Below, in pieces: positions 1 through 64,000 of a stretch of 64,000 nucleotides of DNA. The DNA is from Amyelois transitella (lineage: Eukaryota; Arthropoda; Insecta; Lepidoptera; Pyralidae). Numbering within the stretch: the stretch's first letter is position 1; every line of letters starts with the position of its first letter. Where the stretch lies: contig NC_083527.1 in assembly GCF_032362555.1 (NCBI RefSeq), positions 806,001 through 870,000 of the forward strand, given 5' to 3'. Made by a program: the position numbers and the translations under genes. The notes beneath the pieces are model-generated. The model searched no databases. It had not been told where the DNA came from and was given only the letters and a program-made list of their open reading frames with translations.

Positions 1-476
1 GCAGAAGCTGTATCCATAAACGTAATATGTGTAAATGTATGTATAAATGTAAAACATTTCCCTAAATTTATGCACGTTAAATGTACAACAATTGGACTTA
101 ATATGATGGCCACTGTTAAACAAAACTTTAGACTAAACTGAGATAGGTAGTATATACGTAGGCTTTCCTTTGGAAAAGATTCTAAGAAACTATCAAAGGA
201 GCAAAGTCCTGGGTAACAGGTGAATACCTATAAAATTAATTAAAGCACCTCAAAATATCATCACATAGGTACTTGAATGGTGTTTGTGTTAAACACAAAC
301 TTTTGTTATTTTTCCTACTATTGTTCAGTGATGGACAATGTACAATCGGTCAACTTTTTTAAATTTAAGTATTTAACACCTGGTTTTGAATTGTTGTTCC
401 TAGTCCAATTTGGATTTTTCAAAATGTCTCAGGTACTTCATTAAATTCTTATAACAACAGTAAATATTAAAATAAA
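1..476. other. Upstream spacer of the protease homolog
   Basis: AT-rich non-coding sequence before the first start codon. I see no convincing repeat family, RNA gene or coding exon. It presumably holds the promoter and 5' UTR of the gene starting at 477, but no core promoter element stands out. Confidence 0.4.
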
Positions 477-2725
477 ATGTTGAAATTGAAAATTCTTGTG
501 TGCGTAATATTTATTAATAACGTTTATAGCGACCGAACAAGTCCTGATATAAGTGATTACGATTCACTCAATACAGAAGACAATGAGATTTCATTTGAAA
601 AAGGCAATAATGAAGAAACAACAAATCTGTTCAATTTAGATAACAATAACTTAGAAAAACGAGATTCAAATGAAACAATTGAATCAGGAAATGACGATAA
701 TAATGTAACTGAAAAAATAGACACAGCAAATACAATTACTGAAATAGCAAGCGACGTAGTCACAGAAATAGGAGATTCAAAATCAATCAAAACTAAAGAT
801 CTTCTGAATTCAAATTATACATTTATTCAAAATCACAAAAACATCTCAGTAACAGACAAGTCAGTAAGAAATCAACCTCAAGTGAAATTAGATACAACGG
901 ATAGTAACGAGATTAAGCGATTTGGTAAGTTTTTTCTATGATTTGTACAAAAAATAAATATACCACTTGGAACTTAAGTGTCTTCTCAGCTACAATTAAA
1001 AATGTTTTCATACGTGTCAAAACATACACACGTGTAAAATCTACACACATTACACCTTCACCTACGTAAGGTGACACAAAAATAAATAGCACTGCTGACT
1101 ATGTATCAACTTAACAAAATTTTATTACGATATCGTTTAAAGAACTATTTTTTCTTTTTCAGATGAATCAAGGCGAACTCTGTTCAAGAATTGCAAGGAC
1201 CGAATCAATGACGATCTTTGTCGAAACACATTGATAGATTACCCGTACGCTGTCTCTATTCAAAAGTTGGGTGCGCACTACGCAACAGGAGCTTTGTTGG
1301 ATAAAAGATGGATTTTGACTGTTGCTGGTGAATTTTATACGTAAGTCATCCTTTGTTTTAGTACCTTGAGAGCTAGGTGTTCATCTATTTGACCTCATTG
1401 GTGAAGTGGTAATTGAAGTGGTTCATCATCTGTGTTTGTCGGTTGCATCATTAGCGATGTAGCTTCAAAGCCCAATTCCATAAGTGGTAATGAAACAAAG
1501 GGACCTATGGGGTTTCTTTTCTATCAGGGCAACTTAATTCTGGCTATACATCCAATCCTATAACTGTTAAAATAAACGTGTTTTTTGTTTCAGTGTCAGA
1601 GAATCAATAAAATTATTTAGAGTGCGCCTAGGCTCAGTAAACTGCAAAAGAGGTGGCTTGGTAGTTCCTCTTCAAGAGGTAAACATCCACCCGTTGTACG
1701 TCCCAGGAAAGGCAGGGTATGACCTCGCGCTGTTGAGGATGGGGGAGGCTGTAAACTTTACTGACTATATCAGGCCGATAAAGCTGTCTGAAGCCAAGGA
1801 GAAAGTGATAAGCGCCAAATTCTTGGCTACATATTGGCCGAGGCTAATTGTAAGTAGGAGATTTTGTATATCTAAAATAGCGCATATTTTCAAAGTCTTC
1901 CTGTGTTTTGTAGTTATCAGTAACAAGGTAGTTAAGCAATCAACTAGCACTGAATGTCGATTAGAATAGGCCTAACTACAACAATAAATTTAATTTTAGG
2001 TAAAAGGCGAACTGCTCCCTCAGAACGCCAGTGAAAGAACTAAATCGACCAGTTTAAGAGTGTCAACCCAGCGGCTTATTGGCGGGCAATTCTGTCGGAA
2101 AATGATGCTGGAGATGAACGAACATCTGCAAGAAGGCAGTTTGTGCCTCAAGCCCCTGGTCACTCATCACAGCTTGTGCTTGGTAAGATTATTGGCTGTC
2201 ATCAACGATTCAACACTAAGGATCATATTAACAGTCGCAAGTGTGTAATAACATTTTCGATGCTATCAGTATTATGCATCTTGATTCATGTCCTACCTAA
2301 TACTAATAGCTCTTGAATTTCTTGATGACAATGCTAACAAAATAAATCAAAATACCTACTTTATAGTAGACTACTGATTTTCAATCGACAAACGTTCAGG
2401 CTAAATGTTTGACTGGTAGATAATGCCATTAGCATTAAGTCCGCCAATTGTGCTAGTTATTTGTATTATGTGTTACAAACGCAATGAAGTTAAGGCTCGT
2501 ATAGATTTCAGTACGATCAATATTAATTTTAACTTCTTCACTATAATTTTATTTCTTTCACAGCCTGACCCTGGAGCTCCCATAGCAGCAGACGACGGTC
2601 TCTGGGGCATCACCTCGGGGTGGACGTCGAAATTGTGTTATATGGTTCCAGGGCCTACGATCTTCACAAGAATCTCCTCGCCACTCGTGCGATCCTGGTT
2701 AGAAACCCAACTTCTGGGGCCATAG
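477..2725 (+). CDS. Secreted serine protease homolog (trypsin fold, catalytically inactive)
   Basis: Five exons, 477-924, 1163-1340, 1594-1849, 2000-2182 and 2564-2725, join in frame to a 408-residue protein. A hydrophobic start (MLKLKILVCVIFINNVYS) looks like a signal peptide. It is followed by about 125 residues rich in Asp, Glu, Asn and Thr with several possible N-glycosylation sites, and then a trypsin-like domain from about residue 150. The domain keeps GYDLALLR, with the Asp of the triad, and the C-terminal GLWGITSGW and TRISSPLVRSWL blocks. The region that should read TAAHC reads ILTVAGEF, so the His is lost. The GDSGGP loop reads PDPGAPI, so the Ser is lost. No IVGG-type activation start is evident (RNTLIDYPYAVSIQ). 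Such homologs usually act as cofactors or decoys in extracellular cascades; the role here is inferred. The start was chosen for the signal peptide. A polyadenylation signal lies at 2914. Confidence 0.85.
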
Positions 2726-2913
2726 TTTACTTAGTAATTAATTACATAAATTTTAACACACAAGTACCTTTCTACTTTTAAAATGGTGATGTATTTGTAA
2801 TGGAATAACGCGAGAGCTCCAAAATAGATTAAGTCATTAAATTAATAGATTTATTATTTGTTGTTAAATAAGGTGATATTTGTATAAATTTTATAATTCA
2901 TTTGTACATTTTC

Positions 2914-2919
2914 AATAAA
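2914..2919 (+). promoter_or_regulatory. Polyadenylation signal AATAAA (protease homolog)
   Basis: AATAAA lies about 190 bp after the stop codon at 2723-2725 in AT-rich sequence. It is the best candidate 3' end for the protease homolog. Confidence 0.5.
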
Positions 2920-3670
2920 ATTTATTTTTTACATTTATTGTTTTTATTACGTTGCTGTGTAATGGGGATTTATTCCAGTCTGATACTACTAAGTTTTGAT
3001 CCCAGTGGGATCACGATTATTTTATTTATTTTTTTATTCCCGTCGGATACCACTTGCATAATATACCAGTGGGATCAACTATAGTTAACAAAGGATGATG
3101 AAGAACAATTAATATTAGTCATATGGTGTTAGGCTTCATTAGTTTCTCACTAAGTGACAATATCATTCTGCAAATTATACATTATTCGATCATGCGCATT
3201 ATGTATTGTTAATAAAGAATTAAGAAATACTTTAATTTGTATGTAAATAGACAGAAATATATCATGACTCCAAATAGCAATAAATTACTACGTAGTGTTT
3301 GCTTTTTAAATCACAAGATCGGAGCAGATGTTACGTACGTTTTCAATTGTTTACTATTTCAAATAATATGACAGTGTAATCTTACGTCCCTTAGCGATAG
3401 TAACACTGTCAAAAGTTTTAGGAAAAATAATAGTTTTATATAATTAGCAAAATAAATAAACGCTATATTTAATCACGTTTTAGCAGAGTTTCTTTATAAT
3501 ATTTTGATACCTACACAGCTCTGTTGCTTGTAGCCATGTGAATTCTAATATTCTAGCAGAGAAAAAAAGGGCTATCTAGATCTGAGATACTGATGGAAGT
3601 GGCTGAGAATGTAAATACAAAAAGAGTTAACGAACTTTGAGTTATACATGGTGCCTATGATATCATAATA

Positions 3671-3874
3671 TGAGGAGTTGTACCTTCCATCATCAGCTCA
3701 TTCACATGGGATGATGACTATCAGACGCAAATACTTAAACAGATCTATGAAATTGTCAAAAACGTAATTGCCTGTAAATTTGAGGTTTGCCCTTGATTTC
3801 CCTGGAATACCATCATCAGATCCTGACTAGGTAACAACGGGACCAACTTGAAAGTATACTCTACCGAACAAAAA
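3671..3874. repeat. Dispersed repeat fragment shared with Helitron interior
   Basis: About 200 bp here is nearly identical, in reverse complement, to 39100-39302 inside the Helitron-like element at 38805-40479. Both run from the GAGGAGTTGTACC side to ACCGAACAAAAA. It is a solo remnant of that element or of an older repeat captured by it. Confidence 0.75.
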
Positions 3875-4060
3875 CTGTATGTTGCTTGCTCGCGTGTCAG
3901 CTCTCCCTCTAACCTGTTCATACTGGTAAATAATAAAAAAAACTAAAAATATTGTTTACAAGGAAATCCTGTAAGGCCTCTTCGTCCTATAAATCCTGTT
4001 TTTTTTTTTCTTTTGAGACGATGATTTTGTCTCGCTTTACTTTTTCTATATAGATTTGTA

Positions 4061-4323
4061 TGTATACTAATATTATAAAGAGGAACAATCTATTTTTTAT
4101 ATGTTTGTTTGTTTACACATGTAATCGATAAACTCCGAAACTACTGAATCGATTTCAAACATTCACCATTAGAAAGCTACATCATCCCTGAGTAACACAG
4201 GCTATATTTAATTCCAGTTGTAACAAGATTTCAGCCTGTGGAAGAAAAAGCCCTGTCGAGATCATTAAAAAACGCTATATATAACCGAATTACACGTGGG
4301 CGAAGCCGCGGGCGGAAAACTAG
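4061..4323 (+). mobile_element. Short non-autonomous Helitron-like element
   Basis: Starts near TATACTAATATTATAAAG and ends with a GC-rich hairpin (CGTGGGCGAAGCCGCG) about 14 bases before a terminal CTAG followed by T. This matches the Helitron 3' structure (hairpin plus CTRR, A/T target). The expected TC start is degraded. No coding capacity. Confidence 0.6.
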
Positions 4324-4599
4324 TCATAATATAGGGATTCTAAAAGCATGTGCATTATACTTAATTAATGGAAGGGTCTTTTTATAATTATTATTAGGTA
4401 CCCCTCTAAGATTTATACTAAAATTATTATTATTTTCAATTACTTATTTTTGACTGAATATTATATTTTAAAATTCAACATTATACATACATATTACATT
4501 ACTATATATTAAAATAAAATATATAAAAAAGAATGGCATAAGTAGAAAACAACACAAAACAATTTTAATTTGAGTAACTGAAACGTCGCATCACCCAAA

Positions 4600-4852
4600 A
4601 AACAAAGCGGTACTCCTCTGGGATGTACACTAAGCCCTTTGTTTTTTTACTACAACACCACTGAATAAGTTCAATAACTAAAACAACTGAAACCGCCTGA
4701 ATCTGCTTCGATTCGCGCAAACCACCGATAAGAGAAAAAGTAAATAAACATAAAGGTGCACCACAAGGATGCATCTTAAGCCCGCTTATATTTATTCTTA
4801 CTTTGTTGACAGTTTCTCTAAATATTATCGGGAATTACATTCATAATACGTA
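4600..4852 (+). pseudogene. Decayed non-LTR reverse transcriptase segment
   Basis: Two short stretches resemble the conserved G-x-P-Q-G-x-x-L-S-P block of LINE reverse transcriptases: SGTPLGCTLSPLF at 4606-4644 and GAPQGCILSPLIFIL at 4755-4799. They lie about 145 bp apart in the same frame, separated by stops. The pair suggests a decayed tandem or recombined LINE relic. The LINE clade cannot be assigned. Confidence 0.5.
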
Positions 4853-5614
4853 ACTTGTACGTTGTAACCTTACCTATAAACATATTTGCTTTCACAAAGT
4901 AAATAAGCAAGCCACATTTGCACAAGACGTACCTACTGAATGTAAATAATATCATGTCACATTTATTTGTTGAGAGCAAATTTGTGAACAATATTTTATC
5001 GGAGACAATCGGAGTATCCCCAACATTTTCTATTTTTGGATGGAGCATAGGGTTGAACATAAAATTGAAAACTTCGTTCAGAATCGGTAGTTATAATAAT
5101 GATGATAAGTGTTAAGAATTTTAATCCCAAAAAATTAACTTTTTACTATAATAGGAATAGTTGATACGTATAAGATTACAATAACAATAGGTACATATTA
5201 GTAGTTAAGCTAAACTTTAGCTTCTAAATAAAGAAGGTATAAAACTAGAAAAAACTTTAAAGCCAATTAGTCATTAAGCACAATAATTTGAATGAATAAA
5301 TAAATATATTAATTGTTACCTAAAATAATGTAAGAATTGTTTATGACAACTGATTTTTTTAAATAATTCATCAAACAGTAGTTTTGAATTACAAACATTG
5401 TTTAACTTCAATAAATAATTTTGACCATCCCTGATGAAAACGTCGTATAAAAGAGATGCTATCTTACGAATCGTAATAATTTATCATCAAAAATGGGTAG
5501 AAACCGGTAGCAACAGAAGTTTAAAAAAATCTAGATAGAAATTAAGAAAAAATAGAGATAAATAGACTGAAATAAATAAAATATAGTAAAATTAAAATAT
5601 AAATAAATAGGAAA

Positions 5615-8600
5615 ATGAAAAGTGATATCAAAATGAATAAAGGACATACTTATGTGCAATGGATGGTTGCTTTTGTAGGTAAGTACGTACATACATATAA
5701 TCACGTCTTTATCTTGCGAGGTAGGCAGAGCCAACAATATCGTGTTTTTTTTAAATAAAATGTAGTTTTTTAAGAAGACTTGGATTAAAGTTGCAGTTTC
5801 GAAAATAATCCAAACCGTTGAAAAAGTACATTAAATTATTATCTTAATTATTAAAATTAAAACTAAAATTACTTATTAAAAAAAAGATGAACAAACTAAA
5901 ATCAATTTAACAAATAGTACAGTCCCAGCATAGCATCAACTTGCGGGAGTGTGCCCAAAAAGGCTGGCAGGGTTACCATTCAAAATGGCAATGCTGCCAG
6001 CCTTTCTGGGCTTCTCTAAGCTAGATAATTTCCAGATGGGCCCACGGTCCCAGAGTTGAGAAAATAAGTAAGAATCTACGTAGATACGTAGAATGATGTC
6101 AATTTATCAATTGTTAATTTCAGCCGAGATAACCCTTCTGACCTATGGACTCCAAGCAGGATGGATGTCTCCCATGAAGACAGTTCTCCAATCAGATTCG
6201 TCACCAGCTGGCAGGCCGCTCACAGACATGGAGATGACCTGGGTGGCTAGTGTGCTACCGCTCGCTGGAGTGGTGGGGGTGCCACTGTATGTTTATATAG
6301 CTGACAATTACGGAAGAAAAGTGGGGGTGTTAGTGATGGCTATTATGCAAATGGTAATTCATATTTGAAGTAATTATGACTTCTCCTTCTTTGTTTCCGG
6401 GAAAGTTTATCGACACGTTCGATTTTAATCACTCGGAATGCATTTGGCGTTGTCTCCGTACGGTACAGGCATCCTAAAACGTTGCAAGTCTTTATGGCTG
6501 ACTCTTTTTATGATTTCAATTCTTTCTTGAATAAAAATTGGAAAATTGACCCTCATAATTATAACAATTAACTTTCCCTTTTCAGAGTTGCTGGATATTG
6601 AAACTGTCAACTACCAGTGTCACCAGTCTCATCATTGCCAGAATCCTAGGAGGCATTCCAGCTGGTGGTTGCTTCCAGCTCATCCCAGTCTACATTAAAG
6701 AAATAAGCCAGGACAGCATTAGAGGAATGCTGGTTTCCATGTTCCTCCTTATGCAGAACATTGGGATTTTCATGATATATGCCATGGGAGCGTACTTGGA
6801 TTACTGCACAGTTCTCTGGATTGTTCTGGCGATATCAGTGGTGTCTGTCGTGGCGCTCATCAAAGCTCCTGAGAGTCCTTCGTTCCTGGTGAAGATGGGT
6901 AAATATGAGGTACGATAATCAATATCAATAATGAAGATTTATAAAACCTTTCCACTACAAAGTAACTAGGTGGCTGATGATAGACGGACAAGAATGCCAG
7001 ATGCAGAAACTTAGTTGGCATGTAAGTTGGTATATTCTATCAGAATATAAGTTGTTATTAAAATATTACGTTTCTTTTCAGGAAGCAGCTTCAACTGCAG
7101 CGTTTTTGCGAGGGTTGGACATGAGCGACAAGGAGATCCAAAATGAACTCAACTGCATGAAAGAGGACGACAGACAATTCAAAGCTCTTCCCGATGTTAC
7201 AGTCCTCACTATTTGTAAGTACAATCACAAATGTTCTGTTTAAGGAGTATGTATGATCAACATTCTCTTTGTCATTTAGATGCTTAGCTGTCCTAAGGTT
7301 TGAGATTCATAACAATACTATCAGGACTACGCCTAGCTTTGAAACTTATACCCAGACATGCTTTAAGGAAGAACTATTTATCAAATACCTTCAGTATTAC
7401 GGATTCTTTTACAAACATTTTTTTTTTGCTTTTATAAGGCAATCTGGAGTTATATCACCACCGGATCTGATTATCATTAGTACATACATACATACATACA
7501 TATGGTCACGTCCATATCCCATGCGGGGTAGACAGAGCCAACAGTCTTGAAGACTAAATGGCCACGTTCAGCTATTTGGCTTAATGATAGAATTGAGATT
7601 CAAATAGTGACAGGTGCGTGGTTGTACATCGCCTAAAAGAAGAATCCAAAGTTTATAAGCCTATCCCTTAGTCGCCTTTTACGACATCCATGGGAAAGAG
7701 ATGGAGTGGTCCTATTCTTTTTTTGTATTGGTGCCGGGAACCTCACGGCACTTAATTATCATTTGTTGTTTTTGTTATCTTTCCAGTCAAAAACAGGTCC
7801 TCCCGCACCGGCGTCCTCCTCGTCCTCCTCATCATCAGCATGCAAGCCATGAACGGCAACTTCGCGATCGTCACGTACGCCTCATCCATTATGGCGGCGT
7901 CTGGAGTCACCTTGAGTCCAGAGCTGCAGACGCTCAGTATACCCATTGTGATGATTGTGGGTTCGTTCGTGTCTATGAGCTGTGTGGACAAGTTTGGTAG
8001 GAAGGTAAGATTACTAAAAATTTTGTCCATTTTGTTCAGTCTTCGTCACATATGTTTTCTCCATCATTGCGGTATCTGGAGTCACCTTGATTTCGGAGAT
8101 GCAGACGCTGAGTATACCCAACCCATTGTAATAATTTTGGGCTCGTTCGTATTTATGAGCTGTGAAGACAAGTTTGGTTGGAAGGCGAGATTCTAAGGCA
8201 TGGTTATTATTTGACGCTTTTAGACAATACCTACATCAAAAATGATTTTTGATAGAAATGACCAATATATTTGAACGAACTGAATAATCATGAATAATTC
8301 AAATAGATTTATGCGCTGACAGATATTGTTTCGTAAGAAGACCATATGTATATCAGGGAAATTACCACCACTAGTGCGTGAGGTGGTTTAGATTAGAGAT
8401 CTGAACTCATGCAGTTTGGTTTACTGATTTGCATCAATAACTCCATGATTATACTTACTACTTTTCCTTCCAGACAATACTAGCTTTGGCATTCGCACTC
8501 ACCACCGCGTCACTGGTCGGTCTCGGCTCAGTCCTGACGGTTCAGCATCACGGAGGCAGTCTCCCAAGCTGGTTGCCGGTCGCATCCATCATCACGTCTG

Positions 8601-9482
8601 TATGGTCGTATGCTGCTGGAGTGTCGCCTATGCCTTACGTCATCATGTCAGAAATGTTTAACTTCCAAGTGAGTGTTTTTGATTTATTCTTGGTTATGTT
8701 CCTAGTCCGAGCGAAATAAAACGCGAAGCCCAAGACCGAGCGGGATGGCGACGCACTGTGGATGCCCTCTGCCCCAGCTAGGGGACATAGGACCTTAAGT
8801 CAAGTAAGTTATGTTCCTAGTTGGTATCGAGGTTAAGTCTTTAGGATGATTGAACATTTGGCGGGGTTATAGATAGGTGTAGCGTGTATTATGCTATCCA
8901 TCCCTTTAAAGGGAATGGGAATGAAAAAGTCTTAACCCAAAACGGGTATTCAAACGAACACTACGCATAACTTGCAGAAGTCAAGAGGCTTTTAAAGACT
9001 TACAAGTCTAATGGTTTTCGATTCGTGAAACCCGATGCTTGTCTCTGAACCACAAGTTCCGTTTTCGGTCTCTAGTCACGTTCACGTCATTATTTACAGA
9101 TCAACCAACAAATTACTATACTGGCTCTCTCTGAAAAAATAGATTTGGTTTGCGGAACACTTGCACGTAAAAGTATCGATAGTGTAATTTTGTGATACTA
9201 ATAACGAATTAACGAGCACAATCCATGTCATTTCTTCTAAAATATCGATTTCATTTACAGATCCGAGCGAAAGTATTGGGCTGCATAGTGTCTTACGCGT
9301 GGTTCATATCATTCGTCCAACTCTTCGCCTTCACACCAACCGCTGTTACGCTTGGTCTTCACAACACTATGTACTGCTTCGCCGCTGTCAATCTGATCGG
9401 GGTTTTCTTGACTTTGGTAGTGGTTCCAGAGACCAGGGGGAAGAGTGTCGAGGAGATTGAGAGGATGTTGGCTAAGAAATGA
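5615..9482 (+). CDS. MFS sugar transporter A (facilitated trehalose transporter Tret1-like)
   Basis: Seven exons, 5615-5678, 6124-6353, 6586-6909, 7082-7214, 7787-8004, 8474-8668 and 9261-9482, give 461 residues. Sugar-porter landmarks occur in order: DNYGRK after TM2, R-x-L-G-G with PVYIKEIS and the RG of SIRG, PESPSFLVKMGK before the central loop, DKFGRK between TM8 and TM9, and PETRGKSVEEIERML after TM12. The profile is that of 12-TM Tret1-like plasma-membrane carriers; the substrate (trehalose or hexose) is inferred. The start ATG at 5615 gives a short cytosolic tail; a second in-frame ATG lies six codons downstream. Intron 4 carries an S1 repeat (7482-7754), intron 5 a decayed copy of exon 5, and intron 6 a LINE L2 tail. 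Exon lengths 230 and 324 equal the sums of split exons in transporters D and E, tying the genes together. Confidence 0.9.
7482..7754 (-). mobile_element. S1 SINE-like element
   Basis: Near full-length S1 copy in transporter A intron 4, ending about 30 bp before exon 5. A likely 12-bp target-site duplication, ATTATCATT(A/T)GT with one mismatch, flanks it at 7470-7481 and 7755-7766. Confidence 0.75.
8036..8197 (+). pseudogene. Decayed tandem copy of transporter A exon 5
   Basis: This stretch repeats the second half of exon 5 (7870-8004): the shared parts are GTCACCTTG, GAGATGCAGACGCTGAGTATACCC, TTGTA/GAT, GGCTCGTTCGT, ATGAGCTGTG and GACAAGTTTGG. The repeat carries indels (an extra ACCC), substitutions, and a destroyed donor (GAAGGCGAGA instead of GAAGGTAAGA). 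It is an abandoned exon duplicate within intron 5. Confidence 0.85.
8700..8812 (+). mobile_element. LINE L2 3' end fragment
   Basis: In transporter A intron 6. Encodes the last residues of a LINE (KREAQDRAGWRRTVDALCPS-like) followed by the GGGGACATAGGACCTTAAGTC tail, matching the longer minus-strand copy at 50354-50858. Confidence 0.75.
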
Positions 9483-10411
9483 ATGAAGAGAAGGCCGCGC
9501 TGTACGGACAGCGTACTGATGAACGTATAGGTACTATGTACTATACATATACTATGTGTACTACTATATTGTATGGCAAAATATAATAATACCTTGTCAA
9601 TGTGTAAAATTTTGAAACCTGTGGACTAAATATTTTTTGTATTAAGGTGTAAAAATACGTAAGATAGAAGAAGAAATAACTTATTTTAACTTCTTATTTG
9701 TTGATTTTATATTCTGCGGTACGAATTAACATTTCGCGAAAAAAGTAAATATTTGAGTGATAAAATTAAATAATTTAAATAAAATAATTTACTTTGATAG
9801 GTTACAGGTAGGGTAGGTACGAGAAGTGTGTAAATAGCTATTAAGATTATTATTAGCTACCAATGCTGGACGTTGAAACAAAAATAAATAGGCTGGACCT
9901 ATGTAAATGTTTTCGTAATTATAATTCATATGGGTAATCATTGTATAATGTAAATATATTATTTTGTTTTGTTAAGTAATAAAACAAGCACCAACCTTAT
10001 TTTATTTAATTTTGTAGTCTCCTTTTGTACCTTTCATTCTTGTATTTAATCAAAATTTCATGTTTTCAAGATAAAAATTCCTAACCTTTTAGGAAATTTA
10101 TACCTACTCTACAAATAAAAATAAAAATAATATTTGCCTCCGTCTGCTGACTCCGATCTATGCCTCTGAGAAAGTGATATAATTTAATGGTTATGTTGTG
10201 AGCGTCAAACTCACTGTCAACATAAAATGTCAAAATATATCAACAAAGGCAGGCAGAGCAAAGGCAGGGCAATTTGGGCAATAGAATTTGGGAAAAAGGA
10301 AAAATAATAAAGTTTAAAGAGGTCAGCAATGTATGAAAATTAATCATAATTAGTTTAAACGCTTTTTAATTTACTGAATTATTTTCTAAGTTGTGCTTAT
10401 TACATATCAAA
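9483..10411. other. Spacer between transporter A and GPAA1
   Basis: Contains the 3' UTR of transporter A and the presumed promoter and 5' UTR of GPAA1. I recognise no repeat family or further gene in it. Confidence 0.5.
9978..9983 (+). promoter_or_regulatory. Polyadenylation signal AATAAA (transporter A)
   Basis: AATAAA about 500 bp after the stop codon of transporter A. Several weaker A/T-rich hexamers precede it, so alternative 3' ends are possible. Confidence 0.4.
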
Positions 10412-13400
10412 ATGGGTCTTTTATCGGACCCGGAGTATGGGTCTGTGAAATGGGTGAAATTGCTGAAGAAAGTGCACGGACCCATTGGTTTTCTATGTTT
10501 TATCGGTGCTTTAGTGTGGTTTGTGATGTTAGGCAACAAGGAGTTCAACAATGAGACTTATTTCTCTGAAAATGCCTTGCTACCTGGCTTGGTAACTAAC
10601 GAGTTCAATGCTGAGCATGCCGGTAGAGACTTCTTCAATGAATTGACCTTGGAACTTGAGGTAAGGATAACAGTTTCATTGATTGCTCTGGAATTGTAAT
10701 TTATAAGTTTATTTTGCTGATATCTTCGTTTGCTCGGAATGCTGAAGTAAGTTCAAGTTGTAAATTTGAAAAAAGCAGTGACACTCATTCAGAAGTTTGT
10801 GAATATTCAAAAACAAACATATTACAGTTTAATCATAGACAAATTCTAGTAATCTTCTATTTGTAGATTAAAAGATATAATAAAAAGATATAAATTTATT
10901 CCACTAAAAGAAAACAATCATTACAACATCAACATAAATGAGCAAAATGATACAAAAGTGGATTTCCTACTATAACTGGCAATCTATCGCAGTCATTGGA
11001 AAGATGTAGACTTTGCCCACACCTCAGGGAATGTTATGTATTCCAGTCTAAGTAAGGTTAATAAGAAACTAAAGCTAAGATGAGCCTTTATGGACCTCTT
11101 ATACATGTACAATGTCTCTTAGTGAATTAATATTTTCAGGATAAATATGCGGATTCGGAAGAGATCCCCGTGCCATGGCTGGTGGCCAAGATGTTTCAGC
11201 TTCACCTGGAGGTGTACACCCATAACTTCACATTGAATTACCCCATGGGGCAAGGCCAGGTTCACTACTATACTTTTTTTTGCATAAATATTTTAAGTGC
11301 CGTGTGGCTCCCGGCACCAATACAAAAAAGAATAGGACCACTCCATCTCTTTCCCATAGATGTCGTAAAAAACGACTAAGGGATAGGCTTACTAATTTGG
11401 GATTCTTTTTGTAGGTGATGGGTTAGCAACCTGTCACTATTCGAATCTCAATTCTATCATTAAGCTAAATAGCTGAATGTGGCCATTCAGTCTTTTCAAG
11501 TCTGTTGGCTCTGTCTACCCCGCAAGGGATATAGACGTGACCATATGTATGTATGTAATGTTTTAACATAATTCAGAGACTTGGCACTCATTTAAAGACT
11601 TCCATTAAGTTATTTATTTTTATTTTTTACTTTACAGACTTAATCTAATGTGATAGTGTATAATCAATTATAGCGTATTATCTTTAGTGCTGCCGTTTGT
11701 TAATTCACTCAAACTGCAATTGAAAAAATCTATCTCATCATCAAGTTTACTTACATATAGTCACATCTATATCCCTTGCAGGGTGGACAGAGCCAACACT
11801 CTGGAAAAGCCACATACAGCTGTATGGCTTCAGGATGGAATTGAGATTTGATTTGTGACATGTTGCTAACCTACCGCCTACAAAAGGGGTCCCAAGTTTA
11901 GAAGCCTATTCCTTAGTCACCTTTCATTTAATTTAAGGAACAAATTTTTAAATTTAATGCTTATTTTCCAATTACTATTCAATAGTAATTGATATTATAT
12001 GGTATTGAATAGTAATTGGAACAGAATAGTACTTGAATAGTAATCATTGGTAATATTAATATAACTAATGATTACTTGAATAATCAATTATATTACTTGA
12101 TTCATACAAATTTCATGGACAGGTGTACACGGGTACAAATGTATACGGCATACTGAGAGCAGCGCGCACACCGTCTTTGGAAGCAATAGTATTGACCGCT
12201 CCGTTCAGGCCGCTGGGCTCCCATCAGAAGGAGACGACCGCTGGAATAGCTCTCATGCTGGCCTTCGCTCAGTTTGCTAGACGTGAGTATTGTTAATGTA
12301 TTTCACATACATACATACATATGGTCACGTCTATATCCCTTGCGGGGTAGACAGAGCCAACAGTCTTGAAAAGACTGAATGGCCACGTTCAGCTATTTGG
12401 CTTAATGATAGAATTGAGATTCAAATAGTGACAGGTTGCTAGCCCATCGCCTGAAAGAGGAATCCCAAGTTTATAAGCCTATCCCTTAGTCGCCTTTTAC
12501 GACATCCATGGGAAAGAGATGGAGTGGTTCTATTCTTTTTGTAATGGTGCCGGGAATGTAATGTATTTCACTTTTTCTTAAAAGGCCAATTTAATATTAA
12601 ATTCCAAGTTAATTAAAAGAGTTGGATTACTTAGTTACAGGTTACTTCGTTAACGAAGTGGTAATACATAGTTGCTCTGCGGATATTTACTACCGTCGAC
12701 ACCCACTGGGCCATTATAATAGGCAGTAAACTTAATAAGTAATTTATTTGATGTCCACCAATGCTGTGAAACCATGAGATATGACAATTATTAAGTATCC
12801 CATACTAATGAATAAAAATACAATATTTTATTGAGAAAATAATACAATATTTTAAATCATTTAGTATAAAAAAAGTACAATTGAGTGTATAAAGATGGTG
12901 AAAGAGACTATATTAAAAAAATATAGGGCATTATCGCAAGGTCTTTTTTGCAGCAAAAAGTTATTCATTTAAGTATTTTATTACATATTATTTATAACTA
13001 TTTCAACCATATTATAATGGCCTTTCAGTGTGCTAGTTAGTGCCTCGGTCCACCCCATAAAAGATGAAGACGTGATAAGTTTATATGTATGCATGAATTA
13101 TAGCGGCTCTGGAAATAGTTGCATTATTTTATTTAGTAAAATAAATTTTGGATATCATTTTTCAAAGGCAGACTTACATACATAGGGACTCAAATTAAAT
13201 TTTTTATTTTTCAGCTCAAAAATACTGGGCGAAAGACATAATATTCCTGATCACGGAACACGAACAACTAGGAATGCAGGCGTGGCTAGAAGCTTACCAC
13301 GGCCTGAACAGCGACGCCGAGACGTTCTACACATCTCTTGGTAGTTTCTGGAAGCCTGGTACTCCAAAGTTGGACTTTGGCAATATGGCGATGTTCGATT

Positions 13401-16400
13401 GGGTTAAGGAGCACCAGAAATGCTTGAATCCCGGAAAATTAAAAGGAAGATCAGGTTCCATCCAAGCGGCTATTAATTTGGAGTTTCATACACCGAAAAT
13501 CAGTAAGTGTGATTCGAATTTTATTTCGAATTCGTTTTAATATGTTACCTTAAAATATAAACAAAATGATATATGTAGTTTCAATATAAAAAAATAATCG
13601 AAAACATTATTAAAACCCACCATAATTATAAATATAATTATATATTAACCTAACATTAAGTCCGCCTGTTACACATTTCACGTGCATTGTGTTCAAATAA
13701 ATAAATATAAGAAAGAAGAAAGTGCATGACTGACTGACATATAAACGCTCAAACCACTGGGTCTTGACACTTGAAATTTGGCATGCAGAGAATTTCCCGA
13801 AATTCCCGCGGGATCGGGAATCGTCATTCCCATTTTCCAAGCTGTGAGCGTCGTCAAATATTTTTATTTATGAATGTGGACTCTTCACCAAATATGAACT
13901 GACTCTTCATATGACTCTTCATGAAATATTATCCTTATTACAGAGTACATAGAGGTGAAAGTCGAGGGCCTGAACGGTCAACTGCCAAATTTGGATCTAG
14001 TGAATCTGGTGCACAAGCTATGCGTCAAGTCTGGTATACATCATTCCTATAAAAATAGGTGAGAATTTTTCTTTTAAATAACTTTTATCCTTTGATATGG
14101 TTAACTCTCATTTATTCGGCTTTAAAAATTATCTGGGCGTAGTGAAGTCTTGATTTCCATACAGAAAAAGCTAACCCTAAAAAGTTATACTTAATGATAG
14201 AATTGAGATTCAAATACTGACAGGTTGCTAGCCCATCACAGAAGAAACTCAAGTTTACAAGCCTTACCTCGTAAGTCGCCTTTTAAGACATCCGTTAGAA
14301 AGAAATCTTAGTGGTCCTATTCTTTTTCAAATTGATGCCGGATGTTAATGGAATTTTAATTATTGTGCTACAGTTATTCGTGGATCCGAAATCGCAATAA
14401 ATACGACGAATGGACTAACGGGATTCTGACTATGCTCGGCATGGTCTCCGCTCAGATCGCTGGTGTGAGTAACAAATCCCAATTAATATTATTATAACAT
14501 ACATACATACATATGGTCACGTCTATATCCGTATATTGCGGGGTAGAACAGCCTTGAAAAGACTGAATGGCCACGTTCAGCTATTTGGCTTATTGATAGA
14601 ATTCAGATTAAAAAATAATCACCTAAAAGAAGAATCTCAAGTTTACAAGCCCTTAATCGCCTTTTACGACATCCATGGAAACGAGATGGAGTGGTCCTAT
14701 ATTTATTTTTTATTGATGCCGACAACCACACGGCTCTAGGGCATATAAATATGTATAAAACAATTTTCAGGTACCGAACGGCAACCACGGTCTCTTCCAC
14801 CGTTTCGGAATCGAAGCCGTGACCCTCGAAGGGCGGGACGCGCACGACCCGGCCGGGGCTCCGCCCAAAGTGCACGCGTTAACTTCTGCCAACTTCTACC
14901 GCCTTGGTATCGCTTTGGAGAGCATACTGAGGTCTCTGAATAATCTTCTGGAGAGTTTCCACCAGAGTTATTTCTTCTATCTACTGGCGGCTACCAATAG
15001 GTTTATATCGATTGGTGAGTAGTCTTAACTTCAAACAGCTTATATCCAATGCGCGTAAAATAATACTTACAAAGCATGATATTTTTCCGTATCCCTTTAT
15101 CTCTTTCTGTTGGGTATATTTAGAAAGGGACAGGAGGAGAATTCGTGGAATTTTGCCTTTTTCAAGACATATGACATAAATCTAGTTTAAAACTGAATTA
15201 TGGACTATAAACTTATGATGTAAATTTCCTATTCTTTATTATAATTTACGACTAAATTTTCTACTGCTCTTAAAGCTGATAAGCCTACACTTTTCAAGTC
15301 AGTTAAAAAGAGCTTATTATGTATCAACTTTTAAACAACCAAAATAAATATATTACTTTTATTCTTATTGCACAGAAATGTAAACAGTTAAAAGGAACAG
15401 TATTTATAATTTTTATTTATATATATATACATAAAAAAACATGCAACAGTTTTATACATTTTCGATGATAATATCTGCTTGCCCCTCCGGAAAAATGGCG
15501 TGATTTTATTTAAGTTATACTTTTTCAGGTCAATACATGCCGTCTCTATGCCTACTATGCGTAGCTATGATAGTTCGCGCCCTATTCCTATGGGTCACTA
15601 TACAGGAAGAAGACGACACAGTCAAACACACACGCAAAACCTCCGACGCAGTACCAGGCGAGCAGGAATCGAAAGAGGCTAAGAAGAAGCCGGCAGATTC
15701 CAGTATGAGCATCGTGAATATAGGAGCGAACTATATTTTGGTGCATTTGATCGGATATGGCGTTATGAATTCGCCTCTGCTGTTCAGCAAGATCGGTAAG
15801 ACAATTTACTTACTTAAAAAAATAACTCCATCTTCATCTCTGTGGATGCCTTTAAAAGGCATAATTTCTATATTAACAAGGTCACCAAGGTCAAACAGGG
15901 ATCGTTTCGTAGCTATTTTTCGTTTGTCTTCTGTTTCTGTCATGATACAAGAACGACGATCCAGTCAAATACACATACATACACAAAACCTCCGACGCAG
16001 TACCAGGCGATCAGGAATCGAAAGAGGCTAAGAAGAAGCCGGCAGATTCCAGTATGAGCATCGTGAATATAGGAGCGAACTATATTTTGGTTCATTTGAT
16101 CGGATATGGCGTTATGAATTCGCCTCTGCTTTTCAGCAAGATCGGTAAGACATAAATCTACTTTCGTAAAAAATAATTACATCTTCATCTCTTTGGATGC
16201 CTTTGAAAAGCAAAATTTCTCTCTTAACAAGGTCACCGAGGTCAAACTGGGATCGTTTCGTAGCTATTTTTCGTTTGCCTTCTGTTCTTGTCATGGATAC
16301 CAAGAACGAGGATGCAGTCAAACACACGCAAAACCTCCGACGCAGTACCAGGCGACCAGGAATCGAAAGAGGCTAAAAAGAAGCCGGCAGATTCTAGTAT

Positions 16401-18954
16401 GAGCATCGTGAATATAGGAGCGAACTACATTTTGGTACATTTGATCGGATATGGCGTTATGAATTCGTTCGTAAGACTAATTTTGATTGAAATCTTTTTA
16501 ACTGCCGTATGGTTCCCAGCGCTTAATCCAGTAGAAGTCTTAGAAGTCTTAAGAAGAGGCAAGGGTAGCACTTTACCAGCTAAGATACATTATATGTACG
16601 TTACGTGAGTGTTTAATAACTGTAGTACATATTTTTAAATACGTTAAAGAAAGGCACGGAGGTCAGACTTTAACAAGGTAGTCAGAAGGGAGTCGCTTCC
16701 TGTGTGAAATCCAAGTAGGTACCAGGGGACCAGGAATAAAAAGAGGATTGAACGACTTTTTTCTTTAGGTGCAATGTACGAGCAGCCATCAGAGATCTCC
16801 GTGTACTACGGCCTCATAGCCACTTCTGTTATCCTGGTACTCGTCACGCCGTTCCTACCTCGCGTTCTTAGCAAAGGGCGGATAACTTATGAAGAAATGT
16901 CCCTGGTCAATATACTGTTGCTTATAGAATTGGCTACTGTGTGTCTAACGGTGAGTATTAAAATAAAAATTAATTTATGTATACCGAGAAGCTTGCACGA
17001 AGATAGTTATGAAAGTGGATGAAGTGAAAGAAGTATGCAGGGATGATGTAGTCTTTGTCTACCCCTGATCGGAAAGAGACGTGATATTATGTATGTATAT
17101 ACATACATATAGTGATGTTTCTATCCCTTACGGGACAGACAGCGTAAACAGTCATGAAAAGACTAAAAGGTAAGGTTCAGAATTGAGCTTCAAATTCAAA
17201 CAGGTTGCTAGCATGCATAAATAATGTTTGTAAAAATTAAAATAAGAATGAATAATTAATTAAGTTGAACAAATCGGATTTAAAAATAACAAAAATTAAC
17301 TATGAAATGGCAGATAATGTCATAATGACAAGGAAATATAGGTTTTACTGTTCCAATTCGGGGCATGAAGTTAAGCTGATTATTTAAAATTTTACCTATT
17401 TCTATAAATATATATTTTTTTAAATTTTTTATTCGTAATCTGGATCGACTATTATATCAGCATATTACCTCACAAATACATATTGACAATGTGGTTCAAG
17501 CTTCAAGTTCTGTATTATAAAAAAAAACCGAGTTTAACATAGTCGATACCTTTATACTACATATTGTTCTCTGTTTACAGGTGGGCATGCATAACTTCCC
17601 CCTTGGACTGACAATCGCAGTCCTTTACACTCCTCTCGCCCTGGTAGTCGGAGTGCAAACCCGGGGGGGAAAGGGAAGGTAAGGTGATTTTATTTCTTAT
17701 TACATTAGGTACAAAAAAGAATAGGACCACTCCATCTCGTTCCCATGGATGTCGTAAAAGGCGACTAAGGGATAGACTTATAAACTTGGGATTCTTCTTT
17801 TAGGCGATGGACTAGCTACCCGTCACTATTTGAATCTCAATTCTATCATTAAGTCAAACAGCTGAACGTGGCCTATCAGTCTTTTCAAGACTGTTGGCTT
17901 TGTCTACCCCGTAAGGGATAAAGACGTGATCTGAATATGTATGTTATATTAGGTCCATATAAAAACTCACATACATAATAGTCACGTCTATTTTCCTTGC
18001 GGGGTGGACAGAGCCAAAAGTCGTGACTGAAAGGCCACGTTCAGCCGGATGGCTTTATGATGGAATTGAGATTCAAATATTGACAGGGCCATCTGCTGTA
18101 AAATGGATGTCGTAAAAGGCGACTAAGGGATATCCTTATACACTTGGGATTACTCTTGTAGAAGTATAAGGATATCTAAGATAGATGTATAAGGATATCC
18201 CTTAGGCGCCTTTTACGACATCCATTTTACAGGACCATCAACCACAAGTGATACTTTTCATGCCATGTGAATAATATCGAAACACTAGTTCAAAATTTTG
18301 GTTTCATTTACTAAGCAAAGCGCTTAAACGTGATTAAATTCTCCAATAACAAAATTTATATCGTCGTCTTTGTCTTACCAATGCAACTAATATAGGATAG
18401 CAATACAAAATGGCCGTTTGACAGTTGAATTTGATTTTCAGATTTTCCTTATTCCTCAAGCGGATATTCTGCCTACTTCTTTCCCCACTCTGCGTCATCA
18501 CGCTCGGCATGATCCTGTACAGCAGATTCCTGTTCCCCGAAGAAGATTTGCTCAATATGGCCGGTAGGGGGCGCGACGCGGCGATGCAAGCTATCATGTT
18601 CTCTATTGTAGACTCACTGGTGAGATGCTCCTTTTAATTTATGTAATCCTAGTACTTTTTTCTTTTTTCTATTGGTGCCGGAAACCACATGGTACCAATA
18701 GTAAAAGATAATATGACCACTCCATCCATATCTTTCCCATGGATGTCGTAAAAGGCGATTAAGGGATAGACTTATGAACTTGGGATACACACGGCATTAT
18801 TATTATTATTGTATTGATTTCGGAGTTAAATAGCTATTCTTTCTTTCAGATCTACGGTAATTGGCTGTACAACGTCACGTCGGCTGTTATACTTCCAATA
18901 TGGATCATATTCTGGCAGATCCTGTGTAACAGAGTCGAAGAACAATTAGTTTAG
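10412..18954 (+). CDS. GPAA1: GPI-anchor transamidase subunit GPAA1 (Gaa1)
   Basis: Twelve exons: 10412-10660, 11140-11259, 12123-12282, 13215-13502, 13944-14058, 14374-14464, 14771-15014, 15529-15795, 16769-16950, 17581-17678, 18442-18619 and 18850-18954. They give 698 residues, somewhat longer than the usual 600-650. GPAA1 is the M28-peptidase-like, multi-pass ER subunit of the complex that transfers GPI anchors to proteins. Family hallmarks: an N-terminal TM after the first 20 residues, [51 protein letters not shown], and a C-terminal half with several hydrophobic helices. ATG at 10412 is preferred because [10 protein letters not shown] begins the conserved domain. The exon 2 donor (GTTCAC) is weak, with an S1 repeat starting 37 bp later. 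Exon 8 is triplicated (see 15965-16490). A polyadenylation signal follows at 18979. Confidence 0.93.
11296..11559 (+). mobile_element. S1 SINE-like element
   Basis: Full-length S1 in GPAA1 intron 2, from the GTGCCG hairpin head to the ATGT tail. Flanks AATATTTTAA and AATGTTTTAA look like a 10-bp target-site duplication with one mismatch. Confidence 0.75.
11752..11927 (-). mobile_element. S1 SINE-like element, partial
   Basis: Diverged minus-orientation S1 tail and middle part in GPAA1 intron 2. The hairpin head is missing. Confidence 0.65.
11968..12019. repeat. AT-rich inverted repeat
   Basis: Arms 11968-11984 (CCAATTACTATTCAATA) and 12003-12019 are perfect 17-bp inverted copies with an 18-bp loop, about 100 bp before GPAA1 exon 3. 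Degenerate repeats of the same motif continue to about 12090. Confidence 0.8.
12307..12558 (-). mobile_element. S1 SINE-like element with 13-bp target duplication
   Basis: S1 copy in GPAA1 intron 3, lacking the outer half of the hairpin head. It is flanked by perfect direct repeats TAATGTATTTCAC at 12294-12306 and 12559-12571. This is one of the clearest signs that S1 moves by target-primed retroposition. Confidence 0.85.
14192..14345 (-). mobile_element. S1 SINE-like element, partial
   Basis: Diverged S1 fragment in GPAA1 intron 5, ending just before exon 6. It lacks the ATGT tail. Confidence 0.6.
14497..14738 (-). mobile_element. S1 SINE-like element
   Basis: Near full-length, diverged S1 copy in GPAA1 intron 6, with ACAT-run tail and a degenerate CCGACAACCACACGGC head. 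Confidence 0.7.
15965..16144 (+). pseudogene. Second copy of GPAA1 exon 8, still open and spliceable
   Basis: A tandem duplicate of exon 8, offset by 349 bp. From the KTSDAVPG codons to the donor it is almost identical to exon 8, including the codons for [15 protein letters not shown] and an intact GTAAGA donor. The 5' third, corresponding to [13 protein letters not shown], has decayed. An AG at 15963-15964 after a pyrimidine-rich tract would give a 180-nt exon that enters and leaves in phase 1 with no stop. Inclusion would therefore repeat one membrane segment without breaking frame. Whether it is ever spliced in cannot be told from sequence. Confidence 0.75.
16236..16490 (+). pseudogene. 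Third, decayed copy of GPAA1 exon 8
   Basis: Offset 345 bp from copy two. It matches exon 8 through TATGGCGTTATGAATTCG, then has lost about 22 bp including the SPLLFSKI codons. A 2-bp deletion upstream of KTSD shifts the frame relative to the acceptor used in copy two. A dead exon copy. Confidence 0.8.
17709..17945 (+). mobile_element. S1 SINE-like element
   Basis: S1 copy in GPAA1 intron 10 lacking the hairpin head. Flanks TTACATTAGGT and TTATATTAGGT resemble a mutated target-site duplication. Confidence 0.7.
17965..18240 (-). repeat. S1 copy rearranged into a 46-bp-arm foldback
   Basis: A minus-orientation S1 fragment runs into a long hairpin. Arm 18096-18141 and arm 18187-18232 are reverse complements at 45 of 46 positions, around a 45-bp loop. 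Both arms hold the GGATGTCGTAAAAGGCG block of S1. It looks like inverted duplication of part of one S1 copy in GPAA1 intron 10. Confidence 0.85.
18671..18785 (+). mobile_element. S1 SINE-like element, partial
   Basis: 5' half of an S1 copy in GPAA1 intron 11, from a degenerate hairpin head to AACTTGGGAT. Confidence 0.65.
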
Positions 18955-20689
18955 TGTTAGACATTCCAAAGATGTATTAATAAATTGTTTAATTTATTGT
19001 CTTGCTTGTTATTTATTCATCTCTTCTTCGGCTTATTTTCGCCTACTGCTGGGAAAATGTCTCTCCAGTAACTGTTATCAAAGGTTTTTCTGGTCCAGGT
19101 TATCCCGGTATGGTTTTTTTATGTCGCAGCGGGTTTATGGTCTGCCAATATTCCTCTTTCCAGCTCTTGGAAGCAATTCCAGGAGGGATTTGATCGTGGC
19201 AAGTGGAAAGAGGTAGTCTCTGTCTACCCCTCCGGGAAAGAGGCGTGATTTTATGTGTGTATGTATTAGCTCCATCGACCATGTGTGATGTGATGATAAG
19301 TTTTGATGTGATGAAAAAAGATAAGGATCGTGTGATGTGATGATGGGATGTGTTCATAAGTTGTTAGAATTTATCTATTGTCTTGCAGTCTGTGCATCTA
19401 AAATTAGATTAACAATATAGAGAACTGGGTATAAAGAAAGATATAGTATTAGGGTGGTGTTTGGCAGAATAGAATGTTTAGGATAGTATTTTATTTTATT
19501 TGGAAAACTATACAGTGCTTATAACTTACGTAGTAAACACTAAATGCATGCACTTACAAGTTAAGTCACAATAAATAAGAAAAGATTGAATGTATTTTTT
19601 TTTTCATAATAAAAAAACCCTTTTTTACAATATTGACTTAAGTAAGCACTAACTTTAATATTTTCATGTAAGGTATTAATTATGTGTAACTGAAATTTCC
19701 TTAATAAAGTAATGACATTGTAATATATAAAACATAATCTGTACAAACAGAAATACATTTAAGATAAAATAGTTTGGGCGTTCGGCATTGGCGTATCTGA
19801 AGTTTCAGCGCCCTGGGCATCCATCGGAATGGCACTTCAAAATTTAATAAATAAATAAATATATACGGGACAAAGTACACAGATTGTGTTAGCCCCGAAG
19901 TCAGTTCAAAAGTGTGTTCAACTATGTTAACCCAACTTCCCCAACTAATATCTTCCCAAATAATAGCACCTTTGTACTAGAATTACTGTAATAAATGCTC
20001 CTGTATATAATTTTGTGTACATAAATAAATAATATCATAAATGCGACAGTGTGTTTATTTATTTGTTTGTTTGTAACGTCTTTACGGGTTATCTACTAAA
20101 AAAACCTTCTTGAAATGTCTCGTATATAAGAGTCTGGTGAAGGACATAGGGTACCTTTTATCCCGATAAAACTATAGTTCCCGTGGGATTTGCGAAAAAC
20201 CTACCTATGTATATTCTTTTGTAGTTTAAATTCCTTGTTTTTTGTAGGTGGTGCTAATTTCGTCGCTTTTTTTTCGCGTTAAATTTAAATTCTTTGATTT
20301 TTGTACGTGTCTCCTTTCTTTTTTTTAACTACAAGTCAAAAACGATTTAACGTTTGCTCTTTAAAACCTGCTGCCCATTGCTTCAGCCCTTTACTTTAGA
20401 CTAGATACGCCCCCGTCTTTCAGGTGACATCACTGAAGATATAGCGACATCTATTTATATTAGATAGCGCTTCATAAAATAAAGCTATGCATTTAGGAGT
20501 ATTTTCCTACTATTTCCCTACTTGGCAAATTATTGTTGATAGTAATGTTCATTCGTCCTGATTATCTTAATATAGATGGACTTGCAATTATAGTAAAAAA
20601 ATACAGGGAAATATATAGATTAATAAATATATAAGGAAAATAAGATATATTTTGTTTTTAACAAGGATCACAATTAGCGATTTGTAAAG
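18955..20689. other. Spacer between GPAA1 and transporter B
   Basis: No gene seen. Holds the GPAA1 3' end, an L1 LINE tail at about 19180-19265 (GATCGTGGCAAGTGGAAAGA and downstream), a partial S2 SINE tail at about 19850-19960, and otherwise AT-rich sequence. Confidence 0.55.
18979..18984 (+). promoter_or_regulatory. Polyadenylation signal AATAAA (GPAA1)
   Basis: AATAAA 25 bp after the GPAA1 stop codon, followed by a T-rich stretch. It implies a very short 3' UTR. Confidence 0.55.
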
Positions 20690-23600
20690 ATGGGTGTGCT
20701 TTTTCAAATTATAGGGTCTGCAATTGGTAAGTGAGAAACATTTGAATTTCAACCTAATGACATGAAAAGTGAGTTCCTATCACTTTAGCATAGGACAACT
20801 ATCTTCCTGATTGATCTCGTAAAAGGCGACGACAGAGAAGAATCCGATATCTTTCTCTACGATATCGTAAAAGGCGATAAACTTATTCCTAGTGCAATGC
20901 AACAACCATTATCAAAATTGGTAATAGCTAATATAGTGTAATTGACTTAACCTGACTTTTCATCTACTTGCATCGTGGTCGAAACGGACCCTGGGCTCCT
21001 CCCCAGGGAGGACACATCCGGGACAATAAATATTTACATATACAAGGAGACGAACGTATCTCATGACGATGGAACATCATGGCGAAAGGTCAGGCCAAGA
21101 GTAGGTACTCTGAACAGACGGGCATTAGAGAGTTATGAATATGGATGATGCGAAAGAAGTATGCAGGCATCGTGGTCAGTGGAAATATGTAGTATAGAAA
21201 GATTTTACGTACAATTTTTTTATTAGAATTGATAAACTTTAAAAAACACATAGGATATGCTTTGACCATACGCGTAACTCCATTTCTTTATGTCATTCGT
21301 TATTCCAGTATGTTCCCTTACCATGAGCTCAGGAATTATGTTCGCGTGGCCATCCTCCACCACCCTGCTGTTCAGGTCTGAGAACACGACTCTGAACAGG
21401 CCAATGTCCAGCGGCGAGATCGGTTTGTTGGGGAGTCTGTCCAGTGCTGGGGCGCTGGCTAGTACACCAGTTATAGCGATGATGATAGATAAACTTGGGA
21501 GGAAGAACTCTTCGATGCTGTGTGGCTTGATGAATGTGGTAATGTTTCTGTTTTAATTGGTTTAAAGATTCAGTTCGGGCATAAGACTGAGATATCCTAG
21601 CTTGACTGTCAACAGGATTACTAAGCGAGTACTCAAAGGTTGATAAGGTGACCAGGGTAACATAAAAACGAGAGAGAGAAGAGAGACACATTCAAGTCTT
21701 TCAAGGACAATTTTTCTATCAAATTATAACTGAGGATTGAGCCGGGCGAAGAAATTAGTTTGTTTAGAAGCCTGCCCAGCATGTATAAGATTTCTATGAC
21801 ATGAACATACAACCATTTTTAAGGCATTAGTCTATCACTATGTATAGCTAAGACTTCGCACGGGTAGCATTGTTGATTTTCATACAAACTTACATCCCCT
21901 ATTTTAGTGTTTTAGGTTGATTTTTGGATTTCATTGAAATCGGTCCAGCTAAACCAGCTGTGAAAGAACAAACAGACAGACAGACTTTCGAATTAATAAT
22001 ATCGCTAAGGGATTATTAACTAACGACTACATTTATCCCACAGATAGGCTGGACAATGATCGCTTTTTCCCGGCAAGTGGAAGTCATCATGACTGGTATC
22101 TTCATCGGCGGATTAGGGGGGGCAGCCTTCCTCATCGTGGCCATGTACGTCGGGGAATTCTGCCAGGAATCCATCAGAGGAGCCATGTCATCTGGCTCGA
22201 TGGTTATGTACGGAGTGGGTATACTGCTGGCGTATATAACTGGGGGTTTGCTGGATTATTGGACTAATGTGTACGCTTGTTTGGCGCTGACGGTCGTGAA
22301 TCTTGGACTGCTGAGCTGGTTGAAGGAGTCGCCTGTGTTTCTGTTGATGAAGGGGTCGGAGAAGGTAAGATAATATGTCGAGTTTCTTCTTTTTTTAGTG
22401 ATAATTGAAGCGGGAACGATGATTCGGTGTGTGGTTCCCGGCACCAATATAAAAAACATCTCATTTCCCATGGATGTCGTAAAAGGCGACTAAAGGACAG
22501 GCTTATAATCTTTGAATTCTTATTTTAGGCGATGGGCTTGCAACTTGTGGCGATTTGAATCTCAATTCTATCATTAAGCCAAACAGCTGAACGTGGCCAA
22601 TCAGTCTCTTCAAGATTGTTGGCTCTGTCTACCCCGAAAGGGATAAAGACGTGACTATATGAATGAATGAATGAAAGCGATGATTTGGCTCGACCAAAAG
22701 GGAAGATCTTCCGCCAGGCTGGTGTTATGCCTGGGGAACCGCGCGACATACGATATGTCGAGGTTGTATATACCTAGCTCCAATCCGTGAAATCTTTGCT
22801 TGTGGATGAAGAGCGAAAGAAGTAAGTAAGTAGTGATCGTGATAAGTCGAAAGATTTAGTCTCTGCCTACCCCTGTGGGAAATAGACGTGATTTGTGTAT
22901 GTATGTAATTACATGACGAACGTATCTTGATCAAATTAAGGACGTCCTGGTAAAGGGTCAGGTCAAAAGTACCCGAAACCGCTGAGCTTGCATGAAGGGA
23001 ATTATGAATGTGGATGAAGCGAAGGAAGTATGCAGAGATCGTGGCAAGTGGAAAGAGGCAGTCTCTGCCTACCCCTGTATGAAATAGACGTGATTTGTGT
23101 ATGTATGTAATTACAATGTTGCCATTATAATGTTAGAAATTCTTACACCTACCCCACTGCGAAACAAGCGTTATTTACCAAATCTATTATTTCTCCTACA
23201 GGACGCCGCAATCTCCATAGCCTTCTATCGAAGAATAAAGCCATCTTCTAAGGAAGTCGTGGAAGAATTGGACAAATTGAGAAGAATTATCAACCCTGAA
23301 GAAGGTACCTTATTTTAATTTATTCCTACATACATACATATAGTCACGTCTATATCCCTTGCGTGGAAGACAGAGCCAACAGTCTTAGGAAAACTGAAAG
23401 GCCACGTTCAGATGTATGGTATAATGATGGAATTGAAATTCAAATAGACACAGGTTGCTAGCCCATCACAAGAGGAATCCCAACTTTATAACCCTAACCG
23501 TTAGTCGCCTTTTACGACATCCATGGGAAGAATATCGAGTGGTTCTATTCCGAAGTGCCGTAAACAACACTGCATAAGGCGTTTTTTTAATTAGATAAGA

Positions 23601-26600
23601 ACTATGGAATAATAGTTACCTACTTGAGCAAAATACTTTTTTTTTTCAATTAAAAATATATTTATTTGCCAATAGAACCCAGTTTACATTAAACAAACAT
23701 AATTGATGTTTATTGAAGTCTCGTAGTTTAAACGATCCATGCCTACTTGACACAAAACTTGAATAGTAACAACAAGAATGTACGTACATTTACAGAAAAC
23801 ATGGTAAAATTGCAATAACTGTAGTATACCACCAAACGTTTATGGCACCGCACGTACAAATAATATTAAGTTGTTAACGTTATAAAATTGTGCAAACAAA
23901 ACGAGATTATCTTTAATGTGACGCTATCTTTATCTTGGTGTTGCGTAGTTTTCGTTTTTATTGGCACGTGTTGCACGTCCTTGTCCTTGACGGCGTGGGC
24001 AGAGACTGTGACAGATTCTTCTGGATGTTTAAGGATAATTGAACACAAATTATGCCAAATTTCCCTCTCATATCGGCGAGAGTTCACAAAGTTTTTTATC
24101 AATTAGCTAGCGATCTGCCCCGTCTTTGCACGCGTAGCATTTATACATAGAGACCTTTCTCAGAAAATCCTCTTTCCAACATTTAAAACAAAATCCGTCC
24201 ACATCGTTCCGAGATTAGTGCATATACAGGTGACTTTTAATTCAACTGCATAAATTTAACTGTTAAGTGTACTCATCTAAAGGATATTTAAAAACGTTAA
24301 AAGAAAAATATCGGTTCATATTTCAGAAAGTACGAAAAAAAAATAAAAGTATCAAAATCCACGATCCTAAATACGTCATGTCACCCCGGCATTCAGAGGT
24401 CAACGACACAATTCATTCAGATGAGCGATTTCGACAACTCTGTACTTTACTTGATTTTGATACTAGAAAAATCATTTATTTTTCAGACATTTATTTACAT
24501 GTTTAGTTTTAATTTCTTTTTGTAGTATTGGTCTTTAATAAAGCGTTTGACGTAGTTTTTGAGGGTTTTTTAAATGTGAAAATGATGACGTTTAATTTAA
24601 ATAAAAATAGGCTCAAACGGCTTAGAAGCATGGGTATAGTCTATGTTTAAAATGATGCAGTTGTTTTAAATGTCACCCTGTATACAGACAGAGAAAAAAG
24701 CGAGACTTTATAATATGTTGTGATGATTAACGCAAGAGTTCCATCTTCATGTTGATTTGATAACTTATATTATCTAAATATATACAAAAAAAAGATTGAT
24801 ATGTAGCTGGGCGATATTTCAGGCTCGACCGCCACCAAAGGGAAGATCTTCCGCCAGGCTAGGTGTGGTGCCTGGGGAACCGCGCGACAGACGATGTAGT
24901 GTCGGAGGTTATACTTACATTCAGTCAGAAAAGTATCGGGAATGGATTATTTATTTATGGTTCCAAATTCAAATTTTTGTTTTTTTTGTTGTTGTTAGAT
25001 TGGCACAACTGTTTTCCATTTCGGCGCGGAGTTTGAGTTGCATCTGTTGTTTACATTAAATACAGTGCTATTTTTAGTTATATCATATCTAGTGTGTATT
25101 GCTAATTTCATAATGGATAAAAACATCGAACAAAGAGTTTGTCTTAAATTTTGCATTGCCAATGGAATATCGTGTTCGGAGTCACTGAAAATGTTACAGA
25201 AGGCTTACGGTGAATCGACTTTATCAAAAACTCGTGCTTATGAGTGGTACAAAGCGTTCAAAAGCGGTCGAGATGTGATGGAAGATTTGCCTCGCTCTGG
25301 TAGGCCATCAACGTCTGCAACTGAAGTTAACATCGCAAAAGTGAAGGAAATAATGACTGAAAATCCTCATTCAACTTTGAGAGAGATAGCCACCGAACTT
25401 TCTGTATCTCACGAGTCGATCCGTACCATTTTAACTAATAATTTGGGTATGAAACATGTTACCGCTCGGCTAGTCCCAAAAGACCTGAATTTTTTTCAAA
25501 AACTCAATCGCATGAGAGTCGCTGAGGACATGCTAGAACGAGTCAATTCCGACCCAACATTCATGAAACGCATTGTTACTGGTGACGAGACGTGGGTTTA
25601 CGAGTTTGACATGCAAGCAAACTAGTCAACAAGCTTCGGAGTGGCGCCTTCCAACTGAACCGAAACCGAAAAAACCACGCCAAAGTCGTTCAAAAGTCAA
25701 AGTCATGTTGACTGTTTTCTTTGACTATCGCGGTGTTGTGCACTCGGAATTCTTGCCGGAAGGTCAAACGGTAAATAAGGAATATTATTTAAGTGTTATG
25801 CGGCGTTTAAGAGAGCAAATCCGACGAAAAAGGCCAGATTTGTGGAAAGAAAATTCTTGGATTTTGCACCATGATAATGCAAGGTGCACGCACAAGGCCA
25901 TCATTGTGAACGAATTTTTAACCAAACACTCAACAAATACCATCGAGCAACCACCATATTCACCAGATATGGCCCCAGCCGACTTTTTTCTTTTTCCTAA
26001 ACTCAAATTACCACTTCGTGGCACCCGTTTTCAATCGGTAGAAGACATAAAAGAGAATTCGCGGCGAGAACTGACCTCAATTCCGGAAACAGCGTTTAAA
26101 AAATGTTTTGATGATTGGATTATTTGTTGGCGTAAGTGTATCGTTTCTAAAGGAGCATATTTTGAAGGTGATAAAATAAATTTGGATGAATAACAAACAG
26201 TTTGTGTATTATTGATCTTTTCCTGCTACTTTCTTGACAGAGTAGTATGTTCCAATCCATCTTTGTATGCGCGATTTAGATTCTTCGCCGCTATTGGCTG
26301 AGCGCGTCAATATTTTATATACATACATACATATAGTCACGTCTATATCCCTTACGGGGTAGACAGAGCCAATAGTCCTGAAAAGACTGAATGGCCACGT
26401 TCAGCTGCTCGGTTTAATGATGGAATTAAGATCCAAATAGTGACAGGTTGCTAGCCAATCGCCTAAAAAAAGGATCGCAATTTTATAAGCCTATTCCTTA
26501 GTCGCCTTTTACGACATCCATGGGAAAGAGATGGAGTGGTCCTATTCTTTTTTTATTGGTGCCGGGAACCACACGGCAATATTTTACGATGATTGACAAT

Positions 26601-28916
26601 TAGTGCGAAGATCGTGGTATTTGGAAGGATAATCTTTGTCTACCCCTCTGAGCGAAATGCGAGATTTAAATTTAAATGTACCTACGACTAAGTATAGACA
26701 ATTGTAGAAATTATATTTGTTTTCAGAAGAAATAACTGCTGAAGAAGAAAAATTAAAGCCAAGAATTGAAAAGCAGGTGGAAAAGTTTAATCTATGGCAG
26801 TTCTTCAGTAAGTGAGAATTTTCATTTTCTTCATCAGTCTTCCAAACAATAAATAAATAATAAAAATATGATTAGATGGTTATTTTTGACTCTGAAACTG
26901 ATAGATTAGCATAGATTTATTTTAAAAATTGAATACATTGTATCAATTATTGACGTCACAACACTTAAATCTAATTATAACTATTACCGATTTCATAGCG
27001 CATGTGTAGAAGAAGCGGCGGCGGAACAAACTACACCGCAGCACGATGTCCTAGGAATAGCTCGATGTAATGATTTTTTTTGTATTTGTGATATTGCGAC
27101 AGAACTAATTTTTGTTGTCAGAAAAATAGGATTGGTATGAGTTAAATATTATATCACCTCCTAGCTGTACCCACGACTTCGTCCGCGTGGAATAGTTAAT
27201 TTGGGCATCATTGATGTCCTCAAGGATGGCCAAATTAACGGCAATATTAATACCAAATCAATTTTGTTTTGTACAGAGAAATCACGCTCAACTCGTCGAG
27301 CCCTACTCATCACTGTCATCCTCATGACAGCGTCCATCTTCCAAGGTCTGGTGGTAGTCCAGGTGTATGCCGAACCGCTTTTCATCAAGACTGTACCAGA
27401 AATGCCGACAACCGTAGCTACAGTTATTTTCGCCATCATCAATGTGTTAGCCGGATTTTTGGCTGCTTATTTGACAGAGATTTGTGGGCGGAAGGTAAGC
27501 TCTTTATAAATTATGATGTTCTGGTAGTTTTGCGTTTTCTGGTTATGTTTAAGTTTAGGCCTACGTTTACGTAATCACGCATGTTTTCTTAAAAATTCCG
27601 GCTGCATACTACCGAGATCTGTGGGAAGCTCTTCAAATTTTATGATGACTTGGTAGTTTTGCGTTTTGCAATATTAAAAAATAAATTCAAATACAATTTT
27701 AAGTTTTTGTCTGTTTGCAAGATTATACTTATCATACTTCTATATCTATATACTATCATCTTTTTTTGATTGGCCTGGGTCTTGAATGTATATAAGTATT
27801 TATTATAAAATATAGTATCGTTGAGTTAGTATCTCGTAACACAAGTCTACCTACTTCGAGGCTAACTCAATCTGTGTAATTTGTCCCGTGTATATATTTA
27901 TTTATTATTTTATTTCAATTCTTATTTTCGTTCCAGCCACTAATAGTCTACCCGTCCCTCGGCGCGGCGGCGTGCTGTTTGCTCTGTGGCCTGCAACTCT
28001 ACACATCATTCGGTCCCAACTGGCTCATACCACTGTTTATATACGCATTCGCAACGTGCTTCGCTCTGGGAGCCGCCACGGTGCCCTTCGTGTTGTTAGC
28101 TGAAGTTTTCTTACCAGAAGTAAGTACGACTTCCCAAAGGTAACTATAATAGGTATTATGTTAAGTTAAAACGTTTTTATTTATTTATTTTATTTTATTT
28201 ATTTATTTATGCACACAAAATTATTTGTAAATAATTAATCTTTTTTGTATTGGTGCCGTGTGGTTCCCGGCACCAATACCAATGTCTATATCCCTTACGG
28301 GGTAGACAGAGCCAACAGTCTTCAAGATACTGATAGATCACGTTCAGCTTTTTGGCTTGATGATAGAATTGACATTCAAATAGACAAATACCCAACACAA
28401 TATTGAATTTTTAAAAAAACCGGTTGTCTGTCAAGGCGGTTTTCTGACGATAGTTAAACGTGACAACGATTACAACAACAAGAAGGCCGATTGTGCCTCT
28501 TTGTCGCTCGTTCCGCGCTCTCGCTTGCACTTCAAGCCTTACTTACATGGAACGCTTCAGAGCGAAGTAACGCCTCATGAGTCATCTTTTTTCGTGCTAG
28601 CAGCCGGCTCAATCGAATTACCTATAAGTCGTAAAAAAACTTAATGGTGTAACACTGACTTAATTTACCATTCCAGGTGAAAAGTTACATGACGATGATG
28701 ATAGTGGAATGGACTTGGCTTTGCAACTTCCTGATCCTGATCGTATTCGACCCGCTCATGAACGCCATCGGACTGGGGCCGGTATTCTTCATATTCTCCA
28801 TCACCTGCTTCGTCACAGCTGTCTTCAGCATCTTCTTCGTCCCTGAAACTAAGGGCCTGCCTTTGGACGAAATACAAAGGTTGTTGGTACCGAAGAAGCA
28901 TAGAATTAATGTTTAG
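20690..28916 (+). CDS. MFS sugar transporter B (Tret1-like)
   Basis: Eight exons, 20690-20726, 21309-21538, 22044-22364, 23202-23304, 26727-26807, 27277-27494, 27937-28119 and 28677-28916, give 470 residues. It begins MGVLFQIIGSAIV, with almost no cytosolic N-tail, then GIMFAWPSSTTLLF in TM1. Landmarks are DKLGRKNSS after TM2, YVGEFCQESIRG after TM4, ESPVFLLMKGSEK before a charged central loop (GEEITAEEEKLKPRIEKQVEKF), EICGRK between TM8 and TM9, and PETKGLPLDEIQRLL after TM12. The function as a plasma-membrane sugar carrier is a family inference. Exon pattern matches transporter C (230, 321, about 105, about 85, about 220, 183, about 243 nt); the central loop is split by an intron that A, D and E lack. 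Intron 4 (3.4 kb) holds a MITE and a mariner. Confidence 0.9.
21840..22015 (+). repeat. Interspersed repeat fragment in transporter B intron 2
   Basis: The run CTTCGCACGGGTAGC ... GAAATCGGTCCAGC ... ACAAACAGACAGACAGAC resembles the 3' parts of common lepidopteran interspersed repeats. Class cannot be settled from one copy. Confidence 0.4.
22432..22676 (+). mobile_element. S1 SINE-like element
   Basis: S1 copy in transporter B intron 3 with the hairpin head mostly kept and a tail mutated from ATGT to ATGA repeats. Confidence 0.7.
22685..22790 (+). repeat. Dispersed repeat shared with 24815-24917
   Basis: GGAAGATCTTCCGCCAGGCT and GGGGAACCGCGCGACA occur here and at 24839-24893 in the same order and orientation. 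An unnamed repeat with two copies in one gene; the second copy was the landing site of the mariner. Confidence 0.7.
22910..23100 (+). mobile_element. LINE L1 3' end fragment
   Basis: Encodes part of the conserved L1 C-terminus (RTYLDQIKDVLVKGQVKST-like, then VMNVDEAKEVCRDRGKWK) with substitutions. It ends in the ATGTATGT tail in transporter B intron 3. 5' truncated. Confidence 0.75.
23324..23580 (-). mobile_element. S1 SINE-like element
   Basis: Diverged S1 copy whose tail starts about 20 bp after the transporter B exon 4 donor. Confidence 0.7.
24225..24682 (+). mobile_element. TA-flanked MITE with TACAGGGTGAC termini
   Basis: A 458-bp element with inverted ends: TACAGGTGACTTTTAATTCA at the left, and the reverse complement of the right end reads TACAGGGTGACATTTAAAAC. 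TA flanks both sides (24223-24224 and 24683-24684), as for Tc1/mariner-type insertions. No long open frame of known type. A second copy, inverted and split by a Helitron, is at 38625-40625. Confidence 0.8.
24918..26245 (+). mobile_element. mariner transposon, 1.33 kb
   Basis: Imperfect terminal inverted repeats of about 28 bp start CATTCAGTCAGAAAAGTATC on the left; the reverse complement of the right end reads CTACTCTGTCAAGAAAGTAG. TA dinucleotides flank the element (24916-24917 and 26246-26247). Size and ends fit a full-length mariner. It landed in a dispersed repeat within transporter B intron 4. Confidence 0.88.
25113..26193 (+). pseudogene. mariner transposase, broken by one 4-bp duplication
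   Basis: The frame from MDKNIEQRVCLKF carries the N-terminal helix-turn-helix region (RAYEWYKAFKSGR, RSGRPSTS, HSTLREIATELSVS) and the first catalytic block TGDETWVYEF, then stops at 25623. The second part continues in another frame with SEWRLP, the HHDNARCT block, PPYSPDMAPADFFLFPKLK and the C-terminal YFEGDKINLDE. The switch is explained by a tandem GCAA repeat at 25613-25620. Apart from this lesion I see no other stop or shift, so inactivation looks recent. Confidence 0.88.
26318..26576 (-). mobile_element. S1 SINE-like element with 10-bp target duplication
   Basis: Full-length S1 immediately downstream of the mariner in transporter B intron 4. Perfect direct repeats CAATATTTTA lie at 26308-26317 and 26577-26586. 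Confidence 0.88.
27161..27200 (-). mobile_element. Helitron 3' terminus remnant
   Basis: CTAGCTGTACCCACGACTTC followed by GTCCGCGTGG is the reversed hairpin-plus-CTAG end seen in the other Helitron-like elements. It sits 77 bp before transporter B exon 6. Confidence 0.5.
27767..27912 (+). mobile_element. S2 tRNA-type SINE, 5' truncated
   Basis: Body and AT-rich tail of S2 (GGCCTGGGTCTTG ... GTTAGTATCTCGTAACACAA ... TTTGTCCCGT) without the tRNA head. It ends about 25 bp before transporter B exon 7, so its tail may supply part of the pyrimidine tract. Confidence 0.8.
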
Positions 28917-29134
28917 AAGTGAATTTTGTGGGGTTGCCAGTGCGATTTTAGCGCTATGTATGTGTGCGAATTTAGCGCCACGTATAAAAGAATACAGGTT
29001 TTTCGATAATCCCATGAGGACTATAGCTTTTACTGGGATGAATAGTAACCCTATGTTATTGTTCAGACTCATAATCTTATATATATATAAGCAATTTCAA
29101 GAAGATTGGTTGAGAAGATAACGCGCGAAGATTC

Positions 29135-29140
29135 AATAAA
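29135..29140 (+). promoter_or_regulatory. Polyadenylation signal AATAAA (transporter B)
   Basis: AATAAA about 220 bp after the stop codon of transporter B. Confidence 0.5.
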
Positions 29141-29280
29141 CAAACACATTTTCTTTCGCTTTCATGATATTAGTTGAGATCGGAATTCTTAATGTCTATT
29201 TAAATGTTTATGTAACTGTTCTTCAGACACGTAAAACATTTAATGATTGTATGTATAATATTATTTTCATAAGATGTATA

Positions 29281-29446
29281 ACATACATATAGTGACGTCT
29301 ACATCCCTTGCGGGGTAGAAGTAGTAATCTATTTGAATCTCAATTCCATCATCAAGCCAAGAAGGTGAACGTGGCCTTGCAGTCTTTTCGAGACTGTTGG
29401 CTTTGTCTACCCTCGCAAGGGATATAGACGTGATTATATGTATGTA
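29281..29446. mobile_element. S1 composite: opposed fragments
   Basis: Begins with a minus-orientation S1 tail (ACATACATATAGTGACGTC ... GCGGGGTAGA) and switches at about 29327 to the plus-orientation 3' half, ending ATATGTATGTA. The two halves are inverted relative to each other, as in a foldback recombinant. Confidence 0.75.
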
Positions 29447-29651
29447 CTAGAGGCCGCCCGCGACTTCGTTCGCATGGAAACCCTATCAATCCCGCGGGAA
29501 CTCTGGGATAAAAAGTAGCCTATGTGTTATTCTGGGTCTTCAGCTACCTACATACCAAATTTCATGGTAATCGGTTCAGTAGTTTTTGCGTGAAAGAGTA
29601 ACAAACATCCATACATCCATACAAACTTTCGCCTTTATAATAGTAGTAGGA
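29447..29651 (-). mobile_element. Helitron-like element, 205 bp, in the tail of S1
   Basis: Read on the minus strand it begins TCCTACTACTATTATAAAGG and ends with the GCGAACGAAGTCGCGGGC hairpin region and CTAG. The flanks are A and T, the Helitron target. It is inserted right after the ATGTA run of the S1 composite, so it is younger than that copy. Confidence 0.75.
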
Positions 29652-29937
29652 TAAAAATGCTAGATTGTAATAAATTTAAGAGGCTAAGGACACATCACAA
29701 TAACAAAGATATTAACTTCGTTGAACTATTCTATAGGGGTATATATTTTAAGGGACGAAACTCATTATTCATTACAACAGAATTATGTCTTATACTTTAA
29801 TAAGTTAAAATAATAAAAAAGAAAGTCACGGCTATTTTAATTTTTTTTATTCTTAGCAGATGTACTTGCTTTTTCCTAAATTCCTATAATAAAATCTGGA
29901 CGTCAGAAAAAAAAAATATGAGGAAATTCATAAGAGC

Positions 29938-29995
29938 AAATTTATAAGAAAAATTATAACATTCTTACGAATGCTATAATTTTTCTTATAAATTT
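29938..29995. repeat. 27-bp-arm hairpin
   Basis: Arms 29938-29964 and 29969-29995 are reverse complements at 26 of 27 positions with a 4-base loop. AT-rich cruciform-forming repeat in the B-C spacer. Confidence 0.85.
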
Positions 29996-30010
29996 TCTAG
30001 ATCTATTCCC

Positions 30011-30270
30011 GTGTGGTTCCCGGCACCAATAGAAAAAATAATAGGACCACTCCATCTCTTTCCCGTGGATGTCGTAAAAGGTGACTAAGGGATATGCTTA
30101 TAAACTTGGGGTTCTTTTAGGCGACAGGCTAGCAACCTGTCACTATTTGAATCTCAATTCTATCATTAAGCCAAACAGCTGAACGTGGCCTATCCGTATT
30201 TTTGAGGGTCTTTTTTCCGCAAGGGATATGGACGTGATTATATGTACCTATGTATGTATGATCTTTTAAA
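30011..30270 (+). mobile_element. S1 SINE-like element
   Basis: S1 copy with hairpin head and ATGTATG tail. It has a small deletion (TTTGAGGGTCTTTTTTCCGC) where GACTGTTGGCTCTGTCTACC is normal. Confidence 0.75.
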
Positions 30271-30317
30271 AATAATGCCAATGGTTTTATTTTGAAAAAA
30301 TTTTTTTTTAACATAAC

Positions 30318-30382
30318 TTGCAAATGTCATTCTTCATTCACCTCGAATGTGAATGGAATGGAATGACATTTGAAATTTGCAG
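30318..30382. repeat. Imperfect ~65-bp hairpin
   Basis: TTGCAAATGTCATTC and, after a short loop, GAATGACATTTGAAATTTGCA form an imperfect stem with bulges. The size is compatible with a pre-miRNA-like fold but also with a foldback repeat; nothing here favours either. Confidence 0.6.
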
Positions 30383-30685
30383 GATATTGTGTATGACAAT
30401 ACATTGCTAAAACAGTGATCTATTTAATTGTCTAATTTTGTAAAATCATCACATCTTAAGAAGTAAGAGTAATAACTGTAAAACTGAACATTGAAAGAAC
30501 AATGTGGAATCTTTATAGAAATATAAGGAAACTTTAAAATTGATTTGAACAAAATGGATCACGTCTGTATGAGACATGGGACAATTTCGATAAAAATTGA
30601 ATGACAACGAAAACTTTAGTTAGCGAGTCGGACTCGAGCAGACTCCGTCTCGCACTTAAGTTTTAATTCCTTTTTTTATATATAT

Positions 30686-30924
30686 TTATAGTTATACGGG
30701 ACAAATTACACAGATTGAATTAGCCTCGAAGTAAGTTCGAGATTTGTGTTACGAGATACTAACTCAACGATACTATATTTTATAATAAATACTTAGATAG
30801 ATAAACATCCAAGACCCAGACTAATCGGAGAAAGTTCGTTTCTCATCATGTCCTGACCGGGATTCAAACCCGGGACATCCGATGTCACAAGCAAGCGTAT
30901 TACCGCTGCGTCACAGAGGCCGGC
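30686..30924 (-). mobile_element. S2 tRNA-derived SINE
   Basis: Full S2 on the minus strand: tRNA-like head with box A (GCGCAGCGGTA-like) and box B (GTTTGAATCCCGG), a body containing GTTAGTATCTCGTAACACAA, and an AT-rich tail. Confidence 0.85.
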
Positions 30925-31114
30925 TTTGAATTTACCTGACATACATATATACCTTACCTATTGGAAGACATTGATATCCTACTTTAGAAGGAAACTATTG
31001 TCAAGCCGAGGTGAAATTAACCTGACTTCTTGTGAAATACAGACAATATGTTTATAGTCGATCCCCTCGTGACATTACCCAACTACAACTAAATTCTTTC
31101 TTCTACTGATTATA

Positions 31115-31378
31115 TGCCGTGTGGTTCCCGGCACCAATACAAAAAAGAATAGGACCACTCCATCTCTTTCCCATGGATGTCGTAAAAGCCGATTAAGGGG
31201 TAGGCTTATAAACTTGGGATTCTTCTTTTAGGCGATGTGCTAGCAACCTGTCACTATTTGAATCTCAATCCTATCTTAAAGCCAAACAGCTGAACGTGGC
31301 CTATCAGTCTTTAAAAGGCTGTAGGCTCTGTCTACCCCGCAAGGGATATAGACGTGATTATATGTATGTATATGTACT
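31115..31378 (+). mobile_element. S1 SINE-like element
   Basis: Full-length, little-diverged S1 with GTGTGGTTCCCGGCACC head and ATGTATGTATATGTA tail. Confidence 0.8.
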
Positions 31379-32306
31379 GATTATATCATAAACATAAAAT
31401 GATGTAGCACCATATATTAGGAAACTTAAATTGCAGATAAATATAGTTTTACTTTTAGCTCTGTTTGTTTTCTCTGGTCAAGCGCGTGCCGCCTTTTAGA
31501 TTATGGTTCTAGAGATCATATGTACCGCTTCTGCACTGACGCCTTGGAAGCGGCAGTAAACTTAGTTTTAAGTAATTTATTTGACGTCAACCAATGTTAT
31601 GAAACCAAAAGATTTGACAATTATTAAGCGATATGAAGTATCCTATAATAATGAATAAAAATTTTGAATTTGAATATGCCCTGCACCTTATTTGTTCGAA
31701 TTGACGTTTGTTATTTTGAAATTTCTAAAATTAAATACTTTTAAGAAATCCGCATGTAAAAAATCGGAAAATAAATTTGTATAATGCTAACTTTTTCCAG
31801 GGTAAAGAAATTTATGTGTTTTTTGTCTCTGAAAAGGTCATTATGAGATGATTCTTAAAAAAATTATCGGCCTCTGTGTCGCAGCGGTAGCACGCTTGTC
31901 AGTGTCGCCGGAGGTGTATATTGATCAAATATAGTGTCAGGTTGCAAGCCTATCGCCTGTTACTTTATTATAAGTAGAGGCAAAGCAAAACCTTGTACTT
32001 ACTTGTCTGAATTCGGGTAATAACACATGATCGTGACGTCATCTGCTGGGGATGGATATTTGTTTATACTGAGAAGCAAAAAAATAGTTAACTGTAGTAA
32101 GTTTCGATAAAAGGTTTTATATTTTGTACTTATGAGGACCCTAATATAATGAGATAAGATTATCTAAATGAACTGCCCAAATCTAGCTTTTTGCTAATCA
32201 TCTGTAAGGGTTTGGTCACATGGATTAATAATTTAAAATGTATTAATAATTAAGAAATTTAAACAAATATGAATTAACTACCAACTATTAAATATTAAAT
32301 CAATCT

Positions 32307-32559
32307 CGTGCCATCTGGTTCCCGGCATTTTGGAATAGGACCACTCCATATCGTTGCCATGTATGTCGTAAAGGCCAACTAAGGGTAAAGTTAATAAACT
32401 TCGGATTCTTTTTGTAGGCGACGGGTGAACATCCTGTCACTATTTCAATATCAATTCCATTGTGAAGCCATACAGCTGAACGTGGTCTTCAGGCCTTAAA
32501 TATATATAAGTATATATCTATACTTATCTATACTTATATATATTTAAGGCCTGAAGACC
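32307..32559 (+). repeat. Diverged S1 ending in a 29-bp-arm foldback
   Basis: An S1 copy (head TGCCATCTGGTTCCCGGC) ends at GTGGTCTTCAGGCC, and that end is copied in inverse. Arms 32484-32512 and 32531-32559 are perfect 29-bp reverse complements with an 18-bp loop. Confidence 0.85.
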
Positions 32560-32989
32560 TAGATATATATATATAGTTACTACCTATATAGCATAAATCG
32601 TGATATTTTTTAGTTTATTTATAACATTATATTTTTTTATCTACCTGACTTAGTTATACATTTTTCGCGGATATCGTAGAAGCTGAATAAGGGGAATTAA
32701 CACTTTCACCCAGCGCAACAGCCATGATTAACTTTGGTATTTATTCTAAGGAACAACAAAATGATGATGGCGATCCTAATCAGAAACCTATTATCTGAAC
32801 ATTATCAACTGGAGCATTAATTCATTCAAATAGTTGTTAATGTGTCTCTCCCTTATCTACGTCTAAAACATACCTCCACTCGAATTATCACAAATCCTTT
32901 GATTTCATGTTTGCCTAGTATATGATAGTGACAATTCATAATTGTGATCGTATAGCGGAAACTGATTTTCTCAAAACTATTCTTGTTCT

Positions 32990-33194
32990 GGTGATGGAAC
33001 CTACTTAGTGCTGAAAGGAAATTTGAAAAATAAAAATGAAGGGATTATTAATTCAATTAATAGCTACGTTAATATGTAAGTTAGCGGCTTAAATAATAAA
33101 TTTTACAAAATTACTTTTGGGGCTTGCTCAAGCCGTGTGATTTGTTTGTGATGAGACCTACTTAGTAAGGAATTAGTAAAATAAAAATGAAGGG
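32990..33194 (+). repeat. Tandem duplicate of the transporter C start region
   Basis: GTGATGGAACCTACTTAGT ... AAATAAAAATGAAGGG (32990-33044) recurs as GTGATGAGACCTACTTAGT ... AAATAAAAATGAAGGG (about 33148-33194). The second copy also has an ATGAAGGG start but runs into codons unlike the transporter, without an obvious donor. Only the first continues as MKGLLIQLIATLI with a GTAAGT donor. Confidence 0.75.
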
Positions 33195-36100
33195 TAGAAA
33201 AGACGTAGAAAAAAAGGCGGACGGAGTTTTAATATACGGCAAATTGAAGCACCCATAGTATGCCAGTGTGTATTAACGCCTCACGCACACATTTCCTAGC
33301 AGATCTTCTAGATCTTGATTACAAAAGCGGACCGTGATATTCTTCCTTGTCTATGGAAGAGATTCCTTGTTTAGAAAGTAGCAAACGTTAAGATAATTAT
33401 GATTTTTTTGGTCTGGTAAAAAGAAGTGAATGACTGTGTGGTTCCCGGCACCAATACAAAAAAGAATAGGGCCACTCCATCTCTTTCCCATGGATGTCGA
33501 AATGGCGACTAAGGGATAGGCTTATAAACTTGGGATTCTTCCCTTAGGCGATGGACTAGCGACCTGTCACTATTTGAATCTCAATTCTATCTTAAAGCCA
33601 AATAGCTGAACGTGGCCATTCAGCCTTTTCAAGACTGTTGGCTCTGTCTACCCTGCAAGGGATATAGACGTGACCATATGTATAAAAAGAAGTTTTGGGT
33701 TAATTACGTAAACTATCCAATTTTAGTGGGTTTCGGCTGCATGGGCCTCGGCATCACCTTCGCATGGCCTTCCTCCACCCTTCTCCTTTTCACTTCCGAG
33801 AACACCACGCTGAACCGACCAATGACAGAAGGAGAGGCTTCCCTTCTTGGAAGCCTGTCTTCCATTGGTGGTATGGTGGGGAATCCAATAATGGCTTACT
33901 TGTTGGGAACGTTAGGAAGGAAATATTGCGCCATTTTGTCGACTGCCATGGGATTGGTGAGTGGAATTTTTATTTGGGTTGGTAATTCAAGATGTGATTA
34001 TAAGTTTGTTCAATGTATTTTTTTATTGAAAACAATTTATTTGAAATTTTACTTGGAAAAAATGTAATTAACTTTTTTAAGACTTATCTTATATGCAAGA
34101 TTTTTTCAAATTGTCTTTATTATAGAAAAAAACTATGACATGCTTTGAAAAACCAGTTAAGACTCTGGACTTACGTAGTAAATACCGATACTTAGTTGAT
34201 TTAAAATAAGAATAAATTACGACTTACTTTTTTAACAAGGTTCAATTATGTTTATATTATTATCACTACATAGTATAAAACAAAGTCGCTATTTTAGTCT
34301 GTTTGTCTGTATGCTTAAATCCTTAAAATTACGCAACGGATTTTGATGCGGTTTTTTGTAACAGGTACCTAGAGTGATTCAAGAGGAAGGTTTTTATGTA
34401 TAATTTTTTCCGAATTTTGCACCCGTGGGCGGGCCGGGGCGGGTCGCTAGAACATAATATATACTTAACGACTTAATTGTCATAAAATGCTTAGAAAATT
34501 ATATGTTTATTACAGATTGGCTGGATCATGATAGCATTCACAAACCGCATAGAAGTGGTCCTAACTGCGATATTTATATTCGGTTTAAGTGGCTCTGTTT
34601 TCTTAGTGGTTCCCGTGTACATATCCGAATTCTGTCACGAAAGTGTTCGAGGCACTATGACGTCGTTAGTCGTGGTTTTCAACGGCCTCGGAATGTTGAT
34701 CTCGATATTGTTGGGAAGCATTTTGAGCTACTACGTCATGACTTATGTGTTCCTGGTACTTGCGGCCTGCTCGGTCGCCGTTCTGTGGGTTCTGAAGGAA
34801 TCGCCGATTGTTTTGATGCAAAGAGGGAAGGAAGAGGTAGATATATTCTTTTAGATCTTCTATCAACCTCATTTAAAATTATAATTATTTTTAATGCATG
34901 ATTCATTCATTACTTAATACTTACTTAACTGTATTTAATAGGAAGCGAAGAAGTCGGTTGCATTTTATCGAAGTTGCAAGCCAGATTCGAAAGAGGTGCT
35001 GCAAGAGATTGAGAAAATCAAACTTGCCTTGAATCCGGATCTGGATGGTTAGATGATTTGTTTTTTTTTATAACCTAAAGTTTAAACAGCACAGAAGAAT
35101 TAACCCGCGTTACACTTGAAAACTATCATTGGTTAATATATCGTAAGATTGATTAAACTCTAGTCAAATTTCTCTTTATTTTGTAAACATACATTATATT
35201 ATAAACTTATCTAAAAGAACGGAAAATAATATAATATTCAATATTCAATTCAAAAAGTAAATTTGTTTTTCAACTTGTTAGTTTAAATAGTTAGTTTTAA
35301 AACAAATTTAAATGTATTTAGAGAAAAAGATTATTATATCTTTATTTAAATAATAATTACGTACCTATATATTGACATATGATTTTCATTTGCAGGAGAC
35401 TTGACTCCGGAGGAAGTGAGACTGAATCCTGCTGAAAAGCCGCAGACTCCCGACAAACCACCCACATTTATGCAGTTATTAAGTGAGTGAACAGGAATGA
35501 TATCTTTTTTAATATTTGGTACATAATAATTGGAACCTCTCATAGAATTACCCTGCAAAGGTTACGGAGGTCAGACGGGAGTCGCTGCGTGTAAAAACCT
35601 GACTCACCCAATCCAGGATCCATGGTCGAAGGCATACCCCGGGCTTTTATCCAGAGTGGTGAGGATGCAACCGGGACTAAAGCAAAATATGTGTACCTAC
35701 CTGGGTTTATTATACTACAGGGTTAGTGAAACTTTAGGGGGGTGATGGCTTAAATTAATTTTTAATGGTAATTTTTTGTCCATACATACATATAATCACG
35801 TCTATATCCCTTGCGGGATAGACAGAGCCAACAGTCTTGAAAAGACTGAATGGCAACGTTCAGCTATTTGGCTTAACGAAAGAATTGATATTCAAATAGT
35901 GAGGTTTCTAGCCCATCGCCTAAAAGAAGAATCCTAAGTTTATAGGCCCATCCCTTAGTCGTCTTTTACGACATCCATGGGAACGAGATGGAGTGGTCCT
36001 ATTCTTTTTTTTACTGGTGCCGGGAACCACACGGCACTTTTTTGTCCATCCTTGCAATATGTACTAACTCCTGATTACATTGACTAATTATTGCATTTAT

Positions 36101-39100
36101 TTTGTTCAGAAAAATCTCGGTCCACCCATCGGGCGATGATCGTCATGCTTGTCCTCATGACAGCTGCCATCTTCCAAGGTCTCGTCGTGGTCATGGTGTA
36201 CGCTGTTCCTCTGTTCGCCCAGGTCATACCAGAGACCGTCATGTCTCCAACGCTGTGCAGTGTCCTGCTGTGTGGTATCAATGTCGTGGCTTCTCTGCTA
36301 GCTGGCTTCATCACCGATAAAGCTGGGAGGAGGGTGAGTTCTTCTTATTTTATGATACCCTGGTACTTCAGATTTACGTTTTTGGGGATAGAGGGTGATG
36401 GCCGTGTGGTTCCCGGCATCAATAGAAAAAAAAATGGAGCCACTCTATCTCCTTCCCATAGATGTCGTAAAAGACGACTAAGGGAATGGCTTATAAACTT
36501 GGGATTCATATCTTAGGCGATGGGCTAGCAACCTGTCACTATATGAATCTCACACGGCACGGTCATAAGGGATAAACGGATCTCATGATCTCCTAAAGCG
36601 TTATAATTACCTACCTACCTACAATATAGAATTTGCATGTTTTGTTGCGTAAAAAGTACTAGGGGAGAATAGGGTAATGGGAGCCTATTAAGGGAAAGTT
36701 TTAATAAAAATCACGTTAGTCGAAATATTTGTATTTTTTTATTATAAACTCTTACCTTCATTATTAGAGAACATTTTAATCATAGTTATAATCAAGTACA
36801 GACATGAAATAAGGTACAATTAGCGTTTTACTAAAAAAAGTCAGTCGCTCCTATTACCCGACAGATGCGGGTAATGAGAGCCCATTTAACGCTCATAGGG
36901 AAAATGGGAGCCATTATAATTACTATTAAAGAAAAAAGTAACAAAACGTATACTATGCATGAGATTTAGTTATTACAATTATCAATATTATAAAACGCTT
37001 GGTTTGGCTTTTCTTCTTGGGCAAATACAGTACGTCTTCCCAGCTTAGGTGAGTTTTTGTAGCTACTGTCGAACAAATACTGCATTTTCTAATGAATCCA
37101 CTGTCCAAGAAGCTTTTGTTGTTGTCCGAGTTCTTGTACGTGGCATCTAAAAGAAAAAATAAGCATTTTATATATCTGAATTGACTAAATGGGGCAATGG
37201 GATCGATGTCGAGTAATGAGAGCCTTACTAGGCTACCATTAGCCGCTGACCACCATTTTGAAAAGTATTGACATAACTATGTAATTGTATTCTCAATCAC
37301 AATTCAACTATTTGTACTTGTTAGTTAACGAATCTAGCGATATAATAAGCATAACTACATTAAAATAAGATTATATTTTCATGCTTACCTTGATAATGGC
37401 AATCGGCAATTTCTTGTAAGCGTGGAGCGAAAAACACACAACTGTCCCTTGTGACTAAACGAATGGCACTAACGGTTCAAGCGCGTCAGGCGAAGTTTGC
37501 CGATTGTCGACGGAAGTAGCCGAGTACCAACGATCGCGCAAATGTGTCTGCATTCCGCTCAAACACCATAGCTCCCATTGCCCGACCGCTCCCATTACAC
37601 CACGTTCCCCTACATCGTCATTTTCTTAATGTAAAAGTCAAAAGTGGAAAAACGAATAAATAAATAAATATATACGGGACAAATTACACTGATTGAGTTA
37701 GTCCCGAAGTAAGTTCGAGCCTTGTGTTACGAGATACTAACTCAACGATACTATAATAGATAAACATCCAAGACCCAGGCCAATCAGAAAAAGTTTTTTT
37801 CTCATCATGCCCTGGCCGGGATTCGAACCTGGGACCTCCGGTGTCACAGGCAAGCGTACTACCGCTGCGCCACAGAGGCCGTCGAACGAATGACTTCTAT
37901 GTTTCGTAGAGTTTACATCAGGGATGTTACGGAGCTTCGACTCCGATTCCGTTAAGTCGGAACTTTCGATAATTATTGCACCTTCGGTTCCGACTTCGGC
38001 TCCGACACTTTTACACCGAAGGTTTTAATCGGAGGTCAAAGCATAACATAGCGGCGGCGGCAGCCTGTGTCGACTGTTATGAACAGGTTCATACGTGTCG
38101 CGCGGGGAATCCCCCCGGCCCCCGACACCCACTACGTGCACTTTATCTATTGTACGTATTAATATTAGTGATGATCCGTTATTGTGGTAGAAAGTAAATA
38201 CAAAATTCCAGCCACTTCACTCAATTGCCTGCCAATATTTGTCGTGTTCACCAGGCTCGGTAGCGAGCGAATAACTTTTTAGTGATGCTGGCTTAATTTA
38301 CGACTCATTAAGAAATAGAATAGACTTTCTGATCCTTCCTCCGACTCCGACTCCGATTCCGACTCCGATAAAGCAAATTTGAAAACTCCGACTCCGCCTT
38401 CTGTTCCGATAAAACTACCTCCGTTACATCCCTGGTTTACATACCTCTACGTAAGTTACGTCTCACGAGGTGCCATCTAACTTGGATCTGACTGACTCTT
38501 CTATATGTTTCGTAGAGGTATGTAAACTCTACGAAACATAAAAAAGAGTCAGTCAGATCCGAGTTAGACGGCACCTCGTTTCTAAAATATACGCGATGCT
38601 GAAATGCGAATGAGACGTTCCATATACAGGGTGACATTTAAAACAACTGCGACCTTTTAAACATAGACTATATCCATGCTTCTGAGCCGTTTGAGCCTAT
38701 TTTTATTTAAATTAAACGTCATCATTTTCACATTTAAAAAACCCTCAAAAACTACGTCACACGCTTTAATACAGACCAATACTACAAAAAGAAATTATAA
38801 CTAACTAGCTTTTGCCCGCGGCTTCGCCCGCGCAAATTTATTTTAGATTATAAGGATACGCCATAAAATTTCTCCCATTTTACCCCCTTAGGAATTTAAT
38901 TTCCAAAAAATTCTTTCTTAGTGTATCCCTCCTAATTAAAATCTACGTTCCTGTCAAATTTCATCTTTATTGGCTCAGTAGATTTTGAGATTTCGTGATT
39001 CCTAAGTGAGTGTTTTTCGCTTTTATATTTAAAATTCGGGTGTTTTATTTATGCATACCGATTACGCCGAGATTTATGGACCGATTTACGTGATTCTTTT

Positions 39101-41754
39101 TTTGTTCGGTAGAGTATACTTTCAAGTTGGTCCCGTTGTTACCTAGTCAGGATCTGATGATGGTATTCCAGGGAAATCAAGGGCAAACCTCAAATTTACA
39201 GGCAATTACGTTTTTGACAATTTCATAGATCTGTTTAAGTATTTGCGTCTGATAGTCATCATCCCATGTGAATGAGCTGATGATGGAAGGTACAACTCCT
39301 CAACGGTTAGGAGTTGAAAGAAAATTCTTACGAAGTTATACGTACATGTGAGGCTATTAGGTTGACCTGATAATAAAAAGTAAATCTCATTAACGTTAAG
39401 AATTTAGGTGAAAATGGATGCCGACAAATTTCGTCTCTTCACTTGTTTCCTTTTAGCTGTTTGTATGGGTAGTGTTAACACAAAATAGGGATTTAAAGGC
39501 GTGATGTTATAAATGTTATGCATGTATGTACATAATTATGTATGTTATTATGTATGTTAAAGAGACGACTGAAAGTTGTCATACAAAGTCTTTTTTTTTA
39601 AGGATGGGAAATCATCAAATGACCTCTCCCGCTCTGGGTGGAACGGAAGGGACTTTTACTGACTAAAAACCAACTCGTTCCTTCAGTTGCCCTTTGCGTT
39701 CCGGGGCCACGGTATCTCGTTAGAACTTTCCCGCAGCCCCGGCTCAGTTTATCCCGTTTCCCCCCCTTGGGGGTTGACATTTCAAAAATCCCTTCTTAGT
39801 GCTCACTTATGTTACTAAAGGAACCTCTGTTCAAAATCTCAGACTCCTATACCGAGCGGTTTCGGCTGTGCGTTAATAAATCAGTCACCCAATCGCACCC
39901 CCTAAATCACGATTGGAGGGCAGTTTGAAAAAACTTATAATGTCAAACATATTTACTTGCCTATGTACGTGTTCATGCCAAGTTTCAAGTTTATAAACCC
40001 AAGGAATAAGATTTTTCATAGAAACGTTTTTACCCCTTTTCCCCCCCTTGGGGGTTGAATTTCCAGAATTCCTTTCTTAGTGCTCCCCTACATATCCCAA
40101 GGAACCTACATTCCAAATTTCAGCTGTCTACGACCAGTAGTTTCGACTGTGCGTTGTCTGTCAGTCAGTCACTCAGTAACGGATGAGTTTTATATATATA
40201 GATGAAAAAACTTATAATGTCAAACATATTTACTTGCCTATGTACGTGTTCATGCCAAGTTTCAAGTTTATAAACCCAAGGAATAAGATTTTTCATAGAA
40301 ACGTTTTTACCCCTTTTCCCCCCCTTGGGGGTTGAATTTCCAAAAATCCTTTCTTAGTGCTCCCCTACATATCCCAAGGAACCTACATTCCAAATTTCAG
40401 CTGTCTACGACCAGTAGTTTCGACTGTGCGTTGTCTGTCAGTCAGTCACTCAGTAACGGAAGAGTTTTATATATATAGATTTAAAATAAAAAAAAAAATG
40501 GATTTTGATACTTTTATTTTTAAAAAAATATTAACCGACAATTTTCTTTTAACGTTTTTTAATATCCTTTAGATGAGTAAACTTAACAGTTAAATTTATG
40601 CAGTTGAATTAAAAGTCACCCTGTATTTTTTTAGAAATCATCAAATTTATTTTCCAGTTGCTAATGATCGTCTCCTCCTTCCTGACCGGCGCGTTCTGCG
40701 TGGTCACCGGGTCGCTGATCATCTTTGAGTGGGGTCCGAAATGGCTGATCGCCCTGTTCATATACTTTTACAGTGTCACGTTCACTTTGGGAGCCGGCAC
40801 CGTGCCTTTTATAATGCTGGCCGAGGTATTTTTGCCTGAGGTCAGTGGTTCTATAATGTTTGTTAACAGTTGCTTTATAGTTAGTGACGGTCTGACTGGT
40901 ATGCCACCGTGCTCCAATGACTACATACATACATACATAAAATCACGCCTCTTTCCCGGAGGGGTAGGCAGAGACTACCTCTTTCCACTTGCCACGATCT
41001 CTGCATACTTCCTTCACTTCATCCACATTCATAACTCTCTTCATGCAAGCTCGGCGGTTTCGGGTACTTTTGACCTGACCCTTTACCAGGACGTCCTAAA
41101 TTTGACTCCAATGACTATTTTCTGGGATTCCGATGCATTTACGTAGTATAATATTTTTTATTAAAAAAGAATAGGATCAAGTTCCCATGGATGTCGTAAA
41201 ATGCGACTAAGGGATGTGCTTATAAACTTGGGATTCTTCTTCTAAGCGATGGGCTAAAAACCTGTCACTATTGAAATCTCAATTCTATCATTAAGCCAAA
41301 CAGCTGAACGTGGTCTATCAGTCTTTTCAAGCCTGTTGGCTCTGTCTACCCCGCAAGGGATATGGACGTGATTATATGTGTGTATATTTTTTGCTTGCCG
41401 TTGAGAAGTAAATACATTTTGTTTTAATTATAAGAAAACTGATTCTATAGTAGAGTCGAGCCATTATGCATTAAACTTTGTTTCTAACAGGCTTAAAATG
41501 TCTTCCAGGTGAAAGGTTTCGTGTCAATGCTGATCATGGAATGGGCGTGGCTCTGCAACTTCGCGCTTCTCTACGTGTTCCAGCCCATCGTCTCCAAGTT
41601 CGGTATCGGGCCAGTCTTCTTTGTTTTCGCCGTAATTAGCTTCCTCACCTCAGTGTACAGCATCTTCTTCTTGCCGGAGACCAAAGGACTTAGCGTGGAC
41701 GTTATTCAAACGCTGTTCATGAAGAAACGAAGAGATGTTGAAAATGTCCATTGA
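33036..41754 (+). CDS. MFS sugar transporter C (Tret1-like)
   Basis: Eight exons, 33036-33075, 33727-33956, 34516-34836, 34942-35047, 35396-35482, 36110-36333, 40658-40840 and 41509-41754, give 478 residues. Starts MKGLLIQLIATLI, then GITFAWPSSTLLLF in TM1. Markers: LGTLGRK after TM2, VYISEFCHESVRG after TM4, KESPIVLMQRGKEE, a charged central loop, DKAGRR between TM8 and TM9, and PETKGLSVDVIQTLF after TM12. Sugar transport at the plasma membrane is a family inference. Exon sizes and phases match transporter B, so the two are sister duplicates. The exon 4 donor is the weak GTTAGA. Intron 6 (4.3 kb) is a nest of mobile elements. An in-frame ATG at 33678, within the tail of an S1 copy, reads directly into exon 2 and could be an alternative start. 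Confidence 0.9.
33436..33684 (+). mobile_element. S1 SINE-like element upstream of transporter C exon 2
   Basis: Full-length S1 whose tail (GACCATATGTAT) ends 42 bp before the exon 2 acceptor boundary. The ATG inside the tail opens a frame that continues in the transporter frame through exon 2 (MYKKKFWVNYVNYPILVGFG). Confidence 0.8.
34263..34450 (+). mobile_element. Short Helitron-like element
   Basis: In transporter C intron 2. Starts A|TCACTACATAGTATAAAAC and ends CGGGGCGGGTCGCTAG. Ends fit Helitron rules, though the base after CTAG is A rather than T. Confidence 0.65.
35551..35740 (+). repeat. Unnamed interspersed repeat (CTGACTCACCCAATCCAGG family)
   Basis: The run from GGGAGTCGCTGCGTGTAAAA through CCATGGTCGAAGGCATACCC to CAACCGGGACTAAAG is shared with 55482-55590 and, inverted, with 63916-64000. 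Possibly a LINE 3' region; class unknown. Confidence 0.65.
35786..36037 (-). mobile_element. S1 SINE-like element with 12-bp target duplication
   Basis: Full-length S1 in transporter C intron 5. Perfect direct repeats TTTTTTGTCCAT at 35774-35785 and 36038-36049. Confidence 0.88.
36402..36560 (+). mobile_element. S1 SINE-like element, internally deleted
   Basis: Head and middle of S1 end at TATATGAATCTC and jump to ACACGGCAC, a head motif, so two S1 ends may be joined. Confidence 0.65.
36662..37610 (-). mobile_element. pogo-like DNA transposon, internally deleted
   Basis: Ends GGGGAGAATAGGGTAATGGG and, as reverse complement, GGGGAACGTGGTGTAATGGG, with TA on both sides (36660-36661, 37611-37612). 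On the minus strand, from about 37150 down, a frame starts MPRTRTRTTTKASWTVDSLE. That resembles the N-terminal DNA-binding start of pogo/Tigger (CENP-B-like) transposases, and it breaks off after about 28 residues. Internal deletion derivative in transporter C intron 6. Confidence 0.65.
37650..37882 (-). mobile_element. S2 tRNA-derived SINE
   Basis: Full S2 on the minus strand with box A and GGTTCGAATCCCGG box B. Direct repeats ACGAAT flank it. Confidence 0.85.
37919..38434. mobile_element. hAT-type MITE with perfect 8-bp target duplication
   Basis: A 516-bp element begins CAGGGATGTTACGGAG and ends CTCCGTTACATCCCTG (inverted repeats). Identical GTTTACAT lies on both sides (37911-37918 and 38435-38442), the hallmark 8-bp duplication of hAT elements. 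Near both ends it contains CTCCGACT-type hexamer repeats. No transposase. It interrupts the foldback that resumes at 38443. Confidence 0.9.
38466..38578. repeat. Long foldback (about 50-bp arms)
   Basis: CGAGGTGCCATCTAACTTGG starts the left arm and the right arm ends with its complement CCGAGTTAGACGGCACCTCG. The centre TATGTTTCGTAGAG-GTATGTAAA-CTCTACGAAACATA is perfect for 14 bp per arm. The same motif flanks the hAT insertion (37898-37918 and 38443 onward). Confidence 0.85.
38805..40479 (-). mobile_element. Non-autonomous Helitron, 1.68 kb
   Basis: Read on the minus strand: A|TCTATATATATAAAACTC at the start, and a GCGGGCGAAGCCGCGGGC hairpin region plus CTAG|T at the end. A/T flanks fit the Helitron target rule. 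The same family is at 58767-60327. No Rep/helicase coding. The 5' 276 bp is duplicated in tandem. Confidence 0.85.
39927..40478 (-). repeat. Tandem duplication of the Helitron 5' end (2 x 276 bp)
   Basis: GAAAAAACTTATAATGTCAA starts at 39927 and again at 40203, and each copy runs to the TATATATAGA terminus. The copies differ at only a few bases, so duplication is recent. It gives the element two 5' ends. Confidence 0.9.
40924..41105 (-). mobile_element. LINE L1 3' fragment with 12-bp target duplication
   Basis: Minus-strand 182-bp tail of L1 in transporter C intron 7, encoding the VKST..RRACM..VMNVDE region. Direct repeats CTCCAATGACTA at 40912-40923 and 41106-41117 prove insertion as a 5'-truncated LINE. 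Confidence 0.88.
41160..41388 (+). mobile_element. S1 SINE-like element
   Basis: S1 copy in transporter C intron 7, lacking the hairpin head. Confidence 0.7.
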
Positions 41755-42681
41755 ATTTGTTTAAACATACATATATACATAAAATCACGCCTCTTTCCTG
41801 GAGGGGTAGGCAGAGACTACCTCTTTCCTGTTTCCACGATCTCTGCATACTTCCTTCGCTTCATCCACATTCATAACTCTCTTCTCTTCCCACTCCGACC
41901 TTTCCCTCCACACTCTCCTTGTATATCTGCTTAATCAAATTTGTTTAAAAATTAAATATTTTACATAATACTGATTGTTGAGTCAACCTTTGTAACGATT
42001 GTTGCCCAAAGAATTTCAATATCATTGGACGCTCGAATATTTGAAACATCCCTTATATTTATGTCGACATTTGTCATAGGTATAAGGAAGTTATTATAAG
42101 ATATAGTATCTATCAAATTGAAATTTTTATTTAAAATTTTAATTTCAATTATTATCGATATCGATATAAGCTCTTAGTTAAAACAGGAGACTAATAGTAG
42201 ATTTAGTAAATTTAGGTGTAGTTTTATTGTAATCAAATACCTAGGTTTAGCATAAAATTTTGTACAGGTGCTATAATTATTAAATTTACAACAGTATTTT
42301 ATTATGAAATAGGTTCAATTAACAGGTTTGAATTAAAAATATAAAATTTTAATAATAAACCTTATTAATATTCAGATATTTGGTTTTTGTTTTATGTTTA
42401 CCTTTCATATTCCCTTATCACTGGTCTGTAAGTTACACTCATGCTATGAAAAATACATTCGTAACATCAACATTATGAATATCCAAAATTATTTATTTGC
42501 GGTCAAGCGTTTTCATCTGGGGAAAATAAAAAACTTGTAGGATTTTAAAAGTGGAAGTAATTTAAAAAATCTTAAAAACAAGAAAAAGTTTAATAGATTT
42601 GAACACTGAGATTACGATAATAAATTCAATACCTACCTACCTAGTTTGTTTTTTCTGTACTATATAACTCGTACCTACTGC
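41755..42681. other. Convergent spacer between transporters C and D
   Basis: The 3' ends of C (+) and D (-) face each other over about 930 bp. It holds an L1 tail (41765-41925), AT-rich sequence, AATAAA at 42354 for C and TTTATT at 42492 (AATAAA on minus) for D. The two transcripts may nearly touch or overlap. Confidence 0.55.
41765..41925 (-). mobile_element. LINE L1 3' fragment in transporter C 3' UTR
   Basis: Minus-strand L1 tail (AAAATCACGCCTCTTTCCTGGAGG) starting 11 bp after the stop codon of transporter C. It would be part of the mRNA. Confidence 0.75.
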
Positions 42682-45600
42682 TTACTTTTCTATCTCAATT
42701 TCCTTGTTTTCACTCCGCGATTCCAACTCTTTCTTCTTCTCCTTCTTCGTCTTCAAATCGTACTGTATCTGCTCCACACTCCTTAGCTTCGTCTCCGGGA
42801 ATACCAGGATAACATAAACAGCTGCTACCAGGCAAACAGCGCCGAAGAAGTAGAACGATACGTGGATACCTATGGCTATTGTTAGCGGTTTGAAGAACCG
42901 CATTTGCAGGAAGGCAGCCAATCCAGAAGTTGTCATTGATGCTGCCATGACTGTGCCTCGATACTGGAAAGAAAATAATATAATGATAACTTTTTATGGA
43001 GGGATAGACAGACTAGCCTGCTGCTTGTCACGCCCTTTGCAAACTTCTTTCGAACATTTTTAAACCTGGCGTTAGTCGCAGATCTATCCTCACTTTTTTA
43101 AACAAAAACCATGGTGCGCTAGATGTGTTGACACCAAGCGATATATGTCTCACCTCCGAAACCTTTGCAGGGAAAACTAATCCATGTTTTCACATTCAGT
43201 TTTCTGAACCGTAAGAGCGTGGTATGACACTGTTAAACAATAGACAGTTAAATTTTAAACAGTACTGTTTAGAACTTAATCTACATAAACTTAGAGAAGA
43301 GTCATTAGCATGTGGTCGAGTTAGGATTGGAACCTATACTTAGGCAGCCGTATTTTGATCTTTCGCCTAATCCACATATATCCTAAACGAAAGAAGTATG
43401 CAGGAATGGCGGCAAGTGGAAAGATGTAGTCTCTGCCTAGTCTCCGGAAAGCGGCCGTAATTTTATGCATTTAATGTATGATAGATAGATAATTCATTTA
43501 TTTGATTTGCTACACACAATTTACAATTTCATATGAAATACAAATTAATTAGGGTGTGAGCTGCAGCAATACAAAAAGGTCACAACTCAACGAATTTATT
43601 ACTATATATACAATCTGCGCACTTAATAAAAAAAAAATAAACATAAACAAACAAAGACTCGTGTCGTGACTTAAAGTTTCAATTGTATAAGTGTGATATA
43701 AAAGAGTATCCCAAAGTATTTGAAAATTAGATACACGCCCCGGCATCGCTCGTGTAACGTTTATAAACCTTTTTCTTGAAACATTCTTTAAAATGTATGT
43801 ATGTATAAAATGAAAGTTACCTTGTAAGAGAACATTTCACTGATAATGACGATTGAGACAGGCTGAATGCCCGACGCGTCGCAGAAGATAGTCAGGCAGA
43901 GGGTGGCGACTGGGATCCAAGCAGGGAGGGCTGTTCCCAGTTCCCTGACTAGGAACCAGGACGCTAGCACGACCAGGCTGATCCCGGATATTATGGCAGT
44001 GATAACAAATAGCGGCTGGAAGGAAAAAAAAAATATTTGAAGGTGTCATTAACGGGAATGTAATGAAGTGATTGAAATTGGATTATTGAGATAAGAAATT
44101 TTGTTAACAGCGTCAGAGCGTCACAGAAGATAGTAAAACAGAGCATAATGACCACGTCGTTACACTCCACTCCACTCCATTCAGGCTGAGATGTAATTAA
44201 GATTCAAATACAGTGCCGTGTGGTTCCCGGCACCAATACAAAAAAGAATAGGACCACTCCATCTCTTTCCCATGGATGTCGTAAAAGGCGACTAAGGGAT
44301 AGGCTTACAAACTTGGGATCCTTTTTCAGGCGATGTGCTAGCAACCTGTCACTAAGTTGAATCTCAATTCTATCGCTAAGCCAAATAGCTGAGCGTGGCC
44401 ATTCAGTCTTTTCAAGACTGTTGACTCTGTCTACCCCGCAAGGGATATAGAAGTGACCATATGTATCTATGTATGTATACAGTGACAGGTTACTAGCCTT
44501 TCGCTTACAAGAAGAATCCCAAGCTTATTAGACTTTCCCTTAGTCATATTTCATGACATTTATGGGAAAGATGTTTATATTAAGCTTGCATGAGGAGAGT
44601 TATGAATGTGGATGAAGCGAAGGAAGTATGCAGAGATCGTTGCAAGTGGAAAGAGGTAGTCTCTGCCTACCCCTCCGGGAAAGAGGCGTGATTTTATGTA
44701 TGTATGTATGGGAAAGATCTGGTTATAGTACAGGTTCTGTATAAATTAAATTATGATTTTGTTTTCTGACCATTTCTTCACTCTACCTTCCTTCCTACAA
44801 ATTCCACGACGCTGGAAGCCAGCATAGCCCCACACACTTGCACAGCTCCAAGCAGCATGGCTTGCTGGTTCGGAGTCAGCATGACGATGCCCCCCCCTTC
44901 TGCGGACAGGGAGAAGATCTCCCCAGCAAAGTTCAGGACTGGTATGGCGCCGCAGAATTCTCGAGCGAGGGATACTAATACGGCGATTTTGAACGCTCTA
45001 AAGAGGATTTTATCTTGTACTGTAAAATAAGTATATTAATGAGTTTACTGACTTGATGATGATCATGGAGTCACAGGTCTACAAAATATTGCATAGCAAG
45101 ATATGGCCCGTGGAATCATCATGAAAAGGAATGCAATAACGGTTGTATGTAGTATAAGGCGACTAAAAGAAAATTGAAAAAACTTGGGATTCTTCTTGTA
45201 GGCGAAGTAGCAAGCTGTCACTATTTCAATCTCAATTACATACATACATATAATCACGTCCATATCCCTTGTGGGGTAGACAGAGTCAACAATCTTAAAA
45301 AGACTGATAGGCCACGTTTAGCTGTTTGGTTTAATGATAGAATTGAGATTCAAATAGTGACAGGTTGCAAGTCTGTCGCCTAAAAGAAGAATCTCAAGTT
45401 TATAAGCCAATCCCTTAGTCGCCTTTTACGACATCCATGGGAAAGACTATTCATTCTTTTCCGTTCCTATGGTGCCGGAAACCACACGGCAATAACATCA
45501 TAAAGCCATACAGCTGAACGTGGGCTTTCAGTCCTTTTAAGACTGTTGGCTCTGTCTACCCTGTATAGATGTGATGATATGTCTGTATGTATAAGTAGGA

Positions 45601-48600
45601 CTAAATACAATTTCTATAGATAATGACAATGATGAAGTGTAAATTTAAGTAGATACTAAGTTGTCAATGCTCACATATAGCTTTCAATGCAAACTGACTG
45701 CTCTCCTCGTCAGCGTTCTGTTCTTTTATGATAATGTCCAGCTCTTGTTTTAATGAGACATCGTCTTCTGGTTTGCAGCGAAGCCACGCCATCACACTCA
45801 GAGCTTCCTGGGCAAGAGAAATTAAATAAATAATAAATAAATACACTATTTGTATCTCAATTCTACCATTTAGGCAAATGGCTGAACTTGGCCTATCGGT
45901 CTTTTAAGACTGTTGGTTTTGTCTACCCCGCAGGGGATGTGGACGTGACCATATGCATGTATGTATGTATGTATAAATAAATATCTACGGGACAAATTAC
46001 ACTGATTGAGTTAGCCTCGAAGTAAGTTCGAAACTTGTGTTACGAAATACTAACTCAACGATACTATGTATATTTTATAATTAATATTTATATAGATAAA
46101 CATCCAAGACCCAGGCCAATCAGAGAAAGTTCGTTTCTCATCGTGCCCTGACCGGGATTCGAACCCGGGACTTCCGATGTCACAGACAAGCGTATAACCG
46201 CTGCGCCACAGAGGCTGTTAAAATAGAAATTGTAAAAAACTTATTGAAATTCCATTCGTCCATCGGACTATGAGACGCAGACAGAGATGTCGTCCAAAAT
46301 AGTCCACATGAAGTAAAGCGCCTTTAGTTATAGATAAGCCATTATCTACTAGACTATGGACGACTATAGTGACTAAGACTGATAGGGCTGAAGAATTAAT
46401 AAGATTCAGTAGAGCACTTTCGTGACATTGAGCTTCGGGATAGCAAAAGATTGTAGAACATTTTATAGAATTAATTTTAATAAATTTAATTACTATAGTG
46501 GCAAAGTAAAGCTTCTACGGATTGGAGCATAAATACATCCGACTCCACATCCATGGAGCCGCAGCATTATACCTGTTTTGTATGTATGTTTGTTTGTATG
46601 TTTGTTTGTTTGTGTGTTTGTTTGTATGTTTGTTTGTGTGTTTGTTTGTATGTTTGTTTGTATATTTGTTTGGTTGTTTGTTTGTAACATCTTTAATGTA
46701 AATACAAAAGAACACAAAAATACAGTAAATTTATAAGACAAAATATACAAAGGCGGACTTATCCCACCTTTTGTTTGTGGCAGTCGTAAATGTACTAACA
46801 CTTCCAGACAAAACATTTTAAAGAAAAAAAAACATACCTCAACTTTCCCGTTCTTAACCAAATACGAGGGCGACTCCGGCATCATCATGAACAGCACCAC
46901 CTGCACCGTGGGCATGGCCAGGCAGATCCACAGGATGGTGTTGTAGCTGAACAGGTCTCCGATGACGTACAAGAACAAGTTGCCGGATGTTTGGAAGAAT
47001 ATCATCTGGAACAAAATGTGGGTTTTCGGAGCCATGATCTCTTGGGCCGCTTACAAATATTCTTTGCAACAGCTTTGGAAAATTTTGAAGGTAAATGAAT
47101 GACCGTGTGGTTCCCGGCACCAATACAAAAAAGAATAGGACCACTCCATCTCTTTCCCTGAGTCGTAAAAGGCGACTAAGGGATAGGCTTACAAACTTGG
47201 GATTCGTTTTTAGGCGATGGGCTAGCAACCTGTCACTATTTGATTCTCAATTCTACCATTAAGCCAAATAGCATAGCAGCCACTCGTTCCTTTCAAGACT
47301 GTTGGCTCTGTCTACCCCGCAAGGGATATAGACGTTACCAAATTTATGAAAATTTTCAAGGTAAATGAACAATAACAATTTTGTTATTAACTTATCCTAG
47401 AAGGTATATTATTTTGTTCCACATGACTATTCAAAGTTTTGATAGTTGTTGAAAGTTGACGTTGTTGAAGAAAACGCTGCAGTGCAGTTTGTTACCGCTG
47501 CAGTGCAGTTTGTTACCGCTGCACTGCACTGACGATGATGATGATCATTGGAAAACCCACCAAAGTCCCCAGAAACCCTCTGACGCTGTCTTCGCTGATC
47601 TCCTTGGTATACATCGGGCATATCACGCAGACTCCAGACATGGTAATACCGAACAGGGCTCTGGCCAGTATGAACGCCCACGTCTCCATAGAAGACAGCT
47701 TCACGATCCAGCAAGCCTGAAACATACATACATACATAGAAATCACGCCTCTTTCCCGGAGGGGTACGCAGAGACTACCTCTTTCCACTTGCCACGATCT
47801 CTGCATATTTCCTTCACTTCATCCACATTCATAACTCCCTTCATGCAAGCTCGGCGGTTTCGGGTACTTTTGACCTTACCCTTTACTAGGACGTCCTTAA
47901 TTTGATCAAGATACGTTCGTCTAGGTCTTCCCACTCCGACCTTTTCCTCCACACTCTCCTTGTACATCTGCTTAGTCAACCTGTTTTCATTCATCCTCTC
48001 CACATGACCGAACCATCTCAACATACCCTTTTTTATTCCTGTAACTACAGCAAGTCTGAAAGTTAAATGTAATTGACAGTCTTCATGATTTAATAAGTGT
48101 TATTGAAACTCTTATTAGATAAAGTTGTGTATATAGTATGTGTATCACGATAAGTAAGTATGTACTGAGTTCATGCATAAAAATATCACGTTGCATGCTG
48201 CAGTCCATCGCCTTTAAGAAGATTCCAAAGTTTATTAACCGAATTTATCGTAATTTATTAAATTACGAGGTCCTGGGAATGAAAAAGGAGTGGTCCTATT
48301 CTAAAAAGCCTTTACGACATCCTGGGAATGATATGTCGTGGTCCTATTCAAAACTACCGGGAACCACACGGCTCACACGTAAACTTTACCTGAAGACACA
48401 TAAGTAATCTGGGAGAAAGAGATCTAGATAGAATCCAGAGATACTGGATACTGCTTACTTACTTACTCATTTCAGAATTTCGGATCATAAATATACATTT
48501 TTATGTGTTAATTTGAAGGTTCTAAGAGTTCCATAAGTTGAATACTTACTGCTGTACACAAACATAGGAATATCATTGTGTTCTTTCTGCCGACTGCTTC

Positions 48601-49841
48601 TCCTAGGTACGACATTATAGAATCGAACACCAGACAGACCAAATATGCAATGGAAGCCATCCATGATATCTGAAACAATAAAATATAACGGGAATAAATA
48701 ATAAAACATGAAATAATACGCGGAACAAATGATTTACTTACCTATATTCTCTCGTTCACGTCTATACTAATATTATAAAGGTAAAGAGTTTGTTTGTTTG
48801 AACGCGCCAATCTCAGGTTTTCGCAAATCTCACGGTAGGTATCTTTAGTTTTTTCAGGGATAAAGGTTATGCACGTCCTTCTCCAGACTCTTAATTACAT
48901 TTACGTGATATTTCAAAAAGATTAATTCAGTAGATAAACCGTGAAAAGGTTACAAACAAACAAATAAATAAACTTACTTTCGCATTTGTAATATAACTTA
49001 GGGTTGGGATAGTTGTGATGAAGTAGGCAATAAACAGTTAATTACCTATTTATCCAATAAAAACTTGATTTCACTTACTTCTGTAACCGTCAATGGTGCT
49101 CCTCTGGGTGAGTTCTCTGATTGTAACAGCAGGGACATAGGCGACATCCAGCCGATGCCAGCTCCGTAACAAAATACGGCGCAATTTACTGAAAATACAT
49201 TACATTGTCATCCTGTGTGCGTGCCGTGTGGTTACAGACACTTCAGAATAGAACCACTTCATATCTTCCCCGTGGATGTCATAAAGGCTGAGGAATAGGC
49301 TTATAAAAGCTTTTGACGGCCTCTGTGGCGCAGCGGTAGTACGCTTGTCTGTGACACTGGAGGTCCCGGGTTCGAATCCCGACCAGGGCATAATGTCTTG
49401 GATGTTTATCTATATAAGTATTTATTATGGAATATAGTATCGTTGAGTTAGTATCTCGTAACACAAGTCTCGAACTTACTTCGAGGCTAACTTTATCTGT
49501 GTAATTTGTCCCGTATATATTTATTTAATTTATTTTTTATAAACTTGGGACATCTCTTGTAGGTGATGGGCTAGCAACCGGACACTATTTGAATCTGAAT
49601 TCCATCATGAAGCTATACAGTTGAACTTGGCCTTTCAGTCTTTTGCGCGATTGTTTGTTCTGTCTACACCGCAAGTGATTTAGACGTGACTATATGTATG
49701 TACGAAGCAAGATGTTATTAAAGCTTTGCCATTTGGAAAAGAGGTGTATTTTATGTATGTATGTATCAACTTACTCAATACAGCGCACAACACTTGATTA
49801 ATTTTACTGCCTTCACTGAATAAGAAGTAATATTTCTTCAT
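42682..49841 (-). CDS. MFS sugar transporter D (Tret1-like)
   Basis: Nine exons on the minus strand, 49841-49775, 49188-49079, 48669-48550, 47716-47561, 47005-46838, 45807-45675, 45019-44787, 44015-43821 and 42963-42682, give 487 residues. It starts MKKYYFLFSEGSKINQVLCAVL. Markers: GIGWMSPMS in TM1, GEAVGRKNT after TM2, MYTKEISEDSVRG after TM4, PESPSYLVKNGKVE, ELVGRK-type FVGRK between TM8 and TM9, SWFL and ISEMFSYK, then FPETKLRSVEQIQYDL followed by a Lys/Glu-rich cytosolic tail. Exon lengths are identical to transporter E up to the last exon. The exon 4 donor is GTGGGT. Substrate (trehalose or hexose) is inferred. Introns hold many S1, S2 and L1 copies. Confidence 0.9.
44212..44480 (+). mobile_element. 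S1 SINE-like element
   Basis: Full-length S1 in transporter D intron 7, antisense to the gene, followed at once by an opposed partial S1 (about 44481-44575). Confidence 0.8.
44588..44712 (+). mobile_element. LINE L1 3' fragment
   Basis: Codes for ESYECGRSEGSM-frame/VMNVDEAKEVCRDR and AYPSGKEA, ending ATGTATGTATGTATG. Transporter D intron 7. Confidence 0.8.
45238..45490 (-). mobile_element. S1 SINE-like element
   Basis: Near full-length S1 in transporter D intron 6, followed by an opposed S1 3' fragment (45495-45595) and another at 45850-45972. Confidence 0.75.
45972..46218 (-). mobile_element. S2 tRNA-derived SINE
   Basis: Full S2 with GGGATTCGAACCCGGGAC (box B complement) and CGCTGCGCCACAGAGGC (box A complement). 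It is joined to the tail of an S1 fragment. Confidence 0.85.
46572..46688. repeat. Compound TTTG/TATG microsatellite
   Basis: About 115 bp of TTTG units mixed with TATG and TGTG units in transporter D intron 5. Likely polymorphic. Confidence 0.9.
47101..47345 (+). mobile_element. S1 SINE-like element
   Basis: S1 in transporter D intron 4 with full head and a truncated tail (GACGTTACC). Confidence 0.75.
47462..47540. repeat. CTGCAGTGCAG tandem at the exon 4 donor of transporter D
   Basis: CTGCAGTGCAGTTTGTTACCG occurs twice in tandem with a third partial inverted unit, starting about 20 bp inside intron 4. It is the head of the repeat found full-length at 57841-58021 and 60389-60572. Confidence 0.75.
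47727..48030 (-). mobile_element. LINE L1 3' fragment, longest copy
   Basis: Encodes a 93-residue C-terminus: MLRWFGHVERMNENRL, GVGRPRRTYLDQIKDVL, RRACMKGVMNVDEV, DRGKWKEVVSAYPSGKEA. The LRWFGHVERM block is typical of the region after the reverse transcriptase in non-LTR elements. Transporter D intron 3. Confidence 0.88.
48761..48987 (+). repeat. Interspersed repeat with TCTATACTAATATTATAAAG start
   Basis: Begins like the Helitron-type repeat at 4061 and ends TTACTTTCGCATTTGTAATATAA. Present in transporter D intron 2. Class uncertain; the 3' hairpin-CTAG end is absent. Confidence 0.55.
49221..49708 (+). mobile_element. S1 element split by an S2 SINE
   Basis: S1 head and middle (49221-49304) and remainder (from about 49540 to the ATGTATGT tail) are separated by a full S2 (49312-49538). 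TTATAAA on both sides is the S2 target duplication. S2 therefore moved after this S1 copy. Lies in transporter D intron 1. Confidence 0.85.
49312..49538 (+). mobile_element. S2 tRNA-derived SINE inside S1
   Basis: Head GGCCTCTGTGGCGCAGCGGTAG contains box A and GGTTCGAATCCCG contains box B. The tail is AT-rich. Nested within S1 as described for 49221-49708. Confidence 0.88.
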
Positions 49842-50206
49842 TTTTATTTTTCTTAGCACCTTTATTACACAAAAATTTACAACTTCTTTGCAAGACAAAA
49901 TATTTTAATAGCGTTATTTCACGACTTCGCAACACCGCTGTTTGTCTATCAACTGTGTATGAAGTCAATTGATGATCATTTAAAACAATTTCATATCTTG
50001 ATTCGAGTCAAATACCTATGTACCATTAGAAAATATTGCTTCAGCTACTTTTGTGCGCATTATTTTTAAGGTTTATTTTCAGGGGTCTACTGTTTTTTTT
50101 AATTATTTTTGCTAAGGGTAAGGTACAATCAATGTAAGCTTATATAATTTGTATTTGGCAAATATCTCAATAACATCATTCCTTTGTTTTAGTTTAATTA
50201 TCAGTT

Positions 50207-50895
50207 GTAAAAGGCGTCTGAGGGCATATAAACTTAGGATTCTTCTTTTAGGCGACATGCTAGCAACCTGTCACTATTTGAATCTAAATTCTATCATAAC
50301 GCCAAACAGCTGAACGTGGCCTGTAATTCTTTTTTAGACTCTTGGCTCGATATGACTTACTTGACTTAAGGTCCTATGTCCCCTAGCTGGGGCAGAGGGC
50401 ATCCACAGTGCGTCGCCATTCCGCTCGGTCTTGAGCTTCGCGTTTTATTTCGCTCCAAGTCTTCCCTATATTCTTCACCTCTGCGATGATTGTCCGCCGC
50501 CAGGTCTGTTTAGGGCGGCCACGTTTACGCTTTCCTTGGGGATTCCAGTCTAGGGCTTGCCTCGGTATGTGTTCGGGGTCCCTTCGGAGCGTGTGGCCGA
50601 TCCAGTTCCATTTGCGGCGTTTGATCTGCTGGTCGATCGGAGTCTCACCGCAGCGTTCCCACAGGTCTACGTTGGAGATTTTCTCAGGCCAGTAAACACC
50701 GAGAATACGGCGAAGACAGCGGTTAATGACGACTTGGAGACGGTGCGAGATGTCTTTAGTGACCTTCCACGTCTCACACCCATACAGCAAAACGGTTTTC
50801 ACATTGGACCGGAATATTTTGAGCTTAACTCTCCTAGTCAGTTTCCGTGATTGACATACTTGGCTCGATATAGACGTGATAATATGTATGTATGT
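50207..50895 (+). mobile_element. S1 fragment split by LINE L2
   Basis: S1 sequence up to TTGGCTCGATAT (50353) resumes at TTGGCTCGATATAGACGTGA (from 50860) and runs to the ATGTATGTATG tail. The break is the L2 insertion. Confidence 0.85.
50354..50858 (-). mobile_element. LINE L2, 5'-truncated, with 13-bp target duplication
   Basis: Encodes on the minus strand a 139-residue C-terminus: LLYGCETWKVTK, RCLRRILGVYWPEKISN, RKWNWIGHTLRRDP, KRGRPKQTWRRT, REAQDRAEWRRTVDALCPS. That is a typical non-LTR (RTE/CR1-like) post-RT region. Direct repeats CTTGGCTCGATAT at 50341-50353 and 50859-50871 mark its insertion into S1. Its open frame suggests a fairly young copy. Confidence 0.9.
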
Positions 50896-51503
50896 AAGTT
50901 AGTTTGTAAGTTTATTGCACACAATCTTAAGACTAAAGTTGTTGATAAAAGGTTATATTTAATGCTGAACCTAGCGAATGTATCATTTAACTGTTCAAAT
51001 AAAATCTTTTAAAGAAAATCGCTTTTTTATAATAAAATAGTTTTTTTTTTTTTATAATTTTTGCTGATTGAACTGTAAGTTAAGGTTGAAATTAAATTTA
51101 CAATAATTTTTTTAGTTGCATTACGTCACTACTACGGACCAGGTGGTCCCAAAGATTCATGATTAGAAAAACATACATTAAGACCTATTATACAAGAATT
51201 ATATTTAGTAAACATAACAGAAATGTTTCCACCGAACTAATACTGAAAACTATTGTCAAATTGTTTGACATTTATTACAGGTGATAACAAACAGATAAAG
51301 TTAAATTTTGTACAAACAAATGAACTGATATATCACAACTCAACGCATGCAGTTTAAATTTACTTCTTACTCGTAGGAACAAACCAGTATTATTTGGTTT
51401 GGTTTAAAAAGTGTGTTGACGGTAGTCGAATGATGTAACATTATGTCACTTTAGCAACAAAATTCCTAGGGGTCAGTCAGCGAGACAGGACACAATAATA
51501 TAA

Positions 51504-51741
51504 TATATAAATATATACGGGACAAATTACACTGATTGTGTTAGCCTCGAAGTAAGTTCGAGATTTGTGTTACAAAATAACTCAACGATACTATATTTTA
51601 TAATAAATACTTTTATAGTTTAACATCCAAGATCCAGGCTAATCAGAAAAAGTTCTTTCCTCATTATGCCCTGGCCGGGATTCGAACCCGGAACCTCCGA
51701 TGTCACAGACAAGCGTACTACCGCTGCGCCACAGAGGCCGT
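51504..51741 (-). mobile_element. S2 tRNA-derived SINE
   Basis: Full S2 with box B complement GGGATTCGAACCCGG. ACAAT flanks both sides as a short target duplication. Confidence 0.85.
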
Positions 51742-52176
51742 CACAATGTTTCTCTGTGTTCTGTGGTCAGCGCGGCAGGACTGCATTTAGACGTGGTTTC
51801 GCACGGATAGCATTTAGGAACAGGAACAAAATCCGTCCACAATTTGTTGAGATTAGCGTAGACAAAGAAAATAGATAAATAAAAAAATAGGGGAACTCTA
51901 TAAAATGTAATTATTATGATGATAGTGTTACATCAAATCAAGTCTCGTTCCAAGAGGGGAGAGCTAGTGAAAGTAGTGAAGCAGCTTAAAAAGGATTACA
52001 GGCCACTACATCGTTTCACTTACCACGATCCCTGCATACTTCTTTCACCTCTTATAACTCTCTTCATGCAAGTTAGTTGGTTTCGGGGGCTTCTTCCTTT
52101 TTACGCTTTTCCCAACACTTAAGAAACACAATTATCTCAAGATATAAAATGAAAAAAAATCCAGGTAAATAAAAAC

Positions 52177-52182
52177 TTTATT
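52177..52182 (-). promoter_or_regulatory. Polyadenylation signal overlapping the transporter E stop
   Basis: On the minus strand the stop reads TGAATAAAG, so AATAAA shares its first A with TGA. If used, the 3' UTR would be only a few tens of bases. Confidence 0.5.
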
Positions 52183-55100
52183 CACATTTCTACACTGCAC
52201 ATTTTCTTTTCTATCTCTTCCATCCGCTCTAACTCTTTCTTCTTTTCCTTCTTCGTCTTCAAATCGTACTGTATCTGCTCCACACTCCTTAGCTTTGTCT
52301 CCGGGAATACCAGGAACACATAAACAGCTGCTACCAGGCAAACAGCGCCGAAGAAGTAGAATGACAGATGAATGCCTATAGCGTTCGCTAGTGGTTTGAA
52401 GAACAGCATTTGCAGGAATGCAGCCAGTGAAGCTATGGTCATTGATGTTGCCATTACTGTTCCGCGGTACTGCAATAGAAGTTATTTTAATGGTGGCAAA
52501 CAGGGTCACAAGGATAGTAAGACTACGTCGGTACTTTTCTGCCTTAACTTGAGCTATTCACTATAGAAATAAGGCCATGGCTGACTCTGAAAATTGTCAG
52601 AAAAAACCAAAGTGATAACATTTTTAAAGATATTTCTATGTAATTATGAGTTTGCATACAGTTATGGATCGTATCAAATGGCAAGAGGTAGTTTATTTCA
52701 ACCCCTCCGGAAAAGAAGCGTGATTTTATAGGTCGCGGCTCACACTGCAAAATTTGCTGAGACCTTTTTGGTACATTTGTATAAATTGTCACATTTTTTA
52801 TGTGTTCTTTGTGTATTTTGTAGCAAATATACAATTTTAATTTCTTTCTTTTTTTCATACATACATATATCTTCTTTATCCCCTTCAGGGTAGACAGAGA
52901 TAACAGTCTCCATACGCAGAAGGCCTCGTTCAGTTGTGCAGCGAAACACGAATTTGTATGTATGTTTGTTTGTAATATCTTTATTGCATAGAAATTAAAA
53001 TTTATTGTATGTAATCTGTGGCTTAATGTAAAGTAGTTATATACAACAGTTTAAATTCAGAAAAATATAAATACCTTATAAGAGAACATTTCACTGATGA
53101 TAACTACAGACACAGGTTGGATGCCAGAGGAATCACAGAAGATGGTCAGGCAGAGAGACGCGACGGGGACCCAGGCTGGGAGGGCGACGCCCAACTCCCT
53201 GGTCAAGAACCAGGACGCCAGCAGACACATGCTGAGCCCTGATATCAAGGCCGTGATGATGAATAGCGGCTGAAATTATAGAAATGCAATGATGAGAATG
53301 TCAACTCTATCTGATGCTGAACACCGCTTAACAATCGTATTCTTGAAATCAGTTTTATGCCGCTTTGTGGTTAGTACGGCAAAGAAACCCTCTGCTCATC
53401 CACCAACCAAAACATGTCATAGCGGCCAAGTTTAGTAAGTGATTGATATTAATAGAAGCAATTCAGTGCAGCACAAAGGTCTTCAGTTAAATGCAGACCA
53501 AAGATCTGCGCTGACCGCTGAAATTATAAATATTTTAAACAGTTTTAAAGTGAATACACTTTAAAACTGCCCATCACTAATTACTGGCTTACTTGGCGCA
53601 TTCTGAAGGCCTTTGTGGCGCAGCGGTAGTACACTTGCCTATGACACCAGAAGTCCCAACACAAGACATGACAAGAAATGAACTTTTTCTGATTGGCCTG
53701 GGTCTTGGATGTTTATCATTGAGTTAGTATCTCGTAACACAAGTCTCGAACTTACTTCAAAGCAAACACAATCAGTGTATTCTGTCCCGTATATATTTAA
53801 TTCTCAGAGAAAAGTCTTCTCCAGCTATAGATAAATCTGATATTTAGGACTGTTTATGAAGTTGCAATGTCATCTTATCCTTATAGAAGTCCTTCAAGGC
53901 AAGATAGATTTGGATACATACATATAATCACGTCTATATCCTCCGCGGGGTAGACAGAGCCAACAGTCTCGTAAAGACTGATAGGCCACGTTCAGCTATT
54001 TGGCTTTAAGATAGAATTGAGATTCAAATAGTGACAGGTTGCTAGCCCATGGCCCAAAAGAATCCCAAGTTTATAAGCCTACCTCATAGTCGCCTTTTAC
54101 AACATCCATGGGAGAGAGATGGAGTGGTCCTATTCTTTTTTCTATTGGTGCCGGGAACCACACGGCACTCGGAACACGGGACACAGATACCTTTCGTCCA
54201 ACCAGCTCCACAACGCTGGACCCCAGCATAGCTCCACACACTTGCACAGCTCCAAGCAGCATGGCTTGCTGGTTCGGAGTCAGCATGACGATGCCCCCTC
54301 CTTCTGCGGACAGGGAGAAGATCTCCCCAGCAAAGTTCAGGACAGGTAGAGCACCGCATAATTCTCGAGCGAGGGACACTAACACCGCGATTTTGAACGC
54401 TCTGAAGAGTATTTTGTCTTGTACTGCAATGGAAAACGATCATTTTGGTTTTCTGGGTGAAACGGTTTTTTGGAAACGATGGGAATGACAGAAAAAGGAC
54501 CATCGAAGTTAAGGGTATGTGCCGTGTGGTTCCCGGCACCAATGCAAAATCAGGACAAATTGTGAATTAACACAATTTTTTTCCTGTCTGCCTACTGCGG
54601 TTTACCCTTAACTTACATACATATGGTCACGTCTATATCCCTTACAGGGTAGACATAGCCAATAATCCCAAAAAGACTTAATGGACACGTTCAGCTGCTC
54701 GGCTTGATGATGGAATTGAGATTCAAATAGTGACAGGTTGCTAGCCGATCGCCTAAAAGAAGAATCCCAAGTTTATAAGCCTACCCCTTAGTAGTCTTTT
54801 ACGACATGCATGGGAAAGCGATGGAGTGGTCCTATTCTTTTTTCTATTGGTGCCGGTAACACGGCACATGTATAAAATATTATAAACTTACATATTGCCT
54901 TAAGTGCGAACTGGCTGCTGTCTTCATCAGATTTTTGCTCTTTGACGATCTTGTCCAGTTCCTGTTTCAAAGAGGCGTCGTCTTCTGCCCTACACCGAAG
55001 CCACGCTATCACTTTCAAAGCTTCCTGTGTTAAATGGGACATTGTTTCATAATTGATCGTGTGTAAATTGTCTATGGAAGTATTGCCTGTTGATCTTAGC

Positions 55101-58100
55101 AGCATCAATCATTAGTAGATCAACATTTTATACAACTTTTCAAAATTAATGCCTTTCTTTACACTTTCTTGTCGTGGGGCTGCTGGAAGGACTTTTTCTA
55201 GAAATAAGTAGTGCCCTTGTACCTACTGAATTTCCTTCATTTTAAGTTTTATTTTTATTTTCCTTGATAAATTAATGGGGTCTTAAATGGTCTTAACTAT
55301 GGCTGCATATATATTATATATACATCTATAAATCTTAAAACCTTAAATAAAGGTATATCTTAAATATAAAATATTTATAAATAAAGAAGATAAAAAATAT
55401 ATCTTAAATCTTATAGTTCGTCTATAACGTACATCTATAATATATAACTATACGTATATGTTGCAAGAAAACCTTACTAAAAGTAAAAACCTGACCACCC
55501 AACCCAAGATCCATGGTCTAAGGCATAACCCGGGCTCTTGTCGAGAGAGCTGAGGATGTATCGGAACTCAGGAAGAATCGAATCGAATCGAAGCCAGGAG
55601 GAAAACTTAGGTTGCAAGAAATTTACCTCAGTTTTTCCTTTCTTCAGTAAATAGGACGGGGATTCTGGCATCAGCATTATCAGCAATATATGGGCAGTCG
55701 GCATGGCTAGGCAGATCCACAGGATGGTGTTATAGCTTAAAATATCCCCGATGACGTACAAGAACAAATTTCCTGAGGTTTGGAAGAATATCAGCTGAAA
55801 GAATAAGTTAAATGTGTGAATTTAATTCTAGGTTTCGATATTTGTGAAGTTGACCTTACTGAAGAAAATGCTAGAGGGCAATTTGTTAACCGTTTCTTCT
55901 GCACTGACGCCTTTGAAGTGGCAGTTAACTTAGTTTTAAGTAATTAATTTGACGTCAACCAATGTTGTGAAACCAAAAGATATGACAATTAATAAGTGAT
56001 GTTTGAAATGTCCCACAATAATAAAGAACACATATGAATCACAAGAATTATTTATTTGGCAAGGCAATGAGGCAAGAAATTGTAGGTAGCATCTTATAAA
56101 TGATTTGTCTCTCAACTTGGCGTTCACTCATAACATTGCTCGACAACATGAAAATGTTTTTTGTTGTTTTGCTTGCAGGTGGAGATTTTCACCTCCACTC
56201 AAATGATTAGTTATGAAATTTTATAAGTCGGCGCCTTAGAAGAGTTTAGTGTTTTAAGATTATCCCTTTCCTGGTCCATTTGACAACTCTTTTTGCGTGT
56301 CGTCAAAATCTGTCATTAATACATACTTACTTCAAATCTTGGAGGGGTAGCAAAGACTACATCTTTCCACTTGCAGCGATCTCTGAGTACTTCTTTAGCT
56401 TCATCCACATTCAAAACCTTACATTAACAGTACCTATATGGTCTGTAATCTACAGTTTGTCTTAATTAACACAGTTGTATGATTCCTTAGACTCAATAGG
56501 ATATTTTACAACAGGTCAAATCAGATGCTTTTACACAGAATATTTATCTATATCGTTATCATATATTGTATCTCTTAACTGTTTGAATTTTTCTTATATG
56601 GTCTTCGTATGTACACTGTTTTTGAATTTGTAGTGTAGATCGTAACTTTATAATTTTACTACTATGTATATTTTTACTACAATTTGTTATGTGTATTTAA
56701 ATAAATAAAAAAAATAAAAATAAAATAAAGTATATAAAAGCCTACTTCTGGATTAAGGGGAAATGGGGGAATTTCTATAGGTATATAACTATACTAATAT
56801 CCTATAGTCCCCACGCTGGGCAGGCGGGTTGGAGATTGCAGTTTATATTGATTATGGACTATGTTGACTTATCAGCGTACGAGGCGTTACTGCCACCTCC
56901 TTTTTGATAGCTAACACCTGGCTTAATCGCCTCTTACAATATCCAAAGGAAGATATGGGGTGTGTTATTCTACTCTGGAAATTGAGGGAAAGGTTGGAGT
57001 GGGAAGACCTAGACGAACGTATCTTGATCAAATTAAGGACGTCCTGGTGAAGGGTCAGGTCAAAAGTACCCGAAACCGCCGAGCTTGCATGAAGAGAGTT
57101 ATGAATGTGGACGAAGCGAAGGAAGTATGCAGAGATCGTGGCAAGTGGAAAGATGTAGTCTCTGCCTAACCCTCCAGGAAAGAGGCGTGATTTTATGTAT
57201 GTATTCTACTCTGCCGGTACCATACGGCCTCATTCAATACAAACACATTATTACCTACTTCAGTGATTTACTCACCAAAGTACCAAGGAATCCTCTGATG
57301 CTGTCTTCGCTGATCTCCTTGGTGTACAGCGGACATATCACGTAGACTCCGGCCATGGTGATACCCACCATGGCTCTTGCTAGTATGAACGCCCACGTCT
57401 CCATGGAAGACAACTTTAGAATCCAGCAAACCTGAAACATTTCCGTGCCGTGTGGTTCCCGGCACCAATACAAAGTGCCGTGTGGTTCCCGGCACCAATA
57501 CAAAAAAGAAAAGGACCACTCCATCTCTTTCCCATGGATGTCGTAAAAGGCGACTAAGGGATAGGCTTACAAACTTGAGATTCTTTTTTAGGCGATGGGC
57601 TAGCAACCTATCACTATTTGAATCTCAATTCTATCATTAAGCCAAATAGCTGAACGTGGCCATTCAGTCTTTTCAAGACTGTTGGCTTTGTCTACCCCGC
57701 AGGGACATAGATGTGACCATATGTACTGAAACATTCCATTAGCACCGAAAGTTGTACTTAATTATGGCATGTTCTTTTACATGCAGCGCGAAAAACTATT
57801 GCTAGTACGCTGACTGCATATTTGGCTTTTCGGTGACGATCGAAAGAAAATGCTGCAGTGCAGTTTGTTACCGCTTCTTCCGCACTGACGACTTGGAAGC
57901 GGCAGTAAACTTAGTTTTAAGTAATTTATTTGACGTCAACCAATGTTGTTAAACCATACGTTTTGACAATTACTAAGCGATATGAAGTATCCTGTAATAA
58001 TGAATAAAAATTTTGAATTTTGATCTCTTTTGCTAATAGGTTCTAAGGACAGGGTTATTTATTTATTTAAAACTTAATGTATAAAGTCAAAAGTACCTGA

Positions 58101-61100
58101 AACCGCCGAGCTTGCATGAAGAGAGTTATGAATGTGGATGAAGCGAAGGTAGTATGCAGAGATCGTGGCAAGTGGAAAGAGGTAGTCTCTGCCTACCTCT
58201 CCGGGAAAGAGGCGTGATTTTGTGTATGTATGTTTGTAGAAAACGCGGAGTTAATGCCGTTTGGCATTCTCTATTGGGTATTCAATACAAACAGTAGGAA
58301 GTCAAATTAACTTTTTATTCTCCCATACAAATTGGTCGACCAGCTACCGGATTTTTGTATTAATATATATATTACACGACTATTTCCCATTGGGGTAGGC
58401 AGAGACTATGGATTTCCACTTGCTACGATCCTTACAGACCTCCCTCCGAAGTAAGTTTGGATATGGACCCACCATTCATCGCCCAAACATGCTGTGATTA
58501 TTTCTAAACCAATAAAAAATTAGCATGTAGGTACAGTAATTTCCTTCATACTCACAGCCGAGCAAAGTGACAAGAATATCACACAGATCTTTCTTCCAAA
58601 AGCCTCTCCCATGTACGCTACCACGAACTCGAACACCATGGACACCAAGTATGATATAGAAGCCATCCATGATACCTGTAAATGTATAAAAAAGGAATCA
58701 ATCAATTTATTTAAAAAAAAGGCAATCCATAAAAAAATATGTATATTTTTTTGTTCATTATTAAAATCTATATATATAAAACTCTTCCGTTACTGAGTGA
58801 CTGACTGACAGACAACGCACAGTCGAAACTACTGGTCGTAGACAGCTGAAATTTGGAATGTAGGTTCCTTGGGATATGTAGGGGAGCACTAAGAAAGGAT
58901 TTTTGGAAATTCAACCCCCAAGGGGGGGAAAAGGGGTAAAAACGTTTCTATGAAAAATCTTATTCCTTGGGTTTATAAACTTGAAACTTGGCATGAACAC
59001 GTACTTAGGCATGTAAATATGTTTGACATTATAAGTTTTTTCAAACTACCCTCCAATCGTGATTTAGGGGGTGCGATTGGGTGACTCATTTATTAACGCA
59101 CAGCCGAAACCGCTCGGTATAGGAGTCTGAGATTTTGAACAGAGGTTCCTTTAGTAACATAAGTGAGCACTAAGAAGGGATTTTTGAAATGTCAACCCCC
59201 AAGGGGGGGAAACTCGACCCCCAAAATAATCAAATGGGGGGTCAAAGTTTGTATGAAAATCATCGTTCCGCTTTCACGCCTGAACCGCTGAACCGATTTT
59301 GATGAAATTTGGTATGTATATAGTTTAAAACCCGCGTACAAACAAAGGCTACTTTTTTTTCAAAATTCGACCCCCAACATAGTCAAATGGGGGGTGAAAG
59401 TTTGTATGAAAATCATCGTTCCGCTTTCACGCCTGAACCGCTGAACCAATTTTGATGAAATTTGAAATGCATATAGATTAAGATACGAGTTCAAACATAG
59501 GCTACTTTTTTTTTCAAAAAACAACCCCCAAAACAGTTAAAGGGGGGGTGAATCATCGTTCCGCTTTTACGGCCTAACCGCTAGGCCGATTTTGATTAAA
59601 TTTGGTATGCATACAGTTTTAGTATTTTTATTTTAACGTCAACAGAAATTTATAATCTGTGAAAATGTCACCTGTATAGCTAATACGGATCATGAGACAC
59701 GCCTGGTGACAGGAGGATGGGTGAGCGGACAGACAAACTAACAGACAGACCGACACCGAAGTCGAGTAATAGGGTCCCATTTTTACCCTTAAGGTACGAT
59801 GGAACCCTCATAAGTGTTAATTTTTGATATGCAAAAGATAAGAAAATTTATTCCTTCAATGAACAATTTGTTTGATAATGAGCAATAGATGGCGCCACCA
59901 TGTCAAAGTCGCTATCGTTTGTCGTTCGACAATCAATAAGACTTCTATGATTTTGAAAGCATTTTTACCCTCCGTTAATAAGTTGTTGGTCGTTTCGTAT
60001 TCATGCTTGAAGACGTTTCGTTGTGTTTTGTTCATTTGTATTGTAAATATATTGGTTAGTAAAAAATACGTGTCAGTTGCGGAAAGCAGGATGGCACTAA
60101 ATAGGATGGGACAGGATAGGAGGACTGGACGGGGCAGGACGGGACACAACAGGTTGTGACGGGACGGAACAGAACGAGAAGAGACGGGAGAAGCCATATG
60201 AATTTAAATCAAATATAAACTTAAAACAGTCCCGCACGATACGGGATTAAAAAATGGGTGAAATTTTATGTCGTATCCTTATAATCTAAAATACATTTGC
60301 GCGGGCGAAGCCGCGGGCAAAAGCTAGTCTCATATAAATAAATTAATCTGAACAATGTATTCTCTCGTCCACATTCTTATTATCATATTGTTGAAGAAAA
60401 TGCTGCAGTGCAGTTAGTTATCGCTTCTTCTGCACTAACGCCTTGGAAGCGGCAGTAAACTTAGTTTTAATTAATTTATTTGACGTCAACCAATGTTGTG
60501 AAACCAAAAGATATGACAATTATTAAGCGATTTGATAGTATCCTATAATAATGAATAAAAATTTGGAATTTTTAATTTTTTTTTAGAATTTATCAGCAAA
60601 AAAATAAGGCCATTGAAGCCTATGTTGTCTTGTCACAAAATATGTATTTTATGTCCTTTTTTTACGTCAAATGATTTCATTAAGAGCTTACGTCAAATGG
60701 TTTCTTTGAAATCACCGCGATTGAAATGCGTGATGCGCAGAAAGGCCCAGGTTCAAATCCCACTTCGGCCATGTACCAATGACCACGAGAACCACGTTCA
60801 CCTTTTTGGCTCGATGATAGAACTGAGATTCAAATAGTGACAGGTTGCTAGCCCATCGCCTAAAAGAAGACAAGAAATATCAGGTATATTTACTTCAGTG
60901 CCGTGTGGTTCCCGGCACCAATACAAAAAAGAATAGGACCACTCCATCTCTTTCTCATGGATGTCGTAAAAGGCGACTTAGGGATAGGCTTACAAACTTG
61001 GGATTCTTTTTTAGGCGATGGGCTAGCAAGCTGTCACTATTTGAATCTCAATTCTATCATTAAGCCAAATAGCTGAATGTTTCAGTCTTTTCAAGATTGT

Positions 61101-62323
61101 TGGCTCTGTCTACCCCGCAAGGGATATAGACGTGACGATATGTATGTATGTATTTACTTCAGTGATAGTCAATGGAGTTCCCCTGGGGGAGTCCGCTGAT
61201 TGCAGCAGCAGGGTCATCGGAGACATCCACCCGATGCTGGAGCCGTAGCAGAATAATAGGAAATTTACTGGAAAAAAAAGGAAACATATTGAATTTTAAA
61301 TACATACATACATATAGTCACGTCTATATCCCTTACGGGGTAGACAGAGCCAATAATCCCGAAAAGACTGAATGACCACATTCAGCTGCTCGGCTTAATG
61401 ATGGAATTGAGATCCAAATAGTGACACATCAGGTTGCTAGCACATCGCCTAAAAAAAGAATCACAAGTATGTAAGCCTTTCCCTTAGTCGCCTTTTACGA
61501 CATCCATGGGAAAGAAATGGAGTGCTCCTATTCTTTTTTATTTAAACGGTTTTATTTTATATTGGTGCCGGGAACCACACGGCACTTTTAAATACTGCGA
61601 ATTATATACTGCAACCTGTCACTATTTGAATTATATAACAAGAATAGGACCACCTCATCTCTCTAATGGATGACATAGAAGGCGATTAAGGGATAGGCTT
61701 ATAAACTTGGGATTTTGCTTTTAGGCGATGGGCTAGCAACCTGCCACTATTTTAATCAAATTCTATCATTTCTTAGAAGTTCTATCAAGTCTTTTGGCGA
61801 CTTTGGCTCTGTCTACCTCGCATGGATTATATGTAGTTATGTATGACACTATTTCAATCTCAATTTCATAACTAAGCCATACAGCCGTACGTGGCCTTTC
61901 AGTATTTTCAAGCGTGTTGGTTCTGTGTACCCCGCAAGGTATATAGACGTGACAATATATATGTACGTATATACATACATCCATATAATCACACCTATAT
62001 CCCTTGCGGGGTAGACTGTGTCAACAGCCTTGAAAATTGGCCACGTTCAGATATTTGTCTTTAAGATAGAATTGAGATTCAAATAGTGATAGGATGCTAG
62101 CCCATCGCCTTAAAGAAGAATCCCAAGTTTATAAGCCTATCTCTCAGTTGCCTTTTTCGACATCCATGGTAAAGAGATGGAGTGGTCCTATTCTTTTTTC
62201 TATTGGTGTCGGGAACCACACGGCAAAATATATATGTTTATTATTTTTTTACTTACTCGATATTGCACATAGCAGCTGATTAATTTTGCTGCCTTCACCA
62301 AAAAAGAAATAATATTTCTTCAT
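52182..62323 (-). CDS. MFS sugar transporter E (Tret1-like)
   Basis: Nine exons on the minus strand, 62323-62257, 61267-61158, 58675-58556, 57431-57276, 55794-55627, 55024-54892, 54423-54191, 53269-53075 and 52469-52182, give 489 residues. Starts MKKYYFFFGEGSKINQLLCAIS. Markers: SIGWMSPMT, GEAFGRKIC, LYTKEISEDSIRG, MPESPSYLLKKGKTE, ELVGRK, ISEMFSYK and FPETKLRSVEQIQYDL, then a Lys/Glu-rich tail. It is the tandem sister of transporter D: exon lengths are identical except the last, and blocks of exons 7 and 9 are almost identical in DNA. Donors of exon 2 (GTAAAT), exon 7 (GTATCT) and exon 8 (GTATTT) are weak; S1 copies sit within a few to about 30 bp of several donors. The stop codon overlaps a polyadenylation hexamer (TGAATAAA). 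Substrate is inferred. Confidence 0.9.
53540..53569. repeat. Perfect 13-bp-arm hairpin
   Basis: CAGTTTTAAAGTG (53540-53552), loop AATA, CACTTTAAAACTG (53557-53569), in transporter E intron 7. Confidence 0.85.
53608..53805 (+). mobile_element. S2 tRNA-derived SINE, internally deleted
   Basis: Head GGCCTTTGTGGCGCAGCGGTAG is present, but box B is lost in a deletion (CAGAAGTCCCAACACAAGAC). Body and tail present. Confidence 0.8.
53913..54167 (-). mobile_element. S1 SINE-like element next to transporter E exon 7
   Basis: Full-length S1 whose head ends about 24 bp from the exon 7 donor (54190). Confidence 0.8.
54604..54867 (-). mobile_element. S1 SINE-like element next to transporter E exon 6
   Basis: Full-length S1 in transporter E intron 6, its head about 25 bp from the exon 6 donor. 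A solo S1 head lies at 54521-54545. Confidence 0.8.
55482..55590 (+). repeat. Unnamed interspersed repeat (CCATGGTC family)
   Basis: Shares ACCTGACCACCCAACCCAAG, ATCCATGGTCTAAGGCAT and AGGATGTATCGGAACT with 35551-35740. Intron 5 of transporter E. Confidence 0.6.
56965..57205 (+). mobile_element. LINE L1 3' fragment
   Basis: Encodes EGKVGVGRPRRTYLDQIKDV, LVKGQVKSTRNRRACMKRVM and NVDEAKEVCRDRGKWKDVV, then the GAGGCGTGATTTTATGTATG tail. Transporter E intron 4, antisense to the gene. Confidence 0.85.
57446..57725 (+). mobile_element. S1 SINE-like element with duplicated head
   Basis: The 30-bp head starting GTGCCGTGTGGTTCCCGGCA is present twice in tandem (about 57446-57475 and 57476-57505), followed by a full S1 body. 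Lies 15 bp from the transporter E exon 4 acceptor. Confidence 0.85.
57841..58021 (+). repeat. GCTGCAGTGCAG interspersed repeat
   Basis: About 180 bp from AAAATGCTGCAGTGCAG through GGAAGCGGCAGTAAAC and TTTGACGTCAACCAATGTTG to AATGAATAAAAATTTTGAAT. Also at 60389-60572, and partial at 55855-56030, 31520-31680 and 12660-12800. Probably a LINE 3' UTR; class unproven. Confidence 0.75.
58075..58245 (+). mobile_element. LINE L1 3' fragment
   Basis: L1 tail beginning in AAAGTACCTGAAACCGCC and ending GGCGTGATTTTGTGTATGTATG, in transporter E intron 3. Confidence 0.8.
58767..60327 (+). mobile_element. Non-autonomous Helitron, 1.56 kb
   Basis: Starts A|TCTATATATATAAAACTC and ends with the CGCGGGCGAAGCCGCG hairpin, GGCAAAAGCTAG|T. 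The first ~440 bp and the last ~70 bp match 38805-40479. The interior differs: it holds about three diverged repeats of roughly 153 bp (59229-59610; unit contains CATCGTTCCGCTTTCACG) and a GGGAC-rich minisatellite (about 60080-60190). No Rep/helicase frame. Lies in transporter E intron 2. Confidence 0.88.
60389..60572 (+). repeat. GCTGCAGTGCAG interspersed repeat
   Basis: Second full copy of the 57841-58021 repeat, in transporter E intron 2, just after the Helitron. Confidence 0.75.
60715..60875 (+). repeat. tRNA-like SINE head joined to an S1 fragment
   Basis: GAAATGCGTGATGCGCAGAAAGG then GGTTCAAATCCCAC looks like a tRNA-derived head with box B. After CATGTACCAATGACC it passes directly into minus-orientation S1 sequence (GTTCACCTTTTTGGCTCGATG). 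A chimeric repeat. Confidence 0.6.
60897..61155 (+). mobile_element. S1 SINE-like element abutting the transporter E exon 2 donor
   Basis: Full-length S1 whose ATGTATGTATGTA tail ends 2-6 bp from the exon 2 donor. On the gene strand exon 2 is followed by GTAAATACATACATACATA, so positions +4 to +6 onward of the intron derive from the S1 tail. Confidence 0.88.
61304..61585 (-). mobile_element. S1 SINE-like element with 10-bp target duplication
   Basis: S1 in transporter E intron 1 with a small internal insertion near the head. Perfect repeats TTTTAAATAC at 61294-61303 and 61586-61595. Confidence 0.87.
61600..61975 (+). mobile_element. Two decayed S1 copies in tandem
   Basis: Head-less S1 fragments at about 61600-61840 and 61845-61975, the first with several deletions. 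Confidence 0.6.
61976..62226 (-). mobile_element. S1 SINE-like element
   Basis: Full-length S1 whose head ends about 30 bp from the transporter E exon 1 donor. Confidence 0.8.
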
Positions 62324-64000
62324 TTCGTACACAATTTTGGGTAAATATAATAAATAAGTAATGAGGTTTTTACACGGAATTAATTCGAGTTGTTAATTTA
62401 CACAGTAATCATTTTAAATGTATCTCTAGGTACGTATATGCTAAATGAGACTTTATATAAAATATATGATGTTATATGTCTCCTCCTATCTACATCTATG
62501 AAAGAACTGAACTATTCAGAAGCCAATGAGTATCAATTTAAAACAATCGCATGCCTTGTTCGCAGTCAAATAAATTAACTAAATATTTTATTAGTTGATA
62601 CGAGTATGCGCAGTTTCGTGAACTTATAATAGCAACATCATTGATGTACAAGCATTTTTATGTTGCGTTTCCACGTACATACTTATAATCTCGTGTTTAT
62701 CCCTCAAGGGGTAGGCAGAGCCAACAGTCTGAAAGGCCACTCTCAGCTGTATTTCTTAATGATGGAATTGAAATAATGACAGGTTGCTAGACCATCGCCT
62801 ACAAGAAGAACTATAGCCGCTTTTAGAGCCGGGAACCACACGGCACTGCATACTGCTCTAATACAGCCTTTATTCGTACCATGAGTGCCAAAAAGGATTG
62901 ATTTGTAAAAAAAAAAACTTTATTCTTAAAAAATAATTGTCATTTCCTATGAATTGTCAGCAACAATCATTGAAGTTGTAAATAATCTTGTATTTAAATT
63001 AATTATTTTTAACTTAATTTGGAAAGAAACCCGTATTAATTATTCAGATCAGACCAGACCTTTTAAATTGTTATAACACATGAAATATAAATACGATCAT
63101 CCAATGTTTTAAATTATTTAGAAGATATTTTTAAATATTACACGTGAGTATTTCAAACATATCTATCTATGTACTTACTACAAAGCAAATAATGTAAATG
63201 GTTCAAATAACTTAGCCTAGTTAATACCACAAAATATATTGTTTATATCAAATAAATGATAAGAAACAGGATCTTAAGATGAACGTATCAAAAATTAGGT
63301 AGGTAACGTTGTAAAATTGATATCAGAGGTCGGCACTGTAATTCTCTTTTCCGCATCTATTCGGAAAGCACACATACATTATATATACGTACACATATAA
63401 TCACGTCTATATCCCTTGCGGGGTAGACAGAGCTAACAGTCTTTAAAATATTGATGGGCCACATTCTGCTGTTTGGATCAATGATAGGATTGAGATTCAA
63501 ATATGTAATGACAGGTTGCTCATTCGCATCAATCGCTTGAAAAAAGAATCTCCAGTTTATGAGCCTATCCCTTAGTCGCCTTTTACGACATTCATAGGAA
63601 CGAGATGGAGTGATCCTATTCTTTTTGTTCTTAGTACCACGAACCACACGGCACGGCATTCGGAAAGCGCCCAATAGATTTGCATTCACGGAGCAAGTCT
63701 ATAAACTTATTTTTGGCCAATAGCTATTTCTCAAAATTAATACAACCATTGAACCTATGTATGTTTTTAATATATTTATAGTCATATTTATACAATTAAT
63801 ATATGTACGTGTGTTGACCTACGAGTATTATACACGTTTACCTACATTTTGAAAGAATAGGACTTCTCTTTATAGTTGTCTTAGTGGTTGACTAAAGGAC
63901 ATAATAACAACTAGTGTAACAAAACTTCTTCCTCTTGGCTTTAGTTCCGGTTGTATCCTCACCACTCTGGAGAGAACCCGGGGTATGCCTTTGACCATGG
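62324..64000. other. Upstream region of transporter E
   Basis: Presumed promoter and 5' UTR of E at its left end. Contains S1 copies at about 62670-62846 (partial) and 63387-63660, and the CCATGGTC repeat at the window edge (63916-64000). No gene seen. Confidence 0.55.
63387..63660 (-). mobile_element. S1 SINE-like element
   Basis: Diverged full-length S1 from ACACATATAATCACGTCTA to CGAACCACACGGCAC. Confidence 0.75.

Follow-up and report, generated by a model that had tools for sequence, protein, structure and literature searches.

The question raised by this locus is whether a short repeat, present here in many copies, has been spread by the enzyme of a LINE with which it shares its 3' end. 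The window, by which we mean the whole stretch of 64,000 nt analysed here, comes from the moth Amyelois transitella and contains both the short element, S1, and 3'-end pieces of a LINE that we call L1; the name is a label for this LINE and does not refer to the mammalian LINE-1 clade. A sequence-only reading of the window had put the two forward as candidate partners. Following up this proposal, we consider it probable, at roughly 80%, that an L1-type LINE mobilises S1, a short retroposon, in trans through their common tail. This reading brings together the tail itself, target-site duplications (TSDs) on both elements, the discrete 5' end and the 5'-truncated copies of S1, (ATGT)n repeats on both partners, and the lack of any Rfam-like head in the two S1 copies searched, and parallels are in print, in PMC8010984 with a tail of this kind and in PMC3272025 with another tail.

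In the proposed mechanism, the S1 RNA would start at a GTGCCG hairpin and end in a stretch of about 43 nt plus (ATGT)n that reproduces the 3' terminus of L1, a lepidopteran LINE, the reverse transcriptase of L1 would recognise this tail, and S1 would be inserted by the LINE enzyme through target-primed reverse transcription. Within this scheme, we infer the recognition in trans by the L1 enzyme, the polymerase that transcribes S1, and the LINE subfamily that donated the tail.

In addition to S1 and L1, the window holds a second, tRNA-headed SINE, S2, and fragments resembling sugar-transporter genes; of four frames tested, two gave Pfam Sugar_tr/MFS matches below the curated cut-offs. By description, the repeats of the window resemble published lepidopteran families.

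S1 is a dense family of short retroposons

The majority consensus of 23 near-full-length S1 copies is about 259 nt long, with GTGCCGTGTGGTTCCCGGCACC at its 5' start and CTGTCTACCCCGCAAGGGATATAGACGTGAYTATATGTATGTATG at its 3' finish, and the tail of the element is (ATGT)n. This length leaves no room for a reverse transcriptase gene, and S1 is a non-autonomous short retroposon. BLAST with the consensus recovered 59 pieces in the window, corresponding to 54 loci (26 plus, 28 minus) after overlapping pieces were assigned to the better of S1 and L1 and same-strand pieces within 60 bp were merged, a count in which fragments of one old copy may figure separately. These loci occupy 8,911 bp, or 14% of the window, and the tail core CTGYCTACCCC, searched with up to one mismatch, has 42 hits where 0.63 would be expected. 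The 35-40 copies first estimated were of the right order, although short of the 54 loci counted here, and the interval 7282..63660 assigned to the family only brackets the copies, since one S1 tail at 5688-5736 falls outside it.

The 5' end of S1 (position 6 or lower) is present in 26/54 loci, with the remaining starts scattered, the 3' end (position 250 or higher) in 36/54, and both ends in 20/54. Since so many loci start within positions 1-6, the pattern points to S1 RNAs that begin at a defined site and so to a promoter of some kind. The GTGCCG...CGGCAC hairpin with which the element had been said to begin is present in the predicted fold, and the predicted fold of S1 as a whole beats those of its shuffles (z -2.74; 1/200 as good). 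The (ATGT)n ending claimed for S1 and L1 alike was found on both.

Among the individual copies, a near-consensus full-length one at 44213..44471 (+) is 94.6% identical to the consensus over positions 1-259. Three fragments of the S1 head, at 18660, 28253, and 54519, have no adjoining body, and two of them resemble inversions. A full-length copy at 7491..7751 (-) sits between stretches that by eye look exon-like.

Target-site duplications at S1 and L1 insertions

To score TSDs, the flanks of each copy were compared for their best direct repeat, the score being its length minus 3 per mismatch, and all mispaired flanks served as the control (812 for 29 S1 copies, 132 for 12 L1 copies). Scores of at least 10 were obtained for 10/29 S1 copies versus 0.37% of the mispaired flanks, and scores of at least 12 for 4/29 versus 0.12%; for L1, 4/12 copies score at least 12 versus 0.76%. 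Two of the ten S1 copies scoring at least 10 have AT-simple duplications (62225 and 45844), and in two the match extends into the first letters of S1 (26578 and 60898), while 12/29 copies score 7 or less and are without a clear TSD. Among the four high-scoring L1 copies, the match of the one at 22915 takes in the ATGT tail of the preceding copy. These counts bear out the initial claim of TSDs on at least five S1 copies and one L1 copy, and the conclusion that S1 and L1 are both retroposons with TSDs is supported.

Full-length S1 copies are flanked by TATTTACTTCAGTG at 60898..61150 (+), where the final three letters of the duplication overlap the S1 start, and by TACTGATTATAT at 31115..31371 (+), and the duplication of a third, at 35781..36037 (-), ends in ATGGACAAAAAA directly before GTGCCG; the full-length copy at 7491..7751 has a weak TSD candidate (one mismatch, score 9). 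Further copies carry TAAAAAGAAGT at 33436..33683 (+), GCTTTCCGAAT at 63393..63654 (-), and, at 47103..47348 (+), a TSD of 22 bp with one mismatch. The copy at 12310..12556 (-), flanked by GTGAAATACATTA, is slightly truncated and begins at S1 position 12; its 5' truncation is as target-primed reverse transcription gives.

These insertions also bear on the idea that S1 is a DNA transposon or a Helitron-like element that ends in a hairpin by chance. A terminal hairpin is a feature of Helitrons too, but the variable length of the TSDs, the 5'-truncated copies, and the tandem-repeat tails all speak against such an origin, with which the TSD flanking the truncated insertion at 12310-12556 is directly incompatible and which we regard as extremely improbable.

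The 3' end of L1 and its likeness to S1

L1 is present in the window as 3'-end pieces at 18 loci identified by BLAST (2,066 bp). The piece at 47727..47944 (-) contains the end of the longest L1 frame (47746-48099, minus strand, 118 codons), which runs open through the shared tail, with ...WKEVVSAYPSGKEA as its last residues, to a TGA before (ATGT)n; no TSD was found for this copy, whose start was placed too far inside. The frame meets an early stop in the tail at 56981..57204 (+; TSD TATTCTACTCTG), and in a variant copy at 22915..23107 (+; TSD end TAATTACA) it ends earlier, at a TAG within the tail. Other L1 3' ends lie at 40928..41105 (-), with 98.9% identity to the consensus and the TSD TAGTCATTGGAG, at 58086..58232 (+), with 97.3% identity, and at 44583..44706 (+), adjoining an S1 copy and with a TSD around ATGGGAAAGAT.

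In a single comparison, the L1 frame resembles a LINE-like frame at 50386-50898 (-), with an E value of 2e-6 and 25/98 columns identical. Pfam named no reverse transcriptase in either of the two: the frame at 50386-50898 matches DUF6451 above the cut-off, and the L1 frame matches SAMD1_SHD alone, below it. The L1 frame had no match in NCBIfam and the L1 peptide none in PDB, and its C-terminal peptide returned 9 candidates in IMG/VR and 158 in GTDB, none of them confirmed. L1 is probably coding, since at 47746-48099 no stop interrupts its frame before the end of the shared tail and this frame resembles a second LINE-like one, and the open frame, the 5' truncation, the TSDs, and this resemblance together argue for its being a LINE.

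When S1 was compared with the last 226 nt of L1 after removal of (ATGT)n, the best local alignment fell at the extreme 3' end of both elements (43 columns, 32 identical, 2 gaps), and 1/1000 dinucleotide shuffles of S1 scored as high. Positions 1-205 of S1 showed no match above shuffles to the same 226 nt of L1 (497/500 as good). The common 3' end on which the proposed partnership was built withstands this control. Moreover, several LINE tail variants coexist in the window. One arm of S1, TAGACGTGA, recurs in the variant at 22915..23107 and in a second copy of that variant at 22801..22905 (+), and its arm CTGTCTACC recurs in an L1 tail at 19192..19263 (+), which has the S1-like CTGTCTACCCC and is 97.2% identical to the L1 consensus. 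A diverged LINE tail at 16990..17098 (+), with 75.8% identity, has the stem letters GTCT...AGAC.

The two families differ in the identity of their copies. Pieces of S1 longer than 100 bp have a median identity of 87.9% to their own consensus (35 pieces), compared to 96.8% for L1 (9 pieces), and most L1 copies in the window look younger than the S1 copies. Given the apparently greater age of the S1 copies, S1 may in fact have been driven by another LINE subfamily that has this tail, perhaps an older one. The difference in identity level would also fit the common tail being an old relic, with the S1 copies made by some other LINE or through relaxed recognition of (ATGT)n, and short simple repeats also end lepidopteran RTE elements, as described in PMC2887409. 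However, the retention of the tail end in two-thirds of the S1 loci and the coexistence of several tail-sharing LINE variants argue against a relic, which we hold to be quite unlikely.

A conserved recognition hairpin in the S1 and L1 tails is possible. The predicted S1 tail RNA has a stem GTCTA...TAGAC topped by CCC-GCAA-GGG, and the minimum-energy fold of the L1 tail has a stem different from that of S1; the loops, GCAA in S1 and UCCG in L1, might be interchangeable stable tetraloops. None of the five tails folded was clearly better than its own shuffles (z -1.48 to +1.14). In an alignment of 35 distinct tails, 87.9% of cells are paired versus 13-50% with the partners slid, but column shuffles reach this pairing in 56/500 cases and the covariation score in 37/500. 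Changes on both sides were seen in only one of eight pairs (5/35 rows), and 485/500 shuffles have as many. An argument from compensatory pairs for a common S1/L1 3' hairpin was dropped because these shuffle controls gave no clear support.

Origin of the S1 head

Two near-consensus S1 copies, searched against Rfam on both strands at permissive thresholds, gave no match at E<=10, to a 5S rRNA-like head or otherwise. In a scan with general A- and B-box consensuses, the best pair in S1 was at chance level (286/500 shuffles as good), and so was the best pair with the A box restricted to the first 40 nt (470/500). As a control, the tRNA-headed S2 from the same window has A/B boxes at 14/15, a value reached by 3/500 shuffles and by 0/500 with the A-box limit, and S2 heads were detected by ARAGORN in 4/4 cases and by Rfam in 2/4. 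These results agree with the earlier remark that S1 is without a recognisable tRNA head. In terms of a strict definition of a SINE, S1 has TSDs and a 3' end in common with a LINE, and it does not show a Pol III-derived head with an internal promoter, although a very diverged head could escape these tests.

One possibility is that S1 belongs to the ordinary SINEs of tRNA or 5S origin, its head having diverged beyond recognition; SfSE1 and PxSE5 would be candidate relatives. Both of these, as described in PMC8010984, have (ATGT)n tails and a 56-bp common 3' end (89.6%), and the tRNA-related head of the related PxSE1 is given there as only 64% like tRNA. However, the Rfam searches returned nothing for either S1 copy, and the chance-level boxes of S1 stand against the clear ones of S2, which together make a merely diverged head doubtful.

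Alternatively, S1 could be a SIDE, that is, an L1-type LINE without its middle, in which case the head would be a LINE 5' UTR with its promoter, as in Persaeus and Zenon. The discrete 5' end of S1 and the Pol III signals no better than chance would be expected of such an element, and PMC6740152 provides a lepidopteran precedent in Persaeus and Zenon. On the other hand, the match to L1 is confined to the last ~43 nt, with nothing in S1 positions 1-205 in a comparison that covered the last 226 nt of L1; the three S1-head fragments at 18660, 28253, and 54519, inspected as possible LINE 5' ends, yielded none; and S1 has (ATGT)n at its 3' end where Persaeus has poly(A). We consider a SIDE possible, at odds clearly short of even. 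Since the SIDE and diverged-SINE readings both concern the origin of the head, either is compatible with the mobilisation of S1 in trans by an L1-type LINE.

Lastly, S1 may be a high-copy LINE parasite whose head has its source in neither a Pol III RNA gene nor the partner LINE, which we think unlikely. Transcription of S1 would then start at the GTGCCG hairpin by means of an unrecognised promoter, a SINE-like element could arise while borrowing neither end of the usual pair, and S1 would reveal by what means so successful a parasite of a LINE comes to be transcribed. Otherwise, S1 adds one dense family to the known lepidopteran SINE-LINE pairs and is of use in annotating these genomes.

Comparison with known SINE-LINE pairs

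The proposed S1-L1 partnership is of a kind already published for Lepidoptera. The sequence of S1 itself was not found in print in a search of published text, the consensuses being given in figures and supplements and Repbase lying outside the search, and S1 may already have a name. Its patterns had 0 matches in IMG/VR and a 20-mer from it 0 matches in GTDB contigs, and a 16-base tail pattern hit 8 IMG/VR stretches, which we assume to be chance. Other lepidopteran repeats on record include Metulj (described in PMC4016481) and the abundant SINE/5S elements of noctuids (reported in PMC10298559).

The pair SfSE1/PxSE5 and PxLINE1 resembles S1 and L1 in having (ATGT)n on both partners and in its lepidopteran hosts. 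As described by Han et al. (2021, PMC8010984), SfSE1 and PxSE5 carry (ATGT)n tails, PxSE5 and PxLINE1.1 have a 43-bp 3' end in common (84%), PxLINE1.1 has ATGT repeats at its own end, and further Lepidoptera have LINEs that end likewise. As in PxLINE1-like elements, ATGT repeats follow the end of the ORF in L1 (47746-48099, with the TGA in the tail). S1 has the (ATGT)n tail of SfSE1 and PxSE1 and, by our tests, not their tRNA-related head, though diverged heads could escape detection. In the same account SfSE1 is tRNA-derived and PxSE5 5S-derived, whereas S1 tested as neither, in a comparison made by description only.

A second parallel comes from HaSE1 and HaSE3, paired with HaRTE1 by Wang et al. 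(2012, PMC3272025), where HaSE1 shares a 43-bp 3' end (82%) with a LINE. Like S1 and L1, these are lepidopteran and consist of short retroposons with TSDs and a LINE-shared 3' end; however, HaSE1 and HaRTE1.1 are described as ending in TGA repeats, which S1 replaces with (ATGT)n, and the heads of HaSE1 and HaSE3 as tRNA- or 5S-derived, unlike that of S1 by our tests.

The remaining parallels concern the head. Persaeus, which Wang et al. (2019, PMC6740152) describe as a SIDE of the Zenon CR1 LINE and which occurs in Lepidoptera, Spodoptera among them, is like S1 in being short and often abundant, in being described without an RNA-gene head or Pol III promoter, and in having a LINE-shared 3' end, but its 3' end is poly(A) rather than (ATGT)n. 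The Persaeus head comes from the Zenon 5' UTR, and a comparable LINE origin is possible for the S1 head. ZenoSINE, described from heliconiine butterflies in 2019 (PMC6685494), joins the 3' tail of a Zenon LINE to a head of unknown origin. It differs from S1 in its hosts and in its Zenon-derived tail, that of S1 being L1-like, and it is like S1 in that a LINE 3' tail is joined to a 5' head without a known source. If the S1 head derives from neither a Pol III gene nor a LINE, the means by which such parasites are transcribed is a question that S1 and ZenoSINE have in common.

Rearranged and probably interrupted copies of S1

Several copies of S1, the SINE-like repeat of about 259 nt, depart from a simple head-to-tail order. 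The copy at 57448-57500 (+) begins with a tandem repeat of its first ~30 nt, and its flanks carry CTGAAACATT(T)CC, which, judged by eye, is likely a target-site duplication. Three others, at 18660-18786, 28253-28383, and 29281-29446, have one part inverted relative to the other and resemble the 5' inversions that twin priming leaves. At 54519-54549 (+), an isolated S1 head of 31 nt is followed by non-S1 sequence.

Two copies appear to be interrupted. At 49221-49702 (+), S1 consensus positions 1-99 are followed by S2, the second SINE in the window, and then by S1 positions 93-257, so that S2 appears to have been inserted into an S1 copy, and this S2 insertion would therefore postdate that S1. 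At 50204-50894, S1 positions 66-215 and 232-259 flank a minus-strand LINE-like frame (50386-50898), a probable nested insertion. The window also holds a Mariner-like transposase divided between two overlapping frames (24999-26193, +), the first containing an HTH_48 domain of Mos1 type, and a frame matching Gaa1-like (GPI transamidase) at 15504-16031 (+; E 3.7e-7).

A second, tRNA-derived SINE

S2 is a tRNA-derived SINE distinct from S1. ARAGORN calls tRNA-His in four S2 heads, at 37808-37879 (-), 46143-46215 (-), 49319-49390 (+), and 51667-51738 (-), two of which are also matched by Rfam, and the element has A and B boxes and an (ATTT)n-like tail. By description only, its head and tail resemble the PxSE2 type (PMC8010984).
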